DNA from: a virus
Direction: 5' to 3' (one strand)
Length of the DNA stretch: 62,930 bases
IMG/VR virus record: IMGVR_UViG_3300009164_000073
Coordinates: 1 to 62,930 of that record
Within the stretch, counting starts at the first letter, position 1; each line of letters begins with the position of its first letter. A program made the translations under genes and the position numbers. Positions 1 through 62,930 of the stretch are shown here, one piece after another. The notes below the pieces were generated by a model, which saw nothing but the letters and a program-made list of their open reading frames with translations, had not been told where the DNA came from and did no database searches.

Positions 1-99
1 CCATATAAAAACATACTGGATCTTCTAGTAGGTAAGAAGCTGATAAAAGAAATTGGCGAACGTGGTGTTCGAATCCCACTCTAGTGTGTTTCTATATGG
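1..99 (+). ncRNA. tRNA-like element 1 with extended acceptor helix
   Basis: Bases 13-88 fold like a tRNA: acceptor pairs 13-19/81-87, a D-arm (CTTC 22-25 with GAAG 36-39, loop containing AGTAGGTA) and a T-arm with TTCGAAT. It departs from a working tRNA in four ways. The anticodon-like loop (45-51, AAAAGAA) lacks U33, the T-stem has one extra T (position 65), no CCA is encoded, and the acceptor helix continues outward for 12 more positions (1-12 with 88-99, one A-C mismatch). The outer strand runs into the first bases of the next tRNA. Either a decayed tRNA or a tRNA-mimic domain; a similar element lies at 3226-3362. The window edge may cut its upstream part. Confidence 0.45.
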
Positions 100-173
100 T
101 AATATAGCATAGTGGCTAATGCAGTTGCTTCATACGCAGCCTATCGTTGGTTCGAGTCCAACTATTACCACCA
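98..173 (+). tRNA. tRNA-Met (CAT)
   Basis: Full cloverleaf: acceptor GGTAATA/TATTACC, D-arm GCAT/ATGC, anticodon loop TTCATAC on stem GTTGC/GCAGC, T-arm GTTGG-TTCGAGT-CCAAC, discriminator A170 and encoded CCA 171-173. The acceptor is fully paired, so this is an elongator Met tRNA, or an Ile tRNA if C34 is modified to lysidine. The two cannot be told apart here. Confidence 0.93.
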
Positions 174-180
174 AGACGTT

Positions 181-371
181 CCGAGTGTCGTCGGATACTG
201 TGACCCGCAGGATGAGAAGTAGTTTGACAACTACGGGTGGTTCTAGTCAAACCGAACTAGCGTTAGCGACACGAGAGTCTTCCCTGGTCGGGGAGCGGGT
301 GGAAGGTGAGGTCAGACTGGGGCAACCCGGGAAAGGATGCACTAAATTACCGCCGCAGGGAAGAAGCACCT
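181..371 (+). ncRNA. GC-rich structured RNA between tRNA genes, unidentified
   Basis: This 190-base stretch is much richer in G+C than the surrounding AT-rich phage DNA and holds no convincing gene. It contains nested helices: GTGTCGT (185-191) with GCGACAC (266-272); a perfect hairpin 219-224/229-234; a six-pair hairpin 279-284/290-295; a helix capped by a GCAA (GNRA) tetraloop, 317-321/326-330; and a closing helix 304-308/367-371 just before tRNA-Asp. This is the look of a folded RNA, possibly processed with the tRNAs. I could not match it to RNase P RNA, tmRNA or 6S RNA. Confidence 0.5.
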
Positions 372-377
372 AATTCA

Positions 378-455
378 GGTCCCATAGTTCAGCCTGGCCT
401 AGAATAACTGCCTGTCACGCAGTAGACACGGGTTCGAATCCCGTTGGGACCGCCA
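378..455 (+). tRNA. tRNA-Asp (GTC)
   Basis: Acceptor GGTCCCA/TGGGACC, anticodon stem ACTGC/GCAGT with loop CTGTCAC (anticodon GTC), T-arm CGGG-TTCGAAT-CCCG, discriminator G452 and encoded CCA 453-455. Confidence 0.94.
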
Positions 456-478
456 GACATTTTTATAAGTAATACACT

Positions 479-561
479 GCCCCGATGGTGGAATTGGTAG
501 ACACGGTGGTCTTAGAAGCCACTGCTTCGGCATCCGAGTTCGAGTCTCGGTTGGGGCACCA
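479..561 (+). tRNA. tRNA-Leu (TAG)
   Basis: Class II tRNA: acceptor GCCCCGA/TTGGGGC, Leu-type D-arm, anticodon stem GTGGT/GCCAC with loop CTTAGAA (anticodon TAG), a variable arm after it, T-arm with TTCGAGT, discriminator A558 and encoded CCA 559-561. Confidence 0.95.
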
Positions 562-669
562 TATATAAATGTACTTAAATCCGTTAAAAGATCAGGTTTG
601 GTATCCCAGTCTCTGCGTTGGCATAGCCCGCATACTTAATACACCTTAGTATGTTTATATATGATTTAT

Positions 670-745
670 GGGTCGTTAGCTCAGTTGGTAGAGCGTCTGC
701 CTTACACGCAGAATGTCGGCAGTTCGAGACTGTCACGACCCACCA
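670..745 (+). tRNA. tRNA-Val (TAC)
   Basis: Acceptor GGGTCGT/ACGACCC, anticodon loop CTTACAC (anticodon TAC) on stem TCTGC/GCAGA, T-loop TTCGAGA, encoded CCA 743-745. The 108-base gap before it (562-669) holds a CATACT/AGTATG hairpin at about 630-652 and nothing else I can name. Confidence 0.94.
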
Positions 746-761
746 TCCGAGGAGAAACTGT

Positions 762-902
762 ATGTCGAGTAAAGAAACGTTAGACAAGGCATACGGTAAT
801 ATGCCTAAAGAAGTAGGCTTCAATGTTGACTGGGGATTCATTCCAAGTTGGCGAGGTGTAAAGTACTATTGGTATACATTAGTACGCAAGGTTACAAGAT
901 AA
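762..902 (+). CDS. Small uncharacterised protein (46 aa)
   Basis: A short gene lodged between tRNA-Val and tRNA-Ser, starting at an ATG nine bases after a good ribosome binding site (GAGGAGA, 749-755). The product is basic and aromatic-rich near its end (Trp, Tyr and Arg/Lys residues) with no membrane segment or known motif. The strong binding site and exact fit between two tRNAs argue that it is real. It probably rides on the tRNA transcript. Function unknown. Confidence 0.6.
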   Translation: MSSKETLDKAYGNMPKEVGFNVDWGFIPSWRGVKYYWYTLVRKVTR

Positions 903-904
903 AT

Positions 905-994
905 GGAATGGTCCCATAATGGTATTGGAGCGGATTGCTAATCCGTCGATCGGCGAAAGTCGGTTTCTGGGTTCAAGTCCCAGTCATTCCGCCA
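905..994 (+). tRNA. tRNA-Ser (GCT)
   Basis: Class II tRNA with acceptor GGAATGG, anticodon stem GCGGA/TCCGT and loop TTGCTAA (anticodon GCT), a long variable hairpin (GATCGGCGAAAGTCGG), T-loop TTCAAGT and encoded CCA 992-994. Confidence 0.94.
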
Positions 995-1006
995 GTTTTA
1001 GTTTTT

Positions 1007-1082
1007 GGGGGTTTAGCTCATCTGGGAGAGCGGCAGCTTTGCAAGCTGTAGGTGATCGGTTCGAGTCCGATAACCTCCACCA
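1007..1082 (+). tRNA. tRNA-Ala (TGC)
   Basis: Acceptor GGGGGTT/AACCTCC with one G-U pair, anticodon stem GCAGC/GCTGT, loop TTTGCAA (anticodon TGC), T-loop TTCGAGT, encoded CCA 1080-1082. Confidence 0.94.
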
Positions 1083-1088
1083 AAATAT

Positions 1089-1164
1089 TCCCTAGTAGCT
1101 CAGAGGTAGAAGCACCTGACTGTTAATCAGGGTGTCGGTGGTTCGATCCCACCCTGGGGAGCCA
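1089..1164 (+). tRNA. tRNA-Asn (GTT)
   Basis: Acceptor TCCCTAG/CTGGGGA, anticodon stem CCTGA/TCAGG with loop CTGTTAA (anticodon GTT), T-arm GGTGG-TTCGATC-CCACC, encoded CCA 1162-1164. Confidence 0.94.
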
Positions 1165-1206
1165 GTTTTTTAAATTCTAGCCTATGCTAGACATATATAC
1201 TTTTAC

Positions 1207-1280
1207 GCCCTGCTAGTTAAATGGTATAACTCCTGTTTTGTAATCAGGCGTCGGCAGTTCGATTCTGTCGCGGGGCACCA
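1207..1280 (+). tRNA. tRNA-Thr (TGT)
   Basis: Acceptor GCCCTGC/GCGGGGC, anticodon loop TTTGTAA (anticodon TGT) on a stem with one T-T mismatch next to the loop, T-loop TTCGATT, discriminator A1277 and encoded CCA 1278-1280. Confidence 0.92.
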
Positions 1281-1295
1281 TTAATTAGGAGACAT

Positions 1296-1919
1296 ATGAA
1301 ATTTGCATTTTTAAATCCAACTGTAATAGCATTAGATGATGTTCCACAGGATGTATTCGATAAACTGTATGATATGGTGCACCTAGCACACACGCATTCA
1401 GATCACGATGATTCAGGGAACCCACAGCTAAGTGTTAGAGGCGGACAGCAAATTCAATTAGTCCCTAACGAGTTTGGTCTAGATACTGATGTACTAAAAG
1501 ACTATATTGAAAAAATAGCACAAGAGTACTTAGATTCCATTCAACAACAAAATCCGTTGGTTAATCTTGCGTCAGTGAAACCTTTGTTGATCTCTGCTTG
1601 GACTATTAAACAAGGTCCAGGGGATTATCAAGCACTTCACAGTCACGAGTCGAACCTAAGCGGAAATATCTATATCGATGTACCAGTGTTGGAAAACGCT
1701 AAACCATCAGATAGTCAAATTGAATTCAAGTTACCAATGACCAAAGACATCGCTCATTTTATCTTTTCAGATAGTTGGAGATTCCACCCAGAGAAAGGCA
1801 AGATGATCGTGTTTCCAGGTCACATACCACACACCGTCTATCCGTGGAACGGACAAGGGCATAGAATTGTTTTAGCCTGGGATGTCCAATTAGTGGATAG
1901 AGCGGTTGACATTAAGTAA
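1296..1919 (+). CDS. Putative 2OG-Fe(II) oxygenase (207 aa)
   Basis: Resembles the phage-rich 2OG-Fe(II) oxygenase group that includes TIGR02466 / 2OG-FeII_Oxy_5. The double-stranded beta-helix signature is visible: LHSH at 114-117, the second metal His at H179 (FPGHIPHTV) and the 2-oxoglutarate-binding Arg at R190. Members hydroxylate unknown substrates using Fe(II), O2 and 2-oxoglutarate. The ATG follows an AGGAG site (1285-1290) just after tRNA-Thr. A consensus promoter for the next RNA lies inside its last codons. Two related genes are at 3830 and 5091. The substrate cannot be inferred. Confidence 0.75.
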   Translation: MKFAFLNPTVIALDDVPQDVFDKLYDMVHLAHTHSDHDDSGNPQLSVRGGQQIQLVPNEFGLDTDVLKDYIEKIAQEYLDSIQQQNPLVNLASVKPLLISAWTIKQGPGDYQALHSHESNLSGNIYIDVPVLENAKPSDSQIEFKLPMTKDIAHFIFSDSWRFHPEKGKMIVFPGHIPHTVYPWNGQGHRIVLAWDVQLVDRAVDIK

Positions 1920-1934
1920 GAAATAACGTATAAT
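1906..1934 (+). promoter_or_regulatory. Perfect sigma70-type promoter (TTGACA-N17-TATAAT)
   Basis: TTGACA at 1906-1911, exactly 17 bases, TATAAT at 1929-1934. Expected start is about 1941, right at the 5' base of a stable hairpin. It lies inside the end of the oxygenase gene and would transcribe the RNA at 1941-2150 and then rpoZ. Confidence 0.85.
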
Positions 1935-1940
1935 AAGTTT

Positions 1941-2150
1941 TGTTGTGTAGCAATACACAACCGGTGAAGCGAAAGGTAGAAGAGGATAGACACATAGGAA
2001 TGAGCTTCACGCTTACTCCGAAACTTACAATCCAACTTGAAACTGGATCGTGTTTATGTGTTCCGATCCCTAATAAACTGTCATTTGTTAATCGGAAATA
2101 TATGGACCTCTGTGTATTGTATTTTGCACGTTGTCAACGAAGATTATAAC
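1941..2150 (+). ncRNA. Structured RNA or long leader upstream of rpoZ
   Basis: The 303 bases from 1920 to 2222 hold no convincing gene. The predicted transcript opens with an eight-pair hairpin closed by a GCAA tetraloop (1942-1949/1954-1961), then GTGAAGC (1964-1970) pairs with GCTTCAC (2004-2010), and GGATCG (2045-2050) with CGATCC (2064-2069). A 5'-terminal hairpin directly at the start site is typical of stable phage RNAs. It may be a separate small RNA or a structured leader of rpoZ; no clear terminator separates them. The 3' end is a guess. A 69-codon frame across it lacks a ribosome site and was not accepted. Confidence 0.5.
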
Positions 2151-2222
2151 CCTTCATTGTATATTGTCCGGTCTATTACTTGACCTTTCGTAGATCCGTC
2201 ATTTTTAACACAAAGGAGCCCT

Positions 2223-2447
2223 ATGGCTAGGTATTGTTCGGACGAAGCAGCGAAAATGGTTGGCGGAAGATTTAACTTAGTCTTGGTGGCATCACAGAGA
2301 TCAAGAGAACTTAAAAATGGTTCAATGCAGAGAGTAGAAGGCAAAGATGCCACTACCAATGTAACCGCCTTGAGAGAAATCGAAGAAGGCAAATATACAT
2401 TTCAAGAATATTTAGACAAATTGCACAAGAAGGAAAGACAACTATGA
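2223..2447 (+). CDS. rpoZ: RNA polymerase omega subunit-like protein (74 aa)
   Basis: Recognisable as bacterial RpoZ: it starts MARY, then has the diagnostic block GGRFNLVLVASQRSREL (E. coli: GNRFDLVLVAARRARQM) and TALREIEEGK (E. coli: IALREIEEGL). Omega binds the beta' subunit, helps it fold, and forms part of one ppGpp site. The protein is 74 residues against about 91 in E. coli, lacking part of the variable C-terminal tail. An AAGGAG site precedes the ATG, and it overlaps the next gene by four bases. With the TraR/DksA-like gene at 5983 it suggests the phage alters host RNA polymerase. Identity is strong from motifs; use by the phage is inference. Confidence 0.85.
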   Translation: MARYCSDEAAKMVGGRFNLVLVASQRSRELKNGSMQRVEGKDATTNVTALREIEEGKYTFQEYLDKLHKKERQL

Positions 2448-3019
2448 ACATCTCTTTAAGAAAAGCCAGTGCGTTACAGAACGCAATCAATGATGCTATC
2501 AAAGGCATCAAGTTCAATCTGTCTGTTGAACTCAATGAGTTCCAGGACGTGGCAGAAGAACTAAAGAAAGCCAATGACGAGCTAATGACAAACGACACAC
2601 GTCGTCAGAAACTGCTGTTGGCATTGTACAACATCCGTGGATTGGTCGGCGCTGCTAATGCCAGCGCAGGTATCGATCTCAAGTTGGCAACTGCCGCATT
2701 CGTTGACAAACGTATTGCACAGTTGGAAACTATCGCTCAAGCAGAGCCACATACCGATCTTAAAGTGATCGCTGGCAAGTTGGACAAGATCCGAAATGAC
2801 AAGAGCGACACTGCTCGTAGCCGTATCTACGGTTACAGCGATACAGTATCAACCACTGTGGTTAGCAAAGAGCAGATCAGTGAAGCTAAGGCTGAGATTC
2901 AAAATCTCAAGAAGCAGAAGCAGAAGCTCAATGACGAAGTTCTTGAGTTAAACATCAAGACAGAAGTTCCTCTGACTGACGATGTGGTGGCAACACTACA
3001 AGCAGAAGGACTACTGTAA
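2444..3019 (+). CDS. Coiled-coil protein of unknown function (191 aa)
   Basis: Starts at an ATG overlapping the rpoZ stop (ATGA), so it is probably translationally coupled to rpoZ. The sequence is Lys/Glu/Ala-rich and helical, with a likely coiled coil near residues 145-175 (charged repeats such as AEIQNLKKQKQKLNDEV). No catalytic motif, signal peptide or membrane segment is seen. The coupling to omega suggests, without proof, a related role. I do not recognise the family. Confidence 0.75.
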   Translation: MNISLRKASALQNAINDAIKGIKFNLSVELNEFQDVAEELKKANDELMTNDTRRQKLLLALYNIRGLVGAANASAGIDLKLATAAFVDKRIAQLETIAQAEPHTDLKVIAGKLDKIRNDKSDTARSRIYGYSDTVSTTVVSKEQISEAKAEIQNLKKQKQKLNDEVLELNIKTEVPLTDDVVATLQAEGLL

Positions 3020-3056
3020 TAGACCCCGGTTTACTCTTTTACGTTATAATAAGAGC

Positions 3057-3362
3057 GTCCCTGAAACGATAGAACAGGGGGTACACTAGGACCTGACCTC
3101 ACAGTCCCTCTTTAAGGGATACTGGAAACTGCCTAGGGTTAGGTTTAACACCTTCTCCAGAAGAACAAATGTTATGGACAGAGTAACCGCTCAGTCTAGG
3201 GCCTATGTGGTGTAGGTAGCTAGACACTTTATAAAAGCTCTTTGAAGTTTAACTACACTGGAAAAAGCGAGTAACTGCTAAGTCGACTACACAGTGAAAG
3301 TCTCCAGGAAGATACGGAGTTAGACAGTTTGGTTCGATTCCAACAGAGAGCCTCTATAAAGT
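3057..3362 (+). ncRNA. Structured RNA ending in tRNA-like element 2
   Basis: A TATAAT at 3045-3050 precedes a CCCTG/CAGGG hairpin (3059-3063/3075-3079). Next come two helices in A-B-A'-B' order, 3086-3090 with 3132-3136 and 3091-3098 with 3137-3144, which implies a pseudoknot or alternative folds. The 3' part is tRNA-like: acceptor GCTCTTT/AGAGAGC (3237-3243/3345-3351) and T-loop TTCGATT, but an oversized middle, one extra T in the T-stem and no CCA. The acceptor helix continues outward (3226-3236 with 3352-3362, two A-C mismatches). It ends three bases before the initiator-like tRNA. The tag-peptide frame of tmRNA is absent. Family unknown. Confidence 0.5.
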
Positions 3363-3365
3363 TAT

Positions 3366-3440
3366 AGCGGGTTGGAGAAGAGGAATCTCGGGAGTCTCAT
3401 AAGCTCCAGATCGGCGGTTCGAATCCGTCACCCGCAACCA
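3366..3440 (+). tRNA. tRNA-fMet-like initiator (CAT)
   Basis: Acceptor positions 2-7 pair (GCGGGT with ACCCGC), but 1-72 is an A-A mismatch (3366, 3436), the hallmark position of bacterial initiator tRNAs, and the 3' end reads GCAACCA as in E. coli fMet. Anticodon loop CTCATAA (CAT), D-arm GAGA/TCTC, T-arm GGCGG-TTCGAAT-CCGTC. The usual three consecutive G-C pairs above the anticodon loop are not complete (stem GGAGT/GCTCC). An initiator role is likely but not certain. Confidence 0.85.
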
Positions 3441-3443
3441 TTT

Positions 3444-3520
3444 CGGAGTGTAGCGCAGCCTGGTAGCGCACCTGGTTTGGGACCAGGGGGTCCAAGGTTC
3501 GAATCCTTGTACTCCGACCA
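3444..3520 (+). tRNA. tRNA-Pro (TGG)
   Basis: Acceptor CGGAGTG/TACTCCG, anticodon stem CCTGG/CCAGG with loop TTTGGGA (anticodon TGG), T-arm CAAGG-TTCGAAT-CCTTG, encoded CCA 3518-3520. Confidence 0.94.
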
Positions 3521-3538
3521 ATTACTAAAAGGACATAA

Positions 3539-3724
3539 ATGATCAACGAAGAAGATACAAGCAGTGAAGATGCACTAGCAGAGTTCTTAGCTAAGGGTGG
3601 TGTAATACAACAGTTAAAACCAAACCAAAGTGGCAGAGTCGATGGTGCAAGCTATTCTTCTTGGTCAAAGAAAAAACCTTCTGTAAGTCCTTTAGCCAGT
3701 CCTCCAGAGGATCAAGACAGTTAA
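3539..3724 (+). CDS. Small acidic/polar protein, unknown (61 aa)
   Basis: Starts with ATG after an AAGGAC site. The N-terminal half is acidic (EEDTSSEDALAEF) and the C-terminal half is Ser/Pro/Lys-rich and probably disordered. No known motif. It sits alone between tRNA-Pro and tRNA-Gly. An ATTAAATA box at 3727-3734, just behind it, could be a late promoter for the next tRNA and oxygenase genes, but this is weak. Confidence 0.6.
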   Translation: MINEEDTSSEDALAEFLAKGGVIQQLKPNQSGRVDGASYSSWSKKKPSVSPLASPPEDQDS

Positions 3725-3744
3725 TTATTAAATAGAAGCACGAT

Positions 3745-3820
3745 GCGGGAATAGCTCAGCTGGTAGAGCGATACCTTGCCAAGGTATAGGTCGGGAGTTC
3801 GAACCTCCTTTCCCGCTCCA
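3745..3820 (+). tRNA. tRNA-Gly (GCC)
   Basis: Acceptor GCGGGAA/TTCCCGC, anticodon stem ATACC/GGTAT with loop TTGCCAA (anticodon GCC), T-loop TTCGAAC, discriminator T3817 and encoded CCA 3818-3820. Confidence 0.95.
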
Positions 3821-3829
3821 AAGGATAAT

Positions 3830-4396
3830 ATGAAAGTAATAGATCAAAATGATGTGTTTCGCAAATATGATTTTAGCTCAGTGATAACTGAAGCTGACAA
3901 TCAACAGGCAATGGACATTGTTCGAGATATCATAGGCAATGGCAATTACTTTCACAACAGTCCAAAATATCAAACTAAAGAAAACATATTCGCTAGACCA
4001 GAACCCGTTTGGTTAAAGTATAGAATGAGCTTTTTAATGAGTGTGTTTATGTATCTAGGCCGTGAAGTTAAAGTACACGATATGATGGCTTGGTCGTTTA
4101 TGACTAACCTAGCCACAGCAGAAGATCGTGATAAACTTTGGCATCACCATCACAAAAACGGAACCCATATGTTAAGTGGAGTCTTTTATCTACACATTCC
4201 ACCAGACGTAAAAGATCGTGACTATGCTGGAACAGAGATGGCTCCATTCGGTCCTACTCACGAAGAAAAGTTTTTTGTTCGTCCTACCGACAATGCTTGG
4301 TTGATATATCCTTCAAAGGAATGGCATCGTCCAGGCATTGTGCAAAGTGATCAATATCGCTTTATTCTTGCCGCTGACATTGTGATCGAACTATGA
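3830..4396 (+). CDS. Putative 2OG-Fe(II) oxygenase (188 aa)
   Basis: Start placed at the ATG after AAGGA (3821-3825); the open frame extends upstream only into the tRNA. A beta-helix oxygenase pattern is visible: a His cluster at 105-108 with the following strand GVFYLHIP, distal His at H166 (SKEWHRPGI) and Arg at R177 for 2-oxoglutarate. It overlaps the next gene by four bases (ATGA), and the three genes 3830-5651 form one unit between tRNAs. Substrate unknown. Confidence 0.65.
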   Translation: MKVIDQNDVFRKYDFSSVITEADNQQAMDIVRDIIGNGNYFHNSPKYQTKENIFARPEPVWLKYRMSFLMSVFMYLGREVKVHDMMAWSFMTNLATAEDRDKLWHHHHKNGTHMLSGVFYLHIPPDVKDRDYAGTEMAPFGPTHEEKFFVRPTDNAWLIYPSKEWHRPGIVQSDQYRFILAADIVIEL

Positions 4397-5100
4397 ACAT
4401 AGCGTGGACACTATATACAGACCCTAAGTATGCTGATGTCAGTCAGTGGAAAGACCTTGTCTACTTTGAACCAGAAGCTCTTTGGCCCTTGGTCATTGAA
4501 GAACGTGGGAGTGCCGATTATACAAAATGTCCGGCTGTTTCGGACTTCTTTGACAATGTATTTGTTATACGTTGCCCTTATGATGTTATAATAAGTTATC
4601 AGCAAGAAGGAGATATGTTTACTACAGATCGACTAGGACAGGATTGGTACAATCAAACGTTCTATCCAAGATTTCCAGTTGTTGATAAAAATGGTAATCT
4701 AGTCAGTTCTTGCATAACACTTCGCATCAATTATCTATTTGTTGCGGATGAGGACGTTGAAATTGAAACCTTCGATGTGCCTTTGCTCTCTAACAATTTA
4801 ACTAGAAACATAAAGATGATTCCGGGCAAGATGAATATACATCGCTGGGTACGGCCTGTGGACTTTACATTCGAAGTAGTAGACTTGACTAAGCCTATCG
4901 AACTAAAGCGTGGTGATCCAATGTTTGCTATCCGCTTTAAAACCGACAGTAAAGTCAAGTTGACTCACATAGACTACAGCGAAGATTTAAAACACGCTGC
5001 TGAAGCTTGTCTAGCTTCTAAGACCTATGTTCCACGCAAAAGCCTCAAGTACAGATACGAGATGGCCAAACGTTTTTTGAAAAATAAAAAATGGTTATGA
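4393..5100 (+). CDS. Uncharacterised protein (235 aa) in oxygenase unit
   Basis: Soluble, beta-rich protein without signal peptide or membrane segments; the C-terminus is Lys/Arg-rich. It is held between two oxygenase-like genes by overlapping start/stop codons on both sides, so its role is probably tied to theirs, for example as substrate or partner. No catalytic motif is evident. I do not recognise the family with confidence. Confidence 0.7.
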   Translation: MNIAWTLYTDPKYADVSQWKDLVYFEPEALWPLVIEERGSADYTKCPAVSDFFDNVFVIRCPYDVIISYQQEGDMFTTDRLGQDWYNQTFYPRFPVVDKNGNLVSSCITLRINYLFVADEDVEIETFDVPLLSNNLTRNIKMIPGKMNIHRWVRPVDFTFEVVDLTKPIELKRGDPMFAIRFKTDSKVKLTHIDYSEDLKHAAEACLASKTYVPRKSLKYRYEMAKRFLKNKKWL

Positions 5101-5651
5101 AATATCGTATGGATTGTCCGTTTGTAATTGGACAGTTTGAAAAACACAGCGACTTAAAAGAACAGGTACTTTCTGCTATCAATAAAGCGGAAGCTGATCA
5201 TTTAGTTGAGCCAGAAGATAATATGGACATATCTAGGTGTGACTGGAGATTAGGTCGTTGGGATCACACTAGACCGTGGTTTCAATCACTGCAACCTCAT
5301 TGGCACGATCATATGACTGCTGTTAGCAAAGAACTCGGCTACGAGTTTTTTAGACTTAAAGAAATTTGGTTTCAACAGTATAATACAAATGCGCATCACG
5401 GGTGGCACGTACACGGTAGTAATTGGACCAATGTTTATTTTTTAGAAATGCCCGAAGACAGTCCTAAAACTCAATTTATCAATCCATTTAATCAAACAGA
5501 GATAGGAACATTTGAAATCAAAGAAGGTGACATATTAACCTTTCCTAGTTTTGTAGTTCATAGAGCACCGATCAATTTAAGCAATAATAGAAAGACTATT
5601 ATTTCTTGGAATATGGATACTGAAATTGCTCCAGGACTATATCAAGAATAA
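5091..5651 (+). CDS. Putative 2OG-Fe(II) oxygenase (TIGR02466-like)
   Basis: Carries the pattern of this phage oxygenase group: HGWHVHGSNW with metal His residues near 104-106, then GDILTFPSFVVHRAP with H155, and R165 (numbered from the second ATG at 5097). Either ATG (5091 or 5097) could start it; the one at 5097 forms an ATGA overlap with the upstream stop. Expected reaction: O2- and 2-oxoglutarate-dependent hydroxylation of an unknown target. The gene ends two bases before tRNA-Gly. Confidence 0.75.
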   Translation: MVMKYRMDCPFVIGQFEKHSDLKEQVLSAINKAEADHLVEPEDNMDISRCDWRLGRWDHTRPWFQSLQPHWHDHMTAVSKELGYEFFRLKEIWFQQYNTNAHHGWHVHGSNWTNVYFLEMPEDSPKTQFINPFNQTEIGTFEIKEGDILTFPSFVVHRAPINLSNNRKTIISWNMDTEIAPGLYQE

Positions 5652-5652
5652 C

Positions 5653-5726
5653 GCGGGGTTGGCATATTGGTTGTGTCCCAGCCTTCCAAGCTGGTTAAAC
5701 GAGTTCGATTCTCGTACCCCGCTCCA
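5653..5726 (+). tRNA. tRNA-Gly (TCC)
   Basis: Acceptor GCGGGGT/ACCCCGC, anticodon stem CCAGC/GCTGG with loop CTTCCAA (anticodon TCC), T-loop TTCGATT, discriminator T5723, encoded CCA 5724-5726. Confidence 0.93.
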
Positions 5727-5732
5727 AATAAT

Positions 5733-5807
5733 CTGGCGTTCGTTCAACGGATAGGACACGATTCTTCTAAAGTCGTTATAGGGGTTCGATTCCCTTACGC
5801 CGGACCA
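5733..5807 (+). tRNA. tRNA-Arg (TCT)
   Basis: Acceptor CTGGCGT/ACGCCGG with one T-G pair, anticodon stem CGATT/AGTCG and loop CTTCTAA (anticodon TCT), T-arm GGGG-TTCGATT-CCCT, encoded CCA 5805-5807. Confidence 0.92.
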
Positions 5808-5818
5808 GTGTTAAAAAT

Positions 5819-5903
5819 GCGACTGTGGTGAAATAGGTAGACACAAGAGACTTAAAATCTCTCGCTTTCGGGCGTGCCGGTTCGATTCCGGCCAGTCGCA
5901 CCA
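5819..5903 (+). tRNA. tRNA-Leu (TAA)
   Basis: Class II: acceptor GCGACTG/CAGTCGC, anticodon stem AGAGA/TCTCT with loop CTTAAAA (anticodon TAA), variable arm with TTTC loop, T-arm GCCGG-TTCGATT-CCGGC, encoded CCA 5901-5903. Confidence 0.94.
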
Positions 5904-5907
5904 TTTT

Positions 5908-5940
5908 GAAAGCCCTGCTGGTTGACAGGGCTTTCGTTTG
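5908..5940 (+). terminator. Rho-independent terminator overlapping next promoter
   Basis: Perfect ten-pair hairpin GAAAGCCCTG/CAGGGCTTTC (5908-5917/5926-5935) five bases after the last tRNA CCA, followed by a short T-rich tail. It should end the tRNA transcript. The -35 box of the next promoter lies in its loop and 3' arm. Confidence 0.75.
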
Positions 5941-5950
5941 ATTGTATAAT
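5922..5950 (+). promoter_or_regulatory. Perfect sigma70-type promoter (TTGACA-N17-TATAAT)
   Basis: TTGACA 5922-5927, 17-base spacer, TATAAT 5945-5950. Drives the TraR/DksA-like gene at 5983. Its -35 box lies inside the terminator hairpin. Confidence 0.88.
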
Positions 5951-5982
5951 ATATGTTAAATAAATGTTCTTAAGGAGTTGGT

Positions 5983-6234
5983 ATGATTAAAGAGTACGAA
6001 AGCATTCAAGGTGATAATTTAGAAGAAGCTGATATGGCTCAACTGCTATCAGTGACTGCTAATGCAGATGCTGTAGCACGAGTTCGAGCTGCCATTCCAA
6101 CAGGACCTAGCCAAAGCCATTGTGACGAATGCGGAGAAGAAATCCCAATGGCACGTCAAAAAGCAGTGCGTGGCTGTAAGACCTGCATTGACTGCCAAAA
6201 TCTACTAGATAGGATTAAGAAAAATTATGGTTGA
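5983..6234 (+). CDS. TraR/DksA-type C4 zinc-finger protein (83 aa)
   Basis: The C-terminal half matches the DksA/TraR zinc finger: CDECGEEIPMARQKA with C47, C50, C68 and C71 as zinc ligands and the conserved IPxAR core. At 83 residues it is TraR-sized and lacks DksA's long coiled coil. TraR-type proteins bind the secondary channel of RNA polymerase and mimic DksA/ppGpp effects on promoters. The N-terminal acidic part (EEADMAQ) is consistent with that binding tip. AAGGAG site and consensus promoter upstream. Paired with the omega gene at 2223 it suggests polymerase reprogramming (inference). Confidence 0.82.
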   Translation: MIKEYESIQGDNLEEADMAQLLSVTANADAVARVRAAIPTGPSQSHCDECGEEIPMARQKAVRGCKTCIDCQNLLDRIKKNYG

Positions 6235-6403
6235 TACTTTTTTAGCATTATGGTTAATGGCATTTGCTAATAATTCCTATAATGAAATGACAGCACTGCC
6301 TCCGGTGGTTAAAGTAGAGAAATTAACAGTACCAGCAGAATTGTATTATCCAGAGTTAACGGACAATATGTGGGATCCAAATTGGATTAACAAGAAAAGT
6401 TAA
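6227..6403 (+). CDS. Small protein with hydrophobic N-terminus (58 aa)
   Basis: ATG overlaps the end of the TraR-like gene by eight bases in another frame. Residues 4-13 are hydrophobic (TFLALWLMAF), followed by a polar, Pro/Tyr-rich region. It could be a short membrane anchor or signal sequence. It ends 20 bases before the terminator at 6424. Function unknown; accepted because it fills the space exactly. Confidence 0.5.
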   Translation: MVDTFLALWLMAFANNSYNEMTALPPVVKVEKLTVPAELYYPELTDNMWDPNWINKKS

Positions 6404-6423
6404 TCTGTGGCATCTTTACAACA

Positions 6424-6452
6424 CCCCGTTAATTTTGGTTGACGGGGTTTTT
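6424..6452 (+). terminator. Rho-independent terminator overlapping next promoter
   Basis: Nine-pair stem 6424-6432/6439-6447 (CCCCGTTAA/TTGACGGGG) with a six-base loop, followed by TTTTT (6448-6452). The entire -35 hexamer of the next promoter (6439-6444) is the 3' arm of this stem. Confidence 0.85.
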
Positions 6453-6467
6453 GTTTGGCGTTATAAT
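6439..6467 (+). promoter_or_regulatory. Sigma70-type promoter (TTGACG-N17-TATAAT)
   Basis: TTGACG 6439-6444, 17-base spacer, TATAAT 6462-6467. The expected start is about 6474, which is the A of the next gene's ATG. Confidence 0.85.
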
Positions 6468-6473
6468 TATGGT

Positions 6474-6674
6474 ATGATAGAAGTAAAAAGTAAAACAAAA
6501 ACAGAAAAATTCGAAACACTAGCCCTTGCAATGACTTGGGCTAAGACTGTAGATGAGTTCGTAACCATTAATGTTAATGGTATGGAAATAGTAGGACGAT
6601 TTGGCGCTGACAGCATTGTCAACGGCAAGTGTCCAGATGGTGTAGATTACACCTGGAAAAAACGGAGAATATAA
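6474..6674 (+). CDS. Uncharacterised protein (66 aa), probably leaderless
   Basis: The open frame extends upstream through the promoter and terminator, so the real start is the ATG at 6474, seven bases after the -10 box; the mRNA would have no leader. The protein is Lys/Glu-rich with alternating hydrophobic residues, and ends KKRRI. Its TAA overlaps the ATG of the next gene (TAATG). Function unknown. Confidence 0.65.
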   Translation: MIEVKSKTKTEKFETLALAMTWAKTVDEFVTINVNGMEIVGRFGADSIVNGKCPDGVDYTWKKRRI

Positions 6675-7186
6675 TGCCTTGGATTGAAAACATACCGTTG
6701 GAAAATGTAGCAAAAGGTCAACATCACGATTGCGGGGCTAACAGTATGCTGATCCAAATTTCGGATCACGATATGGCTTTTCCTACACCAAAGCATACAT
6801 TCAAAGAAGTGCATCAGTTTACTTTTTTGGATATTGAAGAAGACGGTATGACCAATACCGGCGGTGGTATGATTGACCTCAGCGAGTTTGCTATTACAGA
6901 TGAACAGGCTGCAGAACTTGTTCGCTTGCTACAACACGCAATGGAAAATCGTATGAACGTAGTGGTTCATTGCCACGCAGGTATCTGCCGTAGTGGTGCA
7001 GTCTGTGAAGTTGGGGTTATGCTGGGTTTTGGAGACTGTGAACGATTCCGAGCACCTAACCTGCTAGTCAAGCATAAAATGATGCGGGTACTTGGTTGGA
7101 CTTACGACAGCGAAGAAAAGTCCTATGATGTACACGGTACGACAAACGAGTGGGGTTTCATCACTCCAAACAAAGCGATTGACTAA
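6674..7186 (+). CDS. Tyrosine/dual-specificity phosphatase-like protein (170 aa)
   Basis: Contains the protein tyrosine phosphatase signature HCHAGICRSG (H99, catalytic C100, R106, S107; CX5R). The upstream D/E-rich loop may hold the general acid. Such enzymes remove phosphate from protein Tyr/Ser/Thr or other phosphoesters through a Cys-phosphate intermediate; the target here is unknown. Start is the ATG overlapping the previous stop (TAATG). An early promoter for the next gene overlaps its final codons. Confidence 0.8.
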   Translation: MPWIENIPLENVAKGQHHDCGANSMLIQISDHDMAFPTPKHTFKEVHQFTFLDIEEDGMTNTGGGMIDLSEFAITDEQAAELVRLLQHAMENRMNVVVHCHAGICRSGAVCEVGVMLGFGDCERFRAPNLLVKHKMMRVLGWTYDSEEKSYDVHGTTNEWGFITPNKAID

Positions 7187-7207
7187 TTAACTGTTTGATG
7201 CTATAAT
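7179..7207 (+). promoter_or_regulatory. Sigma70-type promoter (TTGACT-N17-TATAAT) inside an inverted repeat
   Basis: TTGACT 7179-7184, 17 bases, TATAAT 7202-7207. A seven-base inverted repeat, ACTGTTT (7190-7196) and AAACAGT (7216-7222), brackets the -10 box and start site, a position suited to an operator or a 5' hairpin. Drives the genes at 7235 and 7421. Confidence 0.82.
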
Positions 7208-7234
7208 TGTATATTAAACAGTGAAAGGCATAAA

Positions 7235-7405
7235 ATGGCTGGCAAAGCGAAATCGGTTTACCTAACAGTGACAACAATGGATCACAAATCAGTTTTCCAT
7301 CGTATGTTTTTCAATGCAAAAGAATTCAACGAGTTTGTTAAAACTGATGAGTTCAAAGCAAAGTACCCAACAACAGAATTTAAAATTGTAAAAGAAGTTT
7401 ACTAA
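7235..7405 (+). CDS. Small basic uncharacterised protein (56 aa)
   Basis: ATG after a GAAAGG site, about 20 bases after the predicted start of transcription. The product is Lys-rich with mixed beta/alpha character (VYLTVTTMD..., then FNEFVKTDEFKAKYP). No known motif. Promoter-proximal gene of a two-gene unit with the phosphoesterase at 7421. Probably an early host-takeover protein (inference). Confidence 0.65.
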   Translation: MAGKAKSVYLTVTTMDHKSVFHRMFFNAKEFNEFVKTDEFKAKYPTTEFKIVKEVY

Positions 7406-7420
7406 AGAAAGGAGGCGAGT

Positions 7421-8026
7421 ATGCCAAGTGTATTCTTAGTAAGCGATACACACTTTGGACACTCAGGTGTATGTCGCTTCACCCGCAATGACGGGTCAAA
7501 ATTGCGTCCGTGGACAGATCCAGATGAAATGGACGAAGCAATGATTTTAGCCTGGAACGAGCGAGTCAAGCCCACTGACAAGGTCTATCATTTGGGCGAT
7601 GTTGTCATTAACCGTAAGGCTATGAAAACATTGGCTCGACTGAACGGTGATAAAGTATTGATCCGCGGTAACCACGACATCTTTAGAGATGACGAATATC
7701 GCGAATACTTTAGAGAGTTGCGAGCTTATCACGTTATGAACGGTATGATCTTGAGTCATATTCCAGTACATAGCGACAGCTTGGGGCGTTTTGGAGTTAA
7801 CATTCACGGACACTTGCACAGTAATCGTGTTAAGAAACCCCGAGGAGTGGACGCTAAAACAGGAGAAATCTTGTATAGCGATCAAAACGATGTGCGTTAT
7901 CACTGCGTTTGCGTAGAGCAAACACCGGACTTTGCACCTATCTTGTTTGAAGATGTTATCAAACGCATCGAAGCAGAAGGCGGATCAGTTGGATTTAGGA
8001 ACGGAAACGGACCTACAGTGGATTAA
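7421..8026 (+). CDS. Metallophosphoesterase (201 aa)
   Basis: Calcineurin-like phosphoesterase motifs in order: DTH at residues 9-11 (SDTHFGH), HLGDVV, GNHD (RGNHD), a later SHIPVH and GHLH (NIHGHLHS). These bind two metal ions. Family members hydrolyse phosphodiesters or phosphomonoesters of nucleotides, nucleic acids or proteins; the substrate is not evident. Strong AGGAGG-type site upstream. A terminator follows at 8041. Confidence 0.88.
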   Translation: MPSVFLVSDTHFGHSGVCRFTRNDGSKLRPWTDPDEMDEAMILAWNERVKPTDKVYHLGDVVINRKAMKTLARLNGDKVLIRGNHDIFRDDEYREYFRELRAYHVMNGMILSHIPVHSDSLGRFGVNIHGHLHSNRVKKPRGVDAKTGEILYSDQNDVRYHCVCVEQTPDFAPILFEDVIKRIEAEGGSVGFRNGNGPTVD

Positions 8027-8040
8027 ACTGCGTAGTTTTA

Positions 8041-8066
8041 ATAGGGCCTTAGGGCCCTATTTTTTT
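8041..8066 (+). terminator. Rho-independent terminator
   Basis: Stem ATAGGGC/GCCCTAT (8041-8047/8054-8060), six-base loop, then a run of T. It separates the early genes upstream from the late fibre gene downstream. Confidence 0.9.
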
Positions 8067-8072
8067 GGCTGG

Positions 8073-8080
8073 CATAAATA
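8073..8080 (+). promoter_or_regulatory. Late promoter box CATAAATA
   Basis: T4-type late -10 element (T4 consensus TATAAATA) seven bases after the terminator and 32 bases before the fibre gene ATG, leaving room for a leader with AGGAG. Confidence 0.75.
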
Positions 8081-8112
8081 TATTGAATACCTTACATCCA
8101 GGAGTTTTAGAT

Positions 8113-9741
8113 ATGCCATTACAGATTCGCAGAGGCCTTGACGCGGAAAGACTAGCCCTAACGCCAGCTACAGGCCTAGCACAAGGCGAACTAGTCTATG
8201 TTACAGACTCAAAACGTCTTTACATAGGAACCGGTTCAGCAGGCGAGCATCAAGGCGTTGCTATTACTGGTTATACCAACGAGGACGCACAGGATGCGGC
8301 CGCTGGACTTTTTACCGCTACTACAACTAGCGGTACTACAAATACTAACATTTCATTTGCCTACAACGATTCAGCAAATAAAGTAGTAGCCACAGTTGAC
8401 CTTACCGCATTAGGCACTAACATCGGTCTTAACGGTCATACAATTACAGGTAACGGTAGCATTACTATCAGCGGACTTGTTACAGCAGACCTAAAAGGTT
8501 CTGTTGCAGGTGACGACTCAGTGCTGCTAGTAAACGGTGCCGATTCAACGGTTAACCTAAGCGAAACTATTGTTGCAGATGTTAAACCAAGAATTAACTT
8601 TTCGCCAAATCTAGGAGCAACATCAAGAAGATTCAATGCTCTATTTGTTAGCGGAACAGGTGGTGTTGACGTAGGCGGTGCACTTATCACTGGTACTGGC
8701 GGCATACTTAATCTACCAGCTGGTTCATTAATTAATGGCCGTCCTATCACTCCAATAGACGGTGCGTTTACGGTACTAGATATCAAAGGCTCTGTGTTCG
8801 GTGATGATTCTACACTGCTAGTCGATTCTGTGGCAGGCACCATCAAAGGTGCTGTGGACAGTACTACAGTCAAAGCTAGTTCGTATGTGCAATCTCCATT
8901 AATAAATGCAGGTAGTCTTACACAGAATGGCGTGTTCAATGTTTATAATACTACAGACTTTTTTGGAACATTCTTTACCATAACAACATCTGGTCCCGGA
9001 GCTTTCCTAGATTTCCACGCTTCGAGAGGAACCCTTGCTTCACCTGCTGCATCACAAAATAATGATTACATCAGTGGTATTCTTTTAAAAGGACATAACG
9101 GAACTGCCTATGTACGTGCTGCGGCAGTTGTTGCTCTAGCAGACGGTAATGTCGTTAACGGTGAAGTTCCTGGAAAAGTTGTTATTTCTACTAAGAACTA
9201 TGCAGGTACTTTAGACAATTCATTCACGTTTAACAGTCGCGGAGTATTCGAAGCTCCGGTAATTAAACATACACCATTCGCAGATGCTACTGCACGTGAT
9301 GTGGGTATGAATGCTGGTGCTGGTATGATAGTATATAATACAGCACTTGGCCAATTCCAAGGTTACACATCAGGTTGGTACAGTGTATTAACTTCTGACA
9401 AGATTGGTTATACTACAGGTGTTGGTGGCGCAGTTACACAGATTAATACCAAAGCAACATCAGTTACACTAAACAAGATTTCTGGACAGATTACCTCTCA
9501 TACAGAATCCCTAGCAGGTAATGCCACTGTTATTTTTGATGTTCTAAATAGCACTGTATCACAAACAGATACTATCATTATTAATATGAAATCTTCAGGA
9601 TCAAATATTGGACAGTATCAATGCTGGATCGCTTCTATTGGTAATAACACATTTACGGTTGCTCTAAGAAATATGAGTGGAAGTCCGCTCGCAGAAGCAG
9701 TGACAATGAACTTTGCTGTAATTAAAGCTGTTGCAGCTTAA
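8113..9741 (+). CDS. Tail-fibre/virion structural protein (542 aa)
   Basis: Start at the ATG after AGGAG (8100-8104). Gly/Thr/Ser/Asn/Val-rich beta-structured protein. The N-terminal block (MPLQIRRGLDAERL...GELVYVTDSKRLYIG) is common at the start of marine T4-type phage fibre proteins. Then come repeated segments such as VAGDDSVLLVNGADSTVN and VFGDDSTLLVDSVAGTIKG, also seen in the 48827 protein. Likely a fibre or baseplate appendage. Late promoter upstream. Its TAA shares the palindrome TTAA with the stop of the convergent gene at 9738. Confidence 0.75.
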   Translation: MPLQIRRGLDAERLALTPATGLAQGELVYVTDSKRLYIGTGSAGEHQGVAITGYTNEDAQDAAAGLFTATTTSGTTNTNISFAYNDSANKVVATVDLTALGTNIGLNGHTITGNGSITISGLVTADLKGSVAGDDSVLLVNGADSTVNLSETIVADVKPRINFSPNLGATSRRFNALFVSGTGGVDVGGALITGTGGILNLPAGSLINGRPITPIDGAFTVLDIKGSVFGDDSTLLVDSVAGTIKGAVDSTTVKASSYVQSPLINAGSLTQNGVFNVYNTTDFFGTFFTITTSGPGAFLDFHASRGTLASPAASQNNDYISGILLKGHNGTAYVRAAAVVALADGNVVNGEVPGKVVISTKNYAGTLDNSFTFNSRGVFEAPVIKHTPFADATARDVGMNAGAGMIVYNTALGQFQGYTSGWYSVLTSDKIGYTTGVGGAVTQINTKATSVTLNKISGQITSHTESLAGNATVIFDVLNSTVSQTDTIIINMKSSGSNIGQYQCWIASIGNNTFTVALRNMSGSPLAEAVTMNFAVIKAVAA

Positions 9742-10289
9742 TTCCAACGAGGATAGCGATTTAAATTCTCAAGAAACCTGTCTGGATATATACGCCAGAC
9801 AGTTTGATCCGTACTGCGATAATTCATTTCGCACACACGTTCTACAATACCTAACTTAGCAAGTGTAGGAAAGTAATGTCTGTGTACAAGTCTTTGACTT
9901 GCTGCTGTGCTTTCATTACTAGTAGCATACAACTCTCCCTTGGCCCAATTGATACAGGCAGGCAGTAGGAACTGGTCTGTTAAATTCTGATGTTCGGCGA
10001 TTAGTTTTTTAGGTGTAATCAATCCACCATTCTGACGGGCTGTACCAAATGTACAAGTACGTGCTAACACACGATAAGCAGTTGGGCCCATAAGTGTAAA
10101 AGAATGAGCGGCAACACTACCGACAGCCTTGTCGTCTTGATACAATATCCACGCAGCCCATTCTGGTTCATTTCGAAAACAATCTATCATTGCCTGTTGA
10201 CTAGAGTTGTTAAAAAATCCTCGACTGGCTGCTTCTTTGTAAAACTCTGTTAGATTAAGATCTTCACTCCAGGGAATTATTTTATACAT
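9738..10289 (-). CDS. GNAT-like acetyltransferase (183 aa)
   Basis: Has the overall form of a GCN5-related N-acetyltransferase: a central AVGSVAAHSF strand and a later helix-strand pattern. The acetyl-CoA loop is not a clean Q/RxxGxG/A, so the call is moderate. Last gene of the minus-strand unit from promoter 11891; its ATG overlaps the end of the upstream PLP-enzyme gene by 13 bases. It would acylate an amine, possibly of the island's product (inference). Confidence 0.5.
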   Translation of the reverse strand: MYKIIPWSEDLNLTEFYKEAASRGFFNNSSQQAMIDCFRNEPEWAAWILYQDDKAVGSVAAHSFTLMGPTAYRVLARTCTFGTARQNGGLITPKKLIAEHQNLTDQFLLPACINWAKGELYATSNESTAASQRLVHRHYFPTLAKLGIVERVCEMNYRSTDQTVWRIYPDRFLENLNRYPRWN

Positions 10290-11176
10290 TCTAAATACCT
10301 AAGCAACGGACTTAGTCCTATAACTTTATTATTTTTTGTAGCCATATGAATAGTGTCACTAGGAGTAAGACCAAAATCATTACAAATTTTAAAGTGATTA
10401 TCACCGTGGTGATTCCAAAGATAATCCGGCTCACTGTTTTCTAAAATATAATTTGCTATCACAACTGGATAAGCAGTTACCTGTAAATGATCATTCATCA
10501 GAGTGATTGAATCCTCATTTAAAATTTTAGTCCAACGCAGTCCTATACGATTCCATCCGCTAGTACCATAACCCTTGCTCATACTTACTCCTAGACTTTC
10601 GATAGCAGGATGACTAAAATCTATATTAACGTTCCTAGCTGCCGTTAACCAGGCTGCATCGATATGCACGGGGATCTTCAGTTCAGCACAGGAGTCTAAT
10701 ATTTGATTCATATCGGCACGTTGTTTTCCAATACTACTAAATGGCGCTGAAATGATCAACGGCACTTTTGGGCGTAATGTACTAGGTAGTGATCCAACAA
10801 TAAATTTCCCTAATCGATGGTGATAGCTGTATTCTTTTTCTAATACCTGTACCTCTCCTTTTAAATGCAGGTTATCTATATACTGTGTACATCCTTGGAT
10901 AATATCAACACGATGTGCTAGGTCAAGGCCTGTTATTTTGTTTAGGGTCGATCCTACAATGTGTTGAGAAAATAGTCTTCTAAACTTTTCGTATATCGGC
11001 GAGGTTCCTTCAATTTGTGCTACTGAAAATGAATCGTCTATGCAATTCCAGTCGTAGTCTTTTTTATCTATTATATTTTGTATAAGAGACTGATGATGTT
11101 TATCAACAAACGGCCGGCATTTTGTTTTTTCTAAATACTGTTCATCATACGCACTAGGTGCAACTATATTAATCAT
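10277..11176 (-). CDS. PLP-dependent aminotransferase-like enzyme, copy 1 (299 aa)
   Basis: Fold-type I PLP enzyme signs: HIDAAW with D173 (would pair with the pyridine nitrogen) and SMSKGYG with K201 (Schiff-base Lys), plus a conserved IIQGCTQYID segment. It is about 100 residues shorter than usual aminotransferases, so it may be a minimal decarboxylase/aminotransferase relative. Start is the ATG at 11176, overlapping the previous stop; the frame is open further upstream. A close paralogue is at 13314 (shared QGCTQ, YHHRLG, GWNR-GLRWTK). Reaction unknown. Confidence 0.65.
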   Translation of the reverse strand: MINIVAPSAYDEQYLEKTKCRPFVDKHHQSLIQNIIDKKDYDWNCIDDSFSVAQIEGTSPIYEKFRRLFSQHIVGSTLNKITGLDLAHRVDIIQGCTQYIDNLHLKGEVQVLEKEYSYHHRLGKFIVGSLPSTLRPKVPLIISAPFSSIGKQRADMNQILDSCAELKIPVHIDAAWLTAARNVNIDFSHPAIESLGVSMSKGYGTSGWNRIGLRWTKILNEDSITLMNDHLQVTAYPVVIANYILENSEPDYLWNHHGDNHFKICNDFGLTPSDTIHMATKNNKVIGLSPLLRYLECIK

Positions 11177-11885
11177 AGTTGAAATCCTCAGAAAACTTGC
11201 CTTCAACTTTAATAGTCAAGCTGGATTTGTTATAAGAATTGATATTACCGTGCCAGTTATAATGATTAAAAGTAGCTGTATGTCCTTCTACAGGAACTTT
11301 ATGAGTTATGTTTCCAGACTCATTTATATCATACAAAAAAAACTCTCTATCAGTATCAAATCTAAACCAAATCAAATCTTGTAATTTATCTGGTTGACAT
11401 TGTTCTCCCTTTTCATAAGGTAAGAAGTTAAAGTCTCTATGGAACTTTAACGGGCAATAATGATCATTATAAAAAAAACTAACAGAGTCGATCTTCTTAA
11501 AAGGTAAGGTGTGTATCCAGTTGTGTATCACAGGAGTTACCCAAGGTTCGATATTTTTTTGCGGTGTGTAATCTATCAAATGCAAGATTTTATAAGGATT
11601 AAAAGATCCATATTTTAATTGTAGATATACAGCCAATTGCTCTTTATTGTCAAATTCTGTAAATTTAGAATCTTGATTTTTGTGCAATGTATAATACAAA
11701 AACGGATTTTCGATTATGTATCTCCATTGACAATCTATCGGAATACTTCCAGCATTCCAACTAGATACTGCTCGATCTTTATTTTTAGCAAACAAGAAGT
11801 AAAACTCATCTTTTAAACTTAAGAAGTGTTCTATGTCTAAATAGTTGTCTAGTGTGTAAAACGGTTTTTGTTTTAATAAAAGCAT
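11169..11885 (-). CDS. 2OG-Fe(II) oxygenase / Asp-Asn hydroxylase-like protein (238 aa)
   Basis: Shows FHRD (H149, D151), a strand pair with LIWFRFD, and a distal FNHYNWHG (H212), as in aspartyl/asparaginyl beta-hydroxylase-type oxygenases. It resembles the 19321 protein (HRD ... DWHSGG). First gene of the three-gene minus unit. Its ATG lies five bases behind a perfect TATAAATA box, so the mRNA should be leaderless. Substrate unknown. Confidence 0.6.
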   Translation of the reverse strand: MLLLKQKPFYTLDNYLDIEHFLSLKDEFYFLFAKNKDRAVSSWNAGSIPIDCQWRYIIENPFLYYTLHKNQDSKFTEFDNKEQLAVYLQLKYGSFNPYKILHLIDYTPQKNIEPWVTPVIHNWIHTLPFKKIDSVSFFYNDHYCPLKFHRDFNFLPYEKGEQCQPDKLQDLIWFRFDTDREFFLYDINESGNITHKVPVEGHTATFNHYNWHGNINSYNKSSLTIKVEGKFSEDFNYD

Positions 11886-11890
11886 ACTAT

Positions 11891-11898
11891 TATTTATA
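11891..11898 (-). promoter_or_regulatory. Late promoter box TATAAATA (minus strand)
   Basis: Exact T4 late consensus on the minus strand, with a five-base spacer to the ATG at 11885. Transcription would start at about the ATG itself. Confidence 0.8.
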
Positions 11899-11913
11899 GG
11901 AGTAAAACAGCCA

Positions 11914-12630
11914 ATGACAATTTCTAAATTTACCTACGATAAAAAATGGTTTGGTTTAGGAATTCCTAACGCTGACTTAACAGCTCCGTGGCAAACCCCA
12001 AATCTGGAAACTGATAAGTTTTATCCAGACCTAAGCGGCAGCATAGATTATAAATTAAATTCTCAAGGGTACCGAGATGTCGATTGGACCCCAGATCAGT
12101 TGAATAACAGTATATGGTGTGTAGGGCATAGTGATGTTGCAGGAATAGGCGTGGAGCACAAAGATAGTTGGCCTGCGTTATTAGAAAAGAGCACAGGAGT
12201 AAAAACAATTAATCTAGGAGTTGTTGGCGGCAGCTGGGACACTATCTCTAGAGTACTATCTTCTGCACTTACAACGCACAAACCAAAATTTGTTTTCATT
12301 CAGGCAACAACTAGAGATCGCAGAGAATACATTACTAACGAAAGACAACAGGTTGTATTACCAAGTATGGAAGACGATCGGCAAGTTGATTTAAATTTTT
12401 GGAAATTCATTGACGAAGAGAATAGCCAATATTCTTTAGAAAAAAATATAACTATTATTGATCTAGCCTGTAAAGTAGCTGGCGTTAACTATTTAATTTT
12501 TGATTTTGCTGATAGATGGAATATTATTAGAACATATCCTGCTGCTGACGGAAAACATATAGGTGTTGTACCTCACCGTATGATTTCAGAATACCTTACT
12601 GCTGAACTAAAGAAACACCAACTTGATTAA
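11914..12630 (+). CDS. SGNH/GDSL-family hydrolase (238 aa)
   Basis: SGNH pattern: block I is VGHSDVAGIG (nucleophile S73, with GHS in place of GDS), block II glycine in NLGVVGGSW, and a C-terminal DGKHIG with D212 and H215 completing the triad. These enzymes are esterases or acetyl-transferases/esterases acting on glycans or lipids. AGGAG precedes the ATG. The 3' end overlaps the convergent gene at 12596 by 35 bases. A second SGNH gene is at 23927. Confidence 0.65.
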   Translation: MTISKFTYDKKWFGLGIPNADLTAPWQTPNLETDKFYPDLSGSIDYKLNSQGYRDVDWTPDQLNNSIWCVGHSDVAGIGVEHKDSWPALLEKSTGVKTINLGVVGGSWDTISRVLSSALTTHKPKFVFIQATTRDRREYITNERQQVVLPSMEDDRQVDLNFWKFIDEENSQYSLEKNITIIDLACKVAGVNYLIFDFADRWNIIRTYPAADGKHIGVVPHRMISEYLTAELKKHQLD

Positions 12631-13273
12631 GAAATATTTTATCTAGAGTTAGTATTTCATCTAAGAAGATACTGTCGATAGTAAAACTTACAACACCTTC
12701 CTCAAATTTAAAATTAGTTATTTTCCCATCCTTGTTAGCATAATTTAACCAAGGACTAACAATTTGATCAAACGCATATCGATGCTTAACTGCTCCACTA
12801 ATAATAATATTTGTTGGGTTAGCTATTTCAGTTCTGTTCAATAGATTACGAACAACTAATTGATACCGGTCGGTATTTCCAAAATTAACAGCAGAATGTA
12901 GTACACCAGCATTCATTATCATCCAGGATGTGTGAGGTAAGGTTGGGTACAATTCCTTAGTGTTTAAATCTACAAGATAAGAGTTTTCGCCTAATATAGT
13001 AATATGCCATCGATCATCGATATCTGCGTGGACGGTGTAGCAGGCCCCTTCGGTTAACTTTATAAGTCTGGCCTCACCGTGATTGGGAAGTGTAGATAAA
13101 ATTTCTTCCCATACTGTGTTTTTGTATTCGGTTTTAATAATCCAAGGGTCGTAGAAAAAATCACCAGACGGAGTGTTTAATGACAGTTTAGTCTGCTCAA
13201 CGAAATTAGGAATAGACTGTTGAGCCCTTCCTAACTGCGTTTGACTAATTTGGTATTCAGTGTTGGTTAGCAT
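12596..13273 (-). CDS. 2OG-Fe(II) oxygenase / Asp-Asn hydroxylase-like protein (225 aa)
   Basis: Clear metal triad spacing: TVHADID (H82, D84), GVLHSAVN (H126) and R136 in DRYQLVVRNLL for 2-oxoglutarate. The pattern fits aspartyl/asparaginyl hydroxylase or related beta-helix oxygenases. Single-gene minus unit; ATG sits five bases from a CATAAATA late box (leaderless). Its last 35 bases overlap the SGNH gene in opposite orientation. Confidence 0.65.
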   Translation of the reverse strand: MLTNTEYQISQTQLGRAQQSIPNFVEQTKLSLNTPSGDFFYDPWIIKTEYKNTVWEEILSTLPNHGEARLIKLTEGACYTVHADIDDRWHITILGENSYLVDLNTKELYPTLPHTSWMIMNAGVLHSAVNFGNTDRYQLVVRNLLNRTEIANPTNIIISGAVKHRYAFDQIVSPWLNYANKDGKITNFKFEEGVVSFTIDSIFLDEILTLDKIFLNQVGVSLVQQ

Positions 13274-13278
13274 TGAAA

Positions 13279-13286
13279 TATTTATG
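13279..13286 (-). promoter_or_regulatory. Late promoter box CATAAATA (minus strand)
   Basis: Five bases upstream of the ATG at 13273. Forms a divergent pair with the box at 13301; the two start codons are only 40 bases apart. Confidence 0.75.
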
Positions 13287-13300
13287 TGCTATTATTATAG

Positions 13301-13308
13301 GGTAAATA
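13301..13308 (+). promoter_or_regulatory. Late promoter box GGTAAATA
   Basis: Five bases upstream of the ATG at 13314, in the divergent intergenic region. Heads the four-gene unit 13314-17402. Confidence 0.7.
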
Positions 13309-13313
13309 TTAAT

Positions 13314-14162
13314 ATGGAACGATATAAGGTAGCCCCAACATACGAAGAACACTGGTTAGAGACAGATAGACCTCAACCACTATCCGACACAAGAATAGAA
13401 ACTGTTATACAAGGTATTCTAGATGGTCGGTTAGGTATGGATATTACTGATAAAGTTTATACTGATTTTAAAAAAGAAACCAGCGATTGGATTTTTAATA
13501 CTCAACTAAACAGCCTAACCGGGTTTGATTCATTTAATCGATTAGATATTACCCAAGGCTGTACACAGTTTATTGACACTATCTATATGAAAGGTCCCGT
13601 CCAGGTGTTACAGGGTGATTATAAGTATCATCATAGATTAGGCAACTGGGGACGAACCGTTGGCAATCTATCTGCTAATATTCCACTAATCATAGCAATG
13701 CCCTTTCCTAGCACAGGATCGGTACACACTCAAATGGAGGATATATTGAATGAATGTTTGGACAAAAAGATTGAAGTACATATCGACGGCGCTTGGATCA
13801 GTTGCTGTCGTGATATTGATTTTGATTTTAGTAATGATGCTATTAGATCCGTTGGCATCAGTCTTAGCAAAGGTCTTGGTCTCGGCTGGAACCGCGTAGG
13901 ACTTAGGTGGACAAAAGACGACAAGCCAGATGCAATTACTTTAATGAATGATTTTAGAATGAACCTTAGAGCAGTATCAATGATTGGCTTACATTTTATA
14001 AGAAATTTCCCCAGTGATTACCTATGGACAACCTACGGTGATATCTACCATAAAGTCTGCAAAGATTTTAATCTGACTCCTACCAAGAGTATACATCTTG
14101 CACTTAGAAACGGTCAAGCCGTTGGCATTAGCCCATTAATAAGATATGCCTCAAACAATTAA
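13314..14162 (+). CDS. PLP-dependent aminotransferase-like enzyme, copy 2 (282 aa)
   Basis: Paralogue of the 10277 protein: HIDGAW (D158), SLSKGLG (K186), QGCTQFID and GWNRVGLRWTK are shared. The Asp and Lys are the expected PLP contacts of a fold-type I enzyme, but the protein is short for the family. Start set at the ATG five bases behind the GGTAAATA box; the upstream open frame runs through the promoter. It overlaps the radical SAM gene at 14146, so the two are probably co-translated. Confidence 0.65.
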   Translation: MERYKVAPTYEEHWLETDRPQPLSDTRIETVIQGILDGRLGMDITDKVYTDFKKETSDWIFNTQLNSLTGFDSFNRLDITQGCTQFIDTIYMKGPVQVLQGDYKYHHRLGNWGRTVGNLSANIPLIIAMPFPSTGSVHTQMEDILNECLDKKIEVHIDGAWISCCRDIDFDFSNDAIRSVGISLSKGLGLGWNRVGLRWTKDDKPDAITLMNDFRMNLRAVSMIGLHFIRNFPSDYLWTTYGDIYHKVCKDFNLTPTKSIHLALRNGQAVGISPLIRYASNN

Positions 14163-15414
14163 TCCACCAACATTTTGTATGCACCCATTTACTGGGCTTG
14201 CTACTAGAGAAGACGGCGCAATACAGGTATGTTGTCGTAGCCATCCTATTGGTAATATAAAAGATAACACCCTGGAAGAGATCTGGAACGGAGACAATAT
14301 GAAACGTATCCGTAAGCAAGTGCTCACAGGGTATCGACCAAAGGAGTGTGAGCCCTGTTTTAGTTTAGAAGACCAAGGTGTTGAAAGTTTACGGCAACGA
14401 CACGTACTTGGAAAAATCCCAGAGGCACGGATTAATTTATATCCCAATGCCGTTAGTACAATGCGTAAAGATCATACAATGCCGTTTGAGATTCCTACTA
14501 TGGAACTTAAACTTAATAACTTATGTAATTTAAAATGTCGTATGTGTCATCCGGGGGATAGTACCGCTTGGAATGATTGGGCAGAAGTTAAAGAGTTTTA
14601 CAAAGGTGAAGGGCAGGTTATATTCGATATCGTTGAAGAACACAATTTAGAAAAGAAACCGTTACTAGATAAGTTTGAAGATAATCCCAATTGGTGGATT
14701 AGTTTAGAAAAGAACTTACCCTACTTCCGACGTGTGGAATTCGCAGGAGGCGAGCCTCTAATGGATCCGCAACACTTTCGAATATTAGATATGCTTGCTC
14801 CGTATGGTGATCAAATTGAAATCAAATATGCCACTAACTTAACCACGCTAGGTAAGAGCAATCGCACAGTTTGGCAATACTGGCCTAAATTTAAATCAGT
14901 AGCGGTAAATGTAAGTATTGACGGTATTGGCACTAGCTATGAATACATTCGCGGCAATGCCAGCTGGGCTGAACTTATAAACAACATTAAACAAATACAA
15001 ACTATTCCAAATATTAGTCGCATTGTGGGAGCAGTGGCTGTGCAGGTCAGTAACATTCTCATACTTGACAAAATGATAGAATATTTTTTAAACGATTTAG
15101 GTATTGTATTTTATACTAATATGGTACAATATCCCAACGTATTATCTGCACAAGTTATTCCTAACGAATTAAAATCAATAGCTATTATTCGTTTAAAAGA
15201 TGTTAGGGAATTAGTTCCGACTTTTAAATTAGTAAAAGAACATCCGATGTTAGAAGAGCTAACTTACAAACAAATCGACGGCATAATTAATTTCATCCTA
15301 GCAAAGGATAATACCCACTTGTGGAATGATTGCATAGAGTATAACCGTCGATTAGATGTCACAAGAGAACAGAGTTTCTTTGATGTAACTCCAGAGTTTA
15401 AACCCTATGTTTAA
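14146..15414 (+). CDS. Twitch-domain radical SAM protein (422 aa)
   Basis: Radical SAM motif CNLKCRMC (C127, C131, C134) binds the SAM-cleaving [4Fe-4S] cluster, followed by FAGGEPL. Unusually, a cysteine-rich segment (C11, C29, C30, C68, C71) precedes the core, matching proteins with an N-terminal twitch domain carrying a second cluster. It overlaps both neighbours (17 and 8 bases). The closest relative in the window is at 17359 on the other strand. Such enzymes often modify peptides or small molecules; the substrate is unknown. Confidence 0.85.
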   Translation: MPQTINPPTFCMHPFTGLATREDGAIQVCCRSHPIGNIKDNTLEEIWNGDNMKRIRKQVLTGYRPKECEPCFSLEDQGVESLRQRHVLGKIPEARINLYPNAVSTMRKDHTMPFEIPTMELKLNNLCNLKCRMCHPGDSTAWNDWAEVKEFYKGEGQVIFDIVEEHNLEKKPLLDKFEDNPNWWISLEKNLPYFRRVEFAGGEPLMDPQHFRILDMLAPYGDQIEIKYATNLTTLGKSNRTVWQYWPKFKSVAVNVSIDGIGTSYEYIRGNASWAELINNIKQIQTIPNISRIVGAVAVQVSNILILDKMIEYFLNDLGIVFYTNMVQYPNVLSAQVIPNELKSIAIIRLKDVRELVPTFKLVKEHPMLEELTYKQIDGIINFILAKDNTHLWNDCIEYNRRLDVTREQSFFDVTPEFKPYV

Positions 15415-16303
15415 AGTTACCAGTGCTTGGCCGCATCAGGATCAATTAAAGGTTGAATGGAATCTTGGCAAAAGGTGCAACTACGATTGTACATATTGTC
15501 CGGCAAGCATACACGATCACCATAGCCCTCATACTGACATAAATTTGTTGGAGGCAACTGTAGATAAACTGTGTGCGATTGGTAAGCCATTGCGCATTAG
15601 CCTAACAGGAGGCGAACCTTGTGTACACCCGGACATTGAAGACTTATTAGAATACTTTAGACGCAAAGATGTGTTCTGGGTAAATTTGACAACTAACGGT
15701 ACACGCCCCAGTAACTGGTACCTACAAAATGAGATGTTTTTCAACCACTTAGTGTTCAGTCTGCATTTCGAACACGATTGGGAACGGGTGCATAGAAATA
15801 TCATACAGTACCAGGCAGGGACTCAAACAGATTTCTTTGTCAATGTTATGGCACATCATAAACATATGGACAGTGTTCGCAAGGTAGTTAAAGAGTACAG
15901 CGATCGTGGAATAAAATATGCTGTTAGGCGTATTCGATGGACTGACGGCGACCACAATATATTTGATGATTTAAAATATGAAGGTAAAGATCTTGAATGG
16001 ATACTGAATCAAGATTCTACTGTAAAACCCAATTGTAGGATAGATGAGTCAGAAATAATGCACAGTAACGATGTTATTAAAAAACATTTAAATCAATTTA
16101 AAGATTGGTCTTGCAACGCCGGACTCGAAAGTCTTATGATAAATTGGGACGGTGATGTTCATCGTGCGACCTGTAGAGTCGGTGGCAGTCTAGGTAACAT
16201 TTATAAAGGTAGCTTTGTTGTTCCTAGCAACCCCATTGTATGTACTAGAGACTGGTGTACCTGTGCTGCAGATATTCCATTAACAAAAATTAAAAATGAT
16301 TAA
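15407..16303 (+). CDS. Radical SAM enzyme (298 aa)
   Basis: CNYDCTYC (C24, C28, C31) at the very N-terminus, then SLTGGEPCVHP (SAM amino-group GGE motif). The C-terminal half has further cysteines (SCNAGLES, ATCRVGG, CTRDWCTC) that could hold one or two auxiliary clusters. It overlaps both neighbouring radical SAM genes by eight bases. It resembles the 25480 protein (DWSCN-G-S). Substrate unknown. Confidence 0.85.
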   Translation: MFKVTSAWPHQDQLKVEWNLGKRCNYDCTYCPASIHDHHSPHTDINLLEATVDKLCAIGKPLRISLTGGEPCVHPDIEDLLEYFRRKDVFWVNLTTNGTRPSNWYLQNEMFFNHLVFSLHFEHDWERVHRNIIQYQAGTQTDFFVNVMAHHKHMDSVRKVVKEYSDRGIKYAVRRIRWTDGDHNIFDDLKYEGKDLEWILNQDSTVKPNCRIDESEIMHSNDVIKKHLNQFKDWSCNAGLESLMINWDGDVHRATCRVGGSLGNIYKGSFVVPSNPIVCTRDWCTCAADIPLTKIKND

Positions 16304-17402
16304 AACTACCGCAATTAGACTGCTAAATCCTACAGCAATGTCGGTTACCTGGGATACTGGTCGCAGATGCAACTACGATTGTACATATTGTGAATCAACA
16401 AGACACGACTTAAAAAGTTCATATCACAGTTTTGAAGAACTTAAAAATACATATCATTTTATCAAAGAGTGGACCACAGAATACAATAGCAGACGAAAAG
16501 AAAACAAAGGAGTTAACATTGTGTTCACTGGCGGTGAACCAACAATTAATCCTAATTTCTGGAACCTTGTAGAATATATTAAAAACGATAGCGACAATTT
16601 TAATTTACAATTAACTACTAACGGTACTTGGGGCCCTAGTTATAGAGAAAAAATATTAAAATATCTCGACTGTGTTACTATCAGTTGGCACGCCGAAGGA
16701 CCGGCTAATCTCAAGCAACGAGCCATAGATAACATATTACATCTAAGCAACAGTGAAATCGTATTGCAGGTTAATCTTATGCTACACGCTGATCACTGGG
16801 ATGAAGCTATGGACGTCTGCAAGTTGCTAGATGACAATAATGTAAAGTATAATCCTAGACCAATTGGAGATGGAAACATAACTCGAGTTGGGTGGTTTAT
16901 CGATGCCGATGGCACTAATCGCAGAACATCTCATACCTATAGTAAAGAACAGCAAGAATGGTTTTTTAAAAAAATGGGAAGTAGTTTGCCTGGGTCTGAA
17001 AAAGCAGAAGGTAACCAATTAGGACGTGGGTGTTGTGGAGGTCGCTGCCTCGAAGCAAAAGTAGACGACCAGTGGCAAACTGTTAAGTTAGTTAATACTG
17101 AATTTAAAGGTTGGCAATGTATGGTTGATTGGTTTTTCCTACACATCGATCAACATACAGGACTAGTCTATCATCATCAAACCTGTCAGGCATTGCATAA
17201 TCAAAAAAGAGGAGCACTAGGACATCTAGACGATAAAGGACAAATGCTAACTGATCTTAAATTAAGATTAGAAAATCCTAGTCCTATTATTTGTCCCAAT
17301 CAAAGATGCGGGTGTGGAATGTGTGTTCCTAAGGCACGGGATCCTGTAGATTTTAAAATTATGTGGCAGGCGCTAACAGATGTGCCAGCTCAGGAAATGT
17401 AG
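16296..17402 (+). CDS. Radical SAM enzyme with Cys-rich C-terminus (368 aa)
   Basis: CNYDCTYC (C25, C29, C32), VFTGGEPTINP for SAM binding, and many C-terminal Cys residues (RGCCGGRC, GWQC, CPNQRCGCGMC) suggesting auxiliary Fe-S clusters. Third consecutive radical SAM gene of the unit headed by the PLP enzyme. Its final 44 bases overlap the convergent radical SAM gene at 17359. Related in its core to the 15407 and 25480 proteins. Confidence 0.85.
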   Translation: MIKTTAIRLLNPTAMSVTWDTGRRCNYDCTYCESTRHDLKSSYHSFEELKNTYHFIKEWTTEYNSRRKENKGVNIVFTGGEPTINPNFWNLVEYIKNDSDNFNLQLTTNGTWGPSYREKILKYLDCVTISWHAEGPANLKQRAIDNILHLSNSEIVLQVNLMLHADHWDEAMDVCKLLDDNNVKYNPRPIGDGNITRVGWFIDADGTNRRTSHTYSKEQQEWFFKKMGSSLPGSEKAEGNQLGRGCCGGRCLEAKVDDQWQTVKLVNTEFKGWQCMVDWFFLHIDQHTGLVYHHQTCQALHNQKRGALGHLDDKGQMLTDLKLRLENPSPIICPNQRCGCGMCVPKARDPVDFKIMWQALTDVPAQEM

Positions 17403-18789
17403 ATTTAAAATCTGTGCCGCGCTGATTATCCATTACTGTAATATATTCTCTAAAATCGGGTAACAAATGAGTATGGTCTTGAGCATCCATCCAATCTAGT
17501 ATACCTTCCCAGCGTTTCCAACCATAGGGATTTTTTTCCCAAAAATCTGCATCTTGAGTATAGTTATCCCATAACCAGTCTTGCAATTCAGCAAACAGTT
17601 TACGAACTTCGAATTTATCTTCCTTAGGCAGCACACGTAAACTTAACCACGTAGGAATCCACAATAAATGAACACTGGCTAATCCGCCACCGGTAACCTG
17701 TCCTGCAACATTTAATTCAAAATTTAATTTTTTAAATCCGCTTCGGACTTTCCATTTAAGCAATTCGGGTATATGTTTTATATTCAGTATTTGCGCTGCC
17801 AATTCAATAGTGGTAGTAATATTATCAGGAGTGTTCTCTAATCTATGCAAATTTTTCTCTACAACATTAAAATCCATCGGATAGCGAATGTAATTTACAC
17901 GATCCCCAATTCCATCAAGACTTACTGCAAATTTAACTTTTCTAAAATGCTTCCATATATTAATGATAGTTTCATCTATTAAGATTCCATTAGAATTATA
18001 TCTAAGAAGTATTTTATCAGCATAGCCCCTACGAATTATTTCTTCAAGAAATATTTTGTGTTCTTTAATTAAAAGAGGCTCACCGCCAGCAAAGTATATT
18101 TGCTTTAAGTTTGGAATCTGGTTGTATATATCGTTCCAAAAAGATGGATGTTCGTACCAATAGTTGTTGAACTCTTTTTGTTCCCAGAACATTTGATTTT
18201 TTATCTGAGAACTTTGAAAAATAGGAAATACTTTTTTGTGCTCTGGAACCCACATTGAACTATCGTGCGGACTACACATAATACATTTTAGATTGCAGGT
18301 ATGACCTAATCGTAAATCTAGATACTCTAACTTATAAGGAACAGTGCCGTCTTCTTCAGTATTATTAACTAGTTCGGGAATATTAGCATTTTCAGTTTTA
18401 AACCACGTAACTGTTTCCCAAATCCTCTTACTAGCGATCTCAGACTCTTCTTCATCGAAACATTTCTTACAACTTGCAGGAATTTTTCCCTCGAGCATAG
18501 TTGTTCTAACAGACTTCATATAGTTATTATTAAATGCACCCGCCGGCGTATCTTTGCCGAAGTTAGTTGGAGTACCATCTTCTTTTTTTACAAGGCCTAC
18601 TCCGTAGTCACCGGTATCTGCTCCACTGGCGTTTGCTACACAGCACAGTCGAGCATCGCCGTTTGGCCTTGTTGCTAGGTGATTCCACGGCAGCACACAA
18701 AAAGATTTTGACCCAGACAGGTCTTCAATAACTTTTTGCCATTTACCTATTTCGGTTGTTTCAGGTTGAATCCAGTATACATCTTTCAT
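17359..18789 (-). CDS. Twitch-domain radical SAM protein (476 aa)
   Basis: Same architecture as the 14146 protein: N-terminal Cys-rich segment (C31, C49, C50, C107, C110), then CNLKCIMC (C165, C169, C172) and FAGGEPLL. Start set at the ATG at 18789; the frame is open to 18840 but would then overlap the divergent gene and its promoter. I see no clear late box for it. Convergent 3' overlap with the 16296 gene. Confidence 0.85.
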   Translation of the reverse strand: MKDVYWIQPETTEIGKWQKVIEDLSGSKSFCVLPWNHLATRPNGDARLCCVANASGADTGDYGVGLVKKEDGTPTNFGKDTPAGAFNNNYMKSVRTTMLEGKIPASCKKCFDEEESEIASKRIWETVTWFKTENANIPELVNNTEEDGTVPYKLEYLDLRLGHTCNLKCIMCSPHDSSMWVPEHKKVFPIFQSSQIKNQMFWEQKEFNNYWYEHPSFWNDIYNQIPNLKQIYFAGGEPLLIKEHKIFLEEIIRRGYADKILLRYNSNGILIDETIINIWKHFRKVKFAVSLDGIGDRVNYIRYPMDFNVVEKNLHRLENTPDNITTTIELAAQILNIKHIPELLKWKVRSGFKKLNFELNVAGQVTGGGLASVHLLWIPTWLSLRVLPKEDKFEVRKLFAELQDWLWDNYTQDADFWEKNPYGWKRWEGILDWMDAQDHTHLLPDFREYITVMDNQRGTDFKSTFPELAHLLAPAT

Positions 18790-18816
18790 AATAGTAATTA
18801 TGTCTATATAACTGCC

Positions 18817-18824
18817 GCTAAATA
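18817..18824 (+). promoter_or_regulatory. Late promoter box GCTAAATA
   Basis: Five bases upstream of the ATG at 18830, implying a leaderless mRNA for the oxygenase-like gene. Confidence 0.7.
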
Positions 18825-18829
18825 TTTCT

Positions 18830-19327
18830 ATGTTATACAAAGGTAATTTTTCAAATATTTTTGAGCCCGAGGCATTGCAATTTATTCTTGCAAATCAAGG
18901 GGACCTTCGCCCGCAGACTAATATCGATAGTTACCAATTGGATAATTTCGGGAAGTGGAAATCTGCTGGGTATGATATGAACAAAATACGTTGGGAAGTA
19001 TTTTCCGGAGATACACCTAAATTTAATTTTAAAATATCTCTGCCATTCAAAGGAACGATCAAATGGTGGTTTGCAAAACTACATCCAGGCGATATGTTTC
19101 CGTTACATTTAGATACGTTTCCGGATAATACAAATGTAAGACGATATTGGATAGCCTGTCAAGATTATATACCTGGACATATTTTTGCCTACGATGATAA
19201 AATTTTAACAGGATATAAAGCTGGTGATATTTTTATGTTCGATCACAGCACTGTGTTACACGGATCTGCTAATATAGGATTTACTCCTAAGATATCTTTA
19301 CAGGTTGCTGTTACAGATGATCAGTAA
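18830..19327 (+). CDS. Putative 2OG-Fe(II) oxygenase (165 aa)
   Basis: Compact beta-helix oxygenase pattern: FPLHLDTF (H93, D95), STVLHGSAN (H144) and a basic residue K154 at the 2-oxoglutarate position. Single-gene plus-strand unit with a late box five bases from the ATG. Its last seven bases overlap the convergent gene at 19321. Substrate unknown; neighbours suggest a role with the radical SAM enzymes. Confidence 0.6.
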   Translation: MLYKGNFSNIFEPEALQFILANQGDLRPQTNIDSYQLDNFGKWKSAGYDMNKIRWEVFSGDTPKFNFKISLPFKGTIKWWFAKLHPGDMFPLHLDTFPDNTNVRRYWIACQDYIPGHIFAYDDKILTGYKAGDIFMFDHSTVLHGSANIGFTPKISLQVAVTDDQ

Positions 19328-20103
19328 TGAGTAAGATGTGCGATGCCTATCTTGGCACGAAACGCCTGGGTGAATACCCCGTCAACTCTTAGACTAAATG
19401 TCTGTTTGTTTATCTTGCCGCCTGAATGCCAATCTTGATCATTGAAGAAAGTTGCGTGACTATTAACTAGTACCTTTGTATCCGTTTCAGCATCCCATAT
19501 ATAAAAGGGCTTGTCTAAGTTAGTACGCAAATGGATGAACTCGTGTCTATGATTAAAGTAGTCGTGCTCATCAGGTAGTATTAAATCACGATGCATTGCC
19601 ATTTGACAATCGTGTTCTGCTTTAAAGAATATAATACGACCTAGATATTCGAAGACCCCATCGGTGACTAGATTTTCTAACCACTCCTTAAGTTCTGGAA
19701 ATAATTGAGAATCCTTCGTCCATTCTTTTTCTTGAAATCGTGTTTCCCATCCACCCTCTTCAGTTTTTAAAAATATAAACTGATATGGGTCATACGCACC
19801 TAATGCCAACTTAAGAAACAGCATAAATTGATCACGATTCTTGTACTCTCCTAATTCTTTACCCAAAATTCTAATTTCGTGATCTTCAGGGAGACTGTAA
19901 TATTCCTCTAATGCCTTATACGGCGGCTTAAATGATAATTCGTAGACACCTTCAAATCCTCCAGGCTTCTCCATATTACCTTCTTTCTTATGTTCAGCCA
20001 GAACAAGACCTTTGCATATCTTATAATGCAGAGATTTAAATTCTTCAATATTAAGATAAGAATCTAAATTGAGAAATGGTTTGTTGTCAATACCGCGTAT
20101 CAT
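19321..20103 (-). CDS. 2OG-Fe(II) oxygenase / Asp-Asn hydroxylase-like protein (260 aa)
   Basis: Relative of the 11169 protein: MAMHRDLI (H171, D173), a DKPFYIWD strand, NDQDWHSGG (H226) and R239. Start set at 20103 because the late box GGTAAATA lies exactly five bases upstream; the frame is open five codons further, into the promoter. Convergent overlap with 18830 and divergent from 20133. Confidence 0.6.
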   Translation of the reverse strand: MIRGIDNKPFLNLDSYLNIEEFKSLHYKICKGLVLAEHKKEGNMEKPGGFEGVYELSFKPPYKALEEYYSLPEDHEIRILGKELGEYKNRDQFMLFLKLALGAYDPYQFIFLKTEEGGWETRFQEKEWTKDSQLFPELKEWLENLVTDGVFEYLGRIIFFKAEHDCQMAMHRDLILPDEHDYFNHRHEFIHLRTNLDKPFYIWDAETDTKVLVNSHATFFNDQDWHSGGKINKQTFSLRVDGVFTQAFRAKIGIAHLTHY

Positions 20104-20108
20104 ATTGA

Positions 20109-20116
20109 TATTTACC
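20109..20116 (-). promoter_or_regulatory. Late promoter box GGTAAATA (minus strand)
   Basis: Five bases upstream of the ATG at 20103. Back to back with the plus-strand box at 20118, so both genes share a 29-base intergenic promoter region. Confidence 0.72.
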
Positions 20117-20117
20117 A

Positions 20118-20125
20118 CATAAATA
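20118..20125 (+). promoter_or_regulatory. Late promoter box CATAAATA
   Basis: Seven bases upstream of the ATG at 20133; heads the unit 20133-22391. Confidence 0.75.
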
Positions 20126-20132
20126 TCGCACT

Positions 20133-20804
20133 ATGAATATAACCGATTGGAATCTTTATTACAACCTCGAAGACACTGAATACGTCAGAGCCAACTTAGT
20201 TTACACTCCCTATGTAAGTCCAGACAATACAACTTTCTGTATGAGCTTTAATCGAGACCGTGCTTACCACAAAAATGAAAATGAAAATATTCTATGGTCT
20301 GAAGAATTACTAACCGATAGATTTTTAAAAGAAATAAAATTTCACAAACAGGCCTCTGCCACAATTCCCACTTTACAGATCAAAGATATTGATCACAAAG
20401 AAAGAAAAATCTTTTTAGAATGGCACGGCAATGATTTTTATATGCAAGGACTAAAAGAAGGTGGGTATAATAAAGTATTACCTAATTGGCAAGAGCAATG
20501 GATTGCATTGATAGAGAAAATGCGAGCTGCGGATATATTTAAAATTAGCTTACATCCCAACAGTTGGGTGGCACATCAAGGAACACTGATTCCATTTAAC
20601 TGGTTCTTCTGCTATCGAGAGAACGATGAATCTGTTACCCTGAGATCCCTGTTGATACAAATTAGCTCTGGACGGCAAGAGAAACTAGGAACAATAGATC
20701 TAGATCAATTACAGAGTCCTAGACAACTACAGCAAATAGCATTTAATAGTTTTAGACATAACTATCCCACGGAGTTAATTGACGATGTTTTATCAAAATC
20801 TTAA
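20133..20804 (+). CDS. Uncharacterised protein, possible kinase-like fold (223 aa)
   Basis: The C-terminal half contains ISLHPNSWV followed by LIPFNWFF, faintly like the HxDxxxxN and D-F segments of aminoglycoside-phosphotransferase-type kinases, but the catalytic Asp residues are missing, so activity is doubtful. First gene of a plus unit that continues with a radical SAM enzyme and a sulfotransferase. Leaderless start behind a CATAAATA box. Real gene, function unknown. Confidence 0.55.
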   Translation: MNITDWNLYYNLEDTEYVRANLVYTPYVSPDNTTFCMSFNRDRAYHKNENENILWSEELLTDRFLKEIKFHKQASATIPTLQIKDIDHKERKIFLEWHGNDFYMQGLKEGGYNKVLPNWQEQWIALIEKMRAADIFKISLHPNSWVAHQGTLIPFNWFFCYRENDESVTLRSLLIQISSGRQEKLGTIDLDQLQSPRQLQQIAFNSFRHNYPTELIDDVLSKS

Positions 20805-21831
20805 AGAACTAGAAATAGAAACCTCATCAATATGTAATGCGGCTTGTCCGATGTGTCTTAGAGATTTAACTCCTAATGACAAAACTTGGTTTGAAGAAAC
20901 ATATCTCGATGCTGATTTTTATGAGAATAGAATTCCTAATCACGTTTGGGAGAAAATAACATCAGTACTGTTTTACGGAATACTAGGTGATCCGTGCGCT
21001 GCCCCGAATTTTTTAGAAGTTTGTGAAGTTGTAAAACGCAAAGCTCCACACGCAGCGATAAGAGTATCTACTAACGGTGGGCTTCGTTCCGAAGATTTTT
21101 GGAAAAAACTTGCGGCAATCTTTACTAAAGATGACACAGTTACTTTTGCTATAGACGGGTTACGAGATACTAACCACATCTATAGAGTTAACGTAAATTT
21201 TGACAAAGTAATGGCTAATGCAAAAACTTTTATCAACAGTGGTGGCAGGGCGTGGTGGCAATGGATTGGGTTTAAACACAATCAGCATCAGGTAGAGATT
21301 GCAAAATCGTTGGCAAAAGAAATGGGCTTTGATAGATTTTACGAAAAACCGTCTCATCGATTTGTGTTTGCTGATAACATCGGTGGGGTAAAATACGGTG
21401 GGGATAATGTGTTATTAGAATCTCCTACGGTGAACGCCCATCCTCTAGTATATACACCAAAATTTAATTTTGACGAATGGTATAAAGATACAAATTCTAG
21501 TAATATTAATTGCTATGCTCAAGATCGAGAAAGTATCTATATAGATGCAAATGGGAATTTATTTCCGTGTTGCTCGATGGCGTCTGGACAAATGTACAAT
21601 CGAGTCATTGATTTTAAAGACGGATGGAATGATATTTGGGATCGATTCGGAGGCGACAAAATTAATCTCAAACATACGCAATGGGACGACATTGTCAATG
21701 GCCCGTTCTTTACAGGAGTAATGGATCGATGGGGAGCAGATTACACCAACGGAAGATTAGCTGTTTGCGCCAGTGTATGTTCTGATAGTAAATTTAAATT
21801 CAATAATAAGGTTTACACAAAAAAAACTTAA
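20785..21831 (+). CDS. Radical SAM/SPASM-type enzyme (348 aa)
   Basis: CNAACPMC (C17, C21, C24) and a C-terminal SPASM-like Cys set (NCYAQ, FPCCSMAS, VCASVCSDS). The usual GGEP is replaced by LGDPCAAP, as in its relative at 24504 (NLGDPIIA). Start chosen as ATG 20785 after GGAG (20771-20774); a TTG at 20779 is possible. Enzymes of this type modify peptides or carry out other radical chemistry; the substrate is unknown. Stop and start of the next gene overlap by one base. Confidence 0.85.
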   Translation: MFYQNLKELEIETSSICNAACPMCLRDLTPNDKTWFEETYLDADFYENRIPNHVWEKITSVLFYGILGDPCAAPNFLEVCEVVKRKAPHAAIRVSTNGGLRSEDFWKKLAAIFTKDDTVTFAIDGLRDTNHIYRVNVNFDKVMANAKTFINSGGRAWWQWIGFKHNQHQVEIAKSLAKEMGFDRFYEKPSHRFVFADNIGGVKYGGDNVLLESPTVNAHPLVYTPKFNFDEWYKDTNSSNINCYAQDRESIYIDANGNLFPCCSMASGQMYNRVIDFKDGWNDIWDRFGGDKINLKHTQWDDIVNGPFFTGVMDRWGADYTNGRLAVCASVCSDSKFKFNNKVYTKKT

Positions 21832-22391
21832 TGGCTGCTGTAAAATTAATTGAACACGATTTAACGTTTGTCCACATACCTAAAAGTGCTGGGTCGAGTG
21901 TTGTTCGATGGTTGACTAGAATGCCATATCAAATGATTAAAGGTCATCCGTCGTTGACTATAATTAAAGAACAATGGCCAGTTACGCAAACTTTTGCTGT
22001 TGTAAGGAATCCTTGGGCACGAATGGTTAGCGCATATTTCTATCTAAAACAATACGGATTCTATTGGGAAGATAACAATATCGCTTCCGTTGAAGAATTT
22101 CCAACCTGGAATGATTTTGTTGATCGGCTAGACTATGATACTAAAAGTTGGAATACCTTAACTACCAATCAATGTGAGTGGATTACTGATGGAGTGACCT
22201 ATCTTTTTAAAGCAGAAACACTAGATCAAGAATTCAATGTAATACAAAAACTACTACGTCGCGAAGATCCGTTACCCTATATCAATACATCGGACCACGA
22301 AGACTATCGTACATACTATACCGATGCTCAGAAGGCAAAAATAGGTCGAGCCTTTGAAAAAGACATTGACCTATACAAGTACACGTTCTAG
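21831..22391 (+). CDS. PAPS-dependent sulfotransferase (186 aa)
   Basis: Sulfotransfer_2-type motifs: HIPKSAGSS (residues 15-23, 5'-phosphosulfate loop with catalytic K18) and VVRNPWARMVSAYFY (57-71, 3'-phosphate binding R59 and S67). It would move sulfate from PAPS to a hydroxyl or amine, usually on a glycan. The convergent minus unit carries an APS-kinase-like protein that could make PAPS, and the two units share the palindromic stop CTAG. Confidence 0.85.
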   Translation: MAAVKLIEHDLTFVHIPKSAGSSVVRWLTRMPYQMIKGHPSLTIIKEQWPVTQTFAVVRNPWARMVSAYFYLKQYGFYWEDNNIASVEEFPTWNDFVDRLDYDTKSWNTLTTNQCEWITDGVTYLFKAETLDQEFNVIQKLLRREDPLPYINTSDHEDYRTYYTDAQKAKIGRAFEKDIDLYKYTF

Positions 22392-22564
22392 GGAATTTTA
22401 TTCCAAACTGTTTCGTGTATGTAATATAAGATAGTGTTTACTATCATCTGCGCTATTGCAATTCCTGTAGCGACTACAAGCTGTCCAGTAACAACATAAG
22501 AAATTACAAAAGTCGAAGTAGATCCAACTAGTCTCCAAGTTAAGGTCTTTATCAGTGTTCTCAT
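22388..22564 (-). CDS. DUF2061 small membrane protein (58 aa)
   Basis: Short gene starting with an ATGA overlap to the upstream APS-kinase-like gene. The sequence TWRLVGSTSTFVISYVVTG and a second hydrophobic helix (VVATGIAIAQMIVNTILYYI) match the DUF2061 pattern: two membrane helices and a conserved TWR at the start. DUF2061 proteins are known as neighbours or fusion partners of sulfate-activation genes, which agrees with the context. Exact role unknown. Its TAG shares CTAG with the sulfotransferase stop. Confidence 0.75.
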   Translation of the reverse strand: MRTLIKTLTWRLVGSTSTFVISYVVTGQLVVATGIAIAQMIVNTILYYIHETVWNKIP

Positions 22565-23352
22565 TTTAATCCTAGATCCTTACGGATTTTTGTAGCACTA
22601 ATATCGGTAACTGATTCGTCAAAGGTTTCTTCGCCGCTAGTGTAACCCACTCCACGACCCCAACCAATATGTATAATGTTAGGAACTAGCATAATATCGT
22701 ATTGCCCTTGATATAGAGGATCTAGATCACGTTTAATAAAACGCACAACGTCAACGAAATTAAACGGATTACTGTCTTGCCAACCTTGTACATCGCGTAC
22801 TTGGATAATAACTTGTCCGGTCTTGGTCAGCAGCCTTTCAAACAATGCACGATGACCATCGTGCCAAGGTTGCCAACGTCCTAGCATCTGTACAGTTTCT
22901 TTACGATTATCCCAACGTGGACGTCTGCGATTGTCTACAATATGATCAGCAACGAAGTCTGACCATTTGTCGGCATTCTGTTCTGTGATGCGGAAGTCAT
23001 AGATCTCCGGTTCAATAAACATCTTGTTAGTATCTGCGTAACGCCCTTCACGGATAGTATCCATCCAGACAGTCCAATCTGCTTTAAAGTTGTGACGCAT
23101 TTCGACTAGTGGTGCAACAAAGTCACAGAGTGCATAATCAGTACCACAGGTTTCTGCTAGATCATACATACGCTTACTTTGTCGTATGCGACCTTGCTCA
23201 CTGAAATCCCAATCGTCAAACTGCTTACGTACTTCGTCAGCGTTGAACCACGTAACTGTTTTCCCAGCATCTTCTAGTAGGCGTAGGAGTTTTTCTGCTA
23301 AGGTAGTTTTACCTGATCCAGGCAATCCCATAATTAAAATTCGTTGTGTCAT
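22561..23352 (-). CDS. APS-kinase-like/nucleotidyltransferase fusion (263 aa)
   Basis: The N-terminal half is a P-loop kinase of adenylylsulfate kinase type: Walker A GLPGSGKTT (9-17), then WFNADEVR as in CysC (NGDxLR), making PAPS from APS and ATP. The C-terminal half (about 152-263) has GRWQPWHDGH (158-167) and ISATKIR near the end, the HxGH and ISSTxxR motifs of adenylyltransferases (NMNAT, ATP-sulfurylase superfamily). The fusion could couple APS formation and phosphorylation, or act on another nucleotide. Overlaps neighbours by four bases on each side. Confidence 0.75.
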   Translation of the reverse strand: MTQRILIMGLPGSGKTTLAEKLLRLLEDAGKTVTWFNADEVRKQFDDWDFSEQGRIRQSKRMYDLAETCGTDYALCDFVAPLVEMRHNFKADWTVWMDTIREGRYADTNKMFIEPEIYDFRITEQNADKWSDFVADHIVDNRRRPRWDNRKETVQMLGRWQPWHDGHRALFERLLTKTGQVIIQVRDVQGWQDSNPFNFVDVVRFIKRDLDPLYQGQYDIMLVPNIIHIGWGRGVGYTSGEETFDESVTDISATKIRKDLGLK

Positions 23353-23942
23353 TTTTTCTTTCCTATAATCATATATCTATTGTAGAGAGGCAGCGACAGT
23401 TCGCCTTTCCAAAGTACATTTAAATTACTCTGATCTACAAATTCTCCCAAGCCTTGAACTATTCTTATATGCTCTGGTATATCGTAGTTATTACTCTGTA
23501 ATACAATTAGACTGTCTTTAGATATTCCGTTCAGCCACTGATCGTATTGCTCTTGTGTAATATGTTCACAGCTTGTGTTAATTATCACATCTGCCATAGT
23601 TGGGATCGTACACATATCGTGTGTAACCGCATTGAATTTTCCGGAAATTTCTTCTAGCTTGTTAATAGTGTTTGCTATCGTTTCACAGGAAGGATCGAGG
23701 TCCACACTGCGAATATGGCTTACGTATATGTCTGATTGGAATAGTAAACTGGCTAGCACCCCATTCCAACCGCCGTGTATATCTATGCTGACAACTTTAT
23801 TAACGTGTTTTCTTAAATTTGTTATCAACCAAATTTTAGACTTGATCTGCCCTTTCCAGAAACTTTCAAGTGTACGTTTAGGATCATCGCTGTCACGAAT
23901 AGCATCCATCCAAAATAAAACGTGATTTATATCAACCTGCAT
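23349..23942 (-). CDS. SAM-dependent methyltransferase-like protein (197 aa)
   Basis: Rossmann-type class I methyltransferase features: motif I VVSIDIHGGWNGVLAS (50-65), motif II acidic residue D81 in SVDLDPS, and a motif IV-like ADVIINTSCEHI. The glycine loop is atypical (HGGWNG), yet the layout fits. Overlaps the genes on both sides by 4 and 16 bases in the six-gene minus operon. Substrate unknown. Confidence 0.65.
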   Translation of the reverse strand: MQVDINHVLFWMDAIRDSDDPKRTLESFWKGQIKSKIWLITNLRKHVNKVVSIDIHGGWNGVLASLLFQSDIYVSHIRSVDLDPSCETIANTINKLEEISGKFNAVTHDMCTIPTMADVIINTSCEHITQEQYDQWLNGISKDSLIVLQSNNYDIPEHIRIVQGLGEFVDQSNLNVLWKGELSLPLYNRYMIIGKKK

Positions 23943-24520
23943 AATTCCTCCGCATACACTTTATGACATTCTAGTCCTGGATGATTATCATCAAGAGCCA
24001 ATGGATATTTACTCGCATAATCTCTAATATACACAGGTAAGTGTGGTACTGTTATTCCAGCCATTGTTAACAGATGAGTATGTTTAATTCCTGGAACGAG
24101 ATTATGTATTCCTTTTCTAATTAAATTCGAATGGCTAATGTACAGTTTAGTCTGCATCGTTGCATCATACTCTGAATGATATTTCTTATAATAGTCTTCG
24201 TTATCCATCCAGGGTCCAATATCTTTAATCGTATTCTGATCTGTTAGCACACAGTTTCTATCAGGGCTCGCCCATAGGACAAATACAATATCCGATTCAC
24301 GAAAGCTGAAATTGATCAAAGTATGCCAGATGCGTTTGTTGCTTGATCCTGGCTCGGAAAGATTAACACACTCTCTTCCCAGCTTTTCGGCAAGTAGCTG
24401 AGGCCAGGCAAAGTAACTGGGTTCTAATCCAGGTTCGGTTGGTGGCACGTGACAGTCCGGTAACCCGTGACCGTAAGTTAGTGAACACCCAAATGCTATC
24501 AGTCTAGAGGAATTGCTCAT
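23927..24520 (-). CDS. SGNH/GDSL-family hydrolase (197 aa)
   Basis: Block I FGCSLTYGHGL (nucleophile S13), block II NLSEPGSSNKRI, and C-terminal DDNHPGLECH with the Asp/His of the triad. Likely an esterase acting on a glycan, lipid or ester group of the island product. Overlaps the genes on both sides by 16-17 bases. Second SGNH gene of the island (other at 11914), with only motif-level similarity. Confidence 0.7.
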   Translation of the reverse strand: MSNSSRLIAFGCSLTYGHGLPDCHVPPTEPGLEPSYFAWPQLLAEKLGRECVNLSEPGSSNKRIWHTLINFSFRESDIVFVLWASPDRNCVLTDQNTIKDIGPWMDNEDYYKKYHSEYDATMQTKLYISHSNLIRKGIHNLVPGIKHTHLLTMAGITVPHLPVYIRDYASKYPLALDDNHPGLECHKVYAEELCRLI

Positions 24521-25487
24521 TTAATCTGTCAAATGATCCGCAGTTCTTTGAACACTCGATCAGTCCTGTGGTATTCCAACAACCGGATATTTTATTAAAA
24601 AATCCCGATGTAAAAATTTCTTTCAGTGTCTGTTCTTTGAGGCTGGGGAATTCACCTACCTTAGACATATATTCAATCCTGCTGTCCTGCTTAGGAACAG
24701 TCCATTCCATATCTAGCCAGCAGCAGGGAGATACGATGCCAGACGCACTAACATAAATTTGTTCTGCTCGCTGTGCTTTACAAGTTATGATAGGTGTAAC
24801 TTCTTCAATGGCTGATTTTATACGAGGTACCATTTCGATACTTTTTGAAGTTGGCTTTAATGTATAAAGCTGTTTACCATTATCATCTAGCACAGGAAAT
24901 TCAGGATCTCGAAATCTACTTGTATGCTTACTAGAAAAATCTGCAAAACCTAATTGGTCACTTAACGCTCTACATTCTTTAACCTGATGTTCATTGTGTT
25001 CGAATATTAACATATCCCAACGAGCCCATCCACCGGCATTGATAAATGCTGCGGCATTTTCGATAATCTTATGCCAATCTGTACCAATGCGATATAAGTG
25101 ATGAGTGTCTTCTAATCCATCAATGCCGAATATAACTTTAACTTCTAATTCTGCTAGTCGCTCCCACCAAGCTAAATCTCTTGCGCTGCCGTTGGTGTGC
25201 ATATGAAGTATGATATCAGGGCTAATTGATCTTAAATATTCAAATATTTTTAAAGTATCTTTGGCAATGATCGGGTCGCCTAGATTACCACACATATTCA
25301 CGTGTTCTAGTCGTGAACAAAAATCAGCATCGAACCAACTCTTAAATTGTGCCAGTGTTATTTCGTCTAAGGTAATAAACGGGTTCATTGGTCCGCCGTT
25401 GAATCGACGAGGACACATTGGACACCGTGCTTGGCACTTAGAAGTAACTTCTAGATGTATTGATTTTATATCTTCATAATTATACAT
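24504..25487 (-). CDS. Radical SAM/SPASM-type enzyme (327 aa)
   Basis: CQARCPMC (C18, C22, C25), NMCGNLGDPIIA in place of the GGEP region, and C-terminal Cys residues (TCKAQ, SPCCWLD, ECSKNCGS) fitting a SPASM auxiliary-cluster domain. Relative of the 20785 protein (both have a FGIDGLEDT/FAIDGLRDT segment and HNEHQV/HNQHQV). Overlaps the upstream radical SAM gene by eight bases. Substrate unknown. Confidence 0.85.
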   Translation of the reverse strand: MYNYEDIKSIHLEVTSKCQARCPMCPRRFNGGPMNPFITLDEITLAQFKSWFDADFCSRLEHVNMCGNLGDPIIAKDTLKIFEYLRSISPDIILHMHTNGSARDLAWWERLAELEVKVIFGIDGLEDTHHLYRIGTDWHKIIENAAAFINAGGWARWDMLIFEHNEHQVKECRALSDQLGFADFSSKHTSRFRDPEFPVLDDNGKQLYTLKPTSKSIEMVPRIKSAIEEVTPIITCKAQRAEQIYVSASGIVSPCCWLDMEWTVPKQDSRIEYMSKVGEFPSLKEQTLKEIFTSGFFNKISGCWNTTGLIECSKNCGSFDRLNEQFL

Positions 25488-26463
25488 TTTTTATCTTTGG
25501 TATTTTTGAGTCTGCCGAGCTCACACAGCTAGGAGTGATACAGAGCTGCGGGGCCTTGAATAACTCAAAGTTTTCCAAAGTTCCTAATGGTTGGTCGTGA
25601 CAGCTATATGACCGTTTAACTTCGTTACCTCTTATTATAACACTTTGAAAGCCACTATTGCAACTCCAATCTTTAAACTTATTAAATCCAAAAGCATTAA
25701 ATCTTTCTGCCTGGTCAAACAGATGTTCTTGGTTATCTATATCATATAACGCAATCTGATAAACTTCCTCACCGTTAGAACGTTGTGGAAACCCAGTCTG
25801 CATCTTGTTGATCATATCTTCAGTATACCCATCGACTACCGTGCTGGCGGTAGGATCACTCTGTGGTTTGAGTGTTACATTAATTCCACGCTGATGGAAC
25901 CTTTCCATACGAGCATACAGCTCGTCAAACTTCTCAGGCACCATTACTTGATTGATTGTAACGTGTACTAGCTCGTACTGTAACTGTAAACACTTGTCGC
26001 CAAACTCTTGCTCCCTAGCAAACTCATCGTGAAAGCTGGCTGTGATACTTCTTCGCTGTAACAGAGCTGTGGCATCACACCACGATTTCCACCATTTTGA
26101 GCCCGGGGATAAATTGGTAGTCATATGAATACTTTGATACCTAGATTCTTTTTCATCTAGGTGCCTAATTAATTCAATTAAATCTTTGTAGGCTGTAGGT
26201 TCGCCACCACTGAAGCTCCAATGGAATTCTGTAAATCCGTTTTCACGAGCCTGTCTTTTGATTTGATCTACTGTTCTTTTGTAGACCACTAACGACTGGT
26301 GGTCAACTTTGTCACTGCGAGCATAGGGCCAACAGTAGGAGCAGTTGTAGTTACAGAAGCGACCTAATATCCAACTTATAGAAAAACGAGGATTGTCTAG
26401 CATAGTACGTTGACCAAAACGCACAATATGTTCAAATGGTATTGTTTGAAAATTGGTTATCAT
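25480..26463 (-). CDS. Radical SAM enzyme (327 aa)
   Basis: CNYNCSYC (C37, C41, C44), SFSGGEPTAY, and C-terminal Cys residues (WSCNSGFQS, YSCHDQ, CITPSCVSS). Belongs with the 15407 and 16296 proteins. First gene of the six-gene minus operon that ends with DUF2061. A late box GTTAAATA lies ten bases upstream. Substrate unknown. Confidence 0.85.
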   Translation of the reverse strand: MITNFQTIPFEHIVRFGQRTMLDNPRFSISWILGRFCNYNCSYCWPYARSDKVDHQSLVVYKRTVDQIKRQARENGFTEFHWSFSGGEPTAYKDLIELIRHLDEKESRYQSIHMTTNLSPGSKWWKSWCDATALLQRRSITASFHDEFAREQEFGDKCLQLQYELVHVTINQVMVPEKFDELYARMERFHQRGINVTLKPQSDPTASTVVDGYTEDMINKMQTGFPQRSNGEEVYQIALYDIDNQEHLFDQAERFNAFGFNKFKDWSCNSGFQSVIIRGNEVKRSYSCHDQPLGTLENFELFKAPQLCITPSCVSSADSKIPKIKNV

Positions 26464-26473
26464 AAAGTGCTAA

Positions 26474-26481
26474 TATTTAAC
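26474..26481 (-). promoter_or_regulatory. Late promoter box GTTAAATA (minus strand)
   Basis: Ten bases upstream of the ATG at 26463; would transcribe the six overlapping genes down to 22388. The same octamer precedes phoH (59878). Confidence 0.65.
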
Positions 26482-26526
26482 CTATATGGGGTTGTATTCC
26501 TACAAACAAGAGTATATACTATACTT

Positions 26527-26638
26527 GTGGTCGTTAGTGGAATACGGTAGACCTCCGGCTCGTTGGGAAACGATGCTTGGGAATTGGGCAACGTCCTAGA
26601 CAACGCCTTTGCAGGTTCGAATCCTGCCGACCACACCA
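26527..26638 (+). tRNA. Atypical tRNA with expanded central region
   Basis: Acceptor GTGGTCG/CGACCAC pairs fully, the T-arm GCAGG-TTCGAAT-CCTGC is perfect, CCA is encoded (26636-26638), and the 5' part has a Leu-like D-arm (TGGAATACGGTAGACCT). The middle is about 25 bases too long and gives no standard anticodon arm: one hairpin has a GGGA loop (CGTT/AACG) and another a seven-base loop GGGAATT without U33. Could be a large-variable-arm tRNA, one with an insertion, or a pseudo-tRNA. The anticodon cannot be assigned. Confidence 0.55.
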
Positions 26639-26681
26639 ATTACTATCATAAGTAAAGACACATAACCTAAGGAAAACAATT

Positions 26682-26870
26682 ATGTCAACAGTAGAACAAT
26701 TAAAAGCAGACTTCGAAACATTCTTATCAGAGGACGCAAAATTCACAGCAGGTAATGGTGCCGCTGGTACCCGTGCTCGTAAGGCATTGCAAGAAGTTGC
26801 CAAAGGTGTTAAGGCTCGCCGCAATGAAATTACAGAAGAAAAGAACGCTCGTAAAGAAGCCAAGGCCTAA
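26682..26870 (+). CDS. Histone H1-like (Hc1-type) small protein (62 aa)
   Basis: Short Ala/Lys/Arg/Glu-rich helix with AAGTRARKALQEV, the hallmark of the Hc1-like proteins found in many T4-type marine phages. Likely binds DNA or another phage component; the exact role is unknown. AAGGAAAA site upstream. It follows the atypical tRNA directly. Confidence 0.7.
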   Translation: MSTVEQLKADFETFLSEDAKFTAGNGAAGTRARKALQEVAKGVKARRNEITEEKNARKEAKA

Positions 26871-26871
26871 C

Positions 26872-27276
26872 GTGTCATACACTACTACCGGCAATGTAAC
26901 AATCCCTATGGGAGGTACAATAGGTAGCGGTTCTGGTACCACATACACCATCAACACCGGAGCAGGAATCGGTGGAGGTGGTGGCGGTGCCGGTCAAGTT
27001 TTTACTACTACTGGCACAGGATATCAATGGGCACAACCACTCATTAATAATAACGGTTCTAGTATACAGGTAAAAGGTGATGCAGAATTTGACGGCAATG
27101 TTAAAATCAAAGGCCACGATATTGTTAAGCTATTAGAAAAAATGGAAGACCGGTTAGCCATACTAATGGAACCAGATCCGAAGAAGTTAGAAAAATTTCA
27201 GGCACTTAAAAAGGCCTACGACAACTATAAGTTAATGGAGAAACTCTGCATTGACGAAAACGAAGGTAGTAAATAA
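26872..27276 (+). CDS. Gly-rich structural-type protein (134 aa)
   Basis: Start set at a GTG right after the previous stop; the frame is open further upstream inside that gene, and the next ATG is at 26910. The N-terminal half is Gly/Thr-rich (GIGGGGGGAGQ, TGTGYQWAQP), like linker parts of phage fibres. The C-terminal half is a charged helix (KLLEKMEDRLAIL...). Possibly a small virion or adaptor protein. Its TAA overlaps the ATG of thyX. Confidence 0.55.
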   Translation: MSYTTTGNVTIPMGGTIGSGSGTTYTINTGAGIGGGGGGAGQVFTTTGTGYQWAQPLINNNGSSIQVKGDAEFDGNVKIKGHDIVKLLEKMEDRLAILMEPDPKKLEKFQALKKAYDNYKLMEKLCIDENEGSK

Positions 27277-27965
27277 TGAATGTTAAATTGTTATCGTACT
27301 CAAAGCCGTCCGATGAATTCTCAGATATGGGTATTGGAGACGCACAGGAACTCATTGCCTATTGCGCCCGTGTCAGCAATCCAAGCAACCAACTCAACAC
27401 AGAGACGTCTGACAAACTCATCCGATACTTGGTCAAACACCAACACTGGTCACCACTTGAAATGGTCTCCGCCTGTATCGAAATTACCACAACAAGAGAT
27501 ATTGCACGACAGATCCTTAGACATCGCAGTTTCAGCTTCCAAGAATTCAGTCAGCGATATGCTGACCCTACTCAAGACCTGTCGTTTGTACTGCGAGAAG
27601 CACGACTCCAAGACCCAAAAAACAGACAAAACTCAGTCTCTTTGGAACCAACGATTGGCAATGCAATGCTACAAGACCAATGGAGAGACAAACAGCTTGA
27701 ACTCATCAAGCTCGCAAAAGAAACATACGAATGGGCTGTCGGTAAAGGCATAGCTAAGGAACAGGCCCGAGCTGTTTTACCAGAAGGTAATACAGTTAGT
27801 AAACTTTATATGAATGGTACACTACGCTCTTGGGTACACTTCATACAACTGCGTTCAGCCAATGGCACACAACTTGAACATCAAGAAGTTGCCAAGGCCT
27901 GTGCAACTGTCATTGCAACTGTGTTTCCAATGACAACAGAATTTATTTCAGATCAAGGAGAATAA
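27276..27965 (+). CDS. thyX: FAD-dependent thymidylate synthase ThyX (229 aa)
   Basis: Contains the ThyX signature RHR-X7-S (R82, H83, R84 ... S92: RHRSFSFQEFS) and the C-terminal LRSANGTQLEHQEVAK region. It methylates dUMP to dTMP using methylene-tetrahydrofolate and NADPH through FAD, supplying thymidylate for phage DNA replication. The length is normal for the family. Starts by overlapping the upstream stop; the next gene begins one base after its end. Confidence 0.95.
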   Translation: MNVKLLSYSKPSDEFSDMGIGDAQELIAYCARVSNPSNQLNTETSDKLIRYLVKHQHWSPLEMVSACIEITTTRDIARQILRHRSFSFQEFSQRYADPTQDLSFVLREARLQDPKNRQNSVSLEPTIGNAMLQDQWRDKQLELIKLAKETYEWAVGKGIAKEQARAVLPEGNTVSKLYMNGTLRSWVHFIQLRSANGTQLEHQEVAKACATVIATVFPMTTEFISDQGE

Positions 27966-27966
27966 T

Positions 27967-28662
27967 ATGTTTGGTGCAAATTATACAGATGGCGGAATTC
28001 TAAGCTATCGTTCAGCAGAAGAAATTAACAGTGCTATGGGCCGTGTCTACGGACATATGAGTCTTGCTGTTATTGTTTCAATGTTAGTTAGTTACTTTGT
28101 AGGCACAAGTCCAGAGCTACTACAATTCTTTTTTACAGGTGTACTAAAGTGGATTGTGATCTTTGCTCCGCTCGCGGCAATCTTCGGTGTCAGTTATGTG
28201 CTAGGCAACAATCCTAGTAAGGGTGTTGCTCAATTATGCTTACACGGATTTGCGGCTCTAATGGGATTGAGCTTTGCCACAATCTTTGCCATATTCACTA
28301 TGGGATCAATTGTGTCAGCCTTTATGGGTGCAGCAATCTTGTTCGGTACTATGAGCTTCTATGGTTACTTTACTAAACGCAGTCTAGAAAGCCTAGGACA
28401 GTTTATGTTCATTGGATTGATTGCCATTGTTATTGCCAGTATTGTTAATATCTTTATTGGATCTAGTGTAATGGCTATGGTTATTTCAGCGTTGGCTATC
28501 ATTATCTTCCTAGGACTGACTGCCTATGACACACAACAGATCCGTGAAATGGTCAGTGTAGATACCAGTGATGCTGCAGAAGTATCGGGTGCATTAACAT
28601 TGTATATGGACTTTATTAACCTATTCATTAATCTACTGCAACTGTTTGGGGATCGCAAGTAA
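27967..28662 (+). CDS. Bax inhibitor-1/YccA-family membrane protein (231 aa)
   Basis: Around seven membrane helices, with the family features near the end: FLGLTAYDTQQI (conserved Asp in TAYDTQ) and LYMDFINLFINLLQLFG. Bacterial members include YccA, which interferes with FtsH proteolysis, and YbhL; others are pH-sensitive calcium-leak channels. A phage copy could protect phage or host membrane proteins from FtsH (inference). ATG close to an AAGGAG site; the stop overlaps the next start. Confidence 0.9.
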   Translation: MFGANYTDGGILSYRSAEEINSAMGRVYGHMSLAVIVSMLVSYFVGTSPELLQFFFTGVLKWIVIFAPLAAIFGVSYVLGNNPSKGVAQLCLHGFAALMGLSFATIFAIFTMGSIVSAFMGAAILFGTMSFYGYFTKRSLESLGQFMFIGLIAIVIASIVNIFIGSSVMAMVISALAIIIFLGLTAYDTQQIREMVSVDTSDAAEVSGALTLYMDFINLFINLLQLFGDRK

Positions 28663-29045
28663 TGTCCGAAGGTCTTGAAAAATTTTGCAAGAACTACGAA
28701 GTTCGGGTACTGAATGATCAAAAACGTAGAGCACGATACCATCCTGCAAGGTTCTTCACAGACCCGTTCCGTGCAGATATTATTCGTAACGATGTAGTTG
28801 AGTACGAAACCGAAAAGGTCTATACAGTAGAAATACCCGAAGGCAGACTACGGACATTGGTAGAAATGGAACGCAAGTTCTTCAATTATGTTTCTCATCA
28901 CGATCAACCAGTAGACCTATTCCAAACCCTGATGGAAAAAGAGCGAGAAGAAGCTCACTATAGAAATACCAATCAGGCAGTCCAAAAAGCCTATGAGCAG
29001 TACAGCATTATGCTTAATTTGGCAGGGTACCAAAGAAAATTTTAA
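28662..29045 (+). CDS. Uncharacterised helical protein (127 aa)
   Basis: Highly charged, helical protein (KRRARYHPARFF..., ERKFFNYVSHHDQ, EKEREEAHYRN). No membrane segment or catalytic motif recognised. Its ATG overlaps the stop of the Bax-inhibitor-like gene (TAATG). A new early-type promoter begins just after it. Confidence 0.65.
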   Translation: MSEGLEKFCKNYEVRVLNDQKRRARYHPARFFTDPFRADIIRNDVVEYETEKVYTVEIPEGRLRTLVEMERKFFNYVSHHDQPVDLFQTLMEKEREEAHYRNTNQAVQKAYEQYSIMLNLAGYQRKF

Positions 29046-29066
29046 ACGATTCAAAAAAGAATCATA

Positions 29067-29095
29067 TTGACAGGTTTCTAGAAAGATAGTATAAT
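29067..29095 (+). promoter_or_regulatory. Perfect sigma70-type promoter (TTGACA-N17-TATAAT)
   Basis: TTGACA 29067-29072, 17 bases, TATAAT 29090-29095. A short GATTC/GAATC hairpin lies just before it. Drives the unknown-gene cluster from 29131. Confidence 0.88.
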
Positions 29096-29130
29096 TAAAT
29101 TGTTCAGCAGAATAATCTTAAGGAATAAAA

Positions 29131-29961
29131 ATGCGCAGTCATTATTGGACTTGTTCGAAATTTGCAGATTGGCTACGTGGTACCACGAAGCTGAAGTGCG
29201 GCACCAGCGAAGAATGGCACGAATGGGAAGATCGAGCCAAGGCCTCCCACCCTGTTCGTTGGTGGATTGCCGAAGAAGGTTTAGATCACCTTCAAAAATT
29301 TGTTTATTATATTCCGGACAAACTAAATGACATACGCTATTATATTAATAATCGTTGGGTTTCTCGCAGTCATAGTCTTACCGCACATCCTCGAGACATC
29401 AAACCTGGTGATTGGAGTGATGTCGGCAATCGCTTTTTGCCTTGCTTGTTCAATGAGCTTGTGGATTTTGTTGAAATAGAGCAGGCCTGGCACCACTGTA
29501 TGTGGAGTGACGAAGCCAAGACTGAATTCGAAGTGCCTTGGTGGCGCAGTGGTTGGCTACGTTTACGCACTTGGCGAAGTCCAGAAGCAGGTATGCAATA
29601 CCTCAAATGGGCAAGTGGTCTGACTAATGCAGAATTCTTAGACGAGGATAAGAAGCACGAAGCAGTACCAACTTATCAAGCTAAAGCTGCTAAAGAAATT
29701 ATCGAGCTTTATACTTGGTGGACTGTTACCTATCGTAATCGCCCAGACCCATACGAAGCAAGTGGTTGGAGTGCGGCCTGCGAAGCAAGTCGTATTGCCA
29801 ACGGTGGCCGACTAAGTTTCAGCGGTGAGAAAGATCCAGTGCTTAAAAAGGCCAGCGACAAGGCGCATAAGCTACTTCAGAAGATGGAAAAAGATTATGC
29901 AGACGAAGAAGAAAAGATGATGATTCGTCTTATTAAGATCCGTGAGAGCCTATGGACCTAA
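29131..29961 (+). CDS. Conserved phage protein of unknown function (276 aa)
   Basis: Trp-rich (more than 20 Trp) soluble protein starting MRSHYWTCSKFADWLRG, a form I associate with an uncharacterised family widespread in tailed phages. No catalytic motif is evident. AAGGAAT site before the ATG. First gene of an early unit whose genes overlap by a few bases each. Confidence 0.75.
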   Translation: MRSHYWTCSKFADWLRGTTKLKCGTSEEWHEWEDRAKASHPVRWWIAEEGLDHLQKFVYYIPDKLNDIRYYINNRWVSRSHSLTAHPRDIKPGDWSDVGNRFLPCLFNELVDFVEIEQAWHHCMWSDEAKTEFEVPWWRSGWLRLRTWRSPEAGMQYLKWASGLTNAEFLDEDKKHEAVPTYQAKAAKEIIELYTWWTVTYRNRPDPYEASGWSAACEASRIANGGRLSFSGEKDPVLKKASDKAHKLLQKMEKDYADEEEKMMIRLIKIRESLWT

Positions 29962-30131
29962 CTCCAGAAAAGCAGTCCGAATTCCGCTTGTGGGTGCATC
30001 AACTTTGGATAGAAAATATCGAAGAGCACTTGACATACGGCGAAGAACCGTATAAAATAAACGAATACTGGAACAAATATAAGTACTGGCTTAAAAGAGA
30101 ATATAAACATCAAAAGGCAAATAATGACTGA
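29952..30131 (+). CDS. Small Trp/Tyr-rich protein (59 aa)
   Basis: ATG lies inside the end of the previous gene (ten-base overlap) and its TGA lies inside the next gene. Charged helix with several Trp and Tyr (EYWNKYKYWLKREY). Not a known family. The tight overlaps on both sides support it. A promoter for the next gene is embedded in it. Confidence 0.55.
   Translation: MDLTPEKQSEFRLWVHQLWIENIEEHLTYGEEPYKINEYWNKYKYWLKREYKHQKANND
30030..30058 (+). promoter_or_regulatory. Probable sigma70-type promoter (TTGACA-N17-TAAAAT)
   Basis: TTGACA 30030-30035, 17 bases, TAAAAT 30053-30058, inside the 59-aa gene. One mismatch in the -10 box. Would serve 30124 onward. Confidence 0.55.
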
Positions 30132-30345
30132 CGACAAACTTCAAAGGTTGTACAATAACTATCTAGAATTTACAGACCATATGTGTGTAGAGCATTCACC
30201 GATGGAAGTTGCAGCCATTATGATGACACAGGCGTTGAGCCTTTATCGTTCTTCTTTAAACGAAGATGAATACAACAATATGGTCGATATGATCTCTGCG
30301 AGCCGTTCCCAAGTTAAAACTTTTGACAAGCCAGTAATACAATGA
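30124..30345 (+). CDS. Uncharacterised protein (73 aa)
   Basis: Small, mostly helical acidic protein (MTDDKLQRLYNNYLEF..., then AAIMMTQALSLYRSSLNEDEYNNMVDMI). Overlaps the previous gene by eight bases and the next by four (ATGA). No known motif. It resembles regulatory-type small early proteins only in size and context. Confidence 0.6.
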   Translation: MTDDKLQRLYNNYLEFTDHMCVEHSPMEVAAIMMTQALSLYRSSLNEDEYNNMVDMISASRSQVKTFDKPVIQ

Positions 30346-30719
30346 AAACACAAATTCCAGCAGAAGGTATTATGAAAACAAACGACTGGGGAGACAGTAG
30401 AGTCTACCGAATCGCTTGTAACTGCGGCGACGAAAATCACAACCATAATATGTGGGTGGAGGCAGATGACCACGACATTCAGGTAACCATTTATACTACA
30501 GGCAAAACAAATTGGTGGAGTAAAACACGTTGGCATCATATTTGGACATTGTTAACTAAAGGTTATATTGATACCGAATCAAGTGTACACTTGACTAAAC
30601 AACAAGCACTCAATTATGCAGACACGTTAAAGTCTGCTATAAAAGATGTTGAAACATTCCGCAGACCAAAAGAGAATTCTGCGATTATTAGAGAAGCAAA
30701 CGAACAAGACTGTGTATGA
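30342..30719 (+). CDS. Uncharacterised Cys/His-containing protein (125 aa)
   Basis: Contains ACNCGDENHNHNMWVEAD, a Cys-Cys-His-His arrangement that might bind a metal, followed by beta-type segments and a helical C-terminus. No enzyme motif. Starts with ATGA overlap and ends with ATGA overlap, so it is translated within the early unit. An alternative ATG is ten codons in. Confidence 0.6.
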   Translation: MKTQIPAEGIMKTNDWGDSRVYRIACNCGDENHNHNMWVEADDHDIQVTIYTTGKTNWWSKTRWHHIWTLLTKGYIDTESSVHLTKQQALNYADTLKSAIKDVETFRRPKENSAIIREANEQDCV

Positions 30720-31252
30720 CCATTGTAAGTAAAAGTCCCCAACGACATTCCTTTCAGCTTGATGCTGCTAAGGAACGTGCAGTAGAAGATGGCCGGACTG
30801 AAATCCCAGAAATCTACGAACAACTGTTTAAGTCTGCCAAAGAGCAAGACGAAGCCAATCTCATAGATCCAGAGTGGCAGAAAGATAATATGGAATACGA
30901 TCTTCGCAGTAGCGAATGGATGTGTGCCAAAGTTCGAAGATCTGACACCTATGCACAAAATCTATATGCGGCTATGTGTAATATGCAGTTCCAAAAACTA
31001 GATGTTCTTCCTATTCTTAAAAATCAACGATGGAGTGCTAGTTGGCGACACGCCGGGGGCATTGTGGCAGATATGCAACAGAAGGGAGACTATATAGATT
31101 GGTACTGCTCTGGGATCGGAAACGAAGGATTAGGTAACGGAGATGTTAATGGAGATAAAGGATATGTTCCTGAAGGCCAGGTTACAGAAGAAATCCAAAT
31201 GGATCTAAAAGCATTGGGCTGGTTGCCTGTGGAGTGGGACGAAGAAGAATGA
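30716..31252 (+). CDS. Uncharacterised phage protein (178 aa)
   Basis: Acidic soluble protein; the C-terminal part (NQRWSASWRHAGGIVADMQ, GDYIDWYCSG, ALGWLPVEWDEEE) looks like a compact domain. No family assigned. ATGA overlaps on both sides with neighbouring early genes. Confidence 0.65.
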   Translation: MTIVSKSPQRHSFQLDAAKERAVEDGRTEIPEIYEQLFKSAKEQDEANLIDPEWQKDNMEYDLRSSEWMCAKVRRSDTYAQNLYAAMCNMQFQKLDVLPILKNQRWSASWRHAGGIVADMQQKGDYIDWYCSGIGNEGLGNGDVNGDKGYVPEGQVTEEIQMDLKALGWLPVEWDEEE

Positions 31253-31449
31253 GCTATATGCTTTTTGAAGTTTGGTTGCTTGATGGTATTGGCCATCAAG
31301 AACTAGTAGATACTACGGCTAGCCAAAAAGAAGCCTTTGAATTAGCCCAAACTAGTCTAACTGAAGATTGGATTGAAGCTATCGTTTATCAAGAAAACGA
31401 GGAAGGCGACAGCATTGTTATCAAACGATTCCAAAATACAGCCACTTGA
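31249..31449 (+). CDS. Small acidic uncharacterised protein (66 aa)
   Basis: Start chosen at the ATG overlapping the previous stop (ATGA); the frame is open five codons upstream. Sequence alternates hydrophobic and acidic residues (MLFEVWLLDGIG..., EDWIEAIVYQENEEGD). A new promoter begins inside its stop region. Function unknown. Confidence 0.6.
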   Translation: MSYMLFEVWLLDGIGHQELVDTTASQKEAFELAQTSLTEDWIEAIVYQENEEGDSIVIKRFQNTAT

Positions 31450-31474
31450 CATCTGTCGAAAACGATGCTATAAT
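31446..31474 (+). promoter_or_regulatory. Perfect sigma70-type promoter (TTGACA-N17-TATAAT)
   Basis: TTGACA 31446-31451, 17 bases, TATAAT 31469-31474, overlapping the previous stop codon. Drives the single gene 31508-32707. Confidence 0.88.
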
Positions 31475-31507
31475 ATAAGTATTGTTTAATTAAGTATAGG
31501 AGCAACA

Positions 31508-32707
31508 ATGGCTACAAAGACAGCAACCAAAACTCGTGTAACTAAAAAGCAAGTTACAGCCCATCGTACTCGTGCAGTTAAAGATCACAGTCCTGTTTGG
31601 GAAGGTTGCGAAACTTGGGATGACAACACATTCCATCGCCACTTCAAACGCTCAATGGACTATTATCGTCTAGAATCTGAAATCAAAACTTATAAGCCAG
31701 TCGTAGTTCGTTGGATGGAGTCAGTTGGCTGTACCAAAGAAGACATTGCGGCTTTTAAGAAAGTCAAAGACAATCGTATTAGTACCACAATGGGTGCTGT
31801 TGCTGCCTGTTTGAATCGTGGTATGACTTCACAACGTCCTGGATTTAATAGTGGACGAGACACAGCAGCCTGGATGCGAACAGAGATCGTTAAAGTTCTT
31901 GCCGAAGGCAAAAACGATATTGACGAAGATGAAGCTAAAGCAATTGAAGCTGCAAAGCCAGCAGTTTACACTCCGTCAATTCAAGAGCGTGTTCGCGAAG
32001 CAAGTTTTAAAATGACAGAGGAGATTGAAGATGCCCTTGAATCGTTTGCACAAGATCCAGAGGCGTTTGATGCCAAACAGTTCAAACTGGTAAATCTACT
32101 TCGCGGCAAACAGGCCAAAGCCGCACACGCCCGTATTATTAAAGACCTTTATGTACGACAATATGACGAGTATCTTGAAGTTGCAGAAGGAAAAGACGAG
32201 CAACTAAAAGAAGGATACAGTCATTTAAGCAAAGCACAGTTAAAAAAGATCACGGCATTTTACAGTGAAATACTGTCAGCTTGCGATATGCTGGCACAAG
32301 AAGCTAAAATTAATCGTGCGCCACGTGCTAAGAAAGCAGTGCCAGCAGACAAGATTGTTAGCAAACTGAAATATCTAAAGAGCAATGAACAGTTGAAACT
32401 GGTATCTATCAATCCGACAGATATCGTTGGTGCTAAAGAGTTGTGGGTGTTTAACGTCAAGACCCGTAAAATTGGCAAGTATGTTGCTGACGAATACAAA
32501 GACCTCAGCGTTAAAGGTACTACGATCATTGGGTTTAACGAAACACTCAGTGTCCAAAAGACCCTGCGTAAGCCTGAAGAACAGCTTAAAGAGTTCAAAG
32601 CTGCTGGCAAGGTACAGTTACGTAAGTTCTTAGATGATATTAAAGCAGTAGATATCAAGCTCAACGGTCGTGTAAACGAAGAAACGATATTACTTAAAGT
32701 ACAATAA
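31508..32707 (+). CDS. Uncharacterised early protein (399 aa)
   Basis: Basic Lys/Thr-rich N-terminus (MATKTATKTRVTKKQ), then mainly helical regions and a C-terminal beta-rich segment (ELWVFNVKTRKIGKYV, GFNETLSVQKTLRKPE). Own consensus promoter, AGGAG site and a strong terminator, so it is a highly expressed single-gene unit. Nothing identifies a catalytic activity; the basic N-terminus could touch nucleic acid (inference). Confidence 0.75.
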   Translation: MATKTATKTRVTKKQVTAHRTRAVKDHSPVWEGCETWDDNTFHRHFKRSMDYYRLESEIKTYKPVVVRWMESVGCTKEDIAAFKKVKDNRISTTMGAVAACLNRGMTSQRPGFNSGRDTAAWMRTEIVKVLAEGKNDIDEDEAKAIEAAKPAVYTPSIQERVREASFKMTEEIEDALESFAQDPEAFDAKQFKLVNLLRGKQAKAAHARIIKDLYVRQYDEYLEVAEGKDEQLKEGYSHLSKAQLKKITAFYSEILSACDMLAQEAKINRAPRAKKAVPADKIVSKLKYLKSNEQLKLVSINPTDIVGAKELWVFNVKTRKIGKYVADEYKDLSVKGTTIIGFNETLSVQKTLRKPEEQLKEFKAAGKVQLRKFLDDIKAVDIKLNGRVNEETILLKVQ

Positions 32708-32725
32708 CATAGTAAATACTCAGTA

Positions 32726-32759
32726 GAAAAGCGGGCCTTGAGCCCGCTTTTCATTTATT
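32726..32759 (+). terminator. Rho-independent terminator
   Basis: Eleven-pair stem GAAAAGCGGGC/GCCCGCTTTTC (32726-32736/32742-32752), loop CTTGA, T-rich 3' side. Ends the early gene and borders the late box at 32760. Confidence 0.9.
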
Positions 32760-32767
32760 GATAAATA
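32760..32767 (+). promoter_or_regulatory. Late promoter box GATAAATA
   Basis: Directly after the terminator; 26 bases before the ATG at 32794. A further AGTAAATA sits at 32711-32718 before the terminator. Confidence 0.7.
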
Positions 32768-32793
32768 CCTTACTAAGAGAGTATGGTAAAACT

Positions 32794-33618
32794 ATGACCA
32801 CTAAAGATAAAATCGATTCAATAACTAAAAATCTAAAAGAACTCCTGTCCAACAACGTAGGAACTACCGTTTCTAGCATTCAATTTGACGACGAGATCGT
32901 AGGCAAGGGGTTGAAATGGACTGGTAGCGGACACATCAAACAAATTGTGTATGTTGATAATCCTTCCAGATTTAGCTTTTCAGAAAGCATCGATATCGCT
33001 AAAAACAATAACCTAATGATCAACGGTGATATAGTATTATCTAGCACCGCTCTAGGCGACAATGTAAAACACAGTAATCTAACACAGCTGGGTATTTTAG
33101 AAGGACTGTTAATTGAAGGTTCAGTATCGATCAATCAACACGTTTATTTTAATGCTGAAACAAACAATCTAGGATTTGGAACAGACAATCCACGTGCTCA
33201 AATCAGCATCGTGAATAGCAGTCGTGAGACTGGTCTCGACGACAGCAAAGTAGGTACCTTTTCCAAGGACAGCTTTGATATTGTCACTGATAACATCTCA
33301 AGAATAACAGTCACTGACATAGGTGATATACAGTTTGGTAACATTAAACAGCCGTTATCGAAAGTGTCAATTCACGGGCAAGTGGCTATTAAAGTTACTA
33401 ACCCAGACCCAACTGTTGATCTACACGTTAACGGCGCTGTAAAATTCAGCGGACACTTACAGAAATATGCAGCACATCCGCCAACTTCTGGATACCATAA
33501 TGTTGGCGATATCACTTGGAACGAACAGCCAAGAATCGATTCCTATGTGGGGTGGATATGTATTACCGCAGGCGATCCCGGACGCTGGGAACCATTCGGT
33601 AAAATTGGAAATCAATAA
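32794..33618 (+). CDS. Tail-fibre-type structural protein, copy 1 (274 aa)
   Basis: Start set at the ATG giving MTTKDKIDS, matching the start of its downstream copy; the upstream frame runs into the promoter. Beta-structured, with fibre-type segments LGFGTDNPRAQISI and TVDLHVNGAVKFSG (the GIGTxxPxxxLxVxG pattern) and a Gly/Trp-rich end. Next gene is a tandem paralogue (shared TKDKIDS, SESIDIA/SESIDLA, DNT/ISRIT). Probably part of tail fibres or baseplate appendages. Confidence 0.75.
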   Translation: MTTKDKIDSITKNLKELLSNNVGTTVSSIQFDDEIVGKGLKWTGSGHIKQIVYVDNPSRFSFSESIDIAKNNNLMINGDIVLSSTALGDNVKHSNLTQLGILEGLLIEGSVSINQHVYFNAETNNLGFGTDNPRAQISIVNSSRETGLDDSKVGTFSKDSFDIVTDNISRITVTDIGDIQFGNIKQPLSKVSIHGQVAIKVTNPDPTVDLHVNGAVKFSGHLQKYAAHPPTSGYHNVGDITWNEQPRIDSYVGWICITAGDPGRWEPFGKIGNQ

Positions 33619-33620
33619 TT

Positions 33621-34436
33621 ATGACCAGTAAAGATAAAATAGATTCACTAGTTGAAGATCTCAAATCAGTTCTAGTACAGGGCTCAAATACGTTTGACGG
33701 TGACGTTGATGGTCAGGGACTACTATGGATACAACAAGATTATAACAAACAGTTTGTGTTTCATCGAAGTCCGGACAGATTCTTTTCATCAGAGAGCATA
33801 GACCTAGCCCGCGGCAAGGGTATTACTGTCGACGGAGTTCCGTTAATCAACGAGAAAGAACTAGGAACAACTATCACAAAAAGCAACCTAAAAGAGATTG
33901 GTAGATTACGAAAACTAGACGTTGATGGTCCTTTTAGTGTCAATCAATTTTTATTCTATGACCCTAACAGCGACCGATTAGGACTAGGAACAGATACTCC
34001 AAATGCAGCCTTTAGCATTTTCGATGAGGGTGTTGAGCTTGTATTAGGATCTAGAGAATACAACAAAGGTGGCATTGGTACTTTCAATCATACTCCACTT
34101 GAACTAGTTACTGATAACACTACAAGAATTACTATCACTGCTGGTGGTGACATCGAACTTGGTAATAAGAATTTTGATCAAATTAAAGTTTTAGTACGTG
34201 GATCAGTAAGCATCAACAATACCACCGTCGACCCTAGAGCAGATCTAGATGTTCAAGGTCCTGCAAAAATTAACGGAATATTACATCTTAAGAGTAACGA
34301 AGTACCTAAAACAGGTAACTTTAATCAAGGCGACATAGTCTGGAATAGTCAACCACGTTCGGGATCTAATATTGGTTGGGTCTGCACTAAATCTGGAGCG
34401 CCGGGCGTGTGGAACGCATTCGGTGACATCAAATAA
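33621..34436 (+). CDS. Tail-fibre-type structural protein, copy 2 (271 aa)
   Basis: Tandem paralogue of the preceding protein, two bases after it. Same N-terminal TSKDKIDSLVEDLKSVL, LGLGTDTPNAAFSI and DLDVQGPAKINGIL segments and a similar C-terminal GWVCTKSGAPGVW. Two related chains side by side suggest heteromeric or alternative fibres. Its end overlaps the start of the next gene by 14 bases. Confidence 0.75.
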   Translation: MTSKDKIDSLVEDLKSVLVQGSNTFDGDVDGQGLLWIQQDYNKQFVFHRSPDRFFSSESIDLARGKGITVDGVPLINEKELGTTITKSNLKEIGRLRKLDVDGPFSVNQFLFYDPNSDRLGLGTDTPNAAFSIFDEGVELVLGSREYNKGGIGTFNHTPLELVTDNTTRITITAGGDIELGNKNFDQIKVLVRGSVSINNTTVDPRADLDVQGPAKINGILHLKSNEVPKTGNFNQGDIVWNSQPRSGSNIGWVCTKSGAPGVWNAFGDIK

Positions 34437-35040
34437 AGCACTAGTCATTGGCAACGGTGAGAGCCGTAGCTCGATCGACCTAGAAAACTATCGCAACGAT
34501 TACGTTCTTGTTGGCTGTAATGCCGTGCATAGAGATCTTGATGTCGATCATCTTATCTGTTGCGATAAGAGAATGGCTGAAGAAGCTGCCAACGCTACTA
34601 GCTATCCAACTATCTATACACGAACTGATTGGATCACATACTTTAAATCAACGTACCCTAATGTAGAACAATTACCAGAACTACCATATTCTGGCACTCT
34701 CAAACAGGACCTTCCTATCAACTGGGGCAGTGGCGTTTATGCGTTACTGTTAGCGACTACATTGCCGGTCAGCACTATCACAGTTATCGGATTTGATCTT
34801 TATCCGACAAACGATACTGTTAATAACATATACAAAGACACTGTAAATTATGCTAAGTCTAGCAGTAGACCAGTTGATTATTCTTATTGGGTGTACCAAA
34901 CTGCTAAACTTATAGAACTAAATCCTAACAAGACCTTTCAATTTGTCAACAATGAAGAATGGTCTATCCCATCAGAATGGAAAAAATTTAACGTACAGAG
35001 CTTGACAATAAATAGTTTTACTAGTATACTAGTTCAATAG
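34423..35040 (+). CDS. Glycan-type enzyme or nucleotide-sugar-binding protein (205 aa)
   Basis: Start placed at the GTG at 34423, which gives TSNKALVIGNGESRSSIDL; the open frame upstream lies in the fibre gene. The VIGNGESR loop followed by VLVGCNAVHRDL and DHLICCDKRM resembles the nucleotide-binding start of sialyltransferase-like/DUF115-type proteins that handle surface glycans. Location right after fibre genes fits glycosylation of virion or host surface (inference). Assignment uncertain. Confidence 0.5.
   Translation: MTSNKALVIGNGESRSSIDLENYRNDYVLVGCNAVHRDLDVDHLICCDKRMAEEAANATSYPTIYTRTDWITYFKSTYPNVEQLPELPYSGTLKQDLPINWGSGVYALLLATTLPVSTITVIGFDLYPTNDTVNNIYKDTVNYAKSSSRPVDYSYWVYQTAKLIELNPNKTFQFVNNEEWSIPSEWKKFNVQSLTINSFTSILVQ
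35002..35030 (+). promoter_or_regulatory. Sigma70-type promoter with palindromic -10 (TTGACA-N17-TATACT)
   Basis: TTGACA 35002-35007, 17 bases, TATACT 35025-35030. The -10 box lies at the centre of a perfect 14-base palindrome, ACTAGTATACTAGT (35020-35033), a possible operator. The nonamer TATACTAGT recurs in the promoter at 36438. Confidence 0.8.
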
Positions 35041-35060
35041 ACACACACATAGAGGACTCT

Positions 35061-35165
35061 ATGGCATCATCCCTCTTTAAACATTCTGCAGTCATCAAAC
35101 TTGCTACCTATATAAAGGAGACTAGAGATGGCAAAATTTTTCTCAACAAAAACGTACGGCAATGA
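35061..35165 (+). CDS. Possible leader peptide upstream of queD (34 aa)
   Basis: Short frame with its own AGAGGA site (35051-35056) and ATG, ending 38 bases inside queD in another frame. The queD ribosome site (AAGGAG, 35116-35121) lies within it, so its translation could modulate queD. The same leader has an AGAGG/CCTCT hairpin (35051-35055/35082-35086). Speculative. Confidence 0.3.
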   Translation: MASSLFKHSAVIKLATYIKETRDGKIFLNKNVRQ

Positions 35166-35613
35166 CAGAGGTCTTAGTTGCTGCTTTAGACAATGGCGTG
35201 CCACACACAGTCATTGTTCAACACTACACGGTTATTCAATCGGTATCAAACTTGTATTTGAGTGCGATACGCTAGATGACAAAAACTGGTGTATGGACTT
35301 TGGTGGACTCAAGGAATTCAAAGCCTGGGCCGATCATATGTTCGATCACACTTTGGTGATCGCTGAAGATGATCCTCATTTAGAAGTATTCAAACAACTA
35401 AATGAAATCAAAGGTGGCTTTAACGAAAGTGGAGTATGTGACCTACGCATCGTTCCAGGAGTAGGATGTGAAATGTTTGCTAAACTTGCCTATGACAAGA
35501 TGGCTGAACTATTAGCATCAGGAGATATGCGTTACCCAATTAATCCAAGTGTTCGTATTAAAACTGTAGAAGTTTTTGAACACAATGCTAATTCGGCAAC
35601 ATACGAAGGCTAA
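35128..35613 (+). CDS. queD: 6-carboxytetrahydropterin synthase (161 aa)
   Basis: QueD/PTPS family: FRQWRATHSHCSTLHGYSIGIKL carries the zinc His residues, followed by MDFGGLKEF, MFDHTLVIAEDDPH (conserved DH pair) and VEVFEHNANSATY near the end. It converts dihydroneopterin triphosphate to 6-carboxytetrahydropterin on the way to preQ0/queuosine or 7-deazaguanine DNA bases. No QueE, QueC or FolE is seen here, so it may supplement the host or genes elsewhere. Strong AAGGAG site and own promoter. Confidence 0.9.
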   Translation: MAKFFSTKTYGNDRGLSCCFRQWRATHSHCSTLHGYSIGIKLVFECDTLDDKNWCMDFGGLKEFKAWADHMFDHTLVIAEDDPHLEVFKQLNEIKGGFNESGVCDLRIVPGVGCEMFAKLAYDKMAELLASGDMRYPINPSVRIKTVEVFEHNANSATYEG

Positions 35614-35771
35614 TGAAAAGAGTATGGCGCCTTTGGGCTAAAGCCCTAGGAGAAAAGACAGGTGCTACAGACAGCGAAGCTGATCGAATAGCACTTGTCC
35701 GGACCGTCATAGTTCTAACCTATCTTATTACAAATCTGTTTATTATCGCTGGAGTTATTAGACATTGGTAA
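35613..35771 (+). CDS. Small membrane protein (52 aa)
   Basis: ATG overlaps the queD stop (TAATG). MKRVWRLWAKALGEK start, then one membrane helix (about 32-49: VIVLTYLITNLFIIAGVI) and RHW end. I recall very similar small proteins in cyanophages and other marine T4-type phages, without known function. Its stop overlaps the TTG start of the next gene. Confidence 0.7.
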   Translation: MKRVWRLWAKALGEKTGATDSEADRIALVRTVIVLTYLITNLFIIAGVIRHW

Positions 35772-36454
35772 CTATTTTATGCGTTCGCTTCGGCAAGAAG
35801 TACGGTAAAGAATATGTAGAACGACTGCGTAATATGGTCGCTAGACATTGCACCGTTCCTTACGAGTTTGTCTGCCTAACAGACGATGATCGCCCAATCG
35901 ATGGTGTTAGATTAATTGTAGAATCAAATGCTGGCTATCAACGAGGGTGGTGGCATAAGGTTCATATGTTTAAACCTGATCTCGATGTGTCAGAAAGAGT
36001 TTTATATTTTGATCTCGACACTGTTATTATTGAAAACATTGATAAACTAGTCGACTATACCACAGAGTTCGTTGGCATCCGTGACTTCAATAGACAGTTT
36101 CATCCTAATTGGAACATACTAAACAGTTCTATTATGACCTGGTTACATCAATCCGAAAGCGATATTTGGGAAAAATTTGCGGCCAATCCACAGGCAGCGC
36201 AGACACTTGCTGGAGATCAGGATTGGATATATCGTGTGGCCAAGGATAGAATTATATATTACCCGAGAGATTGGGTTATGAGTTATAAATGGGAAATACG
36301 ATCCAAAGAAGAACTTGTGTTCATCGATGGCGTTCGTAAGTTCAAAGAGCCAAAAAATCCCGAAATCCCTAAAGACTGTAGTGTACTGGTCTTTCACGGT
36401 GATCCAAAACCAGAGGATGTAACGGATCCAGTAGTTGTTGACAACTGGCGATAA
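35765..36454 (+). CDS. Glycosyltransferase-like protein (229 aa)
   Basis: Starts at TTG (35765) with a GGAG site about ten bases upstream; no in-frame ATG offers a better start. GT-A type signs: a nucleotide-binding start VTILCVRFGKKYG, YEFVCLTDDD, and the metal-binding DXD (D83-L-D85 in YFDLDTVI). Likely transfers a sugar to a phage or host acceptor. Follows queD and the small membrane protein in one unit. A promoter for the next gene is inside its last codons. Confidence 0.7.
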   Translation: MVTILCVRFGKKYGKEYVERLRNMVARHCTVPYEFVCLTDDDRPIDGVRLIVESNAGYQRGWWHKVHMFKPDLDVSERVLYFDLDTVIIENIDKLVDYTTEFVGIRDFNRQFHPNWNILNSSIMTWLHQSESDIWEKFAANPQAAQTLAGDQDWIYRVAKDRIIYYPRDWVMSYKWEIRSKEELVFIDGVRKFKEPKNPEIPKDCSVLVFHGDPKPEDVTDPVVVDNWR

Positions 36455-36466
36455 AGGTGTTATACT
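36438..36466 (+). promoter_or_regulatory. Sigma70-type promoter (TTGACA-N17-TATACT)
   Basis: TTGACA 36438-36443, 17 bases, TATACT 36461-36466, continuing TATACTAGT as at 35025. Inverted repeat ATACT/AGTAT (36462-36466/36470-36474) covers the start site. Expected start at about 36473, the A of the next ATG. Confidence 0.82.
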
Positions 36467-36472
36467 AGTAGT

Positions 36473-36703
36473 ATGCAAATTACTACTCACCACAGTCAAA
36501 TTCGTACAATCAAACAAGACGATTCACGATTTCGCATCGTTGATAAATTTACAACCTGCGGTAGAGCGGGGTTTGAAATTTCAAAACAATGCCCGCGTGA
36601 GTACGGATTGATATTAGCCGAATGTATTGATCGGGGCTGGATCAAACCTGTGGCCTATATGACAGAACGTGAACTTCTTATTTCAGGATTATCTAATGGT
36701 TAA
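36473..36703 (+). CDS. Uncharacterised protein, probably leaderless (76 aa)
   Basis: ATG is seven bases after the -10 box, so the mRNA should have no leader. Sequence MQITTHHSQIRTIKQDDSRFRIVDKF... with one Cys pair and an amphipathic C-terminal half; no known motif. It overlaps uvsE by eight bases. Probably an early gene co-expressed with UV repair. Confidence 0.6.
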   Translation: MQITTHHSQIRTIKQDDSRFRIVDKFTTCGRAGFEISKQCPREYGLILAECIDRGWIKPVAYMTERELLISGLSNG

Positions 36704-37721
36704 ACGCATAGGCTTTGCCTGCAAATGGATCGATGGCCCGTCACAGATCGATGGTATCAAACAAAAAGACGACTGCAAACAGTATAATACAGGCAGTACT
36801 ACCGTTGCCTGGTTAAATAGACAGACAACAGAAGTTGCAGAACAAAAGCTCTGGGACCTAATGGTAGGTAACATCGAAAGTGTTCGCAAACTTGTTGAAA
36901 AGGTAGGAACACTTGATGAAAATCTTAGAATGGTACGACTCAGTAGCGATATCCTTCCTGTCTACACTGAGCCTACTTGGGGCCGGTTTTGGCGGGATTC
37001 CGATGTACGAGCCTATTGCGAGAGAGCATTTCTCACCGTCGGCGATTTGGCTCGCCAGAATAATGTTCGGCTTAGTATGCACCCTGGGCAGTTTACTGTG
37101 CTGGCATCTGATTCAGATGATATTGTAAATAGATCAATTGAAGAATTTGAATACCACGTGGATATGGCTCGCTGGATGGGCTATGGTAAAACGTTTCAAG
37201 ACTTTAAAATCAATGTGCATATCGCAGGCCGAAGAGGCCCAATGGGAATACGTGCTGCATTGGGCAGGATGACACCCGAAGCTCGAAATACTCTTACAAT
37301 CGAAAACGATGAAATGACTTGGGGTATCGAAGACAGTATCGAATTAGTTAATGATTGTGCGTTAGTTCTTGACATCCACCACCATTGGGTTAAGACTGGA
37401 GAATATATTGAAGCAAATGACGACCGTGTTAAAAAGGTTATTGATAGTTGGCGTGGTGTTCGCCCTGTGCTACATTATAGTGTCAGTAGGGAGGACATAC
37501 TTGTTGGACACCCCACAGATAGCGCACCCGTTCTTGAGACATTACTTCTAGAAGGATACAAAAAGCAAAAGCTCAGAGCACATTCAAACTTTTACTGGAA
37601 TCCAGTAGTGAATGAATGGGCACTGAGCTTTAGAGATTCACACGATATAATGTGCGAAAGCAAGGCTAAGAATTTAGCCAGCTTTGCTCTCTACCAACAA
37701 TCTTTAAGCCTGGGGCTTTGA
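36696..37721 (+). CDS. uvsE: UV damage endonuclease UvsE/UvdE (341 aa)
   Basis: UvdE TIM-barrel family: RIGFACKWI start, LSMHPGQF (metal ligand region), IENDEMTWG, LDIHHHW and VLHYS segments. The enzyme nicks DNA 5' of UV photoproducts and other lesions, starting repair without light. Start set at the ATG overlapping the previous gene; the upstream frame adds nine residues. Length is normal. The 3' end overlaps the convergent gene at 37704 by 18 bases. Confidence 0.93.
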   Translation: MVKRIGFACKWIDGPSQIDGIKQKDDCKQYNTGSTTVAWLNRQTTEVAEQKLWDLMVGNIESVRKLVEKVGTLDENLRMVRLSSDILPVYTEPTWGRFWRDSDVRAYCERAFLTVGDLARQNNVRLSMHPGQFTVLASDSDDIVNRSIEEFEYHVDMARWMGYGKTFQDFKINVHIAGRRGPMGIRAALGRMTPEARNTLTIENDEMTWGIEDSIELVNDCALVLDIHHHWVKTGEYIEANDDRVKKVIDSWRGVRPVLHYSVSREDILVGHPTDSAPVLETLLLEGYKKQKLRAHSNFYWNPVVNEWALSFRDSHDIMCESKAKNLASFALYQQSLSLGL

Positions 37722-37946
37722 TTTTGGTTTGCGTGGCGCTTTTTTAGGTGCAGCTGGCTTTTGACCTGCTGGCTTTTTAGGCGCTGGCTTCTTTGCAGGT
37801 TTAGCAATTGATGTAACAACAGCTTCAGAAGCTTTTTCCGCTACAGGAGTAGGTGCAACTGGTGCTTCTACTTTGTATGGAACTTCTGGTGCTGTAGTAG
37901 CTTCTGCTGGCTTAGAACCAAATAGTTTTTTAATAAATCCGATCAT
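37704..37946 (-). CDS. Lys/Pro/Ala-rich basic protein (80 aa)
   Basis: N-terminal MIGFIKKLFG amphipathic segment, then a Pro/Ala/Val linker and a strongly basic Lys/Pro/Ala tail (repeats like KKPAPKKPAG). Resembles histone-like or nucleoid-type tails; it could bind DNA or a membrane through the N-terminus. AAGGAGA site and late box upstream, so a late protein with a leader. Function unknown. Confidence 0.7.
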   Translation of the reverse strand: MIGFIKKLFGSKPAEATTAPEVPYKVEAPVAPTPVAEKASEAVVTSIAKPAKKPAPKKPAGQKPAAPKKAPRKPKSKPQA

Positions 37947-37968
37947 ATCGAAATCTCCTTAGGAGTTT

Positions 37969-37976
37969 TATTTACT
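37969..37976 (-). promoter_or_regulatory. Late promoter box AGTAAATA (minus strand)
   Basis: 22 bases before the ATG at 37946, leaving room for the AAGGAGA site; divergent from the plus-strand box at 37989. Confidence 0.6.
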
Positions 37977-37988
37977 TCAATTTGCAGG

Positions 37989-37996
37989 CTTAAATA
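37989..37996 (+). promoter_or_regulatory. Late promoter box CTTAAATA
   Basis: Five bases (CAAAT) before the ATG of iscU at 38002; implies a leaderless iscU-iscA mRNA. Confidence 0.65.
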
Positions 37997-38001
37997 CAAA
38001 T

Positions 38002-38385
38002 ATGGCATATTCAGACAAAGTTATCGATCATTACGAAAACCCGAGAAACGTTGGATCTTTTCCAAAAGACGATCCTAGTGTTGGCACGGGTATGGTTGGC
38101 GCTCCTGCTTGTGGCGATGTAATGAAACTACAAATAAAGGTGAACGACAATGGCATTATTGAGGACGCAAAATTTAAAACTTACGGTTGCGGTTCAGCGA
38201 TTGCTTCGTCGTCATTGGTTACGGAATGGCTTAAAGGGAAGACGCTGGACGAGGCAGGAACAATTAAGAATGCTGAAATCGCTACAGAATTGGCGTTGCC
38301 CCCAGTTAAAATACATTGTTCCATCCTTGCAGAAGATGCTATCAAGGCGGCTGTAAATGATTACCGTAACCGACACAGCATATAA
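38002..38385 (+). CDS. iscU: Fe-S cluster assembly scaffold IscU (127 aa)
   Basis: Nearly full match to IscU architecture, with residues at the E. coli positions: C37, D39, C63, H105 and C106 for cluster assembly, and LPPVK at 99-103, the motif recognised by the HscA chaperone. It builds [2Fe-2S]/[4Fe-4S] clusters with host IscS. 29-base overlap with iscA. Late, leaderless expression coincides with that of the seven radical SAM proteins, which each need at least one [4Fe-4S] cluster (inference). Probably acquired from a proteobacterium. Confidence 0.95.
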   Translation: MAYSDKVIDHYENPRNVGSFPKDDPSVGTGMVGAPACGDVMKLQIKVNDNGIIEDAKFKTYGCGSAIASSSLVTEWLKGKTLDEAGTIKNAEIATELALPPVKIHCSILAEDAIKAAVNDYRNRHSI

Positions 38386-38683
38386 AAAGATCAAACAGAA
38401 TTTAGAAAAGCGCGGCAAAGGTGTCGGAATTCGGTTAGGTGTAAAAACCACAGGCTGTAGTGGATTGGCATACACTATAGAATATGTAGATGCGTACACA
38501 GCAGAACCAGGTGTAACCAATTATGCCCAACGAGATTTTGTTGTGTTAGTAGATGCAAAGAGTTTAGCCTATCTAAACGGGCTAACAGTAGATTGGGTTC
38601 GCAACGGACTCAACGAAGGGTTTGACTTTGTCAATCCAAATGAACGTGATCGCTGTGGGTGTGGCGAATCGTTTAGAGTCTAG
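38357..38683 (+). CDS. iscA: A-type Fe-S carrier IscA/SufA/ErpA (108 aa)
   Basis: A-type carrier with the three cluster cysteines C34 (TTGCSGLAY), C100 and C102 (CGCGESF), normal length. It passes Fe-S clusters from IscU to target proteins. Starts inside iscU (29-base overlap), so the two are co-translated. Its TAG shares CTAG with the convergent gene stop at 38680. Confidence 0.95.
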   Translation: MITVTDTAYKKIKQNLEKRGKGVGIRLGVKTTGCSGLAYTIEYVDAYTAEPGVTNYAQRDFVVLVDAKSLAYLNGLTVDWVRNGLNEGFDFVNPNERDRCGCGESFRV

Positions 38684-38711
38684 TACTTACCTACGGGTAA
38701 CGTAGTACTAG
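38680..38711. repeat. Inverted repeat at convergent gene junction
   Basis: CTAGTACT (38680-38687) and AGTACTAG (38704-38711) flank a TACC/GGTA inner stem. It begins on the shared stop codons of iscA and the minus gene. Could end transcripts from both sides, but there is no T-run. Confidence 0.45.
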
Positions 38712-38967
38712 CTGGCATATCCCAAATTTGTTTACGTTCGACGCCTTTGCGTTGTGCAAATCTCTTATGATCACAATTCGAACAGCAATGGAAATAGTTA
38801 TTGCTCAATCTCTTTCTCGCAATTTTCTTTAGATCACGATGAAACATCTCATCACAATTGTCACAACGAAACTCAGCAACTGTTTTGAGTTTTGAATAAC
38901 AATGCTCTTTACCTAGCTTGCTGACCCTTATATATTCGGTTATCTGTTGTCGTGTACGAAGGAACAT
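38680..38967 (-). CDS. Small zinc-finger-like protein (95 aa)
   Basis: Two Cys pairs, FRCDNCDEMFHRDLKK and HCCSNCDHK, about 25 residues apart, typical of a four-Cys zinc site; basic overall, so nucleic-acid binding is possible. It resembles small zinc-finger proteins seen near endonuclease-type genes in marine phages, but no nuclease motif is visible. A TGTAAATA box lies four bases before the ATG (leaderless). Confidence 0.65.
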   Translation of the reverse strand: MFLRTRQQITEYIRVSKLGKEHCYSKLKTVAEFRCDNCDEMFHRDLKKIARKRLSNNYFHCCSNCDHKRFAQRKGVERKQIWDMPASTTLPVGKY

Positions 38968-38971
38968 ATTG

Positions 38972-38979
38972 TATTTACA
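38972..38979 (-). promoter_or_regulatory. Late promoter box TGTAAATA (minus strand)
   Basis: Four bases (CAAT) upstream of the ATG at 38967. Divergent from the fibre promoter at 39000. Confidence 0.6.
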
Positions 38980-38999
38980 TTAGGCTTTTAAAAATTTGG

Positions 39000-39007
39000 G
39001 CTAAATA
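39000..39007 (+). promoter_or_regulatory. Late promoter box GCTAAATA
   Basis: 32 bases before the ATG at 39039, with a GGGATGAG region as ribosome site. Heads the giant fibre operon. Confidence 0.7.
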
Positions 39008-39038
39008 CTCCAGTAAGCATTAAATCTTGGGATGAGCT

Positions 39039-42000
39039 ATGGCAAGAAAAATAATTGATATTGGTACAGTTGGTAATGACGGTACAGGCGATAGTATTCG
39101 CGATTCGTTTAATAAAGTTAACGACAACTTCTTAGAACTATACAGTTCCTTAGGATTAGGTGATAGACTTAAATTCACAGGACTTTCAGATGTTCCGACA
39201 TCTTATATAGGACAAGAAGGCGCAGTACTTACAGTTAATCAAACTACAACCGGACTTAAATTTAAACAAATTACCCCTGGTGTAGGTATAACGATTGATA
39301 CAACTACTAACGCTAATGAGATCAAGCTCAACGCAGTATTCTCACGTATCTCGGCAGACAAATCACCGCAACTAGGCGGAGATCTTAGCGCCACAAGTGG
39401 CGGTATTAATTATCGAATTAAAGATCTTTCAACACCGATTTTTGTTAATGAAGCGGCAAACAAAGGCTACGTTGACACTAAAATATCTAGAGCAGGGGTA
39501 TACACTATAGATCCTGCTACAAATACTACCAATTCCGCAGCAGGACGTATGACTGGGCCATTGATCCTAAGTCGAAACCCAGAACCAGAAGATGACACAG
39601 TCTATGACGGATTAATTGCTGCTACTAAATCATATGTTGATAATGCAGCGTTTGGATCGATCGCTAACTTATACGTTGCTACGTCAGGACAGGATGCTCG
39701 AGTTGGAGTATCCGACGAACTTCAAGGTCGTGCGTTAGCCTACGCTTATCGCACGGTTGAAGCAGCACTAAGACGTGCTGAAGAATTAATGTTAGAGTCC
39801 CGAGTTGAAATCGGCCCTTACAAAAAGACACTGACTTACAGTAACGGAGCTGGTGTCTGTACACTAAGCAACATTGGAGTATCTAACGAGTCAGGCACAG
39901 GATTTTCTGCTGCTGCGTTAATGAGTGTAGACGTTGCTATATTAAGTTCTCCCGGTGCTAACTATCAAGTAAACGATATCATAACTATTTCCGGTGGAAC
40001 TGTTGCAACCAGCGGACAACGAGCAACCATTAAAGTATTGAGCACTACTGCAAGTCCTGGTGCTATTGTTACATTTTCTATTATTTCAACCGGTGTATAC
40101 TCAGCTGTTCCGGGCAACCTAGCAATATCAACTACCAGCAACAGCGCCTTTGGATCTGGTGCAAAGTTTGATCTGACCTATAAAGTCAACAATATAAAGA
40201 TCAATAACCCAGGTACGGGATACGGATTGGTATCTGTTCGAATTACCGGCGGTGGCGGAAGTGGTGCGTTTGGTGTTGCCAACGTTGTCGGTGGAACAAT
40301 TAACAGTGTTAGTATTACCGATCCAGGTACTGGATTTACCAGTGTTCCAACAGTGGTTGCCAACCTTCCAACATTCGCTATCTACACAGCAGGTTTAAAA
40401 ACTGACTTCACCGGTAACTATGCTTCAAACACATTAACTGCGGCAGCGACTAGAGATATTCGTCCAGGCCTGTATCTACGAGGCGAAACATCTGGTGCGT
40501 TAGCGCAGATTCTAACACATACCGGAGACCTTGACGGACAAGGTAACGAACTATTTGACGTTGATATTGTCTACGGTAACTTTGTTATCGGCGAAGCTAT
40601 CTCATACGGTGACATAACTAAAAACAAACAGATTACTGTGTTTATTGAAAGTGGTACATATGAAGAAAACTATCCGTTAAAAGTACCTCAAAACGTTTCG
40701 ATCATCGGGGATGAATTTAGACGTGTTATTATTAGACCAAGACCGGGTTCTAGTTCAAGTCCGTGGTCATTTCAAAATTTTAGAAGAGATCTAACTGTTG
40801 ACGGTATCACTACTGCATCAACACTTTTCGGTAATCATTACTTAACAAACCCAGCTCAACCAGTCTATCCGATCGTTGTTAACGCAGGAAAGTATAAAGC
40901 GGCTGCTCAATTACTGTATCTTAATAAATTTTTCATCCAAGAAGAACTGATCGGTTGGATTGATTATCAAGTAACAAATCGAATCGAACCATTCGATGGC
41001 GGATACGTTTTTAATTCTGCAAAATGTTCTAGAGACGTAGGACTAATTATCGAAGCAGTATTAGCTGATACAGTTCTAGGAAGCACATACCTTTCTACTG
41101 CTGCCGGTATTTCATACCTACGTTCTTATAGCAGTGTTGTAACTACATCACAGAAAGCACAGACAATCGCTGGTATTAACAAAGCCAGAGATTTAGTACT
41201 AACTACAATCTATGGTTCATCGACTTATGTAAGTTCATCAACTAAGATTACGGCACTGTTTAAAATTGTCACTGATATTATTCAATCGTTATCATATCCA
41301 ACAGCCACATTAACGTATGAAAACCCGTCAAGCATCACTACTGACGGAACTCGCGCTAAAAATATTTTAGTTGCTAACAGATCATTTATAAGAGATGAGG
41401 TAATTGGCTATCTTGCCGACTCTGGTATCGCTGCAGGTATTACCAGCTATGATGCAGTAAAATTTAGTCGCAATATTGGCTATCTTGTTGATGCAGTTGT
41501 ATTCGATCTAACATACAGCAGTACAAGTCAGTCTATTTTGTATGGTCAATCTTTTTACAATGCAGCTGGAGCAATTGCATTTGTATGGGAAAGAAATACA
41601 TTTGCTTCGGCTCTTACACAACTTAAAGTTATTATTCCACAGGTTATATCAAACAGCACTAGCTGGGCAAATAAATCTAGTTCAAACACAACCAGTCAAG
41701 TTATAAATTTAACCGCAGCCTCGAGCAGCGGCGCATCTGCAACAAAACTAAATGCAGCAGTTGACATTATTAAAGATATTGTGGCTAACGGTATTAATGC
41801 ACCATCCTCAATTACTCCAGTACCACCAACTTATACCGATGGCGTTAATGCTCCAGCAAATGCCAATCGACTTACAGTTATCGCTGCTAAGACAACTATA
41901 CAGGCGCAGACGATTGCGTTCCTAAATGCTGAATACAACTCAGGAATATTCAGTTACAATGCTAGATTATGTAAAAGAGATGCTGGACTAATTGTCGATG

Positions 42001-45000
42001 CATTGGTATTTGATCTACGCTATGGTGGATATAATCGTACAATATCTGCGGCGCTGAAGTATTTTCAAAGTGTTAGCGCATTAATCGCAATTACCACACA
42101 GTTAGAACAAACTGTGGCAGCAATGTTAAAAATTGCCAGCTTGGCAAGAAGTGTTATCCAAAATACATCAGCAGCAGTGGCAGGACCGTTCAGTGGTTAC
42201 TATCAAGAAGCAGCGGCCCAAATTATTGATCAGGCCTATATCTATGAAGTAGGAACTCCGGCGATTCTCACTAACTTGATAAATGCTGTTATTGATATCA
42301 TTAGCGGATCTACTGCTTTAAATCTTCCAAAAGACAATAATAAACTAGACGTATTCTTGTGCAACGATGCAGTGATGATTAGAAAGGTCAGCGCACAAGG
42401 CCAAGGTGGCTTTATGATGGTGCTAGATCCGCAAGGTCAGATTCTTGCTAAATCGCCGTACTGTCAGGAATCAGCGTCCTTCATCGGATCCACTGGCCGT
42501 AAACAATTTGCAGGCGGTATGTTCGTTGATGGATTTGCAGGTAACTTAGAATTTAGAATGTCAGCAGCAGCCAGTACTACTAAGATTTCTATTACTGGTC
42601 TAGATCGATTCCCTAATTTGCCAGCTTCGGTTATTGTTACTGATAGTGTATATAGATTAAACTATGTTAGAGATTTTGTATACGGCCCAGCCGGTACATT
42701 TAGTTATGATCAAACAGCATTTTCAACCAACATTGGTAGAATCGTTAATGCGGCATTAGACGATTTAATATTTTCAACAAACTATCGTTCAATTACTGTG
42801 GGGCTATCTTATCTACAGAGTTCTACGATACAGCAACAGCGGGTTCAAACAATAGCAGGTATCAACAAAGCTAAAGAATATGTATTAGCATTGATATCAG
42901 ACCCTACTGAGAAGGCAGCAATTACTGCATCAATTGGTATTGTTACAACTATTATTAATAGCAGTGCCGCAAGCAGTGCTCCGGCGCTAACATATACCAA
43001 TCCTCTTAATACAGCGTCCGGCGTTATCAATGGTGCTAGAGAGTTAATTGCCAACAGAGATTTCTTGATCGATGAAGTTATTTCATATATCAATGCTAAC
43101 CTAAGTCCAGAAGTTGTCTCAGGATATAATGAAGCTACACGACGAATTTCAGTTGGAGTACTTGTCGATGCACTGGCTTTCGACTTGTTCTATGGCGGTA
43201 ATAGTGCGTCTGTGGCTGCTGGTAAGTTATACTACGACGATGCCGGAGTTAGTATTCTTGGACTGCAAACTAGCCTAGTGGTATCAGCAAAAACTCGATT
43301 AAAGAATATCATTGGATTTGTAATCCAAGGTAATACCGGATGGACGAAGAATACCTCGTTAGTACAAAGTACTGCGCAAGGCGCTGGCTCTGCCGGAGCT
43401 GCTACAACCGTTAGTAACCTTATACAGGTTGTTATTGATATCATCAATACTGGTTTGTCTGCTGCACCGTCAGTGGTTAATCCAACTTATGTCAACGGGG
43501 CGAACTATGCATCTTACAGTACCGATAGAGCAACCATTGTTGCTGGTCTAAGTACTGTTCAATCAAACGTTATTAAATTTATAAATTCAACCTATGGTGC
43601 AGGCGGAAGTTCAGCAACTATTGTTTTAGATCCATCAACACCATATATATTTGACGTTGGTCCACAAAACTGTACAATCAGTAATGCAAGTCCGGCAGTT
43701 ATCACAAAAGTAAGTCATAATTTACAAGCTGGCGCTACATTGGTATTTTCGTCAACAGGTACATTACCAAGCGGACTTGTTGCAGGTCAACGATATTATG
43801 TTCTTCTTGATGGGCTAGGTGCAAACTTCTTCCGAGTTACAGACACATTAGGAAGCATTACTCCAGTAGCAACTACATCGGCAGGATCAGGTACACACAT
43901 TTACGATCGTATCTATGAAATCTTGATGCCTGGTAACAGATCTATGTTGTCAAACGACTTTACACAGATCGCAGACTTAGGCTATGGAGTTATTGCAACC
44001 AACGGAGGTTTAACAGAAGCAGTATCGATGTTTACATACTACTGTCAGATCAGTTACTACTCGATCAATGGTGGTCAGATTCGAAGCATCGCTGGATCAT
44101 CAGCACACGGTAGATTCGCCCTAGTCGCTGAAGGCAGCGATCCATTAGAAGTTCCAACGCCAACTGATCTATATTATAACCTATCACAAGCAGTTAGCTG
44201 TTACTACCCAACCGGTAATTATTCAAACTCTGTACAAGGCGTAGTTATCTATATTAACAATTACAGCTATGTTCCGTTGCCTAACTCAGAACTTGAAGTT
44301 GATCACGGAAACGGTATCTTATATCGATATCCTGTAAACTCTGCATATATTGGCAGCGACTTGCCTGCAGGTGTTGCTCGACTAACACTCGGTTCATCAA
44401 CTGGTGCTACTGGATTATCGGGACTGTATGCATCAGTTCCAGACGGTACAATTATGACTGTAAGACAAAGTCAGTCATTGATGTTGTCTGGCAATTTAGC
44501 TGGTGTAACCGTTAGACCATCAACTGGTTTAGTGTTTACAGAATCATCAACAAACGTATATCGTGTATTACAATTTACAGATTATACAGATCCATTGGGT
44601 CCATTTACCTGTACAATAAGCACAGCCACTCCTGCAGTTATTACTAAAGCCGATCACGGTCTACTGGTAAATTATCCGGTCGTGTTTTCAACGTCAGGTG
44701 CATTGCCTGCAGGAATTACAGCTGGCCAAACCTATTATGTTCTAGGAACTAATTTAACTCAAAATACATTTACAATATCAACATTGAAAGGTGGTGGAGC
44801 TGTTGCTACAACTGCTAACGGGTCTGGCGTACACAAATACACTCCAACAGGTATTACAACTACCCTGTTGAGAGAAAACTATAGCTATATCTATCTAACA
44901 GTATATCAACCGAACGATTACTCTGCAATAGCAACTACTGCTACTGCTACTGCTACAACAACTGCGTCGATGACTGGTTCAAGTATCAGCGGCACTACAT

Positions 45001-48000
45001 TAACCGTAGGCACACTAGCATCCGGCACAATCGTATCAGGTATGGTATTAACTGGTGGAAGTATTGTCGCCGGAACATATATTGTTTCTAATATTCCAGG
45101 TGTTATAACTGGTACAACGACTTATATTTCATTAAGTGGTACTAGCGTTACTGCTGCCGCAACATACACCGCAGTATCACAATTATCAACTAGTGGCTCG
45201 GGTACCGGTGCAACATTCACTATTGTTAAAACTGGTGCTGGAACATCTTATAACGGTGTCACAACTGTTACCGTAGTAAATGGTGGCACTGGATATACTG
45301 TTGGCGATACTATTACAATCAGTGGTGCAGTACTAGGCGGAGTTGTAACAACCAACAACTTCACATTTACACTAGCGACTAGTGTAAACAGTACAACATA
45401 CTGGACTGTGAGTGCAAGTCAAACACAGACCTCAACTACTATCACTGGTACAAGTAATCAATTTACAGTAGGTGCTTCGACCGGAGCTGTGGTCAACCAA
45501 CCAATTAAGTTTGGTATTAGCACACAGGCTTCTGTTTCAGATGGGCCAACAGCATATATTACCGTGGGTACTACTGACGGAATGATCCTCAATATGCCTT
45601 TAGTATTCACAGTTACCAGTGGATCGGCATTTGGCGGATTGGTTAGTGGAACAACTTACTATGTTAAATCAATTATCAGTGGAACACAACTCACACTGAG
45701 TGCATCATCGGGTGGTACCACACTGTCAGTAACTTCAGGATCGGGCTCAATGAATGTTGTTACTGGTGGAACTATTCCAGGTGGAGTATCTGCTGGCACC
45801 CAATATTATATTTCTGCAATCCCTAGTTCGACCACTGTATCGATTAGCCCATATCAGCGTGTTGATTCAACAACTACAGCAACCACAGTAACCTCGGCAA
45901 CATTGCCAGGTTGTACAATCGTTGGCACAACACTTACAGTTGGTAGTGGTGTAACTGGTACTATCACAGCAGGTATGCTATTATCTGGTGGTACTGTTAC
46001 TGCCGGTACATATATTATTTCTAATATCAGTGGGGTCAGTGATGGCAGTACTTGGTTGATCAGCACAAGCCAAACAGTGTCATCACCGACAAGCATTACT
46101 GCTACAGGCTATAATGTTAACATTGGTAGCACTACTGGAATACAAAGAGGTCAACCGATCTCAATTACAGGTACTACGTTTGGCAACATTGTAAGTGGAA
46201 CTGAATACTACATCGCTGCTATTTCGTCATCATCAACTGTGGTCTTAAGTTCAACCGCAGCAATGACTGCCGTGTTTGTTGTTACCGCAGCGACCGGTAC
46301 TGCATCAACAGTTGCTAAATTTAAGCAGTATGCAGTTTCAACAACTTCAGGATCTATATCAACTGTTATCAGCGGCGGAATTACTGCGACTGTAACTGCT
46401 AATAGTGGTACTGGAGTATTCACTACTCCCTACGCACACGGATTTGTAGCAGGTGATGTTATTAAAGTTAGTTCGTCAGGAACACTGGCAACTGGCCTAG
46501 TTACCAATGCACATTACTTTGTTCTAGCTGCTGGATTAACTACAACATCATTTACTCTATCACTATCTCCAGGTGGTACTGCTATATTGACATCAGGTAC
46601 TCCTACCGGAACAATGTATGTTGGAAAAGTACAAGGACGTGCTGGTGATAACTATGTTGCCGTAGTTGCACTAGGGCCATACGACAGAGCGAGAGCAGTT
46701 GGATCAGTATTCAACTTCAAAGGTGTTGATTATATTATCACTCGTTACGATCCAGAAACTGTAACTAACACAGCGTTCGGTCGTGTCTATGTCGAAAGAA
46801 TCAATCTCACAACTGGCGTACAAACTGCTACAGGTTTTGCAGACAGCGTGGTTTCATATGTATCAGCAGTAACACTAAAAGCTTCTGTGCGCAGAGGCAG
46901 TTCAAATGCCAACGGTACACTAACAATTCGTATTGCGTTGACTCGTGTTACAGGACACGACTTACTAGATATCGGTACTGGATCATATGCAGATACAAAC
47001 TATCCAAACGAAATCTACGGGCCAGCTGTTAATGCTCGTAACCCCGCAGGCGAAACTGTCGAACGATCAGTGGGTCGTGTGTTCTATGTAACCACTGACC
47101 AATACGGTAACTTTAGAGTAGGCCCGTACTTCAGCGTTGATCAAGGTACTGGTAAGGTATCGTTCTCTGCAGCGATTGCGTTGAGTAACTTGGACGGTCT
47201 AGGATTTAAACGTGGTGTTCCGATCAGTGAATTCTCAACAGACTCGTCATTCGCTAATAATGCAACTGACACAGTACCGACACAGAATGCTACACGTATC
47301 TACATTGAACGTAGACTAGGCCTAACACACTCTGGTGCTGCTGTTGATCCTGGACAATTAATTCCAATCAACACTGGTGGTTTCTTAGCATTGAACGGTT
47401 CCTTGAAGATGAAGGGCAATGCAGACTTTAATAATAATAAGATTATTAATTTAACAAACCCAACAGATCCTCAAGATGCAGTTAACCTAAGAAGTTTAAC
47501 ACTGGCTAACATTACTGGTTTTACATTTACTAGCCCGTCAAATAGTCAACTTGCCACATTCAATAGCAGTGGTTTTGTTGTTAACTCATCAATGGCTGGT
47601 GATGCTACAGTAGTCTTAAGTGGAAATACGCTAACACTTACAATATCAGCAGGTGCCATTGTAAACAGCAAGATTAGTGCTTCGGCAGCTATTGACCAAA
47701 GTAAATTGGCAATGACCGCTGCAGGTACGAGAACAAATGCCACAGGTATCACACAGGCAGAAAGAGGACTTGCAAGTTTTGATGATACTCAATTTACAGT
47801 AACCAATGGCTGGGTAACTGTCAAGGATAATGGCCTAACACTACCTAAGATTGCACAGATTTCAGCATACAGTGTGTTAGGTAATAATACCAATAGTACA
47901 GCTAATATAACTGCTGTCGGATATTCATCGGTCGTCGACACTGGCGGTGGTATTAAAAAATCACAGTACGGATCAACTGGTTTCTTGAGAAGAACTAACT

Positions 48001-48827
48001 CATCAGTCAGTGGTGGAACACTCGATACCGATTATTCAATTGTTGAAATGTCGGCAAATGCAGACGCCAGCAAATTAGTTGTTCGTGACAGTAACGGTGA
48101 TTTTGCTGCTAGAGTCATTAGCGTTGATCAAATTAAAGTTGACACTAACTTAGCTATTGATACTTCTACTGCGGCTAGTGGTGGATATGTTAGATTCTAC
48201 GGTTGGAACACAGTCGGTGGTGTGTTAATACAATCCGGATCAACAGCCAGTGATAACAAAACATTGTACTGGAATGACACTCATCAATTCAAGTCCAAAG
48301 ATGGTGCAACTGATGCACCAATTACAGCGTCTTCGATACAGGTAACTGCGATCACAACAGGCGGCAATACTGCAACTGGTACGATAACTGGACGATGGAC
48401 ATTAACTGGAACTTCGCCGAGCGAATCAAGATTACAATCGACATACTCCGCTGACTTAGCCGAGTACTATGAAGGTGACAAAGAGTATGAAGTTGGTACT
48501 GTCTTAGTATTTGGTGGGGATAAAGAAGTCACAGTCGACGGTAAACTTGGCAGTACAAGAGTTGCAGGTGTTGTTTCTAACACAGCGGCCTTTGTGATGT
48601 ATGATGCTTGCCCAGGACTTAAGAACTTAGTAGCCTTGCAAGGTCGTGTACCAGTTAAGGTTGTTGGTAAAATACAAAAAGGAGATCTGCTAGTGACATC
48701 CAAAATTCCAGGTGTTGCTGTATCAGCTGGCGAAGATGCTAAGACCGGTACAGTAATCGGTAAAGCATTAGAAACATATGATTCGGATCATATAGGTACA
48801 ATTGAAGTAGCGGTAGGGAGATCATAA
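39039..48827 (+). CDS. Giant tail-fibre/virion structural protein (3262 aa)
   Basis: The N-terminus (KIIDIGTVGNDGTGDSIRDSFNKVNDNF) recurs in the 50816 protein and is likely a particle-attachment segment. Residues about 600-1540 hold at least five helical repeats of roughly 110-170 residues (patterns like FIxDEVIxY and RDxGxIVDALxFDLxYGG). A long Ser/Thr/Gly-rich region follows (about 1950-2500). The C-terminus from SADLAEYYEGDKEYEVGTV to VALQGRVPVKV matches the fibre end domain I know from T4-type cyanophages. Possibly a host-recognition fibre. Stop overlaps next start (TAATG). Confidence 0.85.
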   Translation: MARKIIDIGTVGNDGTGDSIRDSFNKVNDNFLELYSSLGLGDRLKFTGLSDVPTSYIGQEGAVLTVNQTTTGLKFKQITPGVGITIDTTTNANEIKLNAVFSRISADKSPQLGGDLSATSGGINYRIKDLSTPIFVNEAANKGYVDTKISRAGVYTIDPATNTTNSAAGRMTGPLILSRNPEPEDDTVYDGLIAATKSYVDNAAFGSIANLYVATSGQDARVGVSDELQGRALAYAYRTVEAALRRAEELMLESRVEIGPYKKTLTYSNGAGVCTLSNIGVSNESGTGFSAAALMSVDVAILSSPGANYQVNDIITISGGTVATSGQRATIKVLSTTASPGAIVTFSIISTGVYSAVPGNLAISTTSNSAFGSGAKFDLTYKVNNIKINNPGTGYGLVSVRITGGGGSGAFGVANVVGGTINSVSITDPGTGFTSVPTVVANLPTFAIYTAGLKTDFTGNYASNTLTAAATRDIRPGLYLRGETSGALAQILTHTGDLDGQGNELFDVDIVYGNFVIGEAISYGDITKNKQITVFIESGTYEENYPLKVPQNVSIIGDEFRRVIIRPRPGSSSSPWSFQNFRRDLTVDGITTASTLFGNHYLTNPAQPVYPIVVNAGKYKAAAQLLYLNKFFIQEELIGWIDYQVTNRIEPFDGGYVFNSAKCSRDVGLIIEAVLADTVLGSTYLSTAAGISYLRSYSSVVTTSQKAQTIAGINKARDLVLTTIYGSSTYVSSSTKITALFKIVTDIIQSLSYPTATLTYENPSSITTDGTRAKNILVANRSFIRDEVIGYLADSGIAAGITSYDAVKFSRNIGYLVDAVVFDLTYSSTSQSILYGQSFYNAAGAIAFVWERNTFASALTQLKVIIPQVISNSTSWANKSSSNTTSQVINLTAASSSGASATKLNAAVDIIKDIVANGINAPSSITPVPPTYTDGVNAPANANRLTVIAAKTTIQAQTIAFLNAEYNSGIFSYNARLCKRDAGLIVDALVFDLRYGGYNRTISAALKYFQSVSALIAITTQLEQTVAAMLKIASLARSVIQNTSAAVAGPFSGYYQEAAAQIIDQAYIYEVGTPAILTNLINAVIDIISGSTALNLPKDNNKLDVFLCNDAVMIRKVSAQGQGGFMMVLDPQGQILAKSPYCQESASFIGSTGRKQFAGGMFVDGFAGNLEFRMSAAASTTKISITGLDRFPNLPASVIVTDSVYRLNYVRDFVYGPAGTFSYDQTAFSTNIGRIVNAALDDLIFSTNYRSITVGLSYLQSSTIQQQRVQTIAGINKAKEYVLALISDPTEKAAITASIGIVTTIINSSAASSAPALTYTNPLNTASGVINGARELIANRDFLIDEVISYINANLSPEVVSGYNEATRRISVGVLVDALAFDLFYGGNSASVAAGKLYYDDAGVSILGLQTSLVVSAKTRLKNIIGFVIQGNTGWTKNTSLVQSTAQGAGSAGAATTVSNLIQVVIDIINTGLSAAPSVVNPTYVNGANYASYSTDRATIVAGLSTVQSNVIKFINSTYGAGGSSATIVLDPSTPYIFDVGPQNCTISNASPAVITKVSHNLQAGATLVFSSTGTLPSGLVAGQRYYVLLDGLGANFFRVTDTLGSITPVATTSAGSGTHIYDRIYEILMPGNRSMLSNDFTQIADLGYGVIATNGGLTEAVSMFTYYCQISYYSINGGQIRSIAGSSAHGRFALVAEGSDPLEVPTPTDLYYNLSQAVSCYYPTGNYSNSVQGVVIYINNYSYVPLPNSELEVDHGNGILYRYPVNSAYIGSDLPAGVARLTLGSSTGATGLSGLYASVPDGTIMTVRQSQSLMLSGNLAGVTVRPSTGLVFTESSTNVYRVLQFTDYTDPLGPFTCTISTATPAVITKADHGLLVNYPVVFSTSGALPAGITAGQTYYVLGTNLTQNTFTISTLKGGGAVATTANGSGVHKYTPTGITTTLLRENYSYIYLTVYQPNDYSAIATTATATATTTASMTGSSISGTTLTVGTLASGTIVSGMVLTGGSIVAGTYIVSNIPGVITGTTTYISLSGTSVTAAATYTAVSQLSTSGSGTGATFTIVKTGAGTSYNGVTTVTVVNGGTGYTVGDTITISGAVLGGVVTTNNFTFTLATSVNSTTYWTVSASQTQTSTTITGTSNQFTVGASTGAVVNQPIKFGISTQASVSDGPTAYITVGTTDGMILNMPLVFTVTSGSAFGGLVSGTTYYVKSIISGTQLTLSASSGGTTLSVTSGSGSMNVVTGGTIPGGVSAGTQYYISAIPSSTTVSISPYQRVDSTTTATTVTSATLPGCTIVGTTLTVGSGVTGTITAGMLLSGGTVTAGTYIISNISGVSDGSTWLISTSQTVSSPTSITATGYNVNIGSTTGIQRGQPISITGTTFGNIVSGTEYYIAAISSSSTVVLSSTAAMTAVFVVTAATGTASTVAKFKQYAVSTTSGSISTVISGGITATVTANSGTGVFTTPYAHGFVAGDVIKVSSSGTLATGLVTNAHYFVLAAGLTTTSFTLSLSPGGTAILTSGTPTGTMYVGKVQGRAGDNYVAVVALGPYDRARAVGSVFNFKGVDYIITRYDPETVTNTAFGRVYVERINLTTGVQTATGFADSVVSYVSAVTLKASVRRGSSNANGTLTIRIALTRVTGHDLLDIGTGSYADTNYPNEIYGPAVNARNPAGETVERSVGRVFYVTTDQYGNFRVGPYFSVDQGTGKVSFSAAIALSNLDGLGFKRGVPISEFSTDSSFANNATDTVPTQNATRIYIERRLGLTHSGAAVDPGQLIPINTGGFLALNGSLKMKGNADFNNNKIINLTNPTDPQDAVNLRSLTLANITGFTFTSPSNSQLATFNSSGFVVNSSMAGDATVVLSGNTLTLTISAGAIVNSKISASAAIDQSKLAMTAAGTRTNATGITQAERGLASFDDTQFTVTNGWVTVKDNGLTLPKIAQISAYSVLGNNTNSTANITAVGYSSVVDTGGGIKKSQYGSTGFLRRTNSSVSGGTLDTDYSIVEMSANADASKLVVRDSNGDFAARVISVDQIKVDTNLAIDTSTAASGGYVRFYGWNTVGGVLIQSGSTASDNKTLYWNDTHQFKSKDGATDAPITASSIQVTAITTGGNTATGTITGRWTLTGTSPSESRLQSTYSADLAEYYEGDKEYEVGTVLVFGGDKEVTVDGKLGSTRVAGVVSNTAAFVMYDACPGLKNLVALQGRVPVKVVGKIQKGDLLVTSKIPGVAVSAGEDAKTGTVIGKALETYDSDHIGTIEVAVGRS
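44934..44957 (+). repeat. Short tandem repeat (TGCTAC)n in fibre gene
   Basis: Four in-frame units of ACTGCT/TGCTAC coding alternating Thr-Ala inside the Ser/Thr-rich part of the giant fibre gene. Such tracts can change length by slippage in whole codons. Confidence 0.7.
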
Positions 48828-50785
48828 TGGCTATCAATCAAAATATCAAACTCGGTCCTGCTCCTCTACTATGGAGTAACCTCGACAGTGCCTTTAAATT
48901 AATTAATCAAAACTTTGATGTTATTGCTGCAAACATCGGCGGCTCGGCTGCTGATTTTTCTAGTTTAAATTCCTCTGTAACTCCGGCAACCACTAACTCA
49001 TTTGTACTAGGCACTGATACAAAACAGTGGAAGGAATTGCGTCTAGCTGATGCTTCAGCGATACCAGGTTCGGAATTTAACGGACTGTGGTTAGGTGCTG
49101 CACAGATTAAGAGCGCAAGTGGCATTGTAGATCTACCTGCAGGTACTACAGTTGCAGGTGCTCAAATTTTCGATACTAATAGAACTGCATTTAAAACAAT
49201 TTCTGTTAGCGGACAATCAGACGTAGTTGCAGATAGTTATACCGATACACTAACATTAGCAGCTGGTACTGCTATGACAGTGACTACCAATGCAGCCACT
49301 GATACAATCACATTTACCAACACTGGTGTTACTAGCCTAACAGGTAGTGCTGCTATCAGTGTGTCTAATTCAACTGGCGCTATTACAATTACTAATACAG
49401 GTGTTACAAGAATTACCGCTGGCGCTGGTATGACCATTGATCAGAACACTGGGAATGTCACAATCACTAACAGTGGTATTAGAGGTATAGCTGTTGTTAC
49501 CGGTCTTAGTTTGTCAATCGATGCCACCACAAAAATTGCAACATTAAACAATACTTCCCCAGCATCGGCACTGTTTACATTTAGAAACTTATCTGTACCG
49601 GGAGCAAGTTTGATTACTGCTTCAAGTAGTACTGATACGCTGACAATGATCAAAGGATATGGTATTGGTATCACGACCGTCCCATTAACTAAGACAATGA
49701 CCATCAGTGTAGATCCAAAGATCGACATCACTGGATCTGTATTCTCTGATAACTCCTCATTGCTGGTTGATGGTACTGGCGCAAGAATTGTAGGTGATGT
49801 TTATACGTCTGTATTGAGAACCAGTGAAACAAAAATAACACTTGGATATAGTGCGGGTGCTACATCACAAGGCAACGCTACTGTTGCAATTGGTGCGTTT
49901 GCCGGACAAACTACACAAGGTGCCAATGCAGTAGCTGTCGGATTTAATGCCGGCCAAACTACACAAGGTGCCAATGCAGTAGCTATCGGTCAGACTGCTG
50001 GATATAATGGTCAAGGTCTCGATGCAGTAGCTGTCGGAATAGGGGCTGGATATACTGGTCAAGGTGCGCAGGCCATTGCAATCGGTAAACTAGCAGGTCA
50101 AACCAATCAACACGCAAACTCAATAATTCTAAATGCTAGTGGTAGTGCATTACAAAGCGATGGTACAAGTAGATTCTACGTGAACCCTGTGCGCAGTGGT
50201 GCTAACACTGGAAACATCCTACAGTACAATACATCAACAAAAGAAATTTCATATGGCTCAACTGTTACTGCAACAGTTGTTGGTAATGTCACAGGTAACG
50301 TAGTTGGCGACTTAAAAGGTACCGTAGTTGCAGATGATTCAACAATACTAGTAGATGCTGTAGCAGGCAAAGTAGTTGGACCTATTGATACAACCACAAT
50401 CAATGCTACTGGAGCAACGCAGCTCTATGCTGTTAAGAAAACCTATGCATCGATCGCTGGTGCGACAGGTACAGTTATACACGACATCAACAACGGTGAT
50501 GTGTTTGTACACACTGGGCTACAAGGTAACTTCAACGTTGACCTGTACAACCTAAATCTAGCCAATGGTCAGTTTATGGAAATCAAAATGATACTGATAC
50601 AAGGAGCAACAGCTCGTGTTCCAAACGCTATTTTGATTAACGGCAGTAACACTGGCATTACATTAAACTGGGAAAATAATGTTGTTATTACCGGTAACAA
50701 TAACAAGAAAGACATAGTAACATTTAGTTTATATAGAAACGGATCTGCTTACAGCGTATTTGGTATGCTGAGAACATTCGGATAA
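48827..50785 (+). CDS. Fibre protein with YadA-head-like repeats (652 aa)
   Basis: The N-terminus (PAPLLWSNLDSAFKLINQNFDVIAANIG) resembles the attachment segments of neighbouring proteins. Residues about 345-430 consist of repeats AVAxGxxAGxxxQG, the left-handed beta-roll pattern of YadA-type adhesin heads, so trimeric adhesion is likely. Segments FSDNSSLLVDGTGA and VVADDSTILVDAVAGK echo the 8113 protein. Probably a distal or accessory fibre binding the host. Confidence 0.8.
   Translation: MAINQNIKLGPAPLLWSNLDSAFKLINQNFDVIAANIGGSAADFSSLNSSVTPATTNSFVLGTDTKQWKELRLADASAIPGSEFNGLWLGAAQIKSASGIVDLPAGTTVAGAQIFDTNRTAFKTISVSGQSDVVADSYTDTLTLAAGTAMTVTTNAATDTITFTNTGVTSLTGSAAISVSNSTGAITITNTGVTRITAGAGMTIDQNTGNVTITNSGIRGIAVVTGLSLSIDATTKIATLNNTSPASALFTFRNLSVPGASLITASSSTDTLTMIKGYGIGITTVPLTKTMTISVDPKIDITGSVFSDNSSLLVDGTGARIVGDVYTSVLRTSETKITLGYSAGATSQGNATVAIGAFAGQTTQGANAVAVGFNAGQTTQGANAVAIGQTAGYNGQGLDAVAVGIGAGYTGQGAQAIAIGKLAGQTNQHANSIILNASGSALQSDGTSRFYVNPVRSGANTGNILQYNTSTKEISYGSTVTATVVGNVTGNVVGDLKGTVVADDSTILVDAVAGKVVGPIDTTTINATGATQLYAVKKTYASIAGATGTVIHDINNGDVFVHTGLQGNFNVDLYNLNLANGQFMEIKMILIQGATARVPNAILINGSNTGITLNWENNVVITGNNNKKDIVTFSLYRNGSAYSVFGMLRTFG
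49855..50110 (+). repeat. Tandem repeats coding YadA-head-like units
   Basis: Five to six units of about 45-50 bases, with blocks such as CTACACAAGGTGCCAATGC repeated almost exactly at about 49911 and 49961. Near-identity suggests recent duplication. Confidence 0.75.
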
Positions 50786-50788
50786 TAG

Positions 50789-50796
50789 GGTAAATA
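50789..50796 (+). promoter_or_regulatory. Late promoter box GGTAAATA
   Basis: 20 bases before the ATG at 50816, followed by an AGAGAG ribosome site region. Restarts late transcription within the fibre operon. Confidence 0.65.
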
Positions 50797-50815
50797 TTAA
50801 AAGAGAGCGTAGACA

Positions 50816-51373
50816 ATGACCATACAAACAATAAACATAGGTAATGTAGTTAATGACGGGTTAGGTGATGACCTGCGAACTGCATTCCAAAAAGTAAACG
50901 CAAACTTTACAGGGCTATCCGCAGAACTAACAATTACCGGTCGAAATCTCGGAGCCAGTGGTGCTGCTGTGTTTAAACAGAAACTTGGTACAGAATTAGA
51001 ATTTAGAAATCTAGTTGCTGGCACTAAGATGCAGTTTAACGAAACCAGTGATTCTATCATTGTTAATAGTACGGCTCCTGATTCGTTTACGCGGATCGAT
51101 ACTAATGCTGGATATGTAACGGCCAATCCTAGTAATGCAGGACATATTACTTTGCAGGGCGGGCGTGATATTGATGTTACAACATTAGGTAATACGATCA
51201 CAGTTAATACTATTTTGCCAGTTACAAAAATTTTAACCACATTCGACTTTGGTCCGATAGGCAGAAACTTCACAACGTCCACGCAACTTTCCCTAGCATT
51301 TGCCAACATAGATTTTGGAACTATAACTACCCCGAGCCTGATAAATGTTGACAGTGGCTTGTTAACAATCTAA
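50816..51373 (+). CDS. Small fibre/virion structural protein (185 aa)
   Basis: The N-terminal IGNVVNDGLGDDLRTAFQKVNANF is the same motif as at the start of the 3262-aa protein. The rest is beta-rich (ISVNT, ITLQGGRDIDVTTLG). A short chain with the same attachment segment could compete with or cap the long fibre. Late box upstream. Confidence 0.7.
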   Translation: MTIQTINIGNVVNDGLGDDLRTAFQKVNANFTGLSAELTITGRNLGASGAAVFKQKLGTELEFRNLVAGTKMQFNETSDSIIVNSTAPDSFTRIDTNAGYVTANPSNAGHITLQGGRDIDVTTLGNTITVNTILPVTKILTTFDFGPIGRNFTTSTQLSLAFANIDFGTITTPSLINVDSGLLTI

Positions 51374-51384
51374 GGAATTAACCG

Positions 51385-54039
51385 ATGGCATTAGCTTGGT
51401 CAACAGCCGCAGGAAGCCTAGGAATTATAACTGAACGTATTACAGTTGATATTCCATTAACAGTTACCACGACAACTTCACATCCAATAGTATATACAGT
51501 AATCTCAGGTGATTTACCTAGAGGATTAAGACTGTACAATAATAGAATTGTAGGAAGTCCGGTTGAAGTTATTAGATTCACTACCAGTAGATTTGTTATA
51601 AGAGCAACAGATACAGTCGACGTAGAAGATCGAACATTTAGTTTATCTGTAGATGGCTCTGATGTTCCGCAGTGGCTTACGCAAGATGGATTCCTTAATG
51701 TAGGACCACAAGAAGCATATTATGTTCTAGACAACGCCTATGTAGATTTTCAACTAGAAGTCTATGATCCAGATGTTATTGCTGGTGATGTATTAAGCTT
51801 CTATCTCATACCCACTGGTGGTCAACTACCGCCTGGACTGTCATTAACAAAAGATGGTAGAATTTTTGGATTCACTGATCCTATATTTTCTGTAGAATAT
51901 AATTATTTTACATCCGGCTCGTACGACACATTTCCATATGATAATATTCCGTTAGATTTTGTCGATGCAAAAAGTAACGGTTACGATTCTTTCTTCTACG
52001 ATGATACTACCTATGACTTCAGTTTAGTCAGTCGTGTCCCGCGACATCTGAGTCGGATCTATACATTTGCTGTGGCAGTCACAGACGGCGCTAATACAGT
52101 TAATAGAGCATTTAAAATTTATGTCGTAACAGAAGAATTCTTAAAATCAGATAACAGTCTGCTACAGGTAGATACCAATTTATTCCAGGCAGATGCCGAC
52201 AGTCGAAGAATTCCATTATGGATTACCGAAAGTTATTTAGGGAGATATAGGGCTAATAACTATCTAACGATTTTCTTAGAAGTATATCACCCAACATCAC
52301 TTAACGGATATTTGAGCTATTTCTTAGTGCAGGTATCAAAGACCTGGCAACCAATAACTAGTTATGCAGTTGATGATGTAGTTCATTATGTGTATACTGT
52401 CGACGGATTACCCCGAGATGGTGGAAATTGGATCTGTATCGCTAATCACACATCGATCACTGGAGTCACCCCAGATATTGATCCCACTCATTGGACTGAA
52501 TACGGACTCCCTCCAGGAATGACTTTAGATCAACTTACTGGCGAGGTTGCTGGTCGAATTCCATATCAAACTCGCATCAGTAAGACCTATACCTTTAGAA
52601 TACAAGCTGTGAATTTTGATGTCACAGAACTTTCTTCTAACTATAATCTTAGAGGAGAGTGGAATTCAATAACTATATACTATCCAAATGATGCTGTTCG
52701 TTATGACGGATTTGTCTACATCTGTCTAGTTACCAATAAAAATGTTAGCCCACTTGAAATATTATACTGGAAAAGCAGTATTTCAGAAACAACAAAAACA
52801 TTTACCATTGACCTAATTGGTGAAATTGAAAGTGGTATCACTTGGAACACTGACAGCGATCTAGGCTCCATTAAACCTAATCAGCCTAGCACTGTCAGTG
52901 TTAGTGCCACCAGTTTACTGTATGGCGGCAGAGTAGCCTACGAACTTGTAAAGGGATCATTACCACCTGGCTTAGGATTCTTGCCTTCTAATGGGATTAT
53001 CGAAGGTAAAGTAAAACAATTTGCAGATGCAGATGGTCCAGGGTTGACTAGATTTTATGAAGTTATAAACAGCGAAAATAACTTTTCGTCATTCTGGGAT
53101 GGTGGTACAACGACTTTTGATAAGAAATTTACATTTACCATTAAAGCCAGAGACAGTGTTAATTTTTCAGAAGTATTGAAATCGTTCTCACTAACTGTGA
53201 TAGCAGACAATGCCAAGACATTTGCCAACCTGTTTGTCAAAGCATTTCAATCCAAAGAAAAACGTTTAGAGTGGTATAATTTTATTACAGACGCAAACAC
53301 GTTTGTGCCAACAGAATTATATCGGTACGGCGATTTAAATTTTAGCGTACAAACAGAAATTAAAATGCTTGTATATGCAGGCATTGAAAGTACAACCGCG
53401 GTCAAATATGTGCAGGCAATGAGCAGAAATCATTACAGAAAACGTTTGAAATTTGGTGGACTGAAATCTGCACAGGCGAAAGATCCAATTACACAAAAAA
53501 CAATTTACGAAGTCGTCTATGTAGAGATAATAGACGATCTAGAAAAAGACATATCTTCAAATAATAATCCTGGATCAACATTGTCTATCAGTAATACTGT
53601 TCAGTTAAGTAACACTATCAATAGTCCAGTGCTAGTTAGTTACGATGCTATAAGAATCGACAGCGATATTCCATTGGCTAGCGATCGTGATCACCAGCGA
53701 GTTTTTCCAAACTCAATAAAGAATATGAGAAAAAGAATACAGGGTGTGGGTAATAGAGATCGAGAATTTTTACCGCTTTGGATGCGTAGTATACAAGACA
53801 AGGACAGCAGAGAAACAGGATTTGTTAAAGCATTGGTGCTGTGCTATGTAAATCCAGCATCGGGTAGTATTTCTTATTCAGAAAATATAATAAACAGAAT
53901 TAAGGCTAAAATCCGAGATGAGAATTTTGATTTTAGAGTGTTTGACTTTGAAATTGATCGATATCTAATCGACATCATCAACGGGGAAATACAGGATAAA
54001 TATCTTGCGTTTCCACAACGTAAGGAAAAATTACCGTGA
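51385..54039 (+). CDS. Large baseplate/tail protein with Ig-like domains (884 aa)
   Basis: Several putative Ig (He_PIG/cadherin-like) domains: VISGDLPRGLRLYNNRIVGSP, then LPPGLSLTKDGRIFGFTDP, LPPGMTLDQLTGEVAGRIP and LPPGLGFLPSNGIIEGKV. The repeated LPxGLxLxxxGxIxG pattern defines them. The C-terminal third is different and helical. Likely a baseplate- or fibre-associated structural protein. Ends with GTGA overlap to the next gene. Confidence 0.8.
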   Translation: MALAWSTAAGSLGIITERITVDIPLTVTTTTSHPIVYTVISGDLPRGLRLYNNRIVGSPVEVIRFTTSRFVIRATDTVDVEDRTFSLSVDGSDVPQWLTQDGFLNVGPQEAYYVLDNAYVDFQLEVYDPDVIAGDVLSFYLIPTGGQLPPGLSLTKDGRIFGFTDPIFSVEYNYFTSGSYDTFPYDNIPLDFVDAKSNGYDSFFYDDTTYDFSLVSRVPRHLSRIYTFAVAVTDGANTVNRAFKIYVVTEEFLKSDNSLLQVDTNLFQADADSRRIPLWITESYLGRYRANNYLTIFLEVYHPTSLNGYLSYFLVQVSKTWQPITSYAVDDVVHYVYTVDGLPRDGGNWICIANHTSITGVTPDIDPTHWTEYGLPPGMTLDQLTGEVAGRIPYQTRISKTYTFRIQAVNFDVTELSSNYNLRGEWNSITIYYPNDAVRYDGFVYICLVTNKNVSPLEILYWKSSISETTKTFTIDLIGEIESGITWNTDSDLGSIKPNQPSTVSVSATSLLYGGRVAYELVKGSLPPGLGFLPSNGIIEGKVKQFADADGPGLTRFYEVINSENNFSSFWDGGTTTFDKKFTFTIKARDSVNFSEVLKSFSLTVIADNAKTFANLFVKAFQSKEKRLEWYNFITDANTFVPTELYRYGDLNFSVQTEIKMLVYAGIESTTAVKYVQAMSRNHYRKRLKFGGLKSAQAKDPITQKTIYEVVYVEIIDDLEKDISSNNNPGSTLSISNTVQLSNTINSPVLVSYDAIRIDSDIPLASDRDHQRVFPNSIKNMRKRIQGVGNRDREFLPLWMRSIQDKDSRETGFVKALVLCYVNPASGSISYSENIINRIKAKIRDENFDFRVFDFEIDRYLIDIINGEIQDKYLAFPQRKEKLP

Positions 54040-54629
54040 CCAGTGCAATTAACTACAATATAATAAACGAAAACTTTCCTGTTCCAGGACAGGACAACGA
54101 TACTCAGACCTTTAGAGATAACTTCAACTCGATTAAAAATAACTTTAGAGAAGCACAAGGCGAAATAACAGCCTTGCAGACAAATTCAGCTAAAACTAAT
54201 ACATCAAATGATTTTAAATATAACACAGTATCTAAGGCAAAATTCCAAAATAACATAGAAGCTGTATTTGATTTTGGTGGACCAATGACTGCTGCACCGG
54301 TCGCACAAGAAGTAAATTTTGAAAACGGTCCATACCAAGTTATACGATTAGCCACTAACTTTGTTTTAAACTTTAAAGGATTCCCAGGGGATCCGACAAA
54401 TATTGAAACTACTAAAGTGGGTGTCGGTCGTGTGACATTAGAAATTTATAGCGATAGCACAACTCCTAGAACTGTAACATTTAGCACTTCGGGTGGTACT
54501 GTTATTAAAAAGAGTGCAAACTGGCCTGTTGATTTAACTGCTGATTCAACTTCCAATCCTACCATAATTGAAATTTGGAGACGCAGTCAAAACACAATTT
54601 TCATTAACTATCTAGGAAAATTTAGTTAA
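54036..54629 (+). CDS. Tail/baseplate structural protein (197 aa)
   Basis: Starts at GTG overlapping the previous TGA. The N-terminus (DNDTQTFRDNFNSIKNNFREAQGEI) is a variant of the fibre attachment motif RxxFxKVNxNF seen in its neighbours. The C-terminal part is beta-rich (VGRVTLEIYSDSTTPRTVTFST). End of the late structural operon. Confidence 0.7.
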   Translation: MTSAINYNIINENFPVPGQDNDTQTFRDNFNSIKNNFREAQGEITALQTNSAKTNTSNDFKYNTVSKAKFQNNIEAVFDFGGPMTAAPVAQEVNFENGPYQVIRLATNFVLNFKGFPGDPTNIETTKVGVGRVTLEIYSDSTTPRTVTFSTSGGTVIKKSANWPVDLTADSTSNPTIIEIWRRSQNTIFINYLGKFS

Positions 54630-54862
54630 TGTTCCATCCATTTGAAGGCGATCTAAGCCAACTCAAAGACAACGAAGTAGAAGAAAAGCTCTTCGAACTC
54701 AATCGTAAATATTTTGCTGCCGCACGTTTAGGTAAACCTGACCTCTTGACACAGCTCGCTACTTTTGTTACAATATATAAAAATGAACTTTCTCGTAGAT
54801 ATATGTTGAGATCGAAACAAAACTTAGATGGCGATATGGATCAATTGATTAATGTGGACTGA
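54629..54862 (+). CDS. Small helical protein (77 aa)
   Basis: ATG overlaps the previous stop (TAATG). Helical, charged (LSQLKDNEVEEKLFELNRKYFAAARLG...), no motif. It lies at the junction from late structural to early-type genes; a consensus-like promoter for the next gene is embedded in it. Ends with an 11-base overlap. Confidence 0.6.
   Translation: MFHPFEGDLSQLKDNEVEEKLFELNRKYFAAARLGKPDLLTQLATFVTIYKNELSRRYMLRSKQNLDGDMDQLINVD
54746..54774 (+). promoter_or_regulatory. Sigma70-type promoter (TTGACA-N17-TACAAT)
   Basis: TTGACA 54746-54751, 17 bases, TACAAT 54769-54774, inside the 77-aa gene; would transcribe 54852 onward. Confidence 0.7.
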
Positions 54863-55322
54863 AAATAATACTGAAGCAGAACTAATAGAAGGCATACTAC
54901 GACACGGTCCAGATATTTTGGAACATTGTCAAACTTCTGATGATCTAACAAAATACATCAATCGATTATCCGAAGAACATCTGCATTACCCAACTCCTAA
55001 AAATACTGTCGATATGACAAACTGGTTTATACCATACGAGTATAAAACAATGGATATTTTAGATTGGCTCTATCAGCGATGTCCAACTCCGGAAATACGA
55101 GAGAGGGTAGTTGAAGAACTTCGACTATTTGCCAAACACGATATGATTCCAGTACTTAAAGCAATGAAATATATCGTTGATACCCTGCGAGCTAATAACA
55201 TAGTTTGGGGAGTAGGGCGTGGATCTAGTGTAGCCAGCTATGTGCTTCACATTATAGGCGTCCACAAGATAGACAGCATTAAATACAATATACCAATAAC
55301 AGAGTTCTTTAAAGGAGAATAA
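54852..55322 (+). CDS. DNA polymerase III alpha-like fragment (156 aa)
   Basis: The C-terminal third, IVWGVGRGSSVASYVLHIIG followed by IDSIKYNIPITEFF, matches the DnaE segment PxGPGRGSAAGSLVAYxLGITxxDPxxYxLxFERF that follows the PHP domain in C-family polymerases. The catalytic palm acidic residues lie beyond this region and are absent, so it cannot polymerise. It might contact host polymerase or clamp, or be a relic put to new use. Embedded promoter upstream suggests real expression. Confidence 0.65.
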   Translation: MWTENNTEAELIEGILRHGPDILEHCQTSDDLTKYINRLSEEHLHYPTPKNTVDMTNWFIPYEYKTMDILDWLYQRCPTPEIRERVVEELRLFAKHDMIPVLKAMKYIVDTLRANNIVWGVGRGSSVASYVLHIIGVHKIDSIKYNIPITEFFKGE

Positions 55323-55323
55323 A

Positions 55324-55548
55324 ATGGGTAAAACTTATACAAGTATGCAGGGTAAAGAGATTGATATGGAAAAGCTCTCTTTGCAAAATGAAACAACACC
55401 GGCAGTAGGCAATGCTAAAGTTAATGCTCGCGGTGACGAACTAGGCCCAGGCGGAAAAATTGTTCGCACACGTGAACAGATTCTACAAGACTACTATGCT
55501 CAAAACTCTAGATCAGTGGACGAAAAAGCACTAAGTCGCAAAGCCTAA
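55324..55548 (+). CDS. Uncharacterised small protein (74 aa)
   Basis: Polar, probably partly disordered protein (MGKTYTSMQGKEIDMEKL..., GPGGKIVRTREQILQDYYAQ). AAAGGAG site, starts one base after the previous stop. I recall similar small proteins in marine T4-type phages. Function unknown. Confidence 0.65.
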   Translation: MGKTYTSMQGKEIDMEKLSLQNETTPAVGNAKVNARGDELGPGGKIVRTREQILQDYYAQNSRSVDEKALSRKA

Positions 55549-55557
55549 GGAATCAAA

Positions 55558-55977
55558 ATGTCATTTGCATTTGAAGCAAAAAAGGTTAAAGTACGAGCGT
55601 TGTCTAAAGATGTCCTAGTGATCAATATGGATATGGGCGAGATGGTCACAGCAGGTGGCATCGTAGTTGCCAGCGATAACGGTAAAGCACACGGTGTCAA
55701 ACCACGCTGGGCCAAAGTTTATAAGGTTGGCAGTGAAGTTGACTTTGTTAAAGAAGGCCAATGGATTTTAATCGAACACGGCCGATGGACCCGCAAGATC
55801 AAGATCGATGACGGCGAAGGCGAGAAAGAGTTTCAGAAGGTAGAAACCAAATCAATATTACTGGTATCCGACGAACAACCTGATACTGCATATTGGGGAC
55901 AGGAATTTTCAAATGGCGACAGTATGAACATCCGTCCAGACGACTTTATGCCAGGCAATCTACAAAATTTCCAATAA
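55558..55977 (+). CDS. GroES-like co-chaperonin (139 aa)
   Basis: GroES-like features: VLVINMDMGEMVTAGGIVVASDNGKAHG is the N-terminal barrel and mobile-loop region (GroES: TAGGIV), followed by RWAKVYKVGSEVDF and WILIEHGRWTRKI. T4 uses gp31 in the same role to fold its capsid protein with host GroEL. The C-terminal 35 residues extend beyond GroES. The stop overlaps the next ATG. Confidence 0.75.
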   Translation: MSFAFEAKKVKVRALSKDVLVINMDMGEMVTAGGIVVASDNGKAHGVKPRWAKVYKVGSEVDFVKEGQWILIEHGRWTRKIKIDDGEGEKEFQKVETKSILLVSDEQPDTAYWGQEFSNGDSMNIRPDDFMPGNLQNFQ

Positions 55978-56213
55978 TGGGCTTTAGAAAAAATTGGGAT
56001 ATTGGTGAAGTATCACGCCAGGTACACACCATAGCCCGTGAATGTTCCAGCCCATACAATGACGGCTTTACTGCATTCGAACTTAAAAAAGATCTATACC
56101 AAATTAAGTTTATGGTTGAAGCTGCATTATCCAATTCTCCAAAATTCGAAGGCGAAGAAAACTGGTTGACAGAACAAGAAAAAAAGCGTATAATAAACAT
56201 ATTAAAATCATAA
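55977..56213 (+). CDS. Uncharacterised helical protein (78 aa)
   Basis: Start set at the ATG overlapping the previous stop (TAATG); the frame is open upstream but inside the GroES-like gene. Helical protein with EVSRQVHTIARECSSPYNDG and ELKKDLYQIKFMVEAAL. No motif. A consensus promoter lies inside its last codons. Confidence 0.65.
   Translation: MGFRKNWDIGEVSRQVHTIARECSSPYNDGFTAFELKKDLYQIKFMVEAALSNSPKFEGEENWLTEQEKKRIINILKS
56166..56194 (+). promoter_or_regulatory. Perfect sigma70-type promoter (TTGACA-N17-TATAAT)
   Basis: TTGACA 56166-56171, 17 bases, TATAAT 56189-56194, within the end of the previous gene. Drives the dehydrogenase at 56229 and MazG. Confidence 0.85.
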
Positions 56214-56228
56214 TAAGAAAGTAGTGTA

Positions 56229-57020
56229 ATGAAAATTGGATTGATAGGTTGTGGATTTGTAGGCAACGCTATTGCCTGGGCGCATAGAGCAGACGAAATT
56301 ATTATACGTGATCCTAAGCTCAAAGATTCTGCTAGTTTAGATCAATTTAATAGCTGTGATGCAATCTACGTATGCGTACCCACTCCGTCGACTGAAGACG
56401 GCCACTGCGATACTTCTATTTTGGAAAGTGTTCTTAAAGAACTATTGTTTGTTAACATCAATAAACGTATTCCAATTATTTCAAAAGTAACTGCACCGCC
56501 TAGCGTTTACGAACGACTAGGCAAAGAATACCCAAATCTCGTACATTGCCCAGAGTTCTTAACTGCGGCCAATGCTATGACCGATTATCAAAACTCAGAC
56601 TACTTTGTGTTAGGCGGCGATAAAGAATACTGTGAGATGGCAAAAGAAGTTATCGAATGTGGTGTTCCGTTAGTACACGAAAAATTCCTGATGACTGATA
56701 TTAAAACTGCGTCATTATACAAATATATGATGAACAGCTATCTTGCTATGAAGGTTACATTTATGAACGACTTCAAAGCACTTGCAGATGTTCACAATAT
56801 TGAATTTGACAAACTAACAGAATTGTCTGTCTTTGATGACCGCATTGGGCACACACATATGAAGGTTCCTGGTCCTGACGGCCAATACGGTTGGGGCGGC
56901 GCCTGCTTTCCTAAAGACGTTGCTGCCATAATAATGGAAGCTATCGATCAAGGTGTTGACTTTGAGCTAATGGATCGAGTAGAATCAATTAATAAAAAAC
57001 AAAGGAAAAACAATGACTAA
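56229..57020 (+). CDS. UDP-glucose/GDP-mannose dehydrogenase family protein, short (263 aa)
   Basis: Rossmann NAD-binding start GLIGCGFVGNAIA (residues 4-16), VCVPTPSTEDGHCD and the catalytic Cys in GGACFPKD (C226), as in UDP-sugar 6-dehydrogenases. The C-terminal UDP-binding domain of the usual 390-450-residue enzymes is missing, so oligomerisation or activity may be altered. Would oxidise a nucleotide sugar to a uronic acid. Together with glycosyltransferase-type genes this suggests glycan remodelling (inference). Confidence 0.8.
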   Translation: MKIGLIGCGFVGNAIAWAHRADEIIIRDPKLKDSASLDQFNSCDAIYVCVPTPSTEDGHCDTSILESVLKELLFVNINKRIPIISKVTAPPSVYERLGKEYPNLVHCPEFLTAANAMTDYQNSDYFVLGGDKEYCEMAKEVIECGVPLVHEKFLMTDIKTASLYKYMMNSYLAMKVTFMNDFKALADVHNIEFDKLTELSVFDDRIGHTHMKVPGPDGQYGWGGACFPKDVAAIIMEAIDQGVDFELMDRVESINKKQRKNND

Positions 57021-57375
57021 CGCATTTAGAGATCAAGAGAAGTTTATGAAGGCCTGTGATCAAACAGTCGACGGCTTTAATCAAGATCAGTTTAAGCTGT
57101 ACGTGAGTTTGATCGAAGAAGAATCTGACGAACTTAAAGTTGCTATTGATAATAATGATCAAGTAGAAACACTGGATGCACTAGTTGATATTCTTGTTGT
57201 GACCATTGGTGCTATCCATTCGATGGGTGCAGATGCAGAAGGTGCTTGGAAAGAAGTTATGAGTACTAATTTTGCCAAGATTGATAAAGAAACTGGTAAG
57301 GTTCGTAAGCGTGAAGATGGCAAAGTATTAAAGCCTACAGGATGGGTTCCTCCGAATCTCAAACCATTTGTTTAA
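57013..57375 (+). CDS. mazG: MazG-like nucleotide pyrophosphohydrolase (120 aa)
   Basis: All-alpha NTP pyrophosphatase pattern: EEESDELKVAI (EExxE metal motif) and ETLDALVDILVVTIG (ExxDxxVD). Phage MazG homologues hydrolyse (d)NTPs, aiding nucleotide recycling; an effect on ppGpp has been proposed. The C-terminal KVRKREDGKVLKPTGWVPP tail is typical of the phage PRA-PH/MazG type. Overlaps the dehydrogenase by eight bases. Confidence 0.85.
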   Translation: MTNAFRDQEKFMKACDQTVDGFNQDQFKLYVSLIEEESDELKVAIDNNDQVETLDALVDILVVTIGAIHSMGADAEGAWKEVMSTNFAKIDKETGKVRKREDGKVLKPTGWVPPNLKPFV

Positions 57376-57393
57376 ATTTTGGTTAAAAAAATC

Positions 57394-57423
57394 TAGACAT
57401 TTAAACAATGTCTATGTTATAAT
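57394..57423 (+). promoter_or_regulatory. Sigma70-type promoter (TAGACA-N18-TATAAT) with inverted repeat
   Basis: TAGACA 57394-57399, 18 bases, TATAAT 57418-57423. AGACAT (57395-57400) and ATGTCT (57408-57413) form an inverted repeat over the -35 and spacer, a possible operator. Drives 57458 and likely the clamp-loader gene. Confidence 0.7.
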
Positions 57424-57457
57424 ACAAGAAGCAGATTTTTAAATAAAAGGACATCAA

Positions 57458-57700
57458 ATGAGTAATCATTCAGAAGCAGTAGAAGATATTAAAAAAGCTA
57501 AGGAAGCACTAAATTCTCTTAATTACCACGATCTTAAGAAGACAGCTCATCCGGATCCAGTCAAGCACAAGTATATCAGTTTTATCAAAAGTGGATTTAG
57601 GATTGCTGCCGGCTTTACTCTAGCATTTGGATTTTTACAAGGCGCTGGCTTGTTGTTAGTACTGGCTGAAATTCTAGGTATTGCCGAGGAAGTGGTGTGA
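57458..57700 (+). CDS. Small membrane protein (80 aa)
   Basis: Soluble charged first half (EAVEDIKKAKEALNSL...) and a hydrophobic second half with one or two membrane helices (FRIAAGFTLAFGFLQGAGLLLVLAEIL given in parts: about residues 47-74). AAGGAC site. The stop overlaps the GTG start of a second small membrane protein. Function unknown. Confidence 0.65.
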   Translation: MSNHSEAVEDIKKAKEALNSLNYHDLKKTAHPDPVKHKYISFIKSGFRIAAGFTLAFGFLQGAGLLLVLAEILGIAEEVV

Positions 57701-57930
57701 ATATAGATGTAGAAAATGCCGCTAGTTTTTTAGCGGGCAGTATTTTAATCAGCCTCGGTATCATTATATTTGTTATTTGCTGTGTTGTTATTAATAACAT
57801 CATACACAAATATTGGAAACCTATTAACCTGTTCACACCAGACAGTTGGAAGGGATTCTTTCCTCCAGCCGAAATAAGATACATTGAACCAGAAACGAAT
57901 ACGACGACTACGTCAAAGGAAATTAAATGA
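57697..57930 (+). CDS. Small membrane protein (77 aa)
   Basis: Starts at GTG overlapping the previous TGA (GTGA). One long membrane helix (about residues 12-36, rich in Ile/Val) and a soluble Pro/Thr-rich C-terminus. Probably acts with its upstream partner at the inner membrane. Ends with a four-base overlap into the clamp-loader gene. Confidence 0.6.
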   Translation: MNIDVENAASFLAGSILISLGIIIFVICCVVINNIIHKYWKPINLFTPDSWKGFFPPAEIRYIEPETNTTTTSKEIK

Positions 57931-58847
57931 AAGAATTATGGGTAGAGAAATATCGTCCTAAGACAATAGACGGTTATGTGTTTCGAGATGAGCATCAAAA
58001 GAAACAAATACAAACCTGGATCAAAGATCAATCTATCCCGCATTTAATTTTTAGTGGTACTGCTGGTATCGGTAAAACTACAATGGCAAAGATCCTAGTT
58101 GAAGAACTAGGTATTGAGGATTACGATGTTCTAGAGATTAACGCATCACGTACAAACTCTGTGGACGATGTTCGCGATAAGATTGTTAACTTTGTACAGA
58201 CAATTCCGTTTGGTCCGTTTAAGGTCGTACTACTTGACGAGGCCGATTATCTGTCACCAAACGCACAGGCAGCACTACGTGGTGTGATGGAAGAGTATCA
58301 TCAGACTGCTCGTTTTATTCTAACCTGTAACTATCCTAATCGTATTATTCCAGCATTACATAGTCGTTGTCAAGGCTTCCACGTTGAGAAAGTAGACCAG
58401 ACTGAATTCATTGCTCGTGTTGCCACTATACTTGTTGAAGAAAACATTGACTTTGATCTTGATACATTGGATCTCTACGTTAAAGTAGCCTATCCCGATC
58501 TACGTAAATGTATTAATCTCGTACAACAAAACTGCCAAGAAGGTAAACTGATATCACCAAATCAAAGTGATGCTGGTGAGCAAGACTGGAAGTTTGATAT
58601 GGTTACTCTGTTTAAGGCGGGAAAGATCTCAGAAGCACGTAAACTACTCTGTGGTAAAATACGTTCTGAAGAAATGGAAGAAGTCTATGTGTGGTTGTAT
58701 AACAATCTAGATGTATTTGGCGATGAGCAGAAACAAGATAGTGCTGTTCTCATTATTAAACAAGGTCTAGTAGATCACGGACTTGTAATTGATACTGAAA
58801 TTAACCTTGCGGCCACAATGATTAAACTGGCAAGACTAAACGGGTAA
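57927..58847 (+). CDS. 44: Sliding-clamp loader large subunit, T4 gp44-like (306 aa)
   Basis: AAA+ clamp-loader ATPase: starts LWVEKYRPKTIDGYV, Walker A GTAGIGKTT (44-52), Walker B VLLDEAD (101-107), sensor 1 LTCN and the HSRCQ arginine-finger motif. Four gp44 with one gp62 load the gp45 clamp in T4. Gp62 and gp45 are not in this window next to it, unlike in T4. Length matches gp44 (about 320). Confidence 0.93.
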   Translation: MKELWVEKYRPKTIDGYVFRDEHQKKQIQTWIKDQSIPHLIFSGTAGIGKTTMAKILVEELGIEDYDVLEINASRTNSVDDVRDKIVNFVQTIPFGPFKVVLLDEADYLSPNAQAALRGVMEEYHQTARFILTCNYPNRIIPALHSRCQGFHVEKVDQTEFIARVATILVEENIDFDLDTLDLYVKVAYPDLRKCINLVQQNCQEGKLISPNQSDAGEQDWKFDMVTLFKAGKISEARKLLCGKIRSEEMEEVYVWLYNNLDVFGDEQKQDSAVLIIKQGLVDHGLVIDTEINLAATMIKLARLNG

Positions 58848-58850
58848 TCT

Positions 58851-59087
58851 ATGGCTGATCGTTATATGATTGTCTACTATCATCAACAGCCCGATGGTAA
58901 GTTCCTTGAATTGACAGAATTCAAAGACAATCTAAAAAGTAAAACAAAAGCAAAAGCTTCTGTAGTTCTAGATTTTAAGAAACGTAAAGTTATAAAGAAC
59001 AGCATCAATCCTGATGCTGACTTTATCTCCATTCTTGAAATGTACAAAAAACTGCTAGGGGATCAGTTGACCCCCTACCTTAACTAA
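58851..59087 (+). CDS. Uncharacterised small protein (78 aa)
   Basis: Follows gp44 by three bases, the place of gp62 in T4, but it is far too short for a full gp62 and shows no recognised similarity. Starts with a beta strand (RYMIVYYHQQPDG) and is Lys-rich in the middle. Its stop overlaps the convergent phoH stop (CTAA). Confidence 0.65.
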   Translation: MADRYMIVYYHQQPDGKFLELTEFKDNLKSKTKAKASVVLDFKKRKVIKNSINPDADFISILEMYKKLLGDQLTPYLN

Positions 59088-59803
59088 GCATCTCCGTAAA
59101 TCGCTAGAACCTCCTTAACTGCTTCGTGGCGTTCCACATCTTCTGCTGTGAAGCTGCACAGATCTACGTATCTGTGATTATGGAAATTATTAAACAACCC
59201 AAGGAATTCTAGTAGGCCATTGTTGCTAGGACGATCTGCTTGTTGCAGGTCTCCAGTAACTACCATTCTAGATCCTATCCCTAACCTAGTTAACAGCATT
59301 TTCATCTGACTAGGTGTCGCATTTTGCATTTCGTCTGCAATGATTACCGCATTTTTAAATGTACGGCCTCGCATATAAGCTAGAGGACTGGTTTCAATCA
59401 CCCCTTCTGATACAAAGTTTTCAATTTCTTTAACTGAGTAATTTTCTGCGAAGACATCCATAATTGGTCTAGTCCAAGGTTCCATTTTTTCTTGCAACGT
59501 ACCTGGAAGAAACCCGTGGTCTTCATCTACCGACACTGCTGGTCTTGTAATGATAATCTTATCACAGTGACCGTATTTCAATTGATCTATCGCCCACTGA
59601 ACGGCCAGCATAGTTTTGCCTGTACCGGCTGGGCCGATGGCAAAGACTATCATTTTCTGGGGATCGTTAAGTTTGAGTAAGTAAGTTTCCTGACTTAGGT
59701 TTTTGGGATAAATTTGAACTCTACGGCGTTTGTCATCTAGACGTTGATTGATATTTATTACATTTGCCTGCAGATGCACTGCTTGCGCTCTTTTTCGCTT
59801 CAT
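59084..59803 (-). CDS. phoH: PhoH-like P-loop ATPase (239 aa)
   Basis: PhoH domain: Walker A GPAGTGKT (57-64), ITRPAVSVDEDHGFLPGTLQEK, Walker B VIIADEMQN and VTGDLQQ. Common in marine phages; bacterial PhoH is an ATPase/RNA helicase-like protein of the phosphate regulon, while its phage role is unproven. Strong AAAGGAGGG site. A late box GTTAAATA and a 75-base leader with a CACGGAC/GTCCGTG hairpin precede it. Confidence 0.93.
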   Translation of the reverse strand: MKRKRAQAVHLQANVININQRLDDKRRRVQIYPKNLSQETYLLKLNDPQKMIVFAIGPAGTGKTMLAVQWAIDQLKYGHCDKIIITRPAVSVDEDHGFLPGTLQEKMEPWTRPIMDVFAENYSVKEIENFVSEGVIETSPLAYMRGRTFKNAVIIADEMQNATPSQMKMLLTRLGIGSRMVVTGDLQQADRPSNNGLLEFLGLFNNFHNHRYVDLCSFTAEDVERHEAVKEVLAIYGDA

Positions 59804-59877
59804 ATAAGGTTAGCCCTCCTTTAAATGTGTAAGGCACGGACCTTTTAAACCGTCGTGTCCGTGTCCGAACACAAACT

Positions 59878-59885
59878 TATTTAAC
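59878..59885 (-). promoter_or_regulatory. Late promoter box GTTAAATA (minus strand)
   Basis: About 75 bases before the phoH ATG. The leader holds a seven-pair inverted repeat around 59835-59862. Same octamer as the promoter at 26474. Confidence 0.55.
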
Positions 59886-59928
59886 GATCTAGTCAGAATA
59901 TAATAAGTTATGTTAAATTTTTAGCTGG

Positions 59929-59936
59929 AATAAATA
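59929..59936 (+). promoter_or_regulatory. Late promoter box AATAAATA
   Basis: 15 bases before the ATG at 59951 with a GGGAGA site between. A TATAAT also occurs at 59899-59904 but has only a poor -35. Confidence 0.65.
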
Positions 59937-59950
59937 CAAAGGGAGATACT

Positions 59951-60490
59951 ATGGCGAATATTAAAGACGTACTTAAAAACATAGAACAGGTCTACGGGTC
60001 TAACAACAGCTTGAATATGCTTAAAGATTTCGAGCGAGTTATTGACGAACTCGACACTTATGTATACGATAACTGGATCGACGGGGAACTTGTAGAAGGA
60101 CCTAAAGAAGGTCGATATTTTGTAGAATGCACATTTATGTGGCCTAAGGACAAAATGCCAGAACCGGTGGGCGGAATGCGTCTATTAGAGTACGGCTGTA
60201 AAGTTCAATTCAAAGAAACACAAATTGCCAAAGTCCGCAAAATTAAAAAGCCAGACGATATTCGTCCAGGTACAAAGAAAGGCAAAATTGATCACGAAGA
60301 TGTATGGATGGTCAAAATTATGATGCCTAAGAAATTAATGAACGACATCGATCGCGGTTACACTGAATTAGATAAGAATAAAGTTGAAGATGCGATCACA
60401 CAGAATGGCGGTGTTAACGCACACATCGACCCAGCAGAACAACAGGCACAGGAGATGGCTAATGCACCAGCAGAACAACCAGCAGCTTAA
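59951..60490 (+). CDS. Uncharacterised late protein (179 aa)
   Basis: Soluble, charged protein with a beta-rich middle (GRYFVECTFMWPKDK, GCKVQFKETQIAKV) and an Ala/Gln/Pro-rich disordered tail (PAEQQAQEMANAPAEQP). Late promoter and context next to another structural-type gene suggest a virion or assembly role. It overlaps the next gene by 29 bases. Similar proteins occur in marine T4-type phages as far as I recall. Confidence 0.65.
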   Translation: MANIKDVLKNIEQVYGSNNSLNMLKDFERVIDELDTYVYDNWIDGELVEGPKEGRYFVECTFMWPKDKMPEPVGGMRLLEYGCKVQFKETQIAKVRKIKKPDDIRPGTKKGKIDHEDVWMVKIMMPKKLMNDIDRGYTELDKNKVEDAITQNGGVNAHIDPAEQQAQEMANAPAEQPAA

Positions 60491-61211
60491 CGAAGGCCTT
60501 CGTCCGCTGGACTTGAAAGAAATGATCTATCCTACCTTTAAGGTAGACACCTATCGTTCAAAGATGGGCGAGGACAAAGATATTTGTGTTCTTACATTTG
60601 AAGTTAAAGATCGTCAACCTGCTAAAGACCTAATGGAGTTTTTAGAAAAAGGCTATGACTATGTGTTAGATGCAGATGTTAGTTCGGGCGAAAATGAAGA
60701 TGGTGAATATTTTGTATTCGTTGAACTTCCAAGATCGTCTCGCCTTGCAGAACACATTAGAGAAATCACCTACGGTGTACATAAACTAACAGGTATCGAC
60801 GATTTTAAATTTAAGTACTATAAAGACGATCGTGAACACGAAGTTTCTGAAGAAACACTGAGAAATATTATTCCCGAGTCAGCATCAACATATGAAAATA
60901 TGATGACTAAGGTTAGGACAGAAGAAGTTAAAAGATTCTTTACAAAAACGCTAATGGACGATTTTACATTAGAGGGTGATGTAATTACTATACACAAACC
61001 GTTTAATCAAAAAATACAATTAAGAATGGTCAAAGAAGGGGCTGTTGATTCTATCCTAGAAGGAGTCACAGATCCGATCACTATGGATCAAGATGCTATG
61101 AGTGAAATATTTTGGCTGACTAAAGTGCTAGGTGACTACAACATCAACAAAGTTGGTGACAGTTTTATGTTTGACAACAAAGGTCAAGCAATCTTACTAC
61201 AAAGGATATAA
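60462..61211 (+). CDS. Uncharacterised late protein (249 aa)
   Basis: Start placed at the ATG after AGGAG (60451-60455), inside the previous gene; the frame is open further upstream. Acidic, with mixed alpha/beta pattern (YPTFKVDTYRSKMGEDKDICVLTFEVKD), possibly two similar halves. No catalytic motif. Encoded between a late promoter and the lysis genes. Function unknown. Confidence 0.65.
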   Translation: MHQQNNQQLNEGLRPLDLKEMIYPTFKVDTYRSKMGEDKDICVLTFEVKDRQPAKDLMEFLEKGYDYVLDADVSSGENEDGEYFVFVELPRSSRLAEHIREITYGVHKLTGIDDFKFKYYKDDREHEVSEETLRNIIPESASTYENMMTKVRTEEVKRFFTKTLMDDFTLEGDVITIHKPFNQKIQLRMVKEGAVDSILEGVTDPITMDQDAMSEIFWLTKVLGDYNINKVGDSFMFDNKGQAILLQRI

Positions 61212-61213
61212 CA

Positions 61214-61840
61214 ATGGCTTTTACATTTGATTTTACTAAAGAACAACTTTCTCAATTAATTCCAGGTAATCCGTATATTGATCATTGGTACGAAGCATTT
61301 TGTACTCTGTTACCTGACTACGAAATTGATACTCCTCAACGTGTTGCAGCTTTCCTAGCACAATGCGCTCACGAGAGTGGTGGCTTTAGAGCACTAAAAG
61401 AAAACTTAAATTACAAAGCAGAAAGTCTTTGCAGAGTATTTCCAAAGTACTTTCCTAATATGGACATAGCAAATCAGTATGCTCATAACCAAGAAAAAAT
61501 TGCAAACAGAGTTTATGGCGGACGTATGGGCAATGGCCCAGAAGATTCCGGCGATGGATTTAAATACTGCGGTAGAGGCCTTATACAACTCACAGGTAAA
61601 CAGAACTATACAAAATTCGCAGAAAGCATTGATACACCAGTTGAAGACATTCCAGAATTTCTAGCAACATTCGAAGGTGCTATCCAATCAGCCTGCTGGT
61701 TCTGGGAAACAAACAACCTAAATCAATATGCAGACAAAGGTGACATACTAACAATGACCAAACGTATTAACGGTGGCACCATTGGATTAGAAGATCGTCA
61801 GAAGCATTATAATCACGCACTACACGTATTTGGAGCTTAA
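61214..61840 (+). CDS. GH19 endolysin (chitinase/lysozyme family, 208 aa)
   Basis: Glycoside hydrolase family 19: AHESGGFRALKENLNY with the two catalytic acids E54 and E63, then YCGRGLIQLTGKQNY and the conserved end NGGTIGLEDRQKHY. Phage members cut peptidoglycan glycan strands at lysis. No signal peptide, so export depends on the holin. AAAGGA site; first gene of the lysis cassette with spanin and holin genes. Confidence 0.93.
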   Translation: MAFTFDFTKEQLSQLIPGNPYIDHWYEAFCTLLPDYEIDTPQRVAAFLAQCAHESGGFRALKENLNYKAESLCRVFPKYFPNMDIANQYAHNQEKIANRVYGGRMGNGPEDSGDGFKYCGRGLIQLTGKQNYTKFAESIDTPVEDIPEFLATFEGAIQSACWFWETNNLNQYADKGDILTMTKRINGGTIGLEDRQKHYNHALHVFGA

Positions 61841-61842
61841 TA

Positions 61843-62316
61843 ATGTGGCAATTTGGTTGGATGGTTAATCTAATTCCAGATAGCATTTTAATTTGGGTTT
61901 ACTACATAATACTAGGTCTAGGTGTGGCCTGTTACGTTGCCAGCAAACTGGTTTCGTGGATCCCAATGATGGGACAATACAAATTCCCCGTAGAAGTTGT
62001 TGGAGTGATACTATTAGTCATAGGATCTTATTTCTACGGCGGCTACGGTACTGAGATGTCTTGGCGTGAAAGAGTTAAAGAATTAGAAGGTAAGGTCACA
62101 GCAGCCGAAAAGAAATCAGATGAGGCAACTGCCAAAGTCGAAATTAAAGTAGTAGAGCGCATCAAAGTTGTAGAAAAGAAAGTTGAAGTTGTAAAATTAC
62201 AGATAGAAAAAGATAAAGAAATTATCAATGCAGACTGTAAAGTTAACGAAACAGCAATAAAAGATTACAATGCTGCGATCGCTGATCCGGACGATGCTGT
62301 AAAGGAGAAAAAATGA
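61843..62316 (+). CDS. Inner-membrane spanin-like protein (157 aa)
   Basis: Two hydrophobic segments (about 11-36 and 47-65) followed by a long periplasmic coiled coil (about 70-135, KELEGKVTAAEKKSDEA... VEIKVVERIKVVEKKVEVV in parts). This is the form of an i-spanin (Rz-type), though classical Rz has one membrane helix. It precedes and overlaps by four bases an outer-membrane lipoprotein gene, the expected o-spanin partner. Confidence 0.7.
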   Translation: MWQFGWMVNLIPDSILIWVYYIILGLGVACYVASKLVSWIPMMGQYKFPVEVVGVILLVIGSYFYGGYGTEMSWRERVKELEGKVTAAEKKSDEATAKVEIKVVERIKVVEKKVEVVKLQIEKDKEIINADCKVNETAIKDYNAAIADPDDAVKEKK

Positions 62317-62582
62317 GAAAACTAGCATTAGTATTCTTATTGGCAGTTTTAACAGGCTGTAGCACTACTGCTCCTGTCATTATGAAGTTTCCGGAAGCGC
62401 CTCCCTCATTAATGGAACCGGGTGATAAACTAACACCGTTAACCAAGGAAAAGCCCGAACTTAGCGATCTAATAGATAATGCTAACGAGAACGCCGGAAA
62501 GTACTATCAACTGAGAGAGAAGTACAGAGCCTGGCAGGAATGGTATACACAGCAGAAACAGATATTTGATAGTATCAAATAA
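62313..62582 (+). CDS. Outer-membrane spanin-like lipoprotein (89 aa)
   Basis: Lipoprotein signal peptide MRKLALVFLLAVLTGC with lipobox LTGC (C16), then a Pro-rich stretch (FPEAPPSLMEPG) and a helical C-terminus. Size and position after the i-spanin-like gene fit an o-spanin (Rz1-type), which fuses inner and outer membranes in the last lysis step. Supports a Gram-negative host. Confidence 0.8.
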   Translation: MRKLALVFLLAVLTGCSTTAPVIMKFPEAPPSLMEPGDKLTPLTKEKPELSDLIDNANENAGKYYQLREKYRAWQEWYTQQKQIFDSIK

Positions 62583-62595
62583 ATACAGTTATAAT
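62566..62595 (+). promoter_or_regulatory. Possible dual promoter before holin gene
   Basis: TTGATA 62566-62571, 18 bases, TATAAT 62590-62595 could be a sigma70-type promoter; a late box AATAAATA (62578-62585) lies between. Either could serve the holin gene at 62609. Confidence 0.5.
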
Positions 62596-62608
62596 AGGAG
62601 CGGAGTAA

Positions 62609-62930
62609 ATGACAGAACAAAGCGCAAGCGAACAAAAGAAAGAAGATTGGATGAACAGCAAATGGCGTCCAATGATGGGTTGGATGTATATGTTAGTATG
62701 TATGTTCGATATGATTTTATTTCCAATCCTGTGGAGTTTGCTACAAACAGTAACGCATACTCCGATTACCCAATGGAACCCCCTAACATTACAAGGTGCT
62801 GGATTATTCCACATCGCAATGGGTGCAGTCCTTGGAATTGCGGCATTCGGTCGTACACAAGAAAAACTAAATGGAGCAAACAATGGCGGAGCAACAGTAC
62901 CATCAAGCAACTTTACAGCACCTAGCACAC
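62609..62930 (+). CDS. 3TM-type holin (partial, cut by window end)
   Basis: First 107 residues. WRPMMGWMYMLVCMFDMILFPI, the segment QWNPLTLQGAGLFHIAMG and AFGRTQEK match the 3TM holin family (PF11351 type, known from gene-transfer-agent release and marine phages). It opens the inner membrane so that the GH19 endolysin reaches the cell wall. GGAG site before the ATG. The stop is beyond the window. Confidence 0.85.
   Translation, partial: MTEQSASEQKKEDWMNSKWRPMMGWMYMLVCMFDMILFPILWSLLQTVTHTPITQWNPLTLQGAGLFHIAMGAVLGIAAFGRTQEKLNGANNGGATVPSSNFTAPST

Follow-up and report, generated by a model that had tools for sequence, protein, structure and literature searches.

T4-like phages rich in radical SAM (rSAM) genes have been described before. 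The Campylobacter phages CP220 and CPt10 (Firehammervirus) encode about 11–12 rSAMs, and a cluster of 10–12 genes, five of which encode rSAMs, differs from one near-identical phage to another (PMC2853527). The marine T4-like environmental virus TARA_ERS488813_N000010 has 12 rSAM genes and an A-type carrier, and viral Fe-S genes have been suggested to serve viral Fe-S enzymes (PMC5332604). Cassettes of rSAM genes are noted in the pelagimyophage host recognition cluster (PMC7029224), and Lake Baikal phages have rSAM linked to PQQ (PMC7678222).

The window analysed here is the whole 62,930-nt stretch of the IMG/VR virus contig IMGVR_UViG_3300009164_000073. It is from a T4-like phage and encodes a clamp loader, tail-fibre genes and 14 tRNAs. 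From the IMG sample numbers we take the window and its relatives to be freshwater. Its island lies beside tail-fibre genes. In uncultured T4-like phages, this block of 7 to 15 rSAMs and other modifying enzymes is conserved, yet exchangeable. Our preferred, if tentative, explanation is that the island tailors a glycan, either host surface polysaccharide or virion glycan, using host-made sugars.

Gene content of the island

The island (9738–26463) comprises 20 listed genes plus a DUF2061 gene, with eight strand switches (Table 1); ORFs are mechanical calls, and genes are named by start position. It encodes seven rSAM, two PLP-fold and four oxygenase-like proteins, a kinase-fold protein, a sulfotransferase, a kinase-nucleotidyltransferase and DUF2061. 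Tail-fibre-like genes flank it on both sides. The original prediction had the genes overlapping end to end; this is so for 16 of 19 neighbouring pairs, and the remaining pairs do not overlap. The listed genes are 98.7% coding, and the figure rises to about 99% when DUF2061, whose ORF fills the largest gap, is added. As predicted, the island has no precursor peptide gene, since this gap is the only substantial one, and we do not class it as a RiPP cluster.

Table 1. Genes of the island, its border fibre gene and the Fe-S genes of the window
Feature	Position	Strand	Evidence
Tail-fibre-like gene, island border	8065..9741	+	phrog_18251 match at C-terminus
GNAT-like	9738..10289	-	weak FeeM match, E 0.09; relatives in 18 loci
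PLP fold-type-I-like enzyme, paralogue a (PLPa)	10277..11206	-	41% identical to 13260; motif residues invariant
Oxygenase-like protein a	11169..11885	-	HRD...H sequence motif; missing from nearest relative
SGNH-like protein a	11914..12630	+	DUF6473-like, weak, E 3e-4; missing from nearest relative
Asp/Asn beta-hydroxylase-like 2OG-Fe(II) oxygenase b	12596..13273	-	PF05118 in relatives; 7v4f E 2.7e-19
PLP fold-type-I enzyme (predicted), paralogue b (PLPb)	13260..14162	+	Lys204, Asp176 invariant; probable true start near 13314
N_Twi_rSAM (NF033640) 1, CNLKCRMC	14146..15414	+	337 bits vs 170 cut-off
rSAM 2, CNYDCTYC	15407..16303	+	PF04055 52.9 bits
rSAM 3, CNYDCTYC	16296..17402	+	PF04055 45 bits
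N_Twi_rSAM (NF033640) 4, CNLKCIMC	17359..18840	-	385 bits
Oxygenase-like protein c	18830..19327	+	HxD...H motif; homologues in 23 loci
Oxygenase-like protein d	19321..20118	-	motif similar to protein a; homologues in 19 loci
Protein-kinase-fold protein, possibly pseudokinase	20133..20804	+	AlphaFold pLDDT 89.9; Foldseek Bud32/PRPK E 8e-7
rSAM 5, CNAACPMC	20785..21831	+	PF04055 33 bits
Sulfotransferase	21831..22391	+	PF03567; phrog_3347 galactose-3-O-sulfotransferase
DUF2061 membrane protein	22388..22564	-	PF09834 E 8.6e-19
APS-kinase-like P-loop kinase fused to NMN-adenylyltransferase-like nucleotidyltransferase	22561..23352	-	phrog_10255 E 4e-45
Methyltransferase-like core partner of rSAM 7	23349..23942	-	function by motif only
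SGNH-like protein b	23927..24520	-	PF13472 E 0.015
rSAM 6, CQARCPMC, SPASM-like C-terminus	24504..25487	-	family search
rSAM 7, conserved core gene, CNYNCSYC	25480..26463	-	plus invariant Cys 268, 288, 308, 313
IscU-like Fe-S scaffold, outside island	38002..38385	+	PF01592 E 6e-53
A-type Fe-S carrier, outside island	38357..38683	+	PF01521 E 2.6e-16

All seven predicted rSAM proteins are present with an intact CxxxCxxC motif. Six pass the PF04055 cut-off, and 14146 is just under it (29.0 vs 29.5 bits). Proteins 14146 and 17359 are members of NF033640, in which a SPASM/twitch domain lies N-terminal to the rSAM domain; the other five reach at most 52.5 bits and are not members. The further invariant cysteines of rSAM 7 are as expected for an auxiliary cluster, and its mean column identity is 86% across 22 relatives. 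No island rSAM reaches the cut-off of a peptide-maturase family, and no island protein matches Pfam RRE/PqqD. The best island rSAM scores 48.8 bits with prokaryotic viperin (NF038283, cut-off 180 bits), and every score is far below the curated equivalog cut-offs of QueE, MoaA and PqqE.

These scores bear on two other explanations. Hypermodification of bases in phage DNA or RNA would be consistent with the weak match of rSAM 2, 3 and 7 to a QueE-like phage family, with the PP-loop genes of relatives and with the PLP and kinase domains known in thymidine hypermodification. It is very unlikely, considering the absence of curated QueE, MoaA or viperin matches and of a recognised base hydroxymethylase in the island, the location beside tail genes, and a pathway of about 10 rSAMs that would be unlike known ones. 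We also regard it as highly improbable that the island boosts host metabolism. Such a role has been proposed for Lake Baikal phage VP_139, through PQQ or the SAM cycle in methylotrophs (PMC7678222), and for CP220, through general metabolism (PMC2853527). The best PqqE score is 22.6 against a 381-bit cut-off, and SAM synthetase is absent in 39 records, unlike VP_139.

The two predicted PLP paralogues both keep Asp176 and Lys204, and 13260 is predicted to have PLP fold type I with a Schiff-base lysine and Asp (AlphaFold/Foldseek, E 4e-8). Duplication is visible in this pair and within the rSAMs, in agreement with the predicted origin of the pathway. Among the loci examined, however, a close PLPa relative occurs only in the nearest related phage, so PLPa counts as an addition and not as part of the core. 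The four predicted oxygenases differ in standing: the 12596 family has profile support (PF05118 in 17 of 20 relatives), and proteins a, c and d are assigned from HxD...H motifs. Three further 2OG-Fe(II) oxygenases (PF13759) lie amid the tRNA genes outside the island, at 1296–1919, 3776–4396 and 5091–5651. The predicted sulfotransferase, APS-kinase fusion and DUF2061 protein are all recovered. The sulfotransferase and the fusion are not a fixed pair, as two relatives have the kinase with no sulfotransferase seen. The two SGNH proteins and the GNAT protein have weak matches, and the methyltransferase 23349 is assigned by motif, with no Pfam match; haemagglutinin matches of its profile were judged spurious. 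The protein-kinase fold of 20133 had been overlooked in the original prediction. In the alignment, the window copy has Asn in place of the DFG-like Asp and no evident catalytic Asp, so it may be a pseudokinase.

Late promoters had also been predicted, and these were not confirmed in the form proposed. The T4 late promoter TATAAATA occurs once in 63 kb, fewer than the 6 expected by chance. A TAAATA core is found within 80 bp upstream of starts 18 times across the window against 5.5 expected (about threefold), and this core is perhaps a variant late promoter. Elsewhere in the window, by reading, 27967–28662 is a Bax-inhibitor-1-like membrane protein and 35128–35613 a QueD/6-pyruvoyl-tetrahydropterin-synthase-like protein. 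Next to the tail fibres, 34372–35040 has a possible glycosyltransferase-like N-terminal motif, with no Pfam or PDB sequence match.

Conservation and exchange among T4-like phages

The window has no DNA match in 50,697 phage records, and its protein matches there are distant. In IMG/VR, at least 599 sequences are related to rSAM 7, and the best 80 are 79–98% identical to it. The methyltransferase-like 23349 is present in all 44 loci that reach 9 kb or more on the island side, and it lies within two genes of rSAM 7 in 80 of 90 loci. By best-match labels to window genes, in which paralogues may be counted, the same 44 loci have rSAM 6 (93%), N_Twi 4 (89%) and rSAM 2 (84%), and less frequently N_Twi 1 (73%), PLPb (57%) and oxygenase b (50%). 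The 38 virus records that have 25480 or 13260 show a median PF04055 count of 10; they were chosen by island genes and so contain one or two rSAMs by construction. In 14 related T4-like records without 25480 the median is 2 (Mann-Whitney p 2e-7). The highest count in one record is 15. Many of the compared contigs are fragments. The genes occur together in dozens of phage contigs, which rules out scattered singletons, and of the 427 full-length proteins related to the seven rSAMs, one is without the cluster motif; on both points the original prediction withstood the comparison. Between them, the islands of seven relatives also contain epimerase, PP-loop and TauD genes, as well as rSAM genes of the B12-binding type and of the pterin-methyltransferase type (HMPTM zinc ribbon).

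The same families reach further. A 161-kb contig binned in a Chloroflexi MAG encodes a tail-fibre relative and a clamp loader of the T4 type (35% identical). Homologues of 25480 (50%), 13260 (43%), 17359 (39%), 16296 (37%), 24504 (37%) and 23349 (32%) stand there in one run, followed by glycosyltransferase-like genes. This contig is a deeply diverged marine T4-like phage that keeps the same families.

Compared with the nearest relative, 3300032225_000930, the flanks at 1.5–8.4 kb and 26–28.5 kb are mostly 92–99% identical, apart from one place near 6.5 kb where identity falls to 75%. In the island, identity is 69–85% in most bins, and the relative lacks 11169, 11914 and 23927. Variation is not confined to the island: the giant tail-fibre region at 39–48 kb has diverged too (about 82%), which makes two variable zones. 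Gene 8065, the fibre gene at the border, shares the divergence of the island, with a dS of 0.62 versus 0.15 for the preceding gene. Against this relative, most island genes with unsaturated dS have dN/dS of 0.02–0.15, 25480 being left out and the value for 24504 coming from a separate comparison; these ratios indicate that the island genes are under purifying selection.

The varied tailoring enzymes, their close packing and the B12-type and pterin-methylase-type rSAM, PP-loop and TauD genes of relatives would suit a pathway for a small diffusible metabolite or cofactor, like secondary metabolism, acting in the infected cell or against competitors. We consider this quite unlikely, because no NRPS, PKS, precursor or exporter is seen in the island, which is 99% coding without a peptide gene, and because of the eight strand switches and the strong variation between phages.

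The IscU-like and A-type carrier genes lie side by side. The carrier is present in 25 of 26 related records, whether or not they have the island, and IscU also occurs without rSAM 7 (Fisher p 0.087), so a link of the two genes to the island is plausible but not specific. It is possible, though doubtful, that the phages encode a dedicated multi-step radical pathway with 25480 and 23349 as core pair. Such a pathway would have an Fe-S supply of its own, would build a modification that cells are not known to make and would be swapped from phage to phage in the manner of a serotype.

Glycans as a proposed substrate

The original prediction named the virion, a surface glycan or a small molecule as what the island modifies. 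This is compatible with the present findings, and the context of N_Twi_rSAM genes in bacteria and other phages favours a glycan. N_Twi_rSAM is rare in bacteria. In the phylum sample, 3 of 299 genomes have it, and in one of these it is on a phage-like contig. All three non-phage occurrences found sit amid surface-polysaccharide genes. In L308, N_Twi_rSAM is accompanied by WbsX, TylF, RmlC, RmlD and Wzm, and an in-frame ORF of this O-antigen-like cluster (8579–11143) joins an ABC transporter, a Wzt C-terminal domain, SPASM and radical SAM. In L309 it is found with GT2 and a sugar epimerase. In L315, an in-frame fusion of FkbM methyltransferase, SPASM and radical SAM (8739–10988) is next to glycosyltransferases. 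Forty control regions of the same bacterial genomes together have 2 glycan-probe genes in 579 kb. The 42 viral N_Twi loci were found with a single protein as query (38–44% identical), the pooled N_Twi alignment being too diverse. They have 13.5 glycan-probe genes per 100 kb versus 0.9 and 4.0 in two phage control sets, the probes (carbamoyltransferase, DegT aminotransferase, epimerase and GT-like) being partly taken from one glycan-rich N_Twi locus. The PF03567-type sulfotransferase, a diverged island between near-identical immediate flanks and the analogous island of the cultured pelagiphage Mosig (see below) also speak for a glycan.

Other observations speak against it. By Pfam searches, the island has no glycosyltransferase or nucleotide-sugar enzyme genes, and the GT8-like gene and UDP-glucose dehydrogenase of the window are both outside it. 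Freshwater island loci are not enriched in such genes (1.4 per 100 kb), and the core pair 25480/23349 is absent from the glycan-rich N_Twi loci. The link runs through two of seven rSAM families, and three bacterial contexts are a small sample. As the N_Twi loci are rich in sugar genes but the freshwater islands are not, we keep glycan tailoring as a tentative reading.

SPASM/twitch domains are typical of peptide maturases too, and the enzymes could modify virion proteins after translation, for example the neighbouring tail fibres, by rSAM/SPASM side-chain chemistry, Asp/Asn hydroxylation and sulfation. The island borders tail-fibre-like genes, one of which (8065) diverges with it, 12596 is Asp/Asn beta-hydroxylase-like, rSAM 7 weakly matches a sulfatase-maturating rSAM in the PDB (4k36, E 9e-4), and a separate precursor would not be needed. 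We nevertheless find this rather unlikely. The peptide-maturase and RRE/PqqD results go against it, 7–15 different rSAMs are many for one protein, and the N_Twi relatives accompany sugar genes.

If a glycan is the substrate, as we infer together with the role of every island enzyme, SPASM/twitch rSAMs would abstract hydrogens and so oxidise, epimerise or deoxygenate carbons of sugars or linked amino acids. The 2OG oxygenases would hydroxylate, the PLP enzyme would set amino groups, and methyl-, acetyl- and sulfo-transfer would complete the decoration. The phage IscU and A-type carrier may help to supply Fe-S clusters. On host surface polysaccharide, such tailoring could block superinfection or serve assembly and release. 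Phages would then tailor sugars built by the host rather than build their own. The chemistry of rSAM enzymes is within reach of few other enzymes. If host surface or virion glycans are what they decorate here, the islands would be a large and untapped source of sugar-modifying enzymes and would give a concrete handle on how aquatic phages exclude superinfection. With the universal pair 25480/23349, two proteins are enough to test the question.

Comparison with described systems

The kind of system is already on record, in rSAM-rich exchangeable modules (CP220) and in multi-rSAM T4-like marine viruses. The density of radical chemistry was rightly called unusual for a phage, although rSAM-rich T4-like modules are published (PMC2853527, PMC5332604, PMC7029224). 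The term undescribed system is fair for the present conserved gene set, of which we found no published description in the literature searched, with few subscription papers covered; for the kind it is too strong. In the phage collection, nothing is closer than about 22–27% to rSAM 7, PLPb and the N_Twi genes.

With seven rSAMs in a diverged island between near-identical immediate flanks, the locus has the pattern of a CP220-type exchangeable module. Both are rSAM-rich modules of T4-like phages, and there is distant homology to rSAM 5 (24.5%, E 1e-11). The CP220 module differs in having a glycine amidinotransferase, which is not among the window proteins. One relative of the window has an amidinotransferase-like protein by reading, with no Pfam match. 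TARA_ERS488813_N000010 is similar in its many rSAMs and Fe-S assembly genes, as judged from the published gene count.

The cultured Pelagibacter phage Mosig EXVC030M likewise carries rSAM, oxygenase, aminotransferase, methyltransferase and GNAT genes in a hypervariable island next to its tail fibres. That island lies between tail-fibre genes and VrlC and includes aminotransferases, an epimerase and a carbamoyltransferase. VrlC and the neck protein gp14, the borders of the pelagimyophage host recognition cluster, were not identified in the 63-kb record. Unlike the window, Mosig has three rSAMs annotated as MoaA-like and clear sugar-nucleotide genes, and homology between the two islands is below 30% in most matches. 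The bacterial O-antigen-like cluster L308 has tandem N_Twi_rSAM genes, as in the phage islands, and differs from the window island in being cellular, with Wzm/Wzt, RmlC/D and WbsX.
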